Shown here: positions 1 to 64,000 of the stretch, piece by piece | How positions within the stretch are numbered: the first letter of the stretch is position 1 | How the letters are laid out: each line of letters starts with the position of its first letter | Translations under genes and position numbers: made by a program | Notes under the pieces: model-generated | Database searches by the model: none | Seen by the model: the letters and a program-made list of their open reading frames with translations, nothing else | What the model was told of the DNA's origin: nothing | From: Branchiostoma floridae | Taxonomy: Eukaryota; Chordata; Leptocardii; Amphioxiformes; Branchiostomatidae | DNA length: 64,000 nt | Direction: 5' to 3' | Assembly (NCBI RefSeq): GCF_000003815.2 | Contig: NC_049993.1 | Span: 15,893,367-15,957,366, forward strand

Positions 1-435
1 TTGACGCAAAGCAACATATCAATCAAATTATACACCAAAGACACCAAAGATTGATCACTAGAATATGAAAATGTCAGTTCAATTTCCGCCAAATAATGCC
101 ATTGTTTTCAAAAGATGTCTCCTAAAATTTTCATGTTCTTACCACTACCATAACGTTTATTTGTTAGTTATCTTGAAGGTAAGTAAGCTGTTCAAGAAAA
201 TTTAGAATAATCAATGCTATGTTCGTTCCAGCGATTGACACAAAAGAATTGAACATTTAACGGACTATAATAGTTAAATATGTATTTTTTTTCTTATAGA
301 AGCAAACGAGCTGGCTGTTCAAGGGCCCATCACGGGAAATAGGACAGTGGAAAACTGGGAGATGTGACAGCCAGCATCCCTTTATTTGCAAGAAGCCAAA
401 ATGATAACAAGTTGATTCTGATGATGAGGCCGGCA

Positions 436-775
436 ATGTTGATTTCATTATATGGATGACATAATTTGGAAACCCTGAAACTGATGCGGGCGTGCGAGTA
501 AAAATGTTACCATTATTGGTTGAAGTTATGGCTGAGCACACAGAGTATGGTATACAAAAATAGTTGTTTGTTTCAATTTTGGTCGGTCGTATCTTCTTCT
601 TTGAGATTGGAATTTACTTTGGCACTCTATGACAATAGTATTATTAATTTGTCAATTTTATTTGTCAATTTATGGCATATGTATGCTCATTTGACAGCTG
701 TTTTGTAAGATTTGCACTACTCTTGAAAACGGATGAAAATTGATGTCACCCATATAGTCAAATCAACATGGTCTA
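436..775. mobile_element. MITE-like repeat, family A, copy 1
   Basis: The left end reads like ATGTTGATTTCATTATATGG followed by ATGACAT near 436-465. The same motif returns in reverse complement near 741-775 (GATGTCACCCATATAGTCAA and onward). The interior shares words with copies at 845-1115, 12400-12600, 37902-38230 and 58867-59190, such as GGTCAGGAAGGTTGAA and TTGGAATTGACTTTGGCATT-like stretches. No transposase frame is present, so this looks like a non-autonomous inverted-repeat element of about 330 bp. The exact ends and target duplication were not resolved. Confidence 0.55.
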
Positions 776-839
776 AAGAGAAATGTAGGACTGTGTGAAT
801 AAAAAATTGTTGTTCAAAAAAACCTACCTTGATTTTGAT

Positions 840-1115
840 ATCTAAATGGTCAGAAAGGTTGAAGAAATGACTAAACACACAAAACATGGTATACAGAACG
901 ACATATTTCTTTTTCGTTCGCATCTAATTTGAGTTTAGAATTTATTTGCCACTCTATAACTGTTACAGTATGTAGTAGTATTTAGTTGTTATTTTTTTCA
1001 ATATGTGCTCAATTTACATATGTTTTGTACTGTTAGCAGTATTCTTGAAAATGGATAAAAATTAGTGTTTGCGCGCGTGGATGTCATCCATATAGTCAAA
1101 TCAACATAGCCTAAA
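840..1115. mobile_element. MITE-like repeat, family A, copy 2 (one end)
   Basis: This stretch contains the family A interior (AAATGGTCAGAAAGGTTGAA near 845) and ends with the reverse-complement terminal motif near 1080-1112. It abuts copy 1 almost directly, so the two probably derive from a tandem or nested insertion sharing one terminus. Confidence 0.5.
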
Positions 1116-1335
1116 GAGAAATGGATGACTGGGCTGTATGTTGTAAGATGTCGAGAAAATAGCAGCAACCTGCTCATGGTCTCGTTTCTTTGCATTTGGG
1201 CATATGTAGAAATACGTGTATTTTTTTTTGGCAGGTTCGCGTTTACAGTGAACCTACAAGAAATGTACCCAAATTATTAATTCTATGTTTGACACCTAGT
1301 ATGACACCATTCATTACTTTCTTTTATGCAGTTGT

Positions 1336-1390
1336 AACATAACATAACATAACATAACATAACGTAACGTAACGTAACGTAACGTAACAT
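1336..1390. repeat. Compound pentanucleotide microsatellite
   Basis: Eleven uninterrupted 5 bp units: five AACAT, then five AACGT, then one AACAT. The block of AACGT units indicates that a single point-mutated unit was later amplified. Confidence 0.95.
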
Positions 1391-3117
1391 ATTGTATGGA
1401 GGCTCTATTATTATACTATACTGTTAAATTACTAGCTTTTTATTATCCTTTATGCCTAATTGTAGCAATTCATCAACGTTTTGCGTGGTAAAAATATGGA
1501 AATAATGAACTGTTTATTGGATAGAAATGTCTTGGATAAAGACAGGACCGGTCCAAATTAGCCTCAGCATACTGACTTGTCCATCGTTGTGTGCCTTTAA
1601 GTGGTAAACGTTTTGGGAAGAAATGAAAATATTTCAGATATTTGGGGCCTCTTTTTGTTGTAAAAAAAAACCACAAAACATAGGACAATTCCTCTTACTT
1701 TATCTAATCAATACAGTAATTATGTTACATTACAACGGATATGACCTTAAGGTAGAAAATATGGTGTTTTAGAGACTATAAAAACTGAATACAAATAATC
1801 ATTTTTAGTATCAACTTTAATGTGAAATAGCATAAAACATGGGATACTAGTAGTTCACTTAGTTTACTTAAAAGTATTGTACTTGTAATCACTGCAAATA
1901 TGATGCAAAAGAAAAATGTCACGCACTTTTTATAGACTGGAAAAGACTAATTGTGAAACCGTGTCTGTTGTTTGCATTAGAATCATATTGCCTTGAAGAG
2001 TCAGACATTGAACTAGCATTTGATATTTGGAGAGTGCTGATTCCCGATTATTAACATGGGTTAAGGACAGTAAGGTTCTGTATGCTGGAAAGGAAGTTTT
2101 GCCGCACCAGGAATATGTTTATAGCCTCTTTGAAGGACTCATTATTATTCTTTCCTTGCCAGTGTCCGACTGAAAGCAGAATTCAGGGTGCCTTACAACT
2201 CCCTTTCCCAGCATATAGAACATTAGCCCATGTTGAAAAGTTTGAATCAGCGCTCCCTAAAAAGCGCCGCCACTACAGAAGTCGGCGATGGAGGCTTACT
2301 TTGAATTTGCAAACTAGAAAGATATCTTAATATCCTTCGAAAATACGTGTACACGTACATGTGCCTATACGGCTTAGAGGGATAATAAAAATTTGGTGTA
2401 TTTGTAAAATTGGACTCCTTAATGATTAATATTGGCTAAGAATTTCAAAGTAGCTTACAGCAAAGTCTGTCTTAGTGATATGAAATGAAGGATATTTACT
2501 AATGAGGTCATATCACTGGGCCGCGTCTGCCATCGACTGTTTGCGATAGACATTCGCCAACCGGTTGCAAACAGGCGCAAATGGACCCCAATTTGCATCT
2601 AAAATGGTGAATATTTTTGAAAATTAAGGAAAGATATCACCATTTGTCATAATGGTGCAAATGGTCGCGAACTAAGGGCCAACAGTCGTAATCACTGTAA
2701 ATGACTCCCCTGGCATACTTTTCCCTATATTAGTTTAATTGCTACTATTTGACCAGCAATCCGCGGAGCCTGTTTGAGTCTAATCCCGGCGTATGGGAGC
2801 TTCCGAATCTCTTTTGTTCTTTGCTAGGCCAGAAAAATCGCGAACCAGCGCTGCCGCCAAAATGAACGCCTTTCACACCAGAAATCTGCGAAGGAAGCTA
2901 CTCTAATATCATCTAATTTTTGTGTATTTCTATCCCAAAATCTGGAATGTAGAAAAACAGAATCACAAGTATTCAGTGGGTTTCAAGTTGTACTAAAACT
3001 GTGTGTAGTTTCATCGTAGTGCGACCGAGCAATCAAAAGTTACATTCGATCATATGTATAGAATACTACTTTACTACAAGCCTGGGCGCGCCAACCGAGC
3101 ACGAGGAACACGTTACC
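1391..3117. other. No gene recognised
   Basis: AT-rich sequence with only short open frames (for example near 2082-2330) that show no recognisable family, splice pairing or composition shift. Nothing here can be supported as a gene. Confidence 0.6.
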
Positions 3118-3231
3118 TACTCTCCAAGCAGAGCTTGAGTCGCGTAGATATAGCAGTAGTCGGAAAAATTACACCGGCGCTCCGTAAGAGGACTACTATA
3201 TCTACGCGACTCAACCTCTGCTTGGAGAGTA
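3118..3231. mobile_element. Imperfect hairpin element (foldback MITE-like)
   Basis: The left arm at 3118-3161 begins TACTCTCCAAGCAGAG and the right arm at 3191-3231 is its reverse complement, ending CTCTGCTTGGAGAGTA. The arms differ by one substitution and a 3-base indel around a 29-base loop. The arms make up about three quarters of the element, so the single strand would fold almost completely. There is no coding capacity. Confidence 0.8.
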
Positions 3232-5010
3232 CGGCGTTACCTCCAACTTTGAACCTCCGTTGCAATACCGTGACTCGCCGCCGTTATCGAACCTAACCTT
3301 CCATTTCATAAACCCTACCTATGCACCAAATATCATGCAAAACCATCCGCAACGTCTCGAGTTATGTATTCTACAAAAAAAAAAAGCGGACGCACACACT
3401 GAGCCCGCTGCGCGGTTCCGACTTAAAGTGCTACGCCAACCATTTTCGAACACGGCCTTCGTTTACGTAACCGTGAATAAAATACCAAATATCATAAAAA
3501 TCCATCAACAGCTACTCTACTTATACAATATGCTGTTGATCTACACGTAGTACCAGGGACATAACATGAGGTCTTAACCAAAAATATATGGCAAAGGTAA
3601 CAACAAAGTTTTAGGTTTCCTTTCAAGTGAATGGTACATCATAGGAAATTCGTGCGCCGTCCATGATATAGGGTGTTAGGACCTAATTTGCATAAGCGAA
3701 CAACCGAACTAGTTCCATTTCTACACTATGTTAATGCTACCTCACCAGTGCTACTTCGCGATACGTTTTGACCATTTTCGATATTCTCTTCTCATGCATA
3801 CACAGGTCAGCAATACTATTTGGGTCATCAGGCTGAAACAAAATGTTCACCGTTTTAGCAGACAACTAATAGTAATACGAAAAAAACATCGCTGGTCGGC
3901 CCACTTCCCCATTCCAAAAGCATTAACGTTACAATCACAAAATTTATCATATAGTCACCAAGCCAATCAAAGTTGAGAAGCAAAAGGGACCATAACACGC
4001 ACTTCCGGTGTAAAACCGCGCGCGCCAGATTTGAACTCCGACCCGGAACAGCAACGCCAGCTGGGAGAGTCGAACAAGTCAAGCCAAGCCAAGTTCGTGC
4101 CGAGGTACAGATCCTGGAATATTGATTATGCCCATACTTATATAATAGCTGTATACACTACGTATGTCAAGGTGCTATAAACTCCATTATAATGTACCTG
4201 GTTCTTTGGTAGATTTGGTCGTTGAATGATGACAAGAATTTTTGAGGCAAAGATGGTCTGTGGCTTGCAAGGCCGAGGCGCAACTTTAGTTTCGACTTCT
4301 GTTCATATTCTGTGTATTATTGTGTCCTTCAGATATACCCTGAGGTATAGGAATAATCTAGAGATTCATATTTGCTAAAAATGTAGTAATCATCTGTGTA
4401 TTTTCGATAGAAATTTGAGTTTGGCGTGGGGCGCGTGCTCTATTTTTGGCAACGCCACTACGGCGTTGTTCCAAAAGAGGTGCAAACCAAAGTTTTACAG
4501 AAATTTGTGTTACCAGCCAAGACTATCTGCTATAATTTTCTTGATCTGTGGCATAGTTAATGTCAAACTAACTATTGCTTCTTACAGGAAGTGCAGGGCT
4601 AGAGGAGAAGGAGAAGAAGAGAGATCTCTGTGACATCCTGCTTTACCTGTATCAAGCATAAGGTACTATGTCTTTTAATGTATAATGTATGTTTCTTGGA
4701 ATCACCATTTGAGAGCGCTGTTACAGCAAGCTTCGAAAGCCCCTTTCAGGTTGTCAGTGGGCAGGTTGCACGTATTAACGATAAATTACGTAAGACTAAC
4801 AGTGAGAACATGAAACGAGGGCTAATATGGACAAATAGGTCGCTCCACCCACAAGGGGGTTTCTTTTAACACCCGACTCGTCCCGAGGCAAAGCCGAGCA
4901 ACCCTATTTGCCCATAGCATGGCCGAATGACTATGAACTGTTTTAGTATATGGCCAATAGCCCAAAGATTCTCTCTTTTTTTATCTCAGGATTGAATCAA
5001 GGGCAACGTA
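3232..5010. other. Non-coding interval with a repeat copy at 3611-3790
   Basis: No gene recognised. Positions 3611-3790 resemble 8539-8705 on the other side of the zinc-finger gene. Shared words include GTGAAT, GGTACAT, AGGAAATTC, TAGGACCT, ATTTGCATAA and AGTTCCATTTCTACA in the same order. The C+G-richer stretch near 3990-4105, followed by a GT, could be an untranslated first exon, but this is a guess. Confidence 0.45.
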
Positions 5011-5586
5011 CGAGGGGCATTCAATAAGTAATGTCCCTGACCCATTTCCCATAGCAGGAGATTAATGAAACTTGGCACAGTTATTAGTCTTTCTCTTCAT
5101 AGGAACCACCCAGAGTTTTGCATTTCTCCCATCATTTGATGTAGCTCTGGACACCGTTCTTGTAGGACATCCCAGGTTGGTCCTCCGACAGATGCCTCAT
5201 CAATGGCAGAAGAGGGACGACCAGGTCTGGGAGCTGTTTCCACAGACTTCCGACCTTGTTTGAATTCAGGATGCCAGCGTTTTACAAGGTCATATGATGG
5301 GGCATCATCACCATAAGTTTTTTTCATTTCATCAAAAGTCCCCTTTGGTGTGCGTCCTTTCAAATACAAAAACCGGATCACTGCGCGACACTCAACTTGC
5401 TCCATTTCACACCTGGTCCATTTCACACCTGACTCAGTTCAAACACCAGTAAATCAGTAACCACAATTAGTTCAGAGCTGTTTTGCAGCATAACCCATAG
5501 AGATATGACTCATTACACATGCAAAATTTCATCTAGATCAGACAACTGGAAGTGGGTCAGGGACATTACTTATTGAATGCCCCTCG
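5011..5586 (-). mobile_element. Internally deleted mariner-family transposon
   Basis: The element is 576 bp. Its 39 bp terminal inverted repeats lie at 5011-5049 and 5548-5586, begin CGAGGGGCATTCAATAAGTA, and differ at one position. TA dinucleotides flank both ends (5009-5010 and 5587-5588), matching the TA target duplication of the mariner/Tc1 superfamily. The only reading frame is the transposase N-terminal helix-turn-helix, on the minus strand; the catalytic part is missing. It is therefore non-autonomous but could be mobilised in trans if a full copy exists. Confidence 0.92.
5097..5426 (-). pseudogene. Mariner transposase N-terminal fragment
   Basis: About 109 residues are open. The recognisable part starts at a Met at 5405 (MEQVECRAVIRFLYLKGRTP) and runs through the winged helix-turn-helix region, including SYDLVKRWHPEFKQGRKSVE and the APRPGRPSSA linker typical of mariner transposases. 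A complete mariner transposase is about 340-350 residues with a DD34D catalytic triad; no catalytic segment is present before the element's other end. The tail after IDEASV does not continue the family and reads into fused non-coding sequence. This is a remnant, not a working transposase. Confidence 0.88.
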
Positions 5587-6046
5587 TATATCCACAATAT
5601 TGCATTATGTTTAAAACAAAGGAGAGCTGACCTGAGTTATTTAGTGAGAATGTATTGATCAATGGACCTTTTCATGTCTCTACAACATGGTGTTTTCATG
5701 TGCTATCTAATCCCCTGGGCAATTAGCTTGCACAGTGTGAGCTGACTAGTGGTGCAGAAAAAGTATGGTACTATGTAAAATGTCTGGTTCTATTTTATAC
5801 AGTTCAATGGAGGTCATAGTACCACACTCTTTTCATAGCACCACACTTCTCCGCACCTGGTGATATAAACACAGTAATTGAAGGCTCTGATTGGCTGAGG
5901 GTTAGTGGCCATTGTCTTCATATACTTTATATATTTTGAGACAATGAAATATAATGTAAAGGGATCAATCACTTTGTACGTAAAAAAATCAAACATAGTA
6001 GGTATAAAGTAAAAGCACTATAATAAGTTGTTCAATGATAAACCAT

Positions 6047-6077
<31 letters not shown>

Positions 6078-6112
6078 ACATTTAACACATCTTTGTTTCC
6101 TAACACTTACAG
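5587..6112. other. Intergenic/intron sequence ahead of zinc-finger gene
   Basis: AT-rich, with no coding signal. It contains seven TTGA units at 6047-6074. A pyrimidine-rich tract ends in an AG at 6111-6112, a good splice acceptor 13 bases before the zinc-finger start codon. The gene therefore probably has an upstream untranslated exon that was not located. Confidence 0.55.
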
Positions 6113-6125
6113 ATTATTTTAGAAG

Positions 6126-7679
6126 ATGGAAGATCCTAGCTGCAGCTCTGGACAACACACGGTAAACCACACCGGTTTCAAACGCTACATCTGTGGAGAG
6201 TGTGGATACAGGACAGCTCAAAAATCAATCTTATCCAGGCACATGAGAACTCATACAGGGGAAAAGCCCTACAGGTGTGGGGAATGTAGGTACAGGACAG
6301 CTAAAAGGTCTAATTTACTCGTACATATGAGAACCCACACAGGAGAAAAACCCTACAAGTGTGACCAGTGTGACTATTCTGCAGCATACAAGACTGCTTT
6401 GGACAAACATCTTAGAGCTAAACACACTGGTGAGAAACCCTACATGTGTGGAGAGTGTGGGTACAAGACAGCTCAAAAATCAACCTTAACCAGACACATG
6501 AGAACTCACACAGGAGAAAAACCCTACATGTGTGATGAGTGTGGATACAGGACGGCTCAGAAGTCTCATTTATCTGAACATATGAAAACTCATACAGGCG
6601 AAAAGCCATACAAGTGTGACCAGTGTGACTATTCTGCAGCTCACAAAATTTCTTTGGACCAACACCTAGCTAAACACACTGGAGAGAAACCGTATTTGTG
6701 TGAGCATTGTGGATACAAGACAACTAAACATTCTCACTTATCCCGACATCTTAGAACTCACACAGGCGAAAAGCCCTACAAGTGTGACCAGTGTGACTAT
6801 TCTGCAGCACAGAAAACTGCTTTGGAACTTCATATGGCCAAACACACTGGAGAAAAACCCTACATGTGTGGCATGTGTGGGTACAAGACAGCTCTCAAGT
6901 CTAAATTATCCAGGCATATGAGATCTCACTCAGGAGACAAGTGTGACTATTCTGCTGCACGAAACTCCAGTATGGACAAACATCCAGCCAAACACACCGA
7001 TGAGAAACCATACATTTGTAAAGAGTGTGGATACAGGACAGCTAACAAGTCTAGATTATCCCAGCACATGAAAATGCATACAAGAAAGAATGACTACAAG
7101 TGTGACCAGTGTGACTACTCTGCTATGACTAAGTCAACTTTAGACTACCATCTCAAAGCAAAACACACAGGAGAGAAATCCTACGCCTGTGGGGAGTGTG
7201 GGTACAGGACAGCTAGAAAGTACAACTTATCTTCACATATGAAAACTCATACTGGTGAAAAACCCTACATGTGTGGGGAGTGTGGATACAGGGCAGCTAA
7301 TAAGAGTCACATATCTCAGCATATGAAAACTCACACAGGTGTAAAACCCTATATGTGTGGGGAGTGTGGATACAGGACTGCTCGCAAGGCTGTCTTATCA
7401 AGGCACGTGAGAACTCACACAGGGGAAAAGCCCTACAAGTGTGACCAATGTGACTATTCTGCAGCACAGAAAACTGCTTTGGAACTTCATATGGCCAAAC
7501 ACACGGGAGAAAAACCCTACATGTGTGGTATCTGTGGATACAGGGCAGCTATAAAGTCTCACCTTATCCAGCACATGAGAACCCACACAGGGGAAAAACC
7601 TTACAAGTGTGACCAGTGTGAGTATTCTGCAGCACAGAAACCCAGTCTGGACCGTCACTATCAAGCTAAACACAGTTGA
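6126..7679 (+). CDS. C2H2 zinc-finger protein, 18 tandem fingers
   Basis: 517 residues in one exon. A short leader (MEDPSCSSGQHTVNHTGFK) is followed by 18 fingers with TGEKPY linkers. Seventeen have complete C-x2-C...H-x3/4-H spacing. The tenth (near residues 274-295) has lost its linker and first cysteine (SGDKCDYSAA) and cannot bind zinc normally. Two finger types recur, often alternating: CGECGYRTAxKSxLSxHM and CDQCDYSAAxKxxLDxHL. Fingers 8 and 16 are identical. The array suggests a nuclear DNA-binding protein; no KRAB, BTB or other effector domain is present. It belongs to the large lancelet-type poly-zinc-finger families, and no single vertebrate orthologue can be named. The ATG lies just after a splice acceptor (6111-6112), and the frame is intact to the TGA. 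Confidence 0.93.
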   Translation: MEDPSCSSGQHTVNHTGFKRYICGECGYRTAQKSILSRHMRTHTGEKPYRCGECRYRTAKRSNLLVHMRTHTGEKPYKCDQCDYSAAYKTALDKHLRAKHTGEKPYMCGECGYKTAQKSTLTRHMRTHTGEKPYMCDECGYRTAQKSHLSEHMKTHTGEKPYKCDQCDYSAAHKISLDQHLAKHTGEKPYLCEHCGYKTTKHSHLSRHLRTHTGEKPYKCDQCDYSAAQKTALELHMAKHTGEKPYMCGMCGYKTALKSKLSRHMRSHSGDKCDYSAARNSSMDKHPAKHTDEKPYICKECGYRTANKSRLSQHMKMHTRKNDYKCDQCDYSAMTKSTLDYHLKAKHTGEKSYACGECGYRTARKYNLSSHMKTHTGEKPYMCGECGYRAANKSHISQHMKTHTGVKPYMCGECGYRTARKAVLSRHVRTHTGEKPYKCDQCDYSAAQKTALELHMAKHTGEKPYMCGICGYRAAIKSHLIQHMRTHTGEKPYKCDQCEYSAAQKPSLDRHYQAKHS

Positions 7680-9595
7680 GAACACCTGTGTGTGTTGGTA
7701 CAAGAAAGATAGAAATCTGTCCTTTCTAAACAGATGAGAACAAGAACAGCAGAAAGCATTCAACTATCCAGAGAAACACACCAGTAATAGGTATGAGTAT
7801 GTATTGAACCAGCAAGTGTGGCCCTTTCATCTTTTCCATTAGAAAGAGATGTGGGTCTCCTAAGAGATGTAGGAGATACAGTTGGCAAAAATGTGAGTGT
7901 GAACTGAAGTAGTGGGAGTGTAAATAGTGCCCACCTGTACCAGTATGTAGGGACTGATGGAGAAGACATAAGCTTCGGGTTTTTTTTGTTGAGAACTGAT
8001 AATCATAGTTGTTATGAATGTTTCTTGTTTAAACCTGACCCTAACTTTTTTTTAGTTTTATCGTTTGTTTGTTCGAATCATTGTAATAACATAATAGTGA
8101 TAAAAACTAAGATCACAGAAATGTTGTGCCCATTCGACTAGTTGACAATTAGTTATTTAGCACTCATTGCATAGTACAAGGTAAATGTTCAGACCTATCC
8201 TTGTTCTTGTTTACATCTGAACTTTTTTGTTAATTATACTTCTCTCAAGGAAAGATATTGTTTTTGCGGGTGTGGTCTTTTTCATCTTATTTCACATGGT
8301 AGTAGTCAAGAAGACATGTACAGTCTATCGTTTTTGCCATGTGGGTCGGTTGATTGGATATAAGCAAACATGAATTCATATATTGTGTTTCTAGTAATTA
8401 AGTCCTAATTGACATGATAGTGCCGACAATGCTATGTTATACTTAGAAACAGGATAACTCAGTTGGAATGAGGGTAGTTTTGGCTTTGGACAATATTAGG
8501 CCATTGAAATATTAGTGGCGTACCATACCGAGTTTAATGTTTCCTTTTAAGTGAATCATTTTCCTTAATGGTACATGGTAGGAAATTCATACCCATGATA
8601 GGGGGATAGGACCTGATTTGCATAATTGTATTGCTGAAGTAGTTCCATTTCTACAACTACAATGTAAGTTAATGACTTCCTCATACGTTTTCCAATTTTT
8701 CAATCGATAAAAGTTACTTATTATTGTTACACAATATTCGACAGGAGAGAAATCAAACAAAACAACTACACCTTGATCTTGTTTGGGAAATTTATTGAAA
8801 TGACATCAAAGACAACCACAAGTAAAATTAACGGTTCACGATGACAATCATGTTGTGTCCCATCTCTTTTTTTATCATGAGCAAGATAACTTTATTAGCA
8901 TAATGGTGTGTATGAATGACATTTGAGTAGACAATGTCAATCTCTGAGATACTCCTGATATTGAGGCGTTTTGATACGTGACCCTACTAATATCTGCTTG
9001 AAGGTCGCGTTAATTTCAGTACATCCAATGTTGTAATCAGTGTTCAAATTTGAGTTCCCAAACAGTGCGATCTAACAAATAGATAACCACAATATGGTTA
9101 TATAAAACTCAAGAAAACTGCAAAAACAATTAACAAAACCGTGCGAGAATCGTACATGAAGAAAACATGTACATCAGAACAAAATGACACATCAGAAACA
9201 TAATCAAATATTATAAATAATGTAGAGCTTAACTCTTTAAAACTCTAACAGCAAAGGGATCGGGAAAACCCAATATAATAGGTTCGAAAAACGAATAAAC
9301 GCCAAGACGATTGCTTCATCTACATGTAATACTGTAGAAGGGAAAATGCTCACGGAGATGTTGGGGGGGGGGATTAGAGTTTTTGCAGTAGTTTCAAAAT
9401 CGCGGCTCCCAAAAGGGAAAGACGGACAAAAGACAGAAAAATCTTGGTGGCTTTAATTTCGTAATAAAGAGATCATGGCGAAAACCGCGAACATTTTCCC
9501 TTCTACAGTATCTAGCTGAACTAGACAGCCATTTCATACTACCGTTTCCAGGCACGGTATAGACTGTAGGAAGCTACTAAAACGGCGGCGTGAGT
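7680..9595. other. Convergent intergenic region
   Basis: Lies between the 3' ends of the zinc-finger gene (+) and ZGLP1 (-), so it should contain both 3' UTRs. No gene is seen. Positions 8539-8705 are a diverged direct copy of 3611-3790. A nine-G run is near 9362-9371. Confidence 0.6.
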
Positions 9596-12500
9596 TTAAA
9601 TACTGTAGCGGCGGAAGATGGACACCCGCAGCAGGTCTCCACAGCGTCCACAGTTAGGGTAAGACTTGCCGTCCTTCTTAGGAACGTGCCAGCAGCGGGT
9701 ACAGCGGACTCGGTACTTCTTGTACCTGTTGCGGCAAAGACAGGGGTCAGGCATCCATTGATCACATCCTGAACATGACTAGCTGGCATCATAGAAAATA
9801 TACTACTCTGAAAACACAGCGCTAAAACAATACCTCTGCGTGAATTAGTAACCTCTTCCATTACCTAGGCTCTTAGGTCGGATTAACGACTGGTTCTACC
9901 ACCTCTGACTCTTACATCCCTTCGGTAAGTCTGACTTTTTTGGTCATCTACCCATTTACTTCCTGGTAATGAACAAGAACACACACCAACACCATCAAAA
10001 CATGCACACTTAAACAGTGAGTTGATGAGCGCGGTTAAAGGTACTCTGGCGACACTCGGGGTTAAGGGTCTCTACGTTATTCACGTCTGCATCATCAATT
10101 CAAATTATCGGCGTTGTCTTTCTTCTCGACTGTACAGTGATACGAAAAGACGACCCACCTGATTCCGCATGCGTTACAGAGCGGAGTTCCGTCCTCTGCG
10201 TCCCGCCACAGGGGAGTCTTCTTGGTGTCACAGGAGGCGCACTGCTTAGCACCTGGGCAACGGACACAGATATCGTATGGAAAGATCGCTAGTGACGTCA
10301 CAACCTCATTTACATAGCCCCGGTCATGTTGGTAGATTGGACGGATCCAAGACGGCGACCGGTCATTCCCAACCACCAAGTGATATTTAAGTGCTTTTTT
10401 TCTAAATATAAAAAGTGAATGTCAGAGAATGTTTGGATCTTAAAGCCATTAGTGTAAATGATATGTTAAACTTATCTTGTTTATTGAAGAGGTTCATCAG
10501 GCACGTATGTAGACAGTTACTACCAATTTTCTTCCAACAGTGACTGTTTTAAAGTTAAGGTACATACATTGCTGTAGTTATGGAGTACTTTACCCAAACA
10601 GTCACTGAAAATTGGCAGTAACTTAATAATAATGATGAACTTAATAATATCTTGTTCATATTTCAAATACCTCATTTGTATCCACCTGTTTGTTTGCATG
10701 CATCTTACGAAAGTAACTACTTTAATTTTGTTGTGTCAGTAAATATTGAATCTATGATTGTTACCATGAGAATGTTGTCCTGTTGGGTGCGGCTCCTCGT
10801 GCTCAGACCCGCTGGTGGTCTCCGTCAGGCTGCCGCTGCGGCGGCGGTAGGACGCGGCGTCTGACTCCGAGAAGCGGCGCGGGCGAGCCGCCTGAGAGCG
10901 TCGCCGGATGCTGCAATAACATACAATTTTCTGTCTGAACATTCACTTCTGCTATAGAATGCTTTTGCTAACCTTCAGGTAAAAAAAAGACACAGCGTAC
11001 ACTAGGTCTTGACCACTCCATGAACAAAATGGACTGATAGCCATCTAAAATTTGGAGGTACGTGTGTTAACCTTTTAAAAGTAGTCACTACTTGATGAAA
11101 ATTCTATTAATTAATAAATTATCCACACTTTATTTATTGACTCTGTGTAGGGTGTTCCTTTTCGGTGTTTCTGTTTGTTTGTGTTGGTGTGTGTCAGTAG
11201 TGTGGCAGGAGGTCAATGACCGCAAACGTATGATTTGCTGGATGGCTGAAAGTAAAGATCTAAGGTGAAATCAGTCGTAGATTTGACAGTTCAGGTCACG
11301 TGGTCAATGGACGAGGCTACTACTTTTACGGGCGAAGTGTTGTTTTGGTCTGTTTATATCTTTTGGTATGTGTTTTTTTAGTTTTGTGCTAGGATTACCT
11401 AAGATATAGGCTCACCTGAAATAGGAGCGGATCCGGAGGGACGGTTTCGGGTGAGGAAGCGTCTCTATCTGGAACGTCACACCTTTGAAGGCGGGGTCGA
11501 ACCGTGCAGGACTCTTGGTGGGTTTAGCTGGTTTACGGCGGCTGTGGCTCCTGATCTGGGATTGGGTAGAGATGAAATTCGCAATGTCAAACTTTCACTG
11601 CGATGGCCCAAAGCTACAATATGTGGACAGTTAGGTTCGAATTTCAAGGGAACACTGATAAGAAGTTAGGTCAAAGGTCCCACAAGATAAAAGTTACTGA
11701 ATAGGTTATCATATTTTCTGTCTTTAATTTCCTCATTGATTCATGTTTGCTGCATTATGAAAAACCTGATTGCACAGAATAAGCGATAAATTCATTAGAA
11801 ATATTCCTCGGAGGTTCATGAGATCTTTAACCTCTTCAAAGTCATACAAAGTGTATTTACACTCAGTTATGTTCAAGACACCGCAGATGTGGACTCACCA
11901 CTTGTGGCGGTGTTCCACTGTTCCCCATTGCTGCAGTGTGTAGACAACTGAGAGTTCTATCTGCCGGCCGGTAGTACTCAGTCACCCGGGACAGGCCGTC
12001 CCCCGGCCCGCTACCTTCCTCAGGCTCGCTGACGTCCGTCACGGCTATGCTGCTCCAATAGTTCTCTCTAGGGGGCGCTGGTGATGCGTCCACAGTCGGC
12101 ACATCAGGCAGTTCATCGATGTCGTTAGGTGAGTTGTCGGTTGATTTATCGATGGACAGGGAGGCTAACTTGCGGGACACCGTGCCGGTACTACCTGCGC
12201 TGTCCGCCCGAGGACGGAACAAGGTGTTCCCGCTCGGGTCGTAAAAACGTTGGTTACCTCCGGAGGTAGTCGGTAAGACACTGGTGGCATAGATAGGTGC
12301 AGATTAGGATGTGAACATTTCTATTCGTATTAAAGACATATTGATTTGATTATAGGGAAGACATCCTTTTGGCATCCCAAAACCGAAGCGAGCGCGAAAA
12401 AGTAAAGTTGGACAAAAATGGCTTTAGCATGAAATCAAAGTGGCCAGGAAGGTTGAACAAATAGCAAATTCCTTATTTCTGTTCTTTCATATCTTCTTTG

Positions 12501-14863
12501 ACTTTGGAATTGTCTTAGGCATTCCACGGCATATACTTGTTCATTTTGCAGCTTCTTTGTATAATTTAGAAGACGAACATATTTTTTGGTCAAGATTTCC
12601 GCATTTGTAACGTAATACCTTTAGACCAAGCATAAGGAAAACTTTCTTGACTTTGTGCTAAGCTCTCACCTTGAGTAATTGTGGTTCAGGTCGGAGGAGT
12701 GACCACTTGTCAGCGGCAGGACGACTGGATCGCCTCCCTGTAGACAGACGCCCCCTGGCGGTAGGCAGGGTGCAGTGTACCTCACCTCGTCCAACCCAGG
12801 GAAGAAGCCTTGGTACCGCCCCCAGTCCAGAACACTCTGCCATCTGGAACGCAACAGGGCATAATTTGTAGGTATCGCTTTATCCAAGGGGTAACCTAAA
12901 TTTGTTGTCTTTGAAAGTAGGGTATTTAGGAATATGCAGTCGGCGGACGGCAATATTTTGAAAGTTCTGCAATTTGAAACTACAGTTCATTAACTTGGTG
13001 TCCCTAGATACCATGTCAGATATAGGTTACCCCGCGATGAACTGGCGTAACGCAAGCTATGCAAAAGCGTGTATATTGTAAACATTATTTCATCGATATC
13101 GGCATTTTGCACTTTAATATGCACACATGTCTGCCCTGTAGTTTTCACATTTATAACTCATAAATACCGAAAATACTAGTACGAGATGCAGCAAGATTTT
13201 AGTACCGATATATATATATAACAAAACTGATTACGCTTCTCCTACAGCACTGTAACGCTTAGGAAAATGTGACGTGAGATTTTCGCTAGTAAACCAACAC
13301 ACTGACTGTCACAATTGGCAGATGAACCAATAGTAGAATGGCAATTATAGACTCTGCCAATGAGAGATCGATGTGGCTGCACGTCCGTCAAATATTTGCA
13401 GTGTTTAGTTTTCTTTGCATTTCTAGGTTAAGTTGGCAGAGGTGGGGCTTTGGGATTTGTCTATCATGATCCTGTCCAATCTATCTAAGTACAACACGAA
13501 GATAGATATCTAAGTCTATGTGAAATCCGTAAAGAAACATTAAAGGCAAATGACAATTTCAGTGACCTTTACGATGTCGCAGTGCAATATCACCTATTTA
13601 CATTATTTTACATCCTAACACAATTCCATTACAATGGCGGATAGGCTAAAATATTTAAACACCATTAAGTTCTTGTGTGTAGACGCTTGTAGAGAAAACT
13701 ACCACAAATTAGACTAGAGCGTCTTCATTATATTGATGACAGTCGTGCGCGCATAGATTTACGTTCGATTAAAAAAATGCTAAGTTTGCAACCATACTGT
13801 AAACCGCACATAGAAGCTGAAAAAGGAAGAAATGCATTGCATAGAATGCAAAATACTGTCAGAAAACGGATACGTATGCCCCGCAATGCCAAAGCCATTT
13901 GAAAAGTTAGAAAAAGAGCTGTATAAGAACAAAATTTAAGAAATATTTTCGGTATTCCATGTTCTGATTATTCGTAAAACATTCCTAAATATTTTCACAA
14001 TGAAGGCAACGTTTTTGCATGGCCAAACGGTTATTTTTCGCATGCTTGCTTCAATTTCACAATGTCCGGGCATGTCATCAATATAATCAAATCAACATGG
14101 CCTAACAGACTTTCGAGGGTAAGATTTTTTTCCAGGTGCACCTTAGACACCTGGGAATGTGAAGATGGACGTCACAGCTGAATACTATATATTAGCTATT
14201 AGCGCAACGATTGGAGAAAATCAAATCAATTAGATTTAAATTCATCTAAACTCTTTGTGAACAAATACTAAAGAAATTTTAAAAAAACACCATTAGATCG
14301 TTTTCATACCTGCGTAAGTTATGAAAAAATTATTTATTTCAGTCATTTGGCATAACTCTACGTATAGAAACATATTGCAAAGAAAGTTCCCCTACAATAA
14401 ACATCAGATCTTTAATGTAATGTAGATTGGAAAGACAATGCTATACACGGATCCATGATTTTAAGATTAGTATGTATTGTTCAAGAGATTTGACTAGCTT
14501 GTTTATCACTTGTTACTTGACTGTTAGTTACTCTATAAGCATGCTTACACACATGCCTAGCAATAATCGTTGGATTTCGCGAATAAAGTTCGGGAGATGC
14601 ATAAACGTAGCTTTGAAACACGATGATATTGGTCTTGTATATTGTGATGATCAAAATCATCGTGGCTTACACATACGTTTTTATTATGGCTCCTAAGTGC
14701 TTTCTACCATGTTAGAACACTTCCCCCCTCAACTCAACTCTCCGTGCTTTCCTGCGATCGCGATTTTGCGAACGGAGATAAACTATTCCCACGAATCTAG
14801 CCAACAATCTGAATCTTTTAGTACTAACCTCTGTGGTTGGTTAAAACGGGTAGAATCTTCCAT
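9596..14863 (-). CDS. ZGLP1: GATA-type zinc-finger protein, ZGLP1-like
   Basis: Seven coding exons: 14829-14863, 12670-12843, 11899-12280, 11416-11555, 10765-10910, 10159-10252, 9596-9725. All phases close, giving 366 residues (human ZGLP1 is about 271). The long N-terminal part (residues 1-290) is low-complexity and unrecognised, with an Arg/Ser-rich stretch before the finger. The GATA finger uses C297, C300, C318 and C321 (CASCDTKKTPLWRDAEDGTP, then LCNACGIR). It is followed by YKKYRVRCTRCWHVPKK and a second four-cysteine site, C332/C335/C349/C352. The DAEDGTPLCNACGIRYKKY block followed by CxxCW...CGRCG is characteristic of ZGLP1, a nuclear regulator linked in mammals to germ-cell, especially oogenic, fate. 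The first exon (MEDSTRFNQPQ) is the least certain; it was chosen because it has a start codon, a GTTAGT donor and the correct phase. The last two exons are certain. Confidence 0.87.
10517..10615. repeat. Inverted repeat in ZGLP1 intron
   Basis: GTTACTACCAATTTTC and CAGTGACTGTTT on the left recur as AAACAGTCACTGAAAATTGG then CAGTAAC on the right, separated by about 45 bases. It could fold as a hairpin and looks like a short foldback element. No coding capacity. Confidence 0.6.
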
Positions 14864-16759
14864 GATAAAAAGACGAAAAAGCCCAATTCAAGACCAGCAA
14901 GAAACGGAAAAGACGCCACAAGACCGCCAGCAGTTCTGATCGCGCCAGGCGGTTTCTGATGTTTTTCTCGCTTCTCTCTCGCCAGACGTCTAAGATTTAT
15001 GCGTTCAGGTGGGCAGCAAAACAGGACAATTTCGAATCGACCAATCCGAGCCGCGTACATACGCTCCCTCACCTGGACGTAACCGGTACATCTCACAGGT
15101 GCAGCGGAATGACGTCACATGTGTATGCCAGAATTTTGCATGACGTAAGGTCGGATCAAATTAATTTCTTGGTTCTCGGGTTTTCAGGAAATATTGGAGG
15201 GGGCGGATGAATGTTAAAAAGTGCAAAAAATAATAATAAGAGATCCTATGAAAAGGCTAAACCCGTAGCCACAAAGTTAACATTACAAGCCTTTTGATAT
15301 TTCAACGATATCTTTTTTATTTGTAAGGCATCGAGAAAAATGTGGAAGTATAGTACGACTAGGTATAGTACGACAAGACGACAAGAACTTGCTACAGCTA
15401 TTGGTTGTCAGCTATAAATGGTGATGCACATGATTAATTCGATCGATATTTTTCAAATGACAAAAAATGAGGTTGGGAATACGGGAACAAGAAATTGAAT
15501 TAGTATGGCCAAACAAACTATGTCGCGTGGCTATATACTAAGTAGATTGGGTTAATAGCATGTATTTTACATCAACTATAGTTGCAAATTGATGTATATG
15601 ACGCCTAAAATGAAATAAAAAATGGTTTGACGAATTCTTCATCTACTGATTCTACGTCAGTGAAAATAAGATATTTAAGCAAAATCATATCCAGATGCTT
15701 CAGTCACTAAATTATCATAAGTACGCACTCTACCTTTGTTTGACTCGCTATATAAATTGCAATTGAATGAAGATATTAGAAAAGTTCGGTAACAATTTTA
15801 CAATAGCAATAAAAAATAAAAAAAATGGTAGAGATAAACTTTCAAGTTAAATGCTTACCTGTTAGCCCCAGTGAAACAGAATGGAATATTCTCCCTCGTC
15901 ATAAGTTTCCATATGCCACCAAAATGGGCCGTTTTTGTAGCGGTCAAGTGCATTTCCGTGGTCCCGCTAAACGCGTAAACTGGATTCATAACTGATTTTA
16001 TCTTCTCAGACTCGTTTCTTACGCCGTAAGACGACGGTTTTCGAAGTTTTCACGGGTATTTTCGAGTCTAAGAGCTTTTTTTTAGAAATGCTGCGTCACA
16101 TACCTCACTTGCAGACGACAATTTGGTTCAAAGATGGCGCCGTAAAATTGAGCCAATCAAATTGCTCGTTGTAGAGAGATCTGCAAAACAAGCGACTCAC
16201 ATTTTCAAAACAAGTCAAAACTTGTCAGAATTCGGTCACAATGAACATCAATTGTATTCGGATATGATGTTCTCGCTTATTCGTAGTTTTCCATTCACCC
16301 AGCAGAATCTAAGAAAATAAGCAAGAATGATGGCAATCAAAGTAAAGCGCGCATCCAACAAAAATAGCAAAGTGACTGCCAAAAAAATAACATTACCACT
16401 GAGCTACTAAAAATTGCAACAAAATGATTTCCTTGATTTTTTACTGGAACTTAAAAGATTAAGGCAAAAAGCTGTTGAATTTTAGGTCATGTATACTACT
16501 AGTAGTCAGACACTTTTATTTTTGTCTTAAATCTACAATACTAACGTTAACGTTAGTATTATATTATTGTCGAGTTACTTTTTCTCTCTTTAAATTGTAT
16601 CTTTGATGTAATCGCTGAATCAATTGAACTTGTTGATTGCAGTTTCTTCTTTAAATTTTCCCTAAAATATTTTCTTCACTTCAGAAAAACTGGCAGAAAA
16701 CAAGTGAAGAAGCAAACAAACAAACAAATCGGTCACTACAAAAAATGTCCATTGTCGTC
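14864..16759. other. Divergent intergenic region ZGLP1/UBE2U
   Basis: Apart from the promoter-like stretch next to ZGLP1 there is no recognised gene. A 24 bp perfect palindrome (arms AATACTAACGTT) sits at 16537-16560. GTATAGTACGAC is directly duplicated near 15346-15375. Short open frames here show no family resemblance. Confidence 0.5.
15110..15148 (-). promoter_or_regulatory. Candidate ZGLP1 promoter with CRE sites
   Basis: TGACGTCA, the full cAMP response element palindrome, lies at 15110-15117 and a TGACGTAA variant at 15141-15148. These are about 250 bp upstream of the proposed ZGLP1 start codon (14863, minus strand), in a locally C+G-richer stretch. CREs are common in germ-cell promoters through CREM, which would fit ZGLP1, but this link is inference only. 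Confidence 0.35.
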
Positions 16760-16937
16760 TGCTAGAGAAATTTCCCATGATGCAGCGCTCGCGCATGCTC
16801 TGTTGTAGCAAACAACATGGCGTCGCTGTCATGACAGCGGCAAACTTTTTCGTCAAACTTGAGCAGTTTTGGGCGAATTTGCGCAATTTTCAGGCATCTG
16901 GACCAGGGATTTTGACGTTTCATAATACTAGAAAAGG
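16760..16937 (+). promoter_or_regulatory. Possible UBE2U promoter and untranslated first exon
   Basis: A CpG-richer stretch (GCGCTCGCGCATGC near 16785) is followed by a good splice donor, AAAAG then GTAAGG, at 16936-16939. Exon 1 of UBE2U begins with a splice acceptor at 19090-19091 and has 25 untranslated bases before the ATG. A separate 5' untranslated exon is therefore required, and this is the best candidate seen. Confidence 0.35.
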
Positions 16938-17198
16938 TAAGGGATAATACTGAGGTGTCTAAGGTGTGCAAGTAAAGACGATCATGCATTTTCTACCACA
17001 TACTTTGCAGGCTAGGATCTCCAAGCAGATGTAAAGCGTTGTGGTAACGTTATACGTATCTTTTGTGGCATAATTTCCACGTTTTTCTGGTCGGGGAGAA
17101 AAAATGTGGACTACTAGAAAAATGTGCATAATTCTGCAAAAAAATATATGTTATTGCTGAATTTATTCTTATAGACGTCTTTAATTAAATGGTATTTT

Positions 17199-17932
17199 TA
17201 AAGGTATCAGGTCTTTTCGTCCCCTAGATCTTTCGTCCCCTAGTCCTTTCGTCCCCGTTTTGGATGTTTCGTCCTCATCATGGTCCTTTCGTCCTCGTCA
17301 TGTTACAGTGTTTAACCCCCAAAAGGCAACTTATTAGACATTTTATCACATCCTATTCCGTAGTTGATTAAATCTAATACTTTGAAAGCATTTTCCGAGC
17401 GCTTATATCGGAAAATGGTCTTCTTGATCTTGATCTTGATTGAGTACTGGACAAGGCCCCTCAGTTGGGGCAAAGCGTCCAGGGGAATTGCTCAGTCCTT
17501 CGTTGGACGGCGTCACGCTCTAACTACAATATAATTCCAGTCGGTCCAGATCATTGGTGAATTCACCAACATGAATATCTTAAAGTTTATCAAAATGTGC
17601 ATACAGTCAATTATGTTGTTAAAGTTTCCTATAAGTTTGCTTATTTACTCAGACAAATTCGGTAAAAGGTGCGCACGAGCGCTTTGCAAGATGGCGGACC
17701 CGGCGGCATGAAAAATTTTTACTCGTCTGCTTTGTGCCGGTTATCGAAAGTGGAAGACTAAAACAAATCAAAAATGTACTTTTTTTGATAGAAGTTTGAT
17801 AAAACTCTTATAGAAATTTTGTGACTTGACAATAACTTGTTGCATAGACAAGCATCATCCGAGGACAAAACGTCCATGCCGAGGACGGGGACGAATGGTC
17901 TAGGGGACGAAAAGACTAGTAACCTCTTTAAA
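17199..17932. mobile_element. Inverted-repeat element with iterated TTTCGTCC motif
   Basis: The left end (17202 onward) carries CTTTTCGTCCCCTAG and then further TTTCGTCC repeats to about 17300. The right end (17865-17930) carries the reverse complement, CTAGGGGACGAAAAG, plus GAGGACAAAACGTCC. The ends align as inverted termini of about 75 bp built from the reiterated motif. Both outer edges lie next to TTTAAA, a possible target duplication. The interior has no transposase frame, so it is a non-autonomous DNA element. Confidence 0.7.
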
Positions 17933-18134
17933 ATGTACGGAAAATCTAGATCATCTCTCTCTCTCAAGTCAACATAATTTTGTCAAAACAGATCAAGCTT
18001 GGTACTCCCTTGCTCAAACAACCACAGAAATTAGAATCCAGGGGACCAGGACCTAAATCAATGGATGGTCTTGTGGTTTGAATCTTAAGATTCTGTGTTT
18101 GATTCCATACCATTTTTTTGCAGCTTGTATACCT

Positions 18135-18993
18135 AGGGTGTAGCCAGCGCCCGTCCTTCTATCCTTTGACGGAATTTTGCAGCTGGGGACGGAAACAAAT
18201 TTGCCCATTCCATCCTCTGTGGGCAAAATTTGGGTTGGGGTTTTGTGCGCGTTAAAATTTGCGCGTTAAAACTTGCGCGTTAAAATCCTGCGCGTTAAAA
18301 TATGCAAATTAGCAGATTCCCTGGGGATCTGAAAACTTTTTGCAGTTTTAAACTTAAAAGCTTGAAGAAGATAACACAAAATGAAATTAAGTATCATATT
18401 GTTGCATTCTAGAGTACAAATATCCCTTTACAGGAGTTTTAAAGTGATTTTTAAACATTAAATTCTAACGCGCAACAAAGGTTGATATTCGCATGTGAAA
18501 CAATCTGCTTGAGAAAGGATGAAATGAAGCTTGTAGAATGGAAAAAAGCCTCAAGCAGTTATATCTTATGATATAAAGCCTCACACTAGTAATTTTTCCA
18601 TGTATTTGCGTCTAATTCAAGAGATTTTGAAATCTTCTGGATATGCAAATTAGCCTATTCCCAAGGGACCTTAAAATTAGGGGCTTTTCAAACCAAAAAT
18701 TTAGGTAACAGATGTAAAATCATATAATGGGGTCACATTTTTCTGCCTAAGAATTTCTCAATGCACAACTTAATTTTTTAACGCGCAGATTTTTAACGCG
18801 CGCGCAGATTTTTAACGCGCAGAAAACCCGTTCCCCAAAATTTAACCCTCAAAATGCAGGAAATAGTGTTGCAGAGGGTCTAGATTTCAAAATTTTCCTT
18901 GGGAGCATGCCCCCGGACCCCTCAAGGAATGCTGCGCCAAAGTCATTGAAAATCCACGGGACGGAAAAATAATTTCTGGCTGGCTACAACCCT
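18135..18993. mobile_element. Inverted-repeat element with GCGCGTTAAAA iterations
   Basis: The outer ends are AGGGTGTAGCCAGC (18135) and GCTGGCTACAACCCT (ending 18993), imperfect inverted termini followed inward by CCGTCC/GGACGG. Inside the left half are four direct GCGCGTTAAAA units (18248-18302). The right half has the reverse, TTTTAACGCGC, three times (18777-18825). No protein frame. About 859 bp, non-autonomous. Confidence 0.7.
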
Positions 18994-19115
18994 GTTACAC
19001 AGTATATTACATTTTATATCTAAACAAAAAAGAACAATAAAGTATAATACATATGCATCACCTTGTCTTATCATGTGTTTGTGATTTTCAGGGCGGAAGG
19101 TTGCAGAAACTTCAG

Positions 19116-19182
19116 TATGCACTCCAGGGCCTATCTTCTGTTAGAGAGAGAGTTCTACAAACTGCATGATGATCCTCCATGG
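19116..19182 (+). other. UBE2U exon 1 (start-codon exon)
   Basis: The acceptor AG is at 19090-19091, the exon begins at 19092 and the ATG is at 19117. The exon encodes MHSRAYLLLEREFYKLHDDP and ends CCATGG before the GTAGGT donor at 19183. Human UBE2U starts with the same MHxRAYLLL signature, which supports this start. Confidence 0.88.
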
Positions 19183-22100
19183 GTAGGTATAGAATGTAAC
19201 CATAAGTTGGATCCATAAAAGAACTATAAAACAGTACTCTCACCTCTCAAATAGAAGTACCCCCTGGAATAAAAGTACCCCCCCGGACAAATCTTCAAAA
19301 TCTAATAAAAGTACCCCCTGGAATAAAAGTACCCCCCGGAAAAATACCAAATTGACATGTAAACTGGGTCTGCCTGCTCGTTTGCACTCGTTTGTGGTGT
19401 TTAGGCATACCGATGTAAACTGTGTCCATGCTACTTCTGTCCAAGAGAAGATGATATTAAAGTAGGTAGGTTCTCTTTATTCATTTATGTCTGAGTACCG
19501 TATCAGTTAATTGTATATATAATGAACAGAATAACCATAGTTATCTTGTTCGATATATTATCTTTTTTTTCCATTTTGTAATAAAAGGTAATATATAAGA
19601 TTGATTTATAGTATTCGTAATTTTGTGAAAATTTACATGATACTTGTACATACATTTTCTACTTGGAACTTGAAGCAAGTGATCATGGAAAATTTTTGTA
19701 ATACTTCAAAAAGAATGGCTACATCACACTGCCATAATCTTAGAATGTTTATCATATTTGGACTTTTGTAATTGGTTAGATTGGGCCTTGAAAAATGTCA
19801 TATATATATATATAGAGAGAGAGAGAATAATACATTTGACCTGTACATATGTAATCTATTCACAATTTGCTGTGAGCTACACGTAGTTATTACATCCCAT
19901 GGTCCAAAGTCCATTTTCCCGCTACCGCGAAATTAAATCCCCGCGAACTTAAATGCATTTACAGTACTAGCTCAGAAAACATAAAGAAATAGCCATGCTT
20001 TCAAGTACCAGCGTTACATTTTTCTTTCTTTATAAGAACTGTCATAGATTAAGAATGGGAATTGTTACCACCAAGTATATACAGATGTAGCCCAACACAA
20101 TAGATATTTTTAAGGTTGGGGTCTGGTATCCAGGCTAATACAGATACAGATTTTGGCATAACTGTTTTTGTTAATGATTGTTCAACACTGCTTGTTGTTT
20201 CGCAGGGAATTGATGCAGGTCCAGTTGGAGATGAGAACATTTTTGATTGGTCAGCAACAATTATGGGTCTCAAGGATACAATATGGGAAGGCAAGTTATA
20301 CCCAAGTCTTCTTTATTTCTACCATTACAGGAGTATTTCTTACAAAATTGACAACAGCATTACTTCATGTCTTGTTTGGTATACCTTAAGTAACTAGTTT
20401 TCTTTCCGTGTTTTCCCCAGGTGGAATATTTCAAGTTCAGCTGAAGTTTAACGAGTTTTATAACGAGGAACCTCCAGAGGTGGCCTTTCACACCATTCCA
20501 TTCCATCCTAATGGTGAGTTTTAATACACATATAGAGGCATTTTATGATATTTCAAGAAAATCATGTTACATATATAGAGTTATCTCCCCCCAGGGACTT
20601 AATTTTGCAGTAAAAGGAGGTTTTTGTTGTATTTTAAGTTGTTGGAATAATTCTATTGTACAGTGGTTAAGTGATGCAACAGAAATGCACATTCAAATGA
20701 TCATGAATTAACAATGTAGTCTTAGTTGACAAAACCATGATCATTTCAAAATTTGCTGTACAGTGTTAGGGTTATCGACGCCTGTGTTGCCTATCAAAAA
20801 GAATTGCACAAATCTCCATCCTGTAGCAGGGAGAATGGCGCATTGCTTGGTCATGTGAACTTGTAAACATGTGACACAGTAACTCACTGTAAGTTCAATG
20901 TAATAGAAACCAGGTATTTTGTTCTCTTTTTGAACTGTTAAAAAGATGCAGTATTGCATTATACTTATGACAGATTCTGCATTGCTAATGATGGTTGTTT
21001 CTGTGTGTCTGTAGTACATTCTATCACAGGCAGACCCTGTATAGACTACTTGGACAACATCCAGGAATGGAAGGAGTCCTACAGTCTGGTACATGTCCTG
21101 CTGTCTATACAGGTAGGTAACAGTTTGCTTTTATTTGGAGTTAAGTGCGTGTTTGTATGTGTGTGAATGTATGTGTGTATGTGTGTTTATTTTTCTGTGT
21201 ATGTATGTGACTGTGTGTTTGTATTTCTGTGTTTGTGTGTGTGCTCACATTTTCAGTAAACACAATGCGGCATTGCCATTCTCCACTTACACACTTCCCA
21301 TAATTAAGTGCGAGAGGGTTCCGGATATGGATGTTACTTGGATGCTACCACAGTTGCTCAGGGTGCGAAACCAGGGTGGAACCACCTAAAACCTTCAGTA
21401 CGAGGGCGGAAAAGCATATAAACTAATAAGTTGTCTGGCGAATATAGTACAGTTATCATTTGGGCCGAGAATCTTACAAGTTTTGTAGTCAGAAGTAACT
21501 ACCTAACACGTGCACCACTGTGGCTGTTAGTTGGTTTCTTCCGATGACCTCAAGGGCCACACCTTGGCGTTTCGTCTGCAGCCTTTGTTTTTTTCCTGTC
21601 GGAAAGTGATTAAACCATTGTCCTGTGATCGGTTCCACACCAAACTATCATCTCCTTGATGTTTTCTGTGTTCGGAATTGGTTTAGAACCAATTTTCTGT
21701 GCCCTTGGAGTCAGTTCCGGAGTTCGGAGCAGCCATATCCGGAACCCTCTCGCACTTAATTATGGGAAGTGTGTAAGTGGAGAATATACATCAGATTCCT
21801 TGTGCTGCTCGCTACTTTTAGAATAGACACAAAGCATCATGGGTAAGGGAGTGAAGCCTGCCATCTCTGATTGCCTCTTCAACATATGGGATCGAATATT
21901 GTTATTTTGAGGTTTGGAGCTATGCAGAATCTTATTCTTGCAGTCTCTAATACTATTTTTGATCATGCAGGGTATAACAATAATGATTGTCGTTTATCCC
22001 ATGATTTCAGACCCTCCTGTCTAACCCAGTGGTAGAAGATGCAGTAAATGACGATGCTGCAAGGATGCTTGTGACCAACCCTGACAGATATCTAGAGATG

Positions 22101-23871
22101 GTACGGAGCTGTGTGGACGCCAGTAAACGAGTCCATGGTAATTAATAAGGAAAGATAAGAATTGAAATTGTCGCAATCCATGCTATGTCTATGATTGATT
22201 TTGAAAACGGTCAAACTTTTCAGACAGTGTCGCACTGTCTATTGTCGGTGAATGAACCAAAATCTGAAATTAATTAGCCTCAATTCTTTGTTATCCTGTC
22301 ATCTCAATTCAGTTTTAGCACGCCAAAGAGATTTATCTTTTACTTGTTAGGCAGAGAAGACAGATGCTATGTACTATGTATACGGTACTAGTATTTACAG
22401 GTTCATTGTTTTGGGCAGGGAACTTCTGCTAACTCCTTCCAACAAGCACAACTAACAATGGACCTCAACTTAACGTCTCAAGCTAGTACCTAACCCTTTC
22501 CAGTAGCGTGCATCAGGTTTGACAAGTCCATTAGCCCTTGTTCACGGCAAGTGAAAGTGCTGATCGGGCAAGTGCATGACCTACCCCACTTGCCCGATTG
22601 GGCAAGTAAGATTTTTCCATGGGTGAGATTTTGATAATTATACTTTTTACAGTCATGGCATCAAGCATTGGTCAACACAGAAACATAGAGCCAATAATAA
22701 AAGAATTCCATTGCTAGAAATGCAAAGTCATAGAGCTTTTAATGTCATTTAAATTTCGGGCAAGTGAAAAGTTGGTTCGGGCAAGTAGATTTTCTATATG
22801 TACTTGCCCGATAGGACGAGTGAATTTTATAAAACTTGTCCAACCCTGGTGCATGTCGGGTGAGTGACACAGCTGGGATTCAAACTCCTAAACTCTTAAT
22901 GGTCCAGAGACAAAGTCACTACAATATTGTATCTACTGTTGTTTAGCTGGCCTAAGTCCTCACGAAGAAGAAGAAAGGAAAATCAGACGAGATTTCCAGC
23001 CTTTTGTAGCGCCGGCTGCCAAGACCGCGGGAATCAAGACGAGGAAGGTGTCGTTTGATGAGTACCACACCACATGGAGCGGCATAGCTACGTCTAAAGC
23101 CACTCCCGCCATGAAAAACCCTTGTGAGTATGGGTTAGATGTTTGACTTTGAAAGAATGAGCATGAGATTTGGTAAATGGATGAATGAATGAAAGAAAGG
23201 ATATGCGATAAAGCCTGTTTTGCATGTGTTGTATTTCTGTCTCCATCTTATGATTTTTTTAAAGCCATTTGTTGATTGAAATTCTGTGTTCTTAATTTTT
23301 GTTGTGAAATCTGTCACTTCAAATTCATGTTATTAACTTCGTCAAGTTCAGATTTTTTGGGCAGACACTGAAAAGCAAATTTTTACATTTTGATGCAGTC
23401 TTTAAAATAGGGGCCATGCGAGGCCATGTGGAACTGCAGCCGACTCACCAAGGCAGTCACATACATTGATACACCGAATGGGCAAACACCTTCTGAAAGT
23501 TGACTCATCAATACACTGTCTACCATAAAGCAAAGTTCATGCCCCGCTGTCTTTCACGTTACAATGTTTACAGATGCTTCCAGATTTTGGTCGCACTACA
23601 TTTTTAGCCCTACGTCATTGACTCTGGAGTTCACAGGTAAATACTGTGTTCTGCTCCCTTGTGTACAGATGGCTAGGGCTATGTTCAATGTTCAATGTAA
23701 TTTCATGACATTGTGATGTGAGATATTTGTTTCTTGTTGTTCCTCAGTGTTAGAGTCTATCCGTGACGACCCTATACGACAATCCTCCCACTACGGACTG
23801 ACTGTGGAGCAACTGCAGGACCAGATGAAGAGACAACTGGAGGAGTAAGTACTAAGTACATACATTAAGTA

Positions 23872-23902
<31 letters not shown>

Positions 23903-24945
23903 GTTACATACATACATAGACATACATGTAGTACTCTATTGAGTTGTAGCATTAACAAACTAAGTTCCTCTTCTAGTGTGATCTTAAGTTACATGTATTA
24001 TCCATCATTATAGTTAGGTTCCTGTCGCTTTGTCCAGTCTCTGATTTAATCAAGTTCTTTTAGCATAAGGTATGGACGACCTCTTCTCCTTTTTGCTTTT
24101 GGGGTGTCATCGTGGTGACATAATGGTTCGGGTGCCCCAGAACCAAGAGTTACTGTGTTTGAAGCCCTGGTGCAATTGGATCAAACATTACAGTCTGGTC
24201 TCCAAGTTGACATCTGTAGTCACCTTGATAGATGATTTGGCATGTCATCTCAGATAGGATCGTAAAGCAGGAATTCTTGTGTTTTATTTTCAGATTTTCA
24301 TTTTTTTATGTTTGTGCTCTCTCCCCAGACACAATGCCCTGATGTACGGGAAATTTGTAGATCATGGAAAGACGGACGACCAACGCGAACAGAAACTCAT
24401 GAAGATCAACCAGATGAGGAAAGTTTACATGTCCAAAAGAATAACAGGTAGGATCTTATAATCATGTTTTTATAGAGTGTTTATTATGTTTACTGGTACC
24501 AGAAGTTAACATTGTTTCAGGTCAGTTTCTTCTTGTCCAAGCTAGTAAGGTTAATGACCTGGACTGGCTGGCTGTCACCATGGTTACTGGCAAAATAGCA
24601 GACATCCTGTGGTGTTGGATTACATAATGTAGCAAGTGGCAGGACAGAGCTGGTGGTGCTGGTCACCATTGTATATACATGTTTTTGTCTAAGAATAACC
24701 AGAGCAATAGTTTGTATACCATGGGAAGGTAAATACCAGGCATTTGCTTGCAAAATTTTAATGTTATCGTTCTAGTTTATGTCTCACAAGTGATCTCTTT
24801 CCTTCCAGAACCCTCCACCCCCACCCCGAGTGACACCAAGGAATTTGCTCCCCCCAAGGAGAGTGAGGAACCCTGGGAAAAAGAGGTCGATGACCTCGTG
24901 GCCTGGACACACAACCTGGATGAGCAGCACCTAGAGTCTGTGTGA
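19117..24945 (+). CDS. UBE2U: Ubiquitin-conjugating enzyme E2 U
   Basis: Ten coding exons: 19117-19182, 20206-20290, 20421-20513, 21015-21112, 22011-22137, 22947-23123, 23574-23636, 23748-23844, 24329-24447, 24809-24945; 353 residues, all phases closing. The UBC fold spans about residues 1-150, with the HPN motif at 79-81 and the catalytic cysteine C90 in TGRPCIDYLDN, the position expected for UBE2U. It would accept ubiquitin from E1 as a thioester and pass it on with an E3; the substrates are unknown. The C-terminal extension keeps the KTxxxSFDEYHTTWSGIATS block shared with human UBE2U, then adds a charged, coiled-coil-prone tail (VEQLQDQMKRQLEE) and an acidic end. Intron 2 has a GC donor (20291). 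Introns contain a 508 bp inverted-repeat element and an ACAT microsatellite. Confidence 0.95.
19247..19345. repeat. Short tandem repeat, AAGTACCCCC units
   Basis: Four AATAAAAGTACCCCC-like units occur in UBE2U intron 1, arranged as two pairs about 55 bp apart. This looks like a small tandem duplication. Confidence 0.75.
19801..19970. repeat. TA/GA microsatellite and family B MITE fragment
   Basis: 19801-19826 is a (TA)n run passing into (GA)n. 19909-19970 carries the right end of family B (CCCGCTACCGCGAAATTAAA, ending TGCATTTACAGTA). Both are within UBE2U intron 1. Confidence 0.7.
21278..21785. mobile_element. Element with perfect 53 bp terminal inverted repeats
   Basis: 21278-21330 and 21733-21785 are exact reverse complements over 53 bases; the left begins ATTCTCCACTTACACACTTC and reaches GGTTCCGGATATGG. 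The 402 bp interior has no open frame of note. The perfect ends suggest a recent insertion into UBE2U intron 4. No target duplication longer than 2-3 bases is evident, and no superfamily could be assigned. Confidence 0.9.
22541..22860. repeat. Dispersed repeat with GGGCAAGT words
   Basis: In UBE2U intron 5. It contains many copies of GGGCAAGT in both orientations (GCCCGATTGGGCAAGT, TACTTGCCCGATAGG). A diverged copy lies at 58203-58480, sharing GGCAAGTGAAAGTG, GCTGATC and ACTTGCCC in order. A probable non-autonomous transposable element. Confidence 0.6.
23871..23935. repeat. ACAT microsatellite
   Basis: An (ACAT)n tract with a few interruptions in UBE2U intron 8. Confidence 0.85.
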
Positions 24946-27221
24946 AACTGCAGTAGGAGACCACAAAACTCCAGTATGATACCATAGTAGGCATATAGAA
25001 GCAATGTTGGCTAACACACATGCAAATTGTACAGGATAAGTACAAGTGGTTGCAGAGTTTAGGCATGTATATTTCTGCTGTTGACTTCTTTTAGTTATAG
25101 AATTGCTGTGATAACAGCATGGTATTCTGAAATTGGTTTCTTTGTCTCTGTATACAGTATATTGAGAGAATGCAAAATCGGATGACGAATTATAATTTTT
25201 GTAATACACACATTAAAGTTGAACACTGAGTTATCACATAATGTTGACTACTAAAGGGCCCTCAAAATATTCAATCCTCTAATTTTGCAAGACACTTAAT
25301 ATGTCTTACCTGTTTTAGAGTGAAGTTTACCTTTTGCACGACATGATACATGTAAGCTAAGCTCTTTTGTAAAATCTTTAGTTGTCGCAGTTGATGAAGT
25401 AAAGTTTGGGTGTTTGGAAATTATAACGACATTAAGGTTAATTCAGGGACTCTAATTACTAAGCTTGTACATACTTTTTATTAACTCAGGTTGAGTGGTA
25501 GAATCATGTGGCTATAATTCCAAAGATTAATGAACAACCATTATATAGATAGACCATATTGGTCTAGCTGGAGCCAAATTGTTTTATACAATCTTTAATG
25601 ATATTAATGGCTTTGTTATTAATGTTGGACTTCACAAACAAGACTGCAACACATATAAACACAGTCTGGTGTTTTTATTGTTTCTATCTAATTTTCGTAG
25701 CATAAGTTTTCTGCTTTTGATATGTCAGTTGTCTTTGTTTCAAAATCTAATTGGAACATCAAACTCTAAGTCTATGGCACTTTTGTCAAGATTTTTGCAC
25801 AGATTTGTAAGTGCTTTAACCTGGTAACAATGTGGCTATCTCTATGGGGATGGGATTGTAGACCGCTCTTTTCATAGGCCCCCATTGTGAAATTTAAGCG
25901 GGTTCTCTTGAGTTACTAGACAAAGTACAATGTTCCCAATTGGCGGCAATAACTCAAAAGACATGATCTTAAAAGACAGTCTGAAGCTCACAAGAGGAAA
26001 ATGTTGTCCAGTCTATAGTGTTTGGCACATTGAAACTGAAGAAACATTCACACAGCTATCATACAGAAAGCAGTCCACATACAGGCACCAAGACAAGATA
26101 TACAATATGACAAAGAAAAAATAATACTTATAATTGTATTTGCACTGGAGGTACAAAACAATATACATTCAACTATGTGATCACTTTGGTAACACATGTA
26201 CATGTATGAAAAGCCAGTTACTCAACAGAAAATACTTTACACAAGTCTGCAAGCTCTATAGGATGTTCAAGACAGCAACCTCTAAGGCAGCAACCATTCT
26301 GCCGTTTGTGAGTTGACATGCTTCATACATGTTTAAGGGTTGATTTTCAAACTAAACATACAACTGATTCTGTGTAATTCAACTGTGATCATCAACATAT
26401 TTGGCCAAACATCATCTGCACATGATGATCATCACTGGTCAATGTGTGTACACGATAGGGTAATACCACCCCATACGGGTTGACATACCCTTCAGCTGGC
26501 TGATTACAAGACGGAGATGCACCAGGTCTCCTTTCCAGGTGAATGGTTTAAATGTGATATGTTCATGTGTAGATATAAAGTAGCATGGTATACTCTTGAA
26601 TGTAACAAATACCATGCAGTAACACTAACAGGCTACCTTGTCCCTCCAATGACCTGGAGGTCAAGGGACTAGCTAGGTATGTAAGGTATGGTAGACTATG
26701 TGTCTGTTTTCGAGGTGAGCTGAACGGGGTTACAATTCTCAGAATGTGCGTACCCGACACTTTAGGCGATCCGCCTGGCTGTTGAATTGTTTGTATTTAT
26801 CAATAATCTACTATCAAAAACAACTGGACACCAGTGGTACATCAATTGCAATGTATTATACCTGCAATATCAGGTATGTCGAAGAGTTCAATTGTATTTA
26901 CAATAGAATTCATCATGGTTTTTGTTGGATGATTGGTCAACTTTGAAACTTAAGTATTTGCATCACAAATACATTACAAACAGCATCTTTTTCAACGGAA
27001 CATTTGGTAACAAAAGACGGGATACAATCCTTATATATGTGCTAACCCGACCTTATACGACTCTGTCAAAGTGATAGCATGTTGACGTGCAATATGCAAA
27101 TAATAATTGGGACAAAAGGCCATCATTTAGTGGGTTGACTTCCTAACTCGGGTTGGACTTATTTTTTGGCTACACCACAGGGGAGTAGCTAAGAGAACAG
27201 TTCCATAGGTTACTAAAGATG
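24946..27221. other. Convergent 3' region of UBE2U and FDX2
   Basis: Lies between the stop codons of UBE2U (+) and FDX2 (-), so it holds both 3' UTRs. ATTAAA at about 25211 is a candidate UBE2U polyadenylation signal. No further gene is recognised. Confidence 0.55.
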
Positions 27222-30352
<3,131 letters not shown>

Positions 30353-31079
30353 GTTTGTTATCCTCTTGCTAGGCGATACCAAACTGAAGGGGTAAAGCAG
30401 AGGTGAAAAAAACTTCCTAAAACATGACAATTATATAAAGAATAGTAACTTACTCTTTAAAAGTTAAAAATTGGTTGTTTAATTTAATATATCTATTCAA
30501 CAATCAGTTTTGACGACATATTTTATCGTAATTTACTAAATAAAATAGTTTGACCCCTACTATTGTAGTGAAACGACGAAGGCATGACTGCTATTGAGCG
30601 TAAAACTAGTCGCTTATTTAAAGCTAGCAGAATACTAATACATCGCATGTAAAACAATAATGTTGAATCATTTTATTCTACTGATATATTGCATAACATT
30701 GATGGTTATTTTTTGTTTGTTTTTTAAGATCTAATGTAGCTATTTTGGTCCGTGATAACCAGTGAATTTGGTTCTTAGTCAAATTATGGAATTATATTTC
30801 GAATGGTTCGCCGAATCTGAGGGCAGCTTTCCTCTGACTCCGATGGCTGCGTTTGGCAAAGTTTTCAGGCGCTGGAAGAAGAAAGCATAGCTGGAATTGT
30901 TTCTCGTCGCTCTACCGTTTTACGCAGTCCAGCGCGGGCCAAACAGCTACTGGATATTTTTATAGACATTCTAGAGGATCACTGCATACAACATGAGGTG
31001 AAGCCGAGCAAGTTTTGCCTCAGAAATTTTACATTTTCTTTTCGTCTGACTCTGAGGTAAAAGTCGTCCAACAACAAAG
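30353..31079. promoter_or_regulatory. Divergent promoter interval FDX2/CACHD1
   Basis: The FDX2 start (30352, -) and CACHD1 start (31080, +) are 727 bp apart, head to head, so both promoters must lie here unless untranslated exons intervene. The CACHD1-proximal half is C+G-richer. It contains a 34-codon ATG frame (30786-30890, +) and an overlapping ATG-less 79-codon open frame (30821-31060). Either could be upstream ORF sequence in a CACHD1 leader. No TATA box is obvious. Confidence 0.55.
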
Positions 31080-34000
31080 ATGGCGGCGGGGACTCCTGGA
31101 TTGTTGTTGCCGCATGCTGCAGTGTTTATGGTTCTTTTGTGGACGACTCTTGGTGACCCAGGCTTGGATTCTCCGGTAGCAGGCGACGGGGAAAGAAGCC
31201 TAGACAAACGGGATATAAGCGGGGACCACCGGGACGGTACAGGCGGGGATTTGCCGTTCGATTTGGGGAGTCTTTTCGGGAGAATGGCCCCCGCGAGAGA
31301 CGAGATGGAGGTTACTGTAGAAGTGGCTGCCCGTGCGTTAGCAGAAACACTTCACACGCTTGGCGACGAAAAAGTCGGAATTTTACCCATGCAGGTTTGT
31401 ATTAAACATTCTTTTCGTGTCTATATACGCTAAGGTATTCCTTTTGCTCAAGTATGGCGTTGAAATTAGAGTTTTTTGTGAGGTGCTTTGATCTTTCTAC
31501 CGAGCCACAGATGGCGAGTTGAGTGTGTTTTGCATGTTAGAAAAGACGTGTGAAAAACCTTCTTGGTTCCGCCTTACACCAAGGGAATAGGAATGTCTTG
31601 CCTGGAGGTTTTCATCCAAATAAGCTCAACAATTTCTTCTTCCTATGTCACACAGTAACATATGTTGTAAGTTTTCTATAGTATATTGACAGAATATAGT
31701 CTATATAGAAAATACAAAATTCACACACCCAGTTCAAATTATGTTCACTTAGAAATAAGGTAAATTTTAGGGGGTCTAAAATTTTCGATTTTTATATACA
31801 TGTATTGCCTTACAAAAAGGGCTCAAGTCACCATTTATTGTAACTAAGGGAACCTGAATGATATGTTTTTTTATAACTGCAAAAGTGCTTGTTTTATAAC
31901 TTAACTACAACCAAGGAGGTTTTTCAACCTCCTTGCTATCACATATTTGCTTGAATGACTTTCTCACCAATTCACACATACATGTACAATTTACCTTATT
32001 ATGCAGTGGTAGAAAAAAATAGGAGCTTGTACTCAAATCATCTGGGGAACAAACACTTGGCAAGTAAATGTGAAAATCAGTCAACAGGCATTTGTTTTGC
32101 ACCCTGTGTGCGTTTCGACTCATTTGAACTTCAAAAGCCAGTGATGACAAGGCAAAGAAAAGGAGCTAGAAGTTGGACCAAGCTGCTAAACAGTTTCTGT
32201 AAAGATGGTACTACACCTCATTCTGATGTGTGTTTATTTGGCTGTTTGTTTGTTTGTTTGTAGCACCTAACCGGTAAAGTGCCTAAAGGCATAACACACC
32301 ACTTGTGTACGGTAGTAATCTTATGCTACCGTAGGATCTGCTTGCCCAAGTGCACAACATTGTTACCTGCAAGGGCTTCAATTCCAGGTCCTAAGTCAAT
32401 TATAGGTATAAGACTTAACTTCAAGACTGGACATTTTTATGTCTATTCGTTGTTTGTTACTAATGTTAGCAGGTTCTAACCTTGACAGGGCATCCATGCA
32501 AATATCTACTAGTAGTATATTACTCGATTAGAAATCATTTTAAACAATTTTAAATAAATTTAACATTTTGATTTTGAAAAAAAAATAGGGCAGCAGGTCT
32601 TTCATTAGGAATGCCCCACTGACGCGGTGTCATGAATTAATGGAAAGAGTCAGTTAATTAAGATGTAAGTAAACCCTTATTGATTTTTTGGCGTCAGAGA
32701 GAGTAGAATTTTGTCCATGTGGCACTCCTGGATTTCCAACCCCGGAGATAATGCATTATTTAGTCCCCCCTTTGACTCTCCTGGCTTTCTGTCAGTGACA
32801 TTGCCAGAGAAATGGATGGATACAACAGACCACCTTTGTGACTGGGTCTTTTATGTCTTCCCTTGTGGGTACATCTGACCTTTCTAGTGATAAGCACTCA
32901 GCTAAAAGAAGAGCAGGAGGTTAGAAAAGTGAAGCTATCTGCCCCCTTTTATCACTCAATATATTTTGCGACAGAACCTAAGAAAACAACTGCCATTTCT
33001 TGAAGGAATCATCTAGTTACATGTGGGAGGAGAGAAATTAAGTTATGCTTTTTGTTTTGAGATCATATAAATAAAAAGCTGGTGACTTCCTTTTGTTGCG
33101 GTGACAAAGTGTTTATACCAAATTATAGCTTGAAAAGTGTTTTGTAAAGTCTGTCTAGACCAGACTGTATTTTTTTACATTGAATAAAAAAGGGTCAATT
33201 GTGCCTTTCTGCATCTGTTTGGATATAACCTTATCCTTATTATAATCTCATGTACAATATGGCTATAAGCATACCTTAAAGTTAAATATATTAATATTTA
33301 CCGGAAAATAGTTGTTACTCATATGGCAAGTAACAATAACAAATATTGGAAGATCAAGTCTCTTCCTTTCACCAAGACTACCAGGTTTTAACCTAAAGAT
33401 TTAGTGTTTTATCCAGCTTCTCAAGAATGTCTTCAGAAGGCTCTTGAGTCTTGGCGATACTTGGATACCTGAAGTGTGCATACCACAGGGCTTGTTGATC
33501 CTGTATTAGTACAGTAGATCTCTTTAAATTCACTCTTACTTTTTTTTATGTGGTGATCTTAGCATACCTTCTGAAATTATGGATATGAGAGATTACATTT
33601 AATGTATGGTACCTTAGCCCCTAGGACTGATTGAGACTGGTTGAAACTGAGAGATAGAGAATTCCCATGGCACAGTCATTAATGTCCTGATTTATTCAGT
33701 GGCCACAGTGCTAAAGATGAGATTGTTCATTCATGTGGGGATATTGGAGTGAAATGCCCCATTGATTTTTATGTGGGAAGCTTACCACTTCATTCAAGTG
33801 GAGATATGCACCTACCAATGGTAACACCAGAGTGTAATCGCAATGCAGATGGTCAAAGATGTTCAAAAATCAAAATACAGTGTACTGTTTTCGAGGAATT
33901 TGATACACTTTCTTTTTGCATTCCGTAGGTTTAGATTACATTTCTAAACCGGGGCCCGGCCGGGATGTTTAAAGGAATGAAAAATTAAAATGTATACCTA

Positions 34001-37000
34001 AAAATTTACACAAATCATGACCATGAATCTCATTTTGAAATGTTGTGTGTTTTATTTGTATCAATCTTTTTGCTCCCTAAAGCTGCCCGACTGGGCCCCG
34101 GCTTTGAAATGTGCCCTAAGCCTTACTAGTACTAACATGAAATATAACATGAAAGTTATCCATCTTGAAAAGTGGTGTATTTTTTCTGCCGAAATTTCTA
34201 AAATCTCTTAATTTAGCCTTTTAACATTATTCAAGGCACTTGGTACACTTTGCAAAGCGTTTTGTTACTAGTATCTCCTTGGAGCCAGAAAAAGAAAACT
34301 AGATTCACGATGTTCTGATGATTTCCTATTTTATACTTCAAGGTGTACTGTCAAGTCATTAATTTTTGCAGTGACTAAATGTTGCTCTGGAGGAAAAAAG
34401 GTTAGACGCATGATAATAACATTGTTCAATTTTTTTTCTTTCAGAAAATCTACGACTCTTTGTCATACTCAGTAAAATCATCAAATGAACAACAGACAAT
34501 ACAACAGGTATGTGGCCAGTTACATTATTAATAAAGTTTATTGCAAATTCTTGCCGTGGGCTAATTGCAGGTAACATGAGAGGTTCAGATAAAGTAAAGA
34601 CAATATGAAAGCTAACTCTAGGTCCTGGGTTATTAGGTGCAACTCCTTTTTCGAAGACAGTGGAAGACGAAAGATCCTTTTATATTATGTGTGGGTATTG
34701 TGAAGTTAGAAGGAGAATTGTTTTCTTTTTGTCGGTGAATGTTAAGAAGTTTGGATGGAATTTGGTGGCCTCTTCAAACAGCTCTTTTCTTTCGTGATTG
34801 TAGAAAGAGCAGTTTGACATAAAATGTGTTTCGTCTTCCACCATGTTTGATGTGCACAGTTTGCACGTTCTTTTACACACAGGTAACGTCTTGTACATTA
34901 TTATAAGTTATCCCTTTAATGTATTCAGTGAATTCAAACTTAAAGATTTCAGATATTACAGTTTTGTATTAAAGTAAAATCATTTATTGAGAGTAATGAT
35001 ATGCTAAGTAGAAAGATAAACGAATAATATAAGACAAAAATTTCTATTTGTTTGCTTTCTTGTAGTGTCTAAGCCAATAATTGCATTGTTTCTATATCTG
35101 TTATATGTGTTTTTTTATTCACAGTTGGCGAGAAATCTCAGGGACAAGTTGAATAATTACGTGGGAGCCTTGGACAAGTTGAGACGAAACGTGAGGAACC
35201 TGTACAGGACACATCTCCGCCACATACTCACACATAGGAACGACTGCTGTTACCTGGACAGTACACTCCTACAGTAAGTATAGCACCACATTGGAAATCT
35301 AACATACATAAAGGAAAAGTTAGCAGTTTATTTGTAAGTAATTATATTCATGCATGATCATAAGTATCAATGTCATATATGTTGATTTGTAGGCCAATTC
35401 AATTATCAACACGAAAAACATGTTAACAGCAAGTTCAGAAACTGAAACTTGATTTATTATGTCTCTGTCATTACTTTATCACTTGCATTTATATTTTGAT
35501 TGGTGCCTACCTCTGTGTGAGGGATCCCAGCAGCATACTGGATACTACTATGATAACTATCACTGGAATTTATATTCATTTCTTGGTACCTGGTTTGTTA
35601 TGATAACCCTTTTTTTGCAGTCAGTGCTAGGACTGATTTTGTAAGTTATGGTAAAATGTAGTATTTTGAGGCTGTAACTTGTAAGGGCAATAAGTTGTTA
35701 TCTACTGTGTCTAGGGCATGATGTTGGGAGGGGGAACCCATCCCTCTCTTCCTTCACCTTTTACTAGTTTACCTCCCCAACCAAAGTCAGGTACCCACCT
35801 TGATACAGAGTGAGGAAAGTCGTGTAAAGTGCATTTCCCAAGAGCACAACATCGGTGGATTTAAACCCAGGACCTCTTGGTTCTGGAACGAACACACTAA
35901 CCAAATTATACCAACACTATGTCACACGTGCCTGAAAATCCCTTGCCAGTGTCCGACAAGTTGTACTGGCAATGGAATTTCAGTCTTTTGTTTGGCACAT
36001 TTAAGTTTGCAGTGATTTACTTTGTGGTAGTGGGAAAAATGGAGTGTTCGCGGTGGTTTTAAGTTCGCAGTAGTACTGTAGACTGCAGTCTCATACAGGA
36101 AAAATGTTTGCGGTGGCTTTAAGTTTGGGTGAAGTGGGTGAGGGGGGGAGTGGCCCGGAGAGGGGGGGGATCCCCCACCTCTCTGGAGGAGAAGCTGTTG
36201 CATTTTACCCTTCTCAAATACATTTTGAAGCCTTCTCCTGCAACTTGAGCTGAGAATGTGACAAACTAAAGACACAAAAAAATCAAGCCCAATGAAGTAC
36301 AAAAAAGAGCATTTAATAACTCTATTTACAGCAAATTTTTACAGATCAATGTCACTCATAATGATTGTCAACAGAACAATTTCTACTGTTTAAAACAACT
36401 CAAAAACATGTCAAACTATATCTTAAAAAAAAAAGGCATGGAAATATTCAAGATTAATTCAAAGCTCATCGTTACAACTTAACAGGTGTTTATAACAATA
36501 GAAATGACCAAGACATGTACTACATTTAAGAGTATTCAAGTCGACATAAACATTAATACAAAGCAACATTTTTTTTAACTTAAACAGATGTTTATAACAA
36601 TAGAAATGATTAAGACATGTTACTACATCAAGGAGTATTCAAGTAATTCAAAGCATCATCGTTATAACTTAACAGGTGCAGGTGTAACTGTTATAACAAT
36701 AGAAAATTCAAATGATGTTCAAGACATGTTACTACATTAAGGAGTATTGTCTATTTTTAATTTACAAGTACATCATGTTTGAGAAAACTTGTAAAAAAGC
36801 AACGATAAGTTCGACAATATATCAAGAATTATTCAATGCAAATATTAAATTGTTAACGTTACAATTATTATCCGTTTGAAAATGATTTACTAAACACGGT
36901 ACCTTTGGAAATTCGCCTTCGTTTCAGCGGCCCTTTTGGTCAGATCGTCCTTGTTAGCGGTGATCCGCGGCGATGTCCCAGTGTTGTCGGTGTTTACGGT

Positions 37001-40000
37001 CTTCTCGGCCCGCGAAACACGACCTGCGCCACCCGACATAGCCGCTCTCTGCGGCTCGGGGGTGGGCTGGACCGGCTCCGTCGAGCGTTTTGCCGGCGGC
37101 TCCTCCTCGGCTACGCGGACTGTGGTTGCCGCCAAAGTCGTCACAAAGAACGCTGCGATCGTTCTTTGGTCGTCAGCAGGCTTCGGGAGTCGCTTGCGTT
37201 TCGGCATGGTTGGATCGTCGATGTAAACAAACTCGGCAAAAGTTGTGTTTATGTCCCCCAAACCGCGGGGAGGGCCTTTTAAAGCCGTCAGCAGCGGCCC
37301 GAGATCCTACCAATAAGATTGCTCTGTTTAGCACGCCACGTTTGAATCAACCAAAATCAACCAATAAGACGTAAGTGAAATGCTCGCGAGATTTGGATCG
37401 CGAGACTTTGCGTGTTTTCGCATCCAACATGGCGTGGGTCATGGCGTCGCTAGCGAAAATAGCGACGCTGTGTTCAAACTTGTGCGAATACCTATTTTTT
37501 TCGCCTATTTGTCCGCGAAAAGAGACCCTAAATTTGAAAATTTTGGGAGCGGCGCGGGGATTTTTGGGAGTGGCGCCGCGCCGTTCTCTCATTCTGTAGT
37601 TAGACCGCTGATAGAACCACTAATTTCTGCATTTACAGTAAGCTTTCCCTTGATATAGTTTTAATGTGGAAAGCAAATGATTAAACCTGTTGACCGTTTT
37701 TTTCAGGTTTGACAGTACGTTCCAGACCAATATCTCCAGAAGTCTGAGTTGTGACAGAATAGCCACTGGAACACCCTCCAGAATGTTTAACCCTGGCAGA
37801 AATCTTACCAGAGGTAGGACACATCAAGTATTATCCCATCAATATAAGTTATATTCAATATGATATTTTTTAAACAGTCTTTTGGCTAATTTTTCACACA
37901 CAGGTTCAACCTATGATATGGATGACATCCAAAAGAAGACATTGGCAAAAAAAGTTGCCTTTGTTATAAAATCTAAGTGATCAGGAAGGTTTAACAAATG
38001 AGTATCATAAACCGAACAATAGATTCTTCATTTTTGTTCTTTTACTTTGGAATTGACTATGTCATTCTACGCTATCCACTTTCCAATATGTTTTGGCAAT
38101 TCGCGGCATACGTTTATATAGTTTCGGCTGATTAGTTTGACATACAGTTATGGTCGAAATATTTATTTCGAAACAGACAAAAATTAATGCTTTTGCGGAT
38201 GTCACCCATATAATGGAATCAACATGCCATGTGTACATGTGTGGTTTGAAAAATCTCTTCTTTTCGTCCCCCAGTGTTTATAGAGAACCTGAACGATTCC
38301 CCCTTCCTAAAGTGGCAGTACTTCAGTTCGGAGGATGGCATCTTTAATGTGTTCCCGGCGCACAGGTTCAGCGCCAGACACAGGCACCGTGACTACAGAT
38401 GTGAGGAGGGCTTCGAGCACAGAAACAGGTGACTTTTAGTCATGTCAAGTTTTTGGGCTACACCTCTGGGGCGGAGCCAGTAAAATAGTATTTTCTCCCG
38501 TAGTGTAAATGCATTTAAGTTTCCAGTAGCAGAAAAAGGACTTTTTTGGTGGTTAATGTTCGCGATAGCACCATGCACTGTAGTCTCTTATTGCCATGGA
38601 AAAACGTTTCCGGTGGTTTGAAGTTCACAGTGAATTGGCAACGTGAAAACTGCGAACATAAAACCACCGTGAACATTTCTGCATTTACAGGATGCCATTT
38701 TTTTAGGTATTTCAAATTTTGTGGGTTTTTTTATCATAACACATATAGCATTTTTTTTTAATATCAAGCTTGTGACTTTATCAACCAAAGCATAAATTTC
38801 GCATCACTTTTTGGTTTGTCTAATGATTGAAATTTTTCTTGTTTCAGACCTTTGTACTCGGCAACAGTGAGGCCCAGCCCTAAGTATGTAGTGATTATAG
38901 TGGACAGGGGTGTGGCATTGAGTGAGGACAAGTTACGTATTGCTAAACAGGCAGCCCAGATGGTCATCTCAACACTCATGGAACAAGACAAGGTGGGTTA
39001 TCAATTATGGAACCTTTGACTTTTTTGAGCAAACTTCCTGTCAGTTTGCATATGGATACTACTGTATTCAACTAACTTTGGACTCACAAGCAAACATCTT
39101 AATCACTCGTCAAGTACAGTCAAACCTGTCTATATCGGCCACTCAAGGGACTGGAGAAGTGTGGCCACTATAGACAGGTGGTCACTAAAGAGGAAATGCT
39201 GATCAATTGACCACGAGCAATAAGTTACACATGATTTGAGTACCCACTGATCTTTCTCACCAAGTTACAATGTCTCTGTTGTCTCAAAACCCTGCCAATT
39301 AAAGTCAAATTTCCCCAAATGATTGATATTGCTATGCAGAATGTTGATAAATTTGCCGACAAAGACTTGCACTCTAAGTCTGTCAAAGCATGCGTACCTT
39401 CCACTACCGCCAAAATAACCCTGTCAACTCCGAATCATCACAAAATATGATTTTAAACCTGGCACAGGGTGATATACGGCTGCTGTTTGGTCGCAGTAGG
39501 CGGTGTTCCTGTATCTACGGGACCCAAAATCGTGTGGTTGTGGCCGTGTTGGACAGGTGACCGCTATAGACTATTTCTTTATGCTTAGGTCAGTGGGGGA
39601 AAATCCAAGGGACCGACAAATAGTGACCGCAATGATCAGGCGGCCGCTATGCAAAGGTGGCAGCTTATACAGGTTTAAATGTAAGTACCAACCATGATCT
39701 GACTAAAAGCCTGTTTGTCCCGTAGGTTGCAGTACTGAGCCTGTCTGGAAAGGTGAAGACGTCCTCAGAAGACGAGTGTTTCCGCCGTCTCCTGGCGCCC
39801 GCCTCACAACAAGTCAAACAGAAACTCAACAGATTTATCGACAACATCAAACTCGGCAAAGGTGAGCAAATTTCTTATTGTTTTTATGAATTTCATATTC
39901 AATCAATTACTGTGAATTGACTGATTCTATTCTTCCATTTTCCTCCGCTGGCATTCATAAGGTAAAAAGCGTAAAATTGAAGACAGGAAATGAGATTACC

Positions 40001-43000
40001 TTTTCTGGGACCTAAGTGGGACCTTTAACCTAACTTCCTGTCAGTGTATCATATGGAAACAAGCCACTGCTAGCATGTGTACCTTCTTTGTATTCAAATG
40101 GGGTTTTAGAGCCATTTAGTAACAGAAAGTTGAATGTGTTTGCAGGAACAACAGACCATGCACTGGGGTTCCAGGAAGCCTTCAATATCATCAGTAATAC
40201 TTTCCAAGCTGACAACGTTGGCCCCAACACAGGTAAGGAAATTAGAACCTTCTATGTCTGGGTATATTTGATGGTGACAAGTGTTAATGTACACTTGTAT
40301 TTAGAAGGTTTTGCTAGTTATAAACTAAAAGTTTCATATCTGTTCCAAGCAAGATCCTTTGGAACGAACCAGCTGTAAAACTTAAAATCTTTGCAATGTT
40401 TCCGTTATTGTCATGAAATCATGACACATTGGGCACATGTTTCCATTGTACTTCATAATTATTTCAAAAGTAAAACAAATGCACTATGAAAACCTAATTT
40501 CCCTCATAACATGTATTTGTTATGTGTTTTGTTTTTGAATGATACAAAAGGTAAATCTTGTTTGTTTGTGTTGTTCCAGAGGCCTTGATTTTGTACATGG
40601 GGTCGGGTAATGTATCTGATGAGGAACAAGAGGTAACAAACATCATGAGCACGCTGGGCAGGGAGAACAGCAAAATAAACAACAGGGCCATCATCATGAC
40701 ATATGCTCTTGTGGACGGTAAGGCTTTCCATCATTTATGGCAAAGTGGTAAGGGTTGGTGGCTTAGAATCCAAAGATTCTGGGTTCAAATCCAGGGACAT
40801 CAACTAAGGACGAGAGACATACGTTGATCACTTAGTGTCCTTCCCACTTTGAGTGGATCAAAGTTACAATTTGAAAATCTTCAAAATGTGATAGTCCCCT
40901 ATTGTATCAATGAATCCATCCGCAAAAGTGGTAAATTTCAGTAACTAGAAATTAGCTAGATTGCAGTTCTTGGTTGTGTTTCAGTCTGTACTATCACAGA
41001 TTGTTGATTGTTGTACACAGTTGCTATGTTGTAAATATAAGATCTTGGTATTGTGTTACAAATGATTCAATGAGTTCTTTAAAGTAATAAATAATTTTTG
41101 CATTTTCTCTCAGATGGTAAAACCAGCTTGAGTGAGTTGGGTTTTCTGAGGGACCTGGCTAACCAAGACTACCAGAAGTATGGTGTAGCATCGAAAAACC
41201 CCAGGCCTGTGAAGGTAAGGAAAGTGTCAACTATTTTGTCATTGTCTTATGTTTTTGATTTGATGTTTTTGGCAGGCATCAACATTCCTATACGTTTTAT
41301 TGCACAAGGGATTAGAATTAAAAGAAATCAAATATGAAATCATATTCATATTCAACAGTCAATTGTCATTTTGTAATGTGAACTGATGATTGATGTTGAC
41401 AAGTAGTTTTGATAAATGACAAATTCTACCACAATGATGAAATATTCAGTGACCAGAATATTTTGGCATGTTCATTATATTTTGACTGTCTGATTTTTTT
41501 ACTGAATACTGTAAATGCACAAACTTTCATGGCAGTTTAATATTCGCGGACTTATAACCACCAAGAACATTTTCCATGGCAGTAAGAGACCACATTGCAT
41601 GGTGCTACTGCAAAATGAAAACCACCACAAAAAAGTTTTTTTTTCCCGCTACCACGAAATAAAATCCCCGCAAACTTAAATGCATTTACAGTATGTTGAT
41701 GATAAAATGATGTCACTATATAGAAATAACCCATGTTTTGCATGGTGCTTGCAATTTGATCATAGAATATGAAGATGTTACAGTTGATTGATGGTTTGGA
41801 TAATTGCATATTAATTAGTGAGCGTGTGGCTGTAATTGATCAATTCTCAGAGATGACAGGGACTGCATATGTAGGTCACAGATAGTCATCTAATGGAAAG
41901 TAATGAATATTAAATGGCATATCTATTTACATCAGTTGAAGCATAGTCTAGGGTTATTTTCTTTAGAGATTTTTTCTACAATTGAAAGCTTATTCAAGAA
42001 TGGCATGAAAAATGTAGCGTCTAAATTTTTTTCCTATTTTGTGTAAGACATAATATTATTATGTAAGGATTGTTAGCAATAGCATGCATAGTAAATACTG
42101 GTTAGTCCCCCTACCTCTGGGGCAAGGTGTTGTGTGATTCCTGGCTGTTGTTGCTCTTACACATGCTTGCTACTGGATAGGGTTGCAGTCTTTAGGGATG
42201 TCAAGCTGTGGTCCACTGTTCATTGTACCAAAGACCTAGAGGAATTAAAAAAGCAATGGACCTGTAGTTAATATTGTACATAGTATTGAAACATTGTCGA
42301 AGATTATTAGCTCCTCAGCAAGCTCAGTTGGTTCCTAATGGTTTTCACATTTTAATTTAAGTACTGTTAAATGTCTTTTTTTCCCCATTGTTCAGAGTGG
42401 GACCATGACAGTACTGAACTCCCTGAGTAACCTGGGCTCTACCGTGGGACGTTTCTACACCATCCTGAGCGCCAACGTCACCTCACAAACTCACTTCTCA
42501 CTGCCTTACATGGACAGGATGGGCGAGGGTGAGTCATTTAGGAAATGTAGTCTCCAAACAGTTGTTAAAGCTGTATTATGTAAAATTTTGGTGCCAGAAT
42601 TTGAAACATTCTTAATAGAAAAATCTTCGTGGGATTGCCATTTACTGTCATTTTTAGACCCGTCATCATCTCACATTTCTGATATTTGTCATTATTGCAA
42701 AACAGACAACGTGAGAGAGGCATTATTATTTCATGATACACTCGCAAATGCACAACTGCAACATTGTGAACTAAGATTTGAAAAAAAAAAACAGTTTTCT
42801 GTTGGGAGTCTTCTATTCCAAACACAAGATCACATCAAACTCTGAATAACATAACTGAATAATAACTGAGCAATAGTAAATTTTAACACTGACAGCTGAG
42901 CCATGTGTGAAAACATTGCCATCTTTCTAACACACTTGTATTGTAGCTTTAATTATGTTCATCCTCCAAACTGTCACTGCTGTCCTTACTCAGAGGACTA

Positions 43001-46000
43001 AGATTGTTTGTCTCTGCTGTTATCAGCAGTTTTTGTTTTGCACTATCAACATTGAAACCATTTCCATACCTGTGTTTTAACACCCTGCCCCTCCCCCTAC
43101 AGGACTGATACTTAGTATCACCCAGCCTGTCTACTACACCAAGGGGGACAGCGACCACCTTCTCCTCGGCATTGTGGGTATCGACCTGAGCATGGCAGAT
43201 TTGATGGAGGATATGACATACTATGAGGAGGGACAGTCAACCTATGCCTTCGTCATTGATAAAAATGGTAGGTCATGTAGTAGTATGTTGTACTGTGTGT
43301 TTTTAGCAAAGAGTGGTTATACTGGCTACACATGAAGATGCAGATTTTTCACACAACTTTTGAATTTATAAATGTAATGGTGCTATCTTTAAAATGGGAT
43401 AGAGCTCATGGGAAACTTGTTATGTTCTTTGAACCATATATTCAGTAGCAGTAAGTTACTGTAAATTTTGAAATAGTTGCAGTAACATGTTATATTTTGC
43501 AGATACCTCTTCACCAAAAAGTCATATACACAATTTAAAACACAAACCTATACATGTGTTTTTTCTTGACACAGTCAAAAACACATATACAAAATTGCTT
43601 TACCTGCAAATTTTAAACCTACTTTCCCCTTCTACAGGGAAATTCAATCCCTGCAAACATGCATGGATTTACAGTATTATCATGGAAACTCATCTGTGTT
43701 TCGATAGTAATTTACAGTTTTGTATATTACTTGTGGCTGACTTACCCGCAGCTGACTGATGATAACGGTGAAATTATTATTATGAGGTCGGATGTTTTAC
43801 ATGTCTTTTTTATTTCTTCCCTTTAGGCTATACCCTGATGCACCCTACCCTACAGAGGCCCAGTTTAGTAAAGGAACAGCCTCTCCACACAGATATCTCA
43901 CACTTCGAACAAGTGCCTGGCTTCCATTCTGTACAACAAGCCATGCTCAGGTATATATACACTTCAATGAGACAAAACTTATGGTTAAAATGGAACACAC
44001 TTGTATAGATGTATGCACATGCACTTAAGCCTTACTTGCCACCCTAATTCATCAATGTTGTATTTTGAATAGTGAACGTTTTGACACCAAGACATATGAT
44101 AGGTTGAAAAGTTAATAAGATTAATTTGAATAGTTTACTGTCTTAATCATAACAAATCATGACATGTAGTTAATATACATGCCATGCGCAATGTTGGGAA
44201 ATTCGCCAGGAAGGACTTACGCTGTAACAGTCAAGGTACGCGTACCTTCCGTTACCTCCAAAATGACCCTGTCCAGAACGCCAAATCCTCGCAAGCTATG
44301 ATTTTAAACTCGGTGCAGGGTGACATACGGCCGCTGTATGGTCACAATAGGCAGTGTTTCTGTAACTTTGGGACTGGAAATCATGTGGCCATGGCTGCGT
44401 TTGAGAGATGGCCACTATAGACTATTTCTTTATGCTTAGGTCAATTAGGTCAAGTGTGTTAACTGTCATCCTTTCTTTACTGACTCCTTAGTGGCAATGC
44501 TGGCAGTAAGAGTCTGACAGCTGTCTACAACACCAGCGTGGTAGGGCGGCCTGGTCGAACTATGAACAACGGACTGCACCTCTACAATATCACTTACACC
44601 TGGGCACCTGTAAGTCACTACACCTCTACAATATCACTTACACCTGGGCACCTGTAAGTCGCTTCTGTAACACCTCTACAATATCACTTACACCTGGGCA
44701 CCTGTAAGTCACTACTGTAACACCTGCACCATATCACTTATACCTGGGCACCTGTAAGTCACTTCTGTAACACCTCTACAATATCACTTACACCTGGGCA
44801 CCTGTAAGTCACTACTGTAACACCTGCACCATATCACTTATACCTGGGCACCTGTAAGTCACTTCTGTAACACCTCTACAATATCACTTACACCTGGGCA
44901 CCTGTAAGTCACTACTGTAACACCTCTACAATATCACTTACACCTGGGCACCTGTAAGTCACTTCTGTAACACCTCTACAATATCACTTACACCTGGGCA
45001 CCTGTAAGTCACTTCTGTAACACCTCTACAATATCACTTACACCTGGGCACCTGTAAGTCACTTCTGTAACACCTCTACAATATCACTTACATCTGGGCA
45101 CCTGTAAGTCACTACTCCACTACAGTATCACACATACAAGTCATTACATGTGTACAGTGTTAGGCCTAGTGAAAAATTATGTTGTGTTTCATTAGGGTCA
45201 GTAGGTATGGATTACCTTTTTTTCTTTCCTTTTTTTAGGCTGGCCAAAACTCTAGTGACACATATTACAATACAGTTGAGCAAAGTTAACTGAAATAAAT
45301 GAGGACCCTTTCAATGTCATTAGATAGGACAAACTGTGTTTTTAATTCAATAGGAAACAAGCTGAATATGAATTCTAAGTGGAAGCTATGTGACCCCACT
45401 ACCCACGCAAAAAAAGATAGGGCTAGCATTCACATTTTTTTCTAGGGAAGGTAGGGAAACAGAAAGCACTTTTTTACCAGGTTTTGTATACATCTCAAAC
45501 ATGTACTTTCGAGTTTTTACAATCTCGTATGCATGTGAACAATTTATTCACCACTTATTGTTTTAGAAAATGTGATACTTTGGTGACAATAATATGATTT
45601 TCCCATATAATTACAGTTGTATATTTGCATGCAGGAAAGACCATATATGTTAACATGTATTTACGTATGTTTGCTTGTTATAGGTGGAAGGTACACCATT
45701 CATCATTGCAACTGCAGTATTACAGGAGGATATGGAGAGAAGACAGCTCATGAGCACAAACTGTAAGTATCCATGTCTACTCAACTGCACAAAGAAAGTA
45801 AGAAATCATAGCTGTCATATCTACATAAAATTTGTGAGTTGTTTAATTCACACATTATGAATTTCTCATTGGTCTCTGTTTTCATTGTCCCACTGACTCC
45901 CATATGGCAACAGACATGCTTTGGAGACAGGAAATAAGATAACCTTCGATAAACTACTTTTGGACCTTTGACCTAACTTTCTGCCAGTTTCCTTGGCATA

Positions 46001-49000
46001 CTTAGCATGTGGAAATGAATGTGGAAACAAACAGACAAAAAGACGCACCAAGAACAATCTGGTTTTATGGAGGTAACAATTGTTAAATGCATTTCTAATG
46101 ATAGTTGTTTGAAATGTTCTTTCTGAAGAAGAGTTAGATTTAAGAATAATGAATATGTTTGTTTTATGTGGATAGAAAAACAGCTAATTGAAGACTCTTT
46201 TTTGCAGCACCTGCGGGCCACATTCTTCTGTATCATCGCCTAGACCTCCCACAGAAAGCCTCCACATGCATGCACCTGAAACAGCTGGCAACACTCGGTG
46301 AGTAACTCTAGGGTCTCTGTGTTTTCACCTGTGTTTAAGCCTAGTTCTTGAATGTTTAATTTGGACAATATGAAAAATCACTAGATCTATGGCATTAAAA
46401 TGAAATCTTCCTGTATATCTAGAAATAAAGTAAATTAAAGCAAGCTACTGAAAGCTGCCTGTTTTATGAAAGCATTTTAATTTCACATATATCTCAACCA
46501 ATGAGATATTAGCTATACCATCAATTTTATTTTGGTCTATGCCAATGGAAATTGCTACCTTTTAGGGGTTTTTTTTTACCAATAGAAACTGCTGCATGTT
46601 AATTTTATATGTAAGCCAATGGAAACTCAGCTGTGTGTTGTTTTTTGGTCTAAACCAATGGAAACTGATGTATACTAATTGGTTTTTCTGTCTGGACCAA
46701 TAGAAACTGCTGCCCTGATGCTGTCTCCCGGCAGTTTCCAGGCCCCCTATGAACACCTGCACCAGCCTGAGACCCTGAGGATGGTCCAGCATCTCACCAT
46801 GTACCTTACTGATAACACAGGGCTACTGGCTAACCCTGGAGTCAAGGTATGGGGTACAACCTCAAGATAGAACCTCAGATAGTGTATTATGTGGTCCAGT
46901 AGGTAGTGACTTTGCCTCTGGATCTATTGTTTGAGAATTTGAATTCGGTCTGCCATTGCTTACACACTACGAAAAGGGGTTGCAGTCCTTAGGACAGCAC
47001 GTGTGGTGTACTCTTCATTGTGCTTGTTGAAAAGAGCAAGTTTATTTTCTAGGAACTATCAACATGTAAATACTGTACATAGCATTAGTCTACTCTATAA
47101 TGACCACTATTCAACAGGGTAAACTATATCAACATCACTTTTATTTTGCATTCTGTCATCTGATCGAAACGAAAGTGGTCACGATATCAGCATGCTGCCT
47201 ATGTGTCCACATTGTATTGCCCTTATTGCAATTTGAATAAATAAATAAAGCATATCTTAGCCCAATGGACAGAAACATTATTGAATGAATGAAGGATTAT
47301 AAGATATTATTGTTAAGCAATGACCTTCTTTCTTGCATGAAAAGCTGTCTGCCACCAAAATGCCACTGACACCAAGAACATATAATGTCAAAAGATGCAA
47401 GAACTGGAAGTTCTGCTGTAGCACCAATGCACACACTAGGGGACCCACAGACCAAATATTGTTACAATCCACCCAGCCTTTTTAAGTTACTCCTACAAAC
47501 AGGAGGAAACACAGACAGAGATGCCAAGAACAATACTGTAACAGTAAAACTTTGTCCTGTTTTTCTAGTCCACTATCAAGGATGATGTGGCCGCTACCAG
47601 CCGCATCAGTCGGCACTGGACATCTCAGGAAGACAGCAGTGTGGAAGACTACATTGTCAGGAGGTGGGTCTGGAAACCTAGAACCTCAAAATTAGTTAAG
47701 ACCATATAATTTGTGTTGTGCTGTAAATCCAGTACTTCAAGTTATCATGTCTATAAACATACACAAAATCGGCACTGTTAGGTGTTCAGCGGAAGTCTTT
47801 TCTCCGCTACAGGTATACAGCTACTCCCAGTGGTGTCTACAGAATGTATCCTGGAGCTGTTATGGACAAGTCTTTTGATGCCACTAGGACTCAATGGTAT
47901 GTGCATCTTCCAACACTTTCAACTGTACTGCATGCAATACATTGTCAGGGCCTTGTGTATATTTATTAAGAGTCACTTCTTGCTTACACTGTGCTTGTAG
48001 AAGACTGTACGCAGCTCTAACTCAGGCTTTTATAGCATATTCAGGGGAGGGGGTTGTGTCGATGCCAGGGCACAACGGACTCAATCGAAAATGTCTGCCG
48101 CTGGGTTGGTCCAATTTGGAGGCTAACGAAAATATTGTGGCCTTTGTTATAGTGAACAAGGAGATATTGATAAAGGAAACAGCAGAACGTTCAGACTGAG
48201 ACGTATTAATACTTTGTTACTATGAGATTGTGTTTCTCTTGGTTTATACAAATTCATTTTTTTTTTAATCTTCATGATTTTTGTCTGTCAGGGTTGAGGG
48301 ATCGGTTTTAAAAATTTTCCCTCATGCATTAAAGTCCCATTTTTCACGGAAAAGCATACGCTGGCTAGAGCCCTGAATGTGATATTTTGTAGACACAGTT
48401 TGATACTGAAACTGTACTTCCACAGGTATACCCATGCACTGGAGAACCCAGGACGCCTGACACTGTCGGCACCCCATCTGGATGCCTTCGGAGCGGGCTA
48501 TGTGGTCCCACTCAGCCAAGGAGTCTGGGAAGGAAGGTAGGCACTAGGATATATAACAATTAAGAAAAAGTACCAGGGTCTTAAGATTCAGAATGTCTCA
48601 AAGTTATAAGAAATAAAATCATTGGCCATTGAGTGGCAGAGAAGGCATGAGCCTGTTATGTCCAAATAAATTTGACAAAGCACACCACATTGCTTTATTG
48701 ATAAGTGTGTATTATTTAGTTGCAAAGGTTAAATGCCAGAGGTTGAAGACTGAGGCTCAGGGGGAACAGTGTCCCCTTTGAAGGACAGTCTGATTGTTGG
48801 ACTACCTAGAAAAGTATTTGATTGTGTCTCATATATCTTGTTTATATCTTGTGTTGTAGGTTGGATGGATATCACCAGTCCACAGACAAGGTTGTAGCTG
48901 TCATTGGTGCAGACTTCACTCTCCGCTACTTCTACAAACTCCTGGTGGACACGCTCTCACTGTGTAAAGAGGACAGTATCAGGTAACTGCCCATAATGTA

Positions 49001-52000
49001 TTTGTTTGTTTTTATATCCTGTAACTTCAATTAGTATGTTTTGTTTCTGTGCTGAAATCCAGATGAGAAAATTTTCAGATTACGTTATTTGGTTGTGTTG
49101 TTGTGTGGTGTTTGGTTGAGCATTGCCTCTTGTTTGTGTGTGTAGGTGTTTTATTTTTGACGACAAGGGCTACATGGTGGCACACCCCGGCCTGATAGAA
49201 CCCACCAGACAGGGTCCCATCGAGCAGAGGCACATCACACACATGGTCAGGACTCTCTCTTACATTATTGGTAGCATAATGTTACAATTTTAATTTCTAG
49301 TATCCATGTATTACACAAAATAAAGTGCTAACCAACAAGCTATTGATCAGTCCTCTGATCCTTATTAAGTTATACAGATATGACCCAAATCCTAAGTCAC
49401 ACATCCACACCAGAAGGTGCTTGGAAGTCGGTATCGGCCCCCATCTCGGTTGATTTGGTAGCATTTGTAGCAGTGCCAAATAGCAAGTACTCAAGACACT
49501 TTAACTGTCTTCAACACTTTTGCATGGTTAGGATATAAAACCTGCTCTTAAACAAGATCTCTTCAGTGTCACTGAGGAAAGATAAAAGTTTTTATCTGAA
49601 ACCTGTGACTGTTTCCAAATCATATCCAGTTACTTGAGTAATTGCTATTATGCGTATCTTACTGCCTGTGGATGTCCAACTTTCATGGATGCATTTGTAG
49701 CAGTGTTTTTAGTAGAGAAACTGTATTCAGGTTTACAGTACGTGTATAACCCCCAAAAAAAACTTAGGATGGATTGTTACCGGTGGAAAAAAAAGGTTAC
49801 AAAGCATTGAGGGTAAGGGGGCAAAATTTGCAATCTGTGATTGCCTATTGGTGCATACATGGTTAAAACTCTTTTAACCCTTGCAGTACTAAGGTTTTTC
49901 TCACCAATGATTTTTTTTGCTAGCCTGTTTTACTGAATATAGTAAGGTTCTTTGAACACAACAAAATGAAAGTAGTACTCACCTCCAACGTTTCAGTGTC
50001 TGTCAGACAGCAGCATCATGGCTGGATCTGCTTTCTTAAGGATGTTTTACTGAATGTTTTGTTCCTTTCCAGGAACCTCTTGTTGCCAATGATATTCTGA
50101 ACCATCGCGGGTTTGTGCAGAAGAACATGTGCAACAGTTACAATGACAGGACAATACAGAGACTCTACCAGGTAGGTCATGCTGATACATATTGAACACA
50201 TAACAATGTATTCCATGTCATCCAAGTCTCAACTGACATTGAACTTCTTCAGAAGACTATTTCCCGTTTTGTTCTTCTGGGAGTGTTGCGTTACTACTCC
50301 ATTGTAATGTTATTGTTGTTGACTCATTCTGTCTCTTGGTTCCTCCCCAGTTCAACACCAGTTTCCAGGGTGTCCTGACCAACCTGATTCATGGGGAACA
50401 CTGTGCAAAGTACAGGGTAACTGCTGTTTATCTCACATGATGTTCTGCCACAATTATGAAAATTTAGCACATTTGACGAGGATGAGATTATTGTGTGACC
50501 TATAAGAGATGAATCAGCATTATCACCATAGTATGGGACCCCAGGTGCGGACCTGTACCTGCGTGCAAATAACCCAATACTTCTACTTGGTGTAACTGTT
50601 ACCAGCATATCTACCAGTATATCTGCTTTGAAACAATGTACAGTGCTACATGAATGTAGAAAACTGCTATTGTGAAAATCATATCTCCATTTGTCCTTTC
50701 AGATCATGTTAATACCTGGCACCAACTCCTTTGTTGGGATCGTGAACCAGACTTGTGACGTCATCACTGCCTTCTGTCCATGCAGTATGGTAAGCATGTT
50801 TTTGTCATTCACTGTGAATCTTGAAAGTTGTCATTTTTTTGTAGTTTTTGCACGTATCTGTCAACTGTAAGATCATGGTAATCAACATGTAACAAGATGT
50901 TACCACTGTATTACTACTTGACTACAGAATCATTTTGACCACAAACTTGAAATACTGAAAAACCCCTTAAGGCTCCTTCCGTGTAACTAATTCCCCTTGA
51001 AATTGAATGGATTTACCACATGATACATGACACATGTACATGTATCTTGTATAGAAGCAGTTAAGTCCTTATTTCATTTGTTTTTTAGTAGTATCTATGT
51101 GATTTTTAAAACTTGAGCAATGGGGGAAAGTCACTCTAACTGGTCAGATTGTACTGACTACTCTGACCCTATGTCCTGTCCACTACCAGGTTGACCGGCT
51201 GTGTCTGAACTGCCACCGTATGGAGCAGACGGAGTGCGAGTGCCCGTGCGAGTGTCCACTCCAGCTGCAGCAGTGCTCCGGTCAGCTCGCCAAGGACGAG
51301 GACCGTAACCCGAGCTGCAGCACGCGCCACGAGCCCATCGTCCTGCCGCACGTCGACCCCGAGGTCACGGCGGGGGTGCCGCAGTGTTTCAACTCCGACT
51401 GCTCCAGTAGGAAAGAGTACAGGTAATGTATCTTCCTGCTTTCTTTTGGGCAAAGCCTCTGGGGCTGAGGCATTTGTCCTTTTTTGTCTAACTGTATTTC
51501 AGGAGCCTGAAATGCAACCCATGTACAAATACAAGAAATGATGAATCAAAGAATACAGTAATCAAATGATTACTTTGCTTTAAAATAACGTTGGCTATTG
51601 AAGCACATAGCCTTATCTTGGCAGCTGCTCCTGACCCTTTGGATTTAGCCTGACCAATTGAAAGCTACTTGATCTTCAGGCCCTAGGGCTGGGAAGAGAG
51701 TGTGGTTGGCCTACCCAATAACATTGATTTTTGAAGCACATAGCCTTATGTTGGTAGCCACTCCAGACCCTTTGGATTTAGCCCCACCAATTGAAAGCTA
51801 CTTGATCTTCAGGCACAGGGCTGGGAAGAGAGTGTGGTTGGCCTACCCAATAACATTGGAAGAAATGAAGACAAATCGTACATTCTTGCCTACCGTGCAA
51901 ATTATAGGTCACAACGAAGACAAAACATATACATGTTGATACAAATATAATAGTCTAACAGTGTCTTCAATTTGTAATTTTCCGATATTGTTTAATAACA

Positions 52001-54157
52001 ATAACCATGATGTGTGTGTTGTTTGCAGTGACTGTTTTGGCGTGCTGGACTGTGAGTGGTGCATGTTAGGACCTGATGGAGAAACCCCCCTGGAGAAGGA
52101 GTACTGTGCCAGTCAGAGGGTGTGCTTCGGAGGGGTGGTGGGCAGCAAGTCACCTTACTTTGATGAAGTCGGTAAGTGGAGCACAATACACTCTGTCTGA
52201 GACTTTGGCATAATGGTTCATGATACATTCTTTTTTTTCTATTTGGTTTGGACAGACAATGACAATGTGGCACTGCACTCAAGATAGTAACTGATATTAA
52301 CAGTGCCACATACACAGTACAGACAGAAGGTAAAGGTAGTCTTTCCTATTATCCCCTAACCGAAGTCAGGTACCCATTTTTACACCTGGGTGAAGTGAGG
52401 AAGGTTGTGTAAAGTGCGTTTCCCAAGAGCACAACGTCAGGTATCGAACTCAGGACCATTAGATTCCGAGCCGAACACTCTACCAGTTACGGCACACATA
52501 AGATCAACACAGTTCCTAACATTGTGTATTACTCCACCCCCACACAGCGGCCAACCAGTTCCCCAGGCGCGTGCACAACGCACCCGTGGGCCCGGTCGCA
52601 GGCGGCATCATGGCGGTCATCCTGGTCTTCTGAAAGTTATAACTTATAATGTAATGTTTGGAAGAGATAAGATCGACACAGTTCCTAACATTGTGTACTA
52701 CTCCACCCCCACACAGCGGCCAACCAGTTCCCCAGGCGTGTACACAACGCACCCTTGGCCCCGGTCGCGGGCGGCATCATGGCCGTCATCCTCGATAAGA
52801 TAAGATAAGATCGACACAGTTCCAAACATGTGTTTTACTCCACCCCCCACACAGCGGCCAACCAGTTCCCCAGGCGCGTACACAACGCACCGGTGGGTCC
52901 GATCTCAGGCGGCATCATGGCGGTCATCCTGGTCTTCATGTAACATGTAACTTATAATGGAATGTTTGGAAGAGATAAGATCGACACAGTTCCCAACATG
53001 TGTTTTACTCCACCCCCCACACAGCAGCTAACCAGTTCCCCAGGCGCGTACACAACGCACCCGTGGGCCCGGTCGCGGGCGGCATCATGGCGGTCATCCT
53101 GGTCTTCGCGCTCGCCATCTACTTCTACCGGCACCACGTGCACCGGCTCCAGCGCCAGCAGACCCTACAGAACGCGGAGACAACGATGCGGATGTCTCAG
53201 CTGGATGAACGGGACGAAGAACCAGACGACCCACCAGAGAACCATGGGATAGGTAGCTTCTTGTTAGGTATTGTATGATGTCTTGTGTTTGGGTGTGACT
53301 TGTAGAGAGAGATGATACTTAGACATTTGTAGTCTATGGACACATCAGAAAACAGCAAATGAGGACATATAAATAGTCATTAGTAACTGGTGTAATACAA
53401 TACATGTTTAAATGTATAGGCATGTTATGTTATGACCAAATGACAATTGTTATCAAGGCCAAGGAAGAAAAATGTTGTTTCTTTTCGTTGCATCTAAAAA
53501 AGAGAGAATCCCTCATTCCCTGTTTACTAGCCCTAATTATTGAGGACCACTATCCTGGAAACACAACATTAAATATTGTAGCATAAGGAAAGTTATACAT
53601 GTACCCTTCATAATATTGGCAGAAGACATGATATTTGATTGGCATAATCTATACAAGATGATATGCTCAGCATATATTCTGGCTGTTGGAAGATGGTGTG
53701 CATATTGGCTTCTACTAAAAGACAATTGTCTTTTATATATATCTGAATGTCATATTGTCTGCATTTGAACTATGGTATTTGTATGAGCAAGAGATGTACA
53801 CATATTAATCACTGTTGTAAGATATACATCTCGTACCAGTCTCTTATGCTAACAAATGTCTCATTTTCCCCAGATCACACCAGCTTTTTCCTGGCCACCA
53901 TCGAGCGCCGGCCGAGTCACCACGACCGGAGGAACCGTTACTCCCGCAGCACGCGTGGGACGGACAGCGACCACGGCTACAGCACCATGACCCCCCACGA
54001 AGACAGCGAGAACCCTCCCGCGTACTTAGAACCCCTGGTGCTGGAGCCCATCACCGCGGATAAAAACTACTCGGAGAGAATGGACCCACCTCCCCAAACA
54101 ATGCTGGGAAACAAATTACAAGCCCCCGTTCAGGTCCATATGGTAGATACCTGCTGA
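31080..54157 (+). CDS. CACHD1: VWFA and cache domain-containing protein 1
   Basis: 29 exons: 31080-31394, 34445-34507, 35125-35273, 37707-37813, 38275-38428, 38848-38992, 39726-39861, 40146-40232, 40580-40717, 41114-41214, 42396-42528, 43103-43267, 43827-43950, 44492-44609, 45684-45762, 46208-46297, 46704-46846, 47569-47663, 47813-47896, 48426-48536, 48860-48982, 49146-49245, 50073-50171, 50351-50416, 50703-50789, 51190-51422, 52029-52171, 53025-53252, 53874-54157. Phases close; 1299 residues (human about 1274). Order: signal peptide (1-27), N-terminal region, VWFA (about 263-465), two Cache regions (about 480-640 and 780-920), cysteine-rich block (1005-1129), transmembrane helix (about 1146-1164) and cytoplasmic tail ending HMVDTC. 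It is an alpha2delta-like membrane protein; vertebrate CACHD1 modulates voltage-gated calcium channels and has a Wnt receptor role. [26 protein letters not shown] and [19 protein letters not shown]-type blocks make the assignment firm. Confidence 0.97.
34680..34898 (-). pseudogene. LINE-type retrotransposon C-terminal remnant
   Basis: A 72-residue frame reads [20 protein letters not shown] followed by [18 protein letters not shown] Cys-x2-Cys plus VEDExHF...C pattern followed by a helical tail is typical of the zinc-binding region after reverse transcriptase in some LINE families. Only this tail is present in CACHD1 intron 2; no reverse transcriptase domain adjoins it. An alternative is an unrelated short frame, but the motif match is good. 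Confidence 0.6.
35690..35907 (-). mobile_element. tRNA-derived SINE, copy 1
   Basis: On the minus strand it begins with GGTTAGTGTGTTCGTTCC and GGGTTTAAATCC, resembling tRNA A and B boxes. It continues with GTTGTGCTCTTGGGAAATGC and CACTTTACACGACTTTCCTC. The same string occurs at 52327-52500 and 61044-61290. No target duplication was identified. Confidence 0.65.
36462..36750. repeat. Three tandem units of about 95 bp
   Basis: Each unit contains TTTATAACAATAGAAATGA or a close variant, then AAGACATGT, CTACAT and GGAGTATTCAAG. The three diverged units lie back to back in CACHD1 intron 3. Confidence 0.75.
36890..37207 (-). CDS. Small basic protein frame with PCNA-interacting (PIP) motif
   Basis: Not recognised as a named family. 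It starts with a well-placed ATG at 37207 (ACCATGCCG): [20 protein letters not shown], and runs about 105 residues to TAG at 36890. QRTIAAFF fits the PIP-box pattern Q-x2-I/L/M-x2-F/Y-F/Y, next to a basic KRKR patch that could serve in nuclear import. The rest is Pro/Glu/Thr-rich and disordered-looking, ending [27 protein letters not shown] donor near 36904 may splice to unseen exons. It lies antisense within CACHD1 intron 3 in a CpG-rich island, which favours a real nested gene. It could instead be a retrocopy or chance frame. Confidence 0.45.
   Translation of the reverse strand: MPKRKRLPKPADDQRTIAAFFVTTLAATTVRVAEEEPPAKRSTEPVQPTPEPQRAAMSGGAGRVSRAEKTVNTDNTGTSPRITANKDDLTKRAAETKANFQRYRV
37208..37620. 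promoter_or_regulatory. CpG-rich island in CACHD1 intron 3
   Basis: Base composition and CpG density are far above the surrounding intron. It contains GCTCGCGAG and ATCGCGAGAC near 37381-37405, close to the TCTCGCGAGA promoter element, plus GCGGCGCGGGG-type runs near 37550-37560. It lies immediately upstream of the antisense PIP-motif frame and could act as its promoter or as an internal promoter for CACHD1. Confidence 0.45.
37902..38230. mobile_element. MITE-like repeat, family A, copy 3
   Basis: The left end is GATATGGATGACATCC and the right end is the reverse-type GTCACCCATATAATGG followed by AATCAACATG. The interior has GTGATCAGGAAGGTTTAACA and TTTGGAATTGACTATGTCAT, shared with the other copies. 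It is the cleanest full-length copy in the window. Confidence 0.7.
38501..38691. mobile_element. MITE-like repeat, family B, copy 1
   Basis: Terminal TAGTGTAAATGCA and TGCATTTACAG bracket 191 bp with GGTGGTTTGAAGTTCACAG and GGAAAAACGTTTCC. It matches the copies at 41507-41693 and 59684-59877. Confidence 0.7.
39117..39675. mobile_element. Non-autonomous DNA element, family C, copy 1
   Basis: The left end is CAGTCAAACCTGTCTATATC followed by GGCCAC. The right end is an imperfect reverse complement (GCAGCTTATACAGGTTT). The interior shares GCGTACCTTCC, ATATGATTTTAAAC, GTGATATACGG and GACTATTTCTTTATGCTTAG with 44178-44455. No transposase frame. Confidence 0.65.
40738..40860 (+). mobile_element. 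tRNA-like SINE head
   Basis: GGCAAAGTGGTAAGGG resembles an A box and GGGTTCAAATCCAG a B box, spaced as in a tRNA, directly after CACHD1 exon 9. It lacks tRNA cloverleaf pairing, so it is read as a SINE fragment rather than a tRNA gene. Confidence 0.5.
41507..41693. mobile_element. MITE-like repeat, family B, copy 2 (full)
   Basis: 13 bp terminal inverted repeats, TACTGTAAATGCA at 41507 and TGCATTTACAGTA ending 41693. Internal words include CCCGCTACCACGAAATAAAA and CTTAAATGCA. 187 bp, no coding capacity. Confidence 0.85.
42095..42270. repeat. Dispersed repeat in CACHD1 intron 10
   Basis: It shares GGGTTGCAGTCTTTAGG and a TGGTCCACTGTTCATTGT-like string with 46960-47050 (GGGTTGCAGTCCTTAGG, ACTCTTCATTGTGCTTG). 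The 46890-46945 stretch just before the second copy also resembles a tRNA-like SINE head. Confidence 0.5.
44178..44455. mobile_element. Non-autonomous DNA element, family C, copy 2 (truncated)
   Basis: Matches the right two thirds of 39117-39675, including GCGTACCTTCCGTTACC and GACTATTTCTTTATGCTTAG. The left terminus is missing. It ends about 36 bp before CACHD1 exon 14. Confidence 0.65.
44571..45110. repeat. Exon-derived 50 bp minisatellite carrying splice donors
   Basis: TGGGCACCTGTAAGTC occurs 11 times, starting at 44601, 44645, 44695, 44745, 44795, 44845, 44895, 44945, 44995, 45045 and 45095. The period is 44 bp once, then exactly 50 bp. The first copy is the real 3' end of CACHD1 exon 14 (coding NITYTWAP) with its donor CCT/GTAAGT. 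The other ten copies repeat that exon end and donor in the following intron. Units 4 and 6 share the variant GCACCATATCACTTATACC, so a two-unit block was also duplicated. Reading through from the exon meets an in-frame TAA inside the second unit. Confidence 0.95.
51588..51860. repeat. Direct tandem duplication, about 133 bp x 2
   Basis: TTGAAGCACATAGCCTTAT at 51598 recurs at 51731. Both are followed in order by CCTTTGGATTTAGCC, TTGAAAGCTACTTGATCTTC and GGGCTGGGAAGAGAGTGTGG. The two units are diverged at scattered positions. In CACHD1 intron 26. Confidence 0.9.
52327..52500 (-). mobile_element. tRNA-derived SINE, copy 2
   Basis: On the minus strand it reads GTAACTGGTAGAGTGTTCGG (A-box-like) and GAGTTCGATACC (B-box-like), then GTTGTGCTCTTGGGAAACGC. 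It lies just upstream of the duplicated transmembrane exon copies in CACHD1 intron 27. Confidence 0.7.
52548..52633 (+). pseudogene. Extra copy 1 of CACHD1 exon 28 (5' part)
   Basis: It follows an intact CCACACAG acceptor. In the phase fixed by exon 27 it reads [27 protein letters not shown] and then TGA at 52631-52633. It is nearly identical to the start of the true exon at 53025. Splicing to it would end the protein part-way through the transmembrane helix. No donor follows in frame, so it could only act as a terminal exon. Confidence 0.85.
52717..52808 (+). pseudogene. Extra copy 2 of CACHD1 exon 28 (5' part)
   Basis: Acceptor CCCACACAG, then the same phase and peptide with changes ([18 protein letters not shown]), then DKIR and TAA at 52806-52808. 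The spacing to copy 3 is 138 bp instead of about 170, because about 30 bp of the intervening unit is missing. Confidence 0.85.
52855..52943 (+). pseudogene. Extra copy 3 of CACHD1 exon 28 (5' part)
   Basis: Acceptor CCCCACACAG, peptide [28 protein letters not shown] and TAA at 52941-52943. It is followed by the same unit tail (AACTTATAATG...GGAAGAGATAAGATCGACAC) that precedes the genuine exon. Confidence 0.85.
53025..53252 (+). other. CACHD1 exon 28, functional transmembrane exon
   Basis: Acceptor AG at 53023-53024. It is the only one of four copies that continues past MAVILVF into [18 protein letters not shown], and it has a donor (ATAG/GTAGCT at 53253). It encodes the whole transmembrane helix and the first part of the cytoplasmic tail. 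Confidence 0.95.
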
Positions 54158-57100
54158 TATGGGGGCAGATATTCGTATCCAAAGTCTTTAATGTTCTTGC
54201 CAGTACTAGTTATATCCTGATATTGATCGTGGAGATTCTATATTGACGATGTATTGTAAACAATGTAAATCATGGTCTCTCACAGCAGTTCTGGTGCCTC
54301 CCATTTGTAGCCGTCTCGATCCCATGTTGCAACATTGTGAGATGAAGTGCCAATTTTTGTATGCAGAATCTTGGGAACAAATGCAGCATCTGATTCAGCA
54401 CACTTGTATCCTAACAAGTGTGAATGTGTGAAGGGCTCGAAACATCTACATGATATATTTGCACCGATTGTATTTTAGAAATGGAACAATTTTGTCTCTT
54501 GTCAAAATGAAATTAGAAGTGTAACATTTTAAAATGGATTGTGACATCATTGGGCTATGATTCTTGTAACCTCCCATGCTTCTCAATGTGTAATTAGGTA
54601 TATCGTTAAGACGTTAGTGTGAACTGTTACAAACTCGAGCAGGGTAGAAACCACTAGTGCCAAACAGACAATCAGTTTATCCTGCTGGGTTTTAAATGTT
54701 TTGAGAGTAGAATCCTTTCATCTGTATTTCTTGCTTCTATCACAAGAAATTGACAACTAGTTGTTGACGTAAAACAGAAGAAATAGGAAACGTATTCACA
54801 ACCGCGAAAGATTGTATATATTATTGTACATTTGTATTGGACTATTGTGCCATGAGAAATACTAACAAACCATAGTTATGGACTCTTGGTATTTTACCTC
54901 AGATTTCTCCCATTTTACATGTTTGTGCAGATGCTGTATATTTTATCAGAGGCAAGAAAAAATTATGACACTTTTGCAGGAGTCGAAAACAACTTGAATC
55001 GTAACAGCCATAGGGGAATGTCAATATTAAGAGTGGTAAACGATCACTGAAAACTTGCCCATGGCTGATATTACTGGTATTTCAATGCTAGAAAGGGCAC
55101 GTTACTAAGTCCACTTTTCGAACTAGCTTTCAGAAGACAGTATCTGTCTTATAAGAGTAATACGAATGGTTGTATAGTATTTAATCATAGGAAGACATAT
55201 TTACCTGTTTGATATTGGGATTGATGATGTCATTTTAACTGTCACGCATTCGAAATTTTAAAACTGTGGGACTCGAACTGGTCTGAAAGGGGAAAGAACC
55301 ACTATATGCTGTCTAACATGGCATGAACTCAGGAGAGGCTTTATGTTTTATAACTGCGAGATAGATTTCTCATATGTACAATGATCACCAACTGCCACTG
55401 TCATAGTTCTATCTATCTACTGAAGTAATTCTATACTGGTTCAAAAATGTAGGTGTCAGTACTGTACATAACCTCATTGGAGAAGTGGTTGCTATTTTTG
55501 TGGATGTAACATTTTTACAGTAAAAGTATGAAAAGTAATTGTCAAATGTGGGTGTCTTTGTCATTTATGTCTTGATTGAAATAAGTAGAGCTGGGGAAAA
55601 TGACTAGTCAGTGAGTCAAGTTCCCTGTGGTGCTTTTCCATCTTATTCATTATGTTTAGGGCACAATGATCTATTTTCTTGGTTCTAAGAACTTAATGGA
55701 GACGGACCAAAATGCTACTGCAAGAGCCACAAGGTCTACATAAGATGATTTCCAACCTTTGTGGTTAATGCATTCATTCAATAGATAGGAAAAACTGCAA
55801 TGAGTAGGAAGCAAAGAGTTTCCTCAACTTTGGAATGGGGGTTCAACTTTGCCAAAGTAGGAAAATGGGGGTTCAAAAAAATGAAGCAAGAGGTCTGAAA
55901 ACCAACAAATTGGCATTCCAGTGACAGCTGTCAATCACAAACCCATGTTCTAACCAATGGATAATAATTTTAGGAAATACAAAATGCATCCTACTTCACA
56001 GCATATGAGGAGTACTAACCTGTCCCGCAGAAGTCAAAATGTATTCAGTATTCTTCTAGTTGATGATAGCACTATAGTCAGATTATGTAGTCATGGAAAC
56101 CCCTGTCGCCCATACAGAGAGCCAGTCGGTAAACCACCCACTTGGCAAAGGACAGAACAGTTGCTTTTGGCTGTTCTGGTGTGATCAATTGTCATTACTA
56201 ATTAACCGTATGTACTTCTGAATATATAGTACTTCTTAGTACTACACATGACAATGTATTGAAAAAAAAAACACTTAAAAGAGTTTTTGGCTCCTTTAGA
56301 TATCAAATTCACTATTCCATTACCCTAATTATGCAGTCAAACAAGACACCGGGTTACATCTGCTACATTTATTTGCTAAATGTATTCATAACTATGGAAT
56401 GTATGCATACAGATGAGAAGCCAGAAAAAGTCTTGATCATAAATCCTCCATCAAACCAATAATACATTGTTTAACCGGTAAGAATCACATTGTACATTTT
56501 GTGTTCCAGCTTGGAAATCACCATGGCTGGAAGTTATTTTCCTGTTTACCAACAAATGTGACAAACATCTTATCTACTAGGAATTTCAGAATTATAGACT
56601 TGTGTATAAATAGGAACAATAAGCTAGAAGTGATTGTTTCATACAATGGAATGCTATTTTTTGTCTTACAGGGCAAAACCTCCAAATCCATAATTAAACA
56701 TTAAAAAAAATTACATTTTGGTGATTAGAAATTCCCTGGATCACAAACTTAAAGGTCATTACTTTTGGAATACATGTACAATACCATTCCTATCATATTT
56801 CCTCATCACCATGATATGGTTAGGAATAGGCAATCACATTAGCATATCACCATGATATGGTAAGGGAACAGACCAATCGGATGACACCATACAATTAGAT
56901 CATACCGTTTTGTTTGGAACCAGCCAATGCCTTGACACCTTCTGGTCTCTACAGTTAATAACAGGCCAATCAGACATAAGAGAATCAAGGAATGAGAGGC
57001 CTGCACTTCATTGATGGTTATTCAAATCTTTGTCTAATACAACCACTCCCCCTTTTCTATATGCTAATTCAAAATAATTCTGGAATCATGATATGATTGT

Positions 57101-57766
57101 ATTCTTCCATTAAACTTAAAGTAAACACCTGCAACAATGGAAAACTCCAAAGTGTTACCTGGATGGTATATACTGAGGCTATTAACAAAGACATTGTAAA
57201 GTGAAGTATCACATTATGCTAGTGATAAGAGTAATATTGAGTTAACTAAAGGAAAGTCAATAATCACAATTTATCAGGAATGTTTGGAGTATGTGATAGG
57301 TTGAAGTTTGGAGGACAACAAAAATTAACTATATTGAAAACCAACAGCTGTGTTTCTAAATAGAAATAACAAGTATACCTTGATACTAAAAGATATTTTA
57401 CATTTTTGTTGCAGACAAGATCGATCACTACATTGCAATTGTAGAGAAATACATCAAAAGCTATATACGGGTAGTATATAACATTTTCTTACCAATTTAT
57501 CTATTGTAAGATAGATCTTCTATCAAACTTTTTTTCTGCTTTTTTTTCAGGTATTCATCTTTTCTCTCAGTGCTAACATTCAAGTTTAAAACAGAATGGC
57601 AAATGACATTTTGGAACTTGACATTGGAAAAAAAATCATACTAAAACATTTTGTCATGTACCATACTAGGAGCCCACAACTGGTCTCTCACAGGTGTTCT
57701 AAATGACAACTCAGGACTCTCATAGGTGTTCTAACAACAGGGACTAAGACTAGTTCCACGCTGGTG
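54158..57766. other. CACHD1 3' UTR and convergent intergenic region
   Basis: No other gene is recognised between the CACHD1 stop and the transgelin stop on the other strand. The sequence is AT-rich, as for long 3' UTRs. CATGATATGGT is duplicated at 56811 and 56851. Confidence 0.55.
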
Positions 57767-60063
<2,297 letters not shown>

Positions 60064-61043
60064 CTGGAAGACAAAAAAATTAAGTTTCTTTTAACAAATT
60101 TGCGTACAAATTTACGCATTCATAACTTTTAAAGACTCACACGAGTCTCAGACACTTTCTTCTGTGTCTCTTATTTCTGCTATTTGTTCTATTTTGTATA
60201 GTCGTGTTGATAAGAGAGATGAAGTCGGACAAATGAGTCAGCTTATTCGTGTTTATTCTGATTATTTCCTTGCAGTAGAGTCTGGCATCCATGTGTAACA
60301 GAGAAACAATGCTATCTGAATATTTGCCTAATATAGATAGGTGAGAGGTATGATCAGTCACGACAAACAAGGTCCTTGTAAGTTGTAAGTGTAACAGCAA
60401 GGAAACCGGTTCCAAAAGGATTCAACACCCAACCCATCGCTAAATGCTTCTGTTTGTTGCAATTGATCATGATCAGTTCTGAAATTTTCCAGAAATAATT
60501 TAGGACATACAGAAAGACCGCGACTGTACCAATGACAATGGGTGCCAGTTTATTCTACAAAGAAACGATCAGAGCGATTGAACTGTAGATAGAATAGGCT
60601 AGAAGTTTGCCCCCCTCTACAATGAAATCAGTTTTTCTGACCTCAGAAGTCAGAAGCTGAACCGCAATGTATGCAGAGGTGATGACATACATGTAATGCT
60701 CCAATACTTTAGTATACACACTGTAACAGTGGCATTCCACGGATGGCTCAAACAGGGATTTCTACAGTGTAAGGCACAGTGAAAGGGTGTTACATGAAGC
60801 AGATACTGTGTAACAAAGCTGGTGTAGGCGTTCCCAGGTAGTGTTACCATTCCTGTTCCCTGGTCATGCACTGAGAAGGACGGGTCCACCACGGTGGTGA
60901 ACAAGAAGAATTCCCAAAACCTGCACTAGTTACACTACAGGAGAGGCACCCATCCCGTAAATCTACGTTAGTTATGTTGGTACTACTGTGAAAAGGTAAA
61001 GGTTTTAGTCCCATTGAATGATTGAGTCGTTTTGAGGAATGGG
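60064..61043. other. Transgelin upstream intron
   Basis: No exon recognised. An open frame on the minus strand at 60137-60415 shows no clear family. Confidence 0.5.
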
Positions 61044-61290
61044 TTGTTATCTCCTGTGTCTAGCTTGGCACTGAGTATTGGAAGGTGGAGCCCATCCCTC
61101 TCCTTCACCACTTTTACTAGTTTACTAGTACCTCGCCAATCAAACGTTGGTACTCATTTGTACACCTCGGTGGAGTGAGGAAAGTCGTGTAAAGTGCCTT
61201 TCCCAAGAACACAACATTTTTATGTCAGGAATTGAACATGTGACTTCTAACATCCATCGACCTTCTAGTATTAGTCACTTGGCCATTCTA
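61044..61290 (-). mobile_element. tRNA-derived SINE, copy 3
   Basis: Shares GTGAGGAAAGTCGTGTAAAG and TTTCCCAAGAACACAACAT with the copies at 35690 and 52327, in the same orientation. The tRNA-like head is more degraded here. Confidence 0.65.
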
Positions 61291-63418
61291 CAGTAGTACT
61301 GAGGCGAGCTTAACATTTTTCATCAGGGAAAGTGTTAAGGAGTGACATTTTTTTCCATACATATATTTAAGAAGCAAAAAATGTACCTATAGGTCATTTA
61401 CACGGAGTTATTATCATAATAAGTATATTTATAAATATGTCGATGAACATTAGACATCCAGGTAATAAGATATGCCGTCACCGACGAAAGATAGGGGATA
61501 CTATCTGAAACGTCTGACCGTTTCCAAAATCATACCCAGTGCCATGAGTAACTGTTTTTTTGGTCTAAAGTTAGATTTATAGATATAAATCATAATGGCA
61601 AAAATCAATTTTTGGACTAGTTTGACAGGCCTTCAGGTTGTTAAAAACCTGATATTACTGACTCATACATTTATGTGACCTCCACATGCCACAGATGTGC
61701 AGTAGCCTGTATGTACTCAGTGATAACTATCAGTGACAGGTCCACACCCTTAACAAATTCATACATAAACACAGCTTACTGGAGTTTTTTCCTGGGGGGC
61801 TGCAATTTCATGGTAGGGGGGGAAGAAGGGTTGAAACAACTGTGTAAAACCGTGGCAATGAATTTGATTCATAACCTATATCTGTGGTACTAGTATCATA
61901 ATTCCAAGAGACCACCACAAGAAGAGCAAAATTTTACCTCCACAAACAATTAATTTTTTTACAATATTATCATATTTAGCATTACTATTAGTACCACAAA
62001 GGTTGACGTATATTTTACAATGTCTATTCTAAAAAAAAAATGTATCAGCCAACAGTTTTGTACATACCGGTGGGTAAAAACATCTGCATGGTTTTAAAGT
62101 AATGTATTGTAATGTAACATAAGACTGACAGCATAGCATATTTAATAGTAATAGAATATTCTGTTGATAATATTCGTCAGTTTATCTTGACTCAAAACAA
62201 TGTTGAAAGAGTAAAAAAGTATAAAACAAAGCCAATGCTATAACCAAGAATAGCAGAAGGGTGTAAAAGATTAAAATCCCACTCGGCATGCCAGGTGACT
62301 TTCTGAACCGTCCCAAGGTCACATACCAAACATACCTGTACCACTGAGCTGGATACACTTCAAATGCTTTCTCGTAATTACCTTCATTTTGCACAAAAGG
62401 CATGTACTAATTACTACAACCTTTGAGATATTGATCAAGAGGGTACAGACACCTTTAGATGTTATCTAGTCTCTAGAATTTATGTGTTTTGTATACTGGA
62501 CACAAAGCCTTGCTTTCATAGAAAGTGAAAAAAAAAGGTAAAGCGGTCGAATCTCAGAGTCAGACTTTAACCAAAGCATGACGTTTTTTCATAACTTATA
62601 ATTGCAATGTAAATCAAGTGTTTTTGCTTTGGTATCGGTTCATCCCTACTTTTCTCCTTAAGTGTCAGCTGGGTTCTTTATTGTTGATACATGTACTAGT
62701 ACTGATATCTTACGGATCTTTTAAACAGGATATTTGACTTTTCTGACAAAAAGAGTCTGTATAATGCTTTTAGGACATGCAATTTGTTTATTATATAATG
62801 TATGGAAAATATGAGGTAACATTCTTCAACACAAGAAATTGTTATACATATATTTCATGAAATATATGTAAAACATTGGGCCAGAATTGAGCTGTGACTT
62901 CAAGTGTCAATTCTTATTACTAGTACATAGAAGGTGTGCATGCAGTAAAACTTAACACATGTTCCTAGACCCACGAGTGTCGCTCTGTTTGTGGGTTACA
63001 TTCCTTAGTCAGAATCCGTGGTAAACTTTCCCTGCTGAATTCCTAAAGGTCTCCTTTCATCTAAACAAACCGGACTGGCAACACTGACATTGAAACCCCA
63101 GGATACCAGTCCTGGTTAGGGGAGAATTTTGCATTCATGACCATATATGGTCACAGAAATGGACTGATTGATCAGTGCACTACATGTTCAGGTGTGCCCC
63201 CCTCCCCACCTTCAACTGTATAAGTATACTTTAACACTGTAATACCGGTATACAGTTTTAAAGAACGCTTGCCGTTGGGTGTCAACGTGTCTTTCACAAA
63301 GTTTCAGTGTAACATAACCAGCTGCTGCCAAGCCCCGTGCCTAAACAAGTCTCTTGAGAATAGCTCAATTATAAACAATCATATCAAATCAAATCAATTA
63401 TACTATAATTCTATATAT
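61291..63418. other. No gene recognised
   Basis: AT-rich sequence, probably part of the transgelin first intron or its upstream flank. A short stretch near 61490-61550 (CTATCTGAAACGTCTGACCG) resembles 49580-49640, so another dispersed repeat is present. No supported exon. Confidence 0.5.
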
Positions 63419-63770
63419 TGTACAGCTACGTGTACCATCTGTAGTCCCCTCCCCATAGTAGGCAATACCATATCCCACACTTGTAAGTTACATGTACCTG
63501 GCATCTATAGCCCCCCTCCCCACACTTATGTAACATCCCACACCTGTACTATTAAATGTATCATCTGAAGTCCCTTCCCAACATTTAGTAACACCTGACA
63601 CTACTATACCATACTAGTATCCCCATACACCTGTACTACGTGCACAATCCATATCCCACAACTGTACAACATCGTAGTACCATCTATATCCCTCCCCCCA
63701 TACTATACCACATCCCACACCTGTACTACACGTACCTATGGCCCCCCTCCCAACCATAACACTTGTCCCA
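63419..63770. repeat. Degenerate minisatellite of about 60-70 bp units
   Basis: Five or six diverged units built from CATCCCACACCTGTACTA, TGTACCATCTATA and CCCCTCCCCACACT-like words. Strongly C-rich on the plus strand compared with its flanks. Confidence 0.65.
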
Positions 63771-64000
63771 TACAAATGTATATCCCTTCCAATTCTAACA
63801 TAAACACGGCATCAAAGAACCTGACTTCCTGCATTTTTGGAATATTTCTGTCAATGATCACTGGTTTGGTATGTCAACAGTGACAATTACTGAAATGTAA
63901 CTACTAAGGTTTTAAATCGTAATTATTGTTACAATAAACATGCACCTTGCACAGGTACTAATTCAAGTAATTGAGGAATAAGACTTCTTGTAAATCATAA

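Follow-up and report, generated by a model that had tools for sequence, protein, structure and literature searches.

A row of four amphioxus genes that joins genes split between human 19p13.2 and 1p31.3

Four genes that in human are divided between 19p13.2 (ZGLP1 and FDX2) and 1p31.3 (UBE2U and CACHD1) were found side by side in the amphioxus Branchiostoma floridae, within less than 45 kb and in the alternating order ZGLP1 (minus strand), UBE2U (plus strand), FDX2 (minus strand) and CACHD1 (plus strand). The row occupies positions 9,596-54,157 of the window, by which we mean the whole stretch of 64,000 nucleotides that was analysed (C15:15,893,367-15,957,366), and is bounded by the stop of ZGLP1 at its start and the stop of CACHD1 at its end. 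Contig C15 measures 21.5 Mb and represents 4.19% of an assembly of 513.4 Mb in 431 contigs. For all four genes, order and strands agreed with what a previous sequence-only reading of this DNA had stated.

It is very probable that an ancestral row of these four genes was copied in the early vertebrate doublings and that complementary loss then gave rise to the human pairs of 19p13.2 and 1p31.3. We infer that a duplication took place, when it did so, and which genes were lost afterwards. The last ancestor shared by amphioxus and vertebrates would have had ZGLP1, UBE2U, FDX2 and CACHD1 as neighbours in this alternating order, and their chromosome, today's C15, would have been duplicated when the genome of early vertebrates doubled. 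One copy would have become human 19p13.2, with UBE2U and CACHD1 lost, and another 1p31.3, with ZGLP1 and FDX2 lost, gene by gene. RAVER would have been located on the same ancestral chromosome, with both copies kept (RAVER1 and RAVER2).

Gene content of the row and its flanks

The ZGLP1 orthologue (9596-12280, minus strand) was read by eye as five exons with AG/GT borders: 12280-11899, 11555-11416, 10910-10765, 10252-10159, which carries the GATA finger, and 9725-9596, which carries the stop codon (9598-9596). A further 5' exon is likely near 12843-12666. The finger exon matched the GATA family with 50.7 bits and was one of eight GATA matches genome-wide. Its finger sequence, CASCDTKKTPLWRDAEDGTPLCNACGIR, differs from the other seven, and the form TPLWRDAEDGTPLCNACGIR was present in this finger alone among the eight; the exon after the finger exon starts with YKKYRVRCTRCWHVPKKDG. 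Of the other matches, four, located on C5 and C17, are ordinary fingers (TLWRR or TPLWRR) and another, on C16, diverges from them; the weakest two, on C2 and C1, could not be clearly recognised as GATA fingers when read in the frame used. ZGLP1 was assigned by the form of its GATA finger, which we take to be the mark of this gene, and the structure comparison covered UBE2U, FDX2 and CACHD1.

The UBE2U orthologue (19117-24945, plus strand; Pfam UQ_con) comprises exons at 19117-19182, 20206-20290, 20421-20513, 21015-21112, 22011 to about 22137, about 22990 to 23122, and about 24805 to 24945. When the five exons of the UBC domain were joined by hand, the match to 1yrv reached 145.6 bits vs. 108.6 for the next E2 among the best 60 of 292 chains; 1yrv is labelled 'ubiquitin-conjugating ligase MGC351130' in the PDB and is presumably human UBE2U. 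At the end of exon 2 (20290/20291) a GC donor apparently occurs in place of GT.

The FDX2 orthologue (30352-27222, minus strand; Pfam Fer2) begins with an ATG at 30352 and consists of a leader exon and ferredoxin exons near 29064, 28239 and 27404. Ferredoxin-2 scored 146.3 bits among its PDB matches and an 'adrenodoxin-like protein' 131, and a mitochondrial 'adrenodoxin homolog' and adrenodoxin itself (FDX1) scored 93.3 and 77.5 bits, respectively. The CACHD1 orthologue (31080-54157, plus strand), obtained by an exon scan, opens with an ATG in the first exon at 31080, continues with exons of the Cache region and a transmembrane exon near 53025-53262, and closes with the stop at 54155-54157. 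Its joined exon pieces matched 'VWFA and cache domain-containing protein 1' in the PDB (8.2e-56), the sole match up to E = 1. Borders are approximate for the ZGLP1 5' exon, the last three UBE2U exons, the inner part of FDX2 and most of CACHD1.

Misassembly or misidentified paralogues are hardly credible as an explanation of the row. The window and its 100 kb flanks contain 2,403 N, but the row is carried by a single uninterrupted stretch in which the exon borders are consistent, and three of its genes (UBE2U, FDX2 and CACHD1) were identified by their best-matching solved proteins and outscored their nearest paralogues by wide margins, so that misidentification was rejected. A chance neighbourhood was also rejected, the probability that two given genes adjoin being about 1e-4 when 20,000 genes are assumed.

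FDX2 and CACHD1 are arranged head to head, with 727 bp between their start codons (30353-31079), and this interval might hold a shared promoter. ZGLP1 and UBE2U also lie head to head, about 6 kb apart. Each of these pairs is split by strand, one vertebrate copy keeping the genes of the amphioxus minus strand and the other those of the plus strand. It is quite unlikely that bidirectional promoters, once duplicated, became one-way in each copy and that loss tracked promoter sides rather than chance; with just two pairs, such a pattern is indistinguishable from chance. For human, the strands of the four genes are assumed here, as is the immediate neighbourhood of ZGLP1 and FDX2.

Some other features were observed in and around CACHD1. 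About three copies of a stretch (THPW.RS.AASW... repeated) occur in open reading frames at 52400-53260, around and before the transmembrane exon, as if the region of this exon had been duplicated in tandem. An open frame of 138 amino acids with a high coding score (36890-37306, minus strand) is found in a CACHD1 intron, on the opposite strand; a Pfam search of this frame gave no match, and its QRTIAAFF segment resembles what we take to be a PCNA-binding (PIP) box.

Adjoining CACHD1, a calponin/transgelin-type gene (57770-60060, minus strand) displays a CH domain and one calponin repeat; human CNN1 (19p13.2) and CNN3 (1p21) are presumably its paralogon relatives. The 100 kb flanks contain genes of the SLC44 choline-transporter, DnaJ plus DnaJ_C, uroporphyrinogen decarboxylase, P450, POT-transporter and rhodopsin-receptor families. 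In human, SLC44A2 and DNAJB1 are on 19p13, and SLC44A5, DNAJB4 and UROD on 1p. These flank genes were picked as recognisable, and serve as an illustration and not as a count; the coding scan that names these few genes was a rough one, with seven long open frames as its training set. The window also includes a single-frame C2H2 zinc-finger array of 518 amino acids (6123-7679, plus strand), with a similar array at C15:15873966, and, at 5097-5438 on the minus strand, an open frame that encodes the Mos1 (mariner-type) transposase HTH domain (HTH_48).

Human neighbourhoods and marker families on the amphioxus chromosome

Published passages place both human pairs next to RAVER and JAK copies. At 19p13.2, one passage gives MRPL4, ZGLP1, FDX2, ICAM3, 'TYK' and RAVER1 (PMC8731227), another describes a ZGLP1-RAVER1 locus with FDX1L, ICAM1 and TYK2 (PMC4811771), and a third the vertebrate gene group angptl6-eif3g-dnmt1-s1pr2-cdc37-tyk2-raver1 (PMC6976628). 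On chromosome 1, the gene list of a 1p32p31 deletion, as given in the passage concerned, contains KANK4, USP1, DOCK7, ANGPTL3, ATG4C, FOXD3, ALG6, ITGB3BP, EFCAB7, DLEU2L, PGM1, ROR1, UBE2U and CACHD1, where PGM1, ROR1, UBE2U and CACHD1 are successive, as are DOCK7, ANGPTL3 and ATG4C (PMC5618647). A passage on the surroundings of LEPR lists ROR1, CACHD1, RAVER2, JAK1, AK4, DNAJC6, LEPROT and PDE4B (PMC4422726), and RAVER2, JAK1, UBE2U and CACHD1 are mentioned together for 1p31.3 in a further one (PMC5904227); the 1p31 genes in a passage of PMC1877820 are given alphabetically, hence with no order information. A common ancestral chromosome is favoured because both human pairs stand beside RAVER and JAK copies in these passages (PMC8731227, PMC4422726, PMC5904227).

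Six marker families, chosen by human positions that are in part presumed, could be placed in the amphioxus genome. Five of them (RAVER, PDE4, KANK, ATG4C/D-type and DOCK6/7/8-type) were located on C15, and JAK on C2. PDE4A, KANK2, ATG4D and DOCK6 are presumed to be at human 19p13.2. RAVER lies at C15:10.20 Mb, 5.7 Mb from the window, with two exon matches (7.4e-44, with 50% identity, and 3.0e-10), and elsewhere in the genome the search gave only weak matches (3.0e-4 on C7 and 9.8e-4 on C11); the first exon matched Raver-1 with 162.8 bits vs. 57.8 for the next protein. The two exon matches of PDE4 were both at C15:9.10 Mb, and the single KANK match at C15:6.70 Mb.

Two genes were found for ATG4 (C15:11.98 Mb and C12:3.69 Mb; the latter at C12:3693252-3698014), and DOCK matched at C15:11.980 Mb and C12:10.27 Mb (C12:10268655-10268774). 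In the comparison with ATG4B, the C12 gene scored 129.7 bits over 88 residues vs. 141.8 bits over 191 residues for the C15 gene; the C12 gene is thus much closer to ATG4B, and the C15 gene was therefore taken, by elimination, as of the ATG4C/D type. The C15 DOCK exon matched DOCK6 with 3.9e-9, and the C12 exon, which hardly matches it (0.17), is therefore presumed to be of the DOCK9-11 type. Since the ATG4 and DOCK sister genes fall on C12, the marker searches do not simply favour C15. For these sister subfamilies, C12 corresponds to what C15 is for the marker genes: it carries both the ATG4A/B-type gene and the gene presumed to be of the DOCK9-11 type. On C15, the matched exons of the DOCK6/7/8-type gene (minus strand) and the ATG4C/D-type gene (plus strand) lie 3.8 kb apart and head to head (C15:11980048-11984806), and this pair is a second small block surviving from the human 1p31 region (DOCK7, ANGPTL3, ATG4C).

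By even chance, five of six families or better on C15 has a probability of 7.5e-7, a value to be read knowing that the C15 ATG4 and DOCK members were typed as ATG4C/D and DOCK6/7/8 after the matches were known. ATG4 and DOCK, being adjacent, are not independent markers; counted once, they leave four of five on C15, with a probability of 1.5e-5.

These placements bear on two other explanations of the human layout. A single vertebrate locus might have been broken by rearrangement without duplication, part of it going to chromosome 1 and part being left on 19. Each of the four genes is presumably single-copy in human, which agrees with a break in that no duplicate is left as witness. However, each human piece has RAVER and JAK copies of its own beside it, and a break predicts two blocks whereas the observed order alternates; we regard it as decidedly unlikely. 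The alternation, to which the sequence-only reading had given weight, does argue against a single break or block deletion, but it is weak alone, strict alternation being expected in 2 of 16 outcomes of the random loss of four duplicated genes. For the same reason, it needs no special cause.

Alternatively, the four genes could have been assembled on the amphioxus branch, each human pair being ancestral and the two mutually unlinked. Contig C15 should, from its numbering, correspond to BFL15. In the passages of Simakov et al. (2020, PMC7269912), amphioxus has 1:1 linkage groups with extensive internal reordering, so that conservation of a row is not what one would generally expect; such extensive rearrangement of gene order in amphioxus chromosomes suits an assembly on this branch, as do the distance of 5.7 Mb between RAVER and the row and the location of JAK on another contig. 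On the other hand, RAVER and JAK paralogues link the two human regions to each other, five marker families are on C15, and the interleaving of two pairs takes more steps, and an assembly on the amphioxus branch is, on balance, highly unlikely. The earlier proposal of a pre-duplication chromosome with genes of both human regions is supported by RAVER, PDE4, KANK and the ATG4C/D-type and DOCK6/7/8-type genes on C15.

Position of the JAK gene

The JAK FERM_F2 profile gave one match in the genome, at C2:21.22 Mb, and the seven PDB matches of this sequence corresponded to JAK2 (three), JAK1 (two), TYK2 (one) and an entry named 'Tyrosine-protein kinase' (one). Within 100 kb on either side of the window, no RAVER or JAK FERM match was better than E = 2. 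The CDC37_M and Jak1_Phl profiles had no match here or in control genomes, and hence are uninformative on absence; CDC37 is, we assume, a 19p13.2 gene. Families split over exons are easily missed, and this applies to the profile nulls as well as to a possible second JAK gene.

The sequence-only reading had proposed to look for JAK and RAVER near the row, and neither is there, JAK being on C2 and RAVER 5.7 Mb off. It had also named single RAVER and JAK genes on other chromosomes as evidence against itself: this is the case for JAK (C2) but not for RAVER (C15). The unduplicated order that it proposed holds for the four-gene row, which is intact, but it does not extend to six genes with RAVER and JAK. 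Complementary loss survives the JAK result, because each human pair has a RAVER copy as neighbour and the row of four is unbroken; besides RAVER1/RAVER2, the remaining paralogue pairs also back it.

In passages of Liongue et al. (2012, PMC3296744), both a tree and RAVER-linked synteny make JAK1 and TYK2 a pair, and two intermediates, JAK1/TYK2 and JAK2/JAK3, are postulated to have existed after 1R. JAK must have relocated, in one case during amphioxus evolution and in the other by joining the row's chromosome before the duplication of JAK1/TYK2. The second course is a variant of duplication with complementary loss, according to which JAK came from another ancestral linkage group and, in stem vertebrates, reached the chromosome before JAK1 and TYK2 arose by duplication; JAK beside RAVER would then be a vertebrate novelty. 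We hold this variant as a tentative possibility, to be taken seriously but not preferred. The location of JAK on C2 is in its favour, and C2 probably corresponds to BFL2. JAK3 and JAK2 are presumably on chicken chromosomes 28 and Z. In the passages of Simakov et al. (PMC7269912), BFL2 combines CLGJ with CLGC, chicken chromosome 28 corresponds to CLGC and chicken Z to CLGC mixed with CLGL, and most fusions took place between the two doublings. Against an arrival in stem vertebrates, a single-gene move on the amphioxus branch is equally simple, JAK1 and PDE4B appear in one human 1p31 list in the passage concerned (PMC4422726) whereas PDE4 is on C15, and a passage on relaxin linkage groups has JAK in three of four and PDE in two (PMC2805637). 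The PDE4B and relaxin evidence tilts the balance a little to a move of JAK on the amphioxus branch. The location of JAK off C15 is a caution against projecting the human JAK-RAVER neighbourhood onto the chordate ancestor.

Comparison with known systems

Double conserved synteny has been used for the genome duplications of yeast and teleosts; the comparison of amphioxus with human is an older one. In agreement with its definition, a contiguous outgroup row was found here to map to two duplicate regions, and the orthologue of the RAVER pair is on the chromosome of the row, together with PDE4, KANK and the ATG4C/D-type and DOCK6/7/8-type genes. JAK was not found on the row's chromosome, which the definition does not require, and RAVER and JAK do not adjoin the row, a point that falls outside it.

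On the reading by duplication and complementary loss, the row would record, gene by gene, the losses suffered by each vertebrate copy after 2R in the JAK1/TYK2 regions. The age of a row shared by amphioxus and vertebrates is over half a billion years, and the present one suggests that the order of four genes was perhaps kept over a long time on an otherwise much-rearranged chromosome. No earlier report of a ZGLP1-UBE2U-FDX2-CACHD1 row was found among the open-access papers searched.

As in the double conserved synteny of yeast and teleosts, a single unduplicated locus shows, in alternation, the genes that are divided between two duplicate regions, with complementary losses; in contrast with those cases, four genes are involved here and amphioxus is compared with human. 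The passages of Simakov et al. (2020, PMC7269912) likewise match a single chromosome of amphioxus with multiple copies in vertebrates that have lost genes, although theirs is a chromosome-scale comparison with reordering, whereas here a local row has kept its order. With Liongue et al. (2012, PMC3296744) we share the JAK1-TYK2 duplicate pair with RAVER-related neighbours; amphioxus and the row are absent from the passages of that study, and here JAK was found off the row's contig. The process is well known, and the row is a clean small instance of double conserved synteny after 2R.
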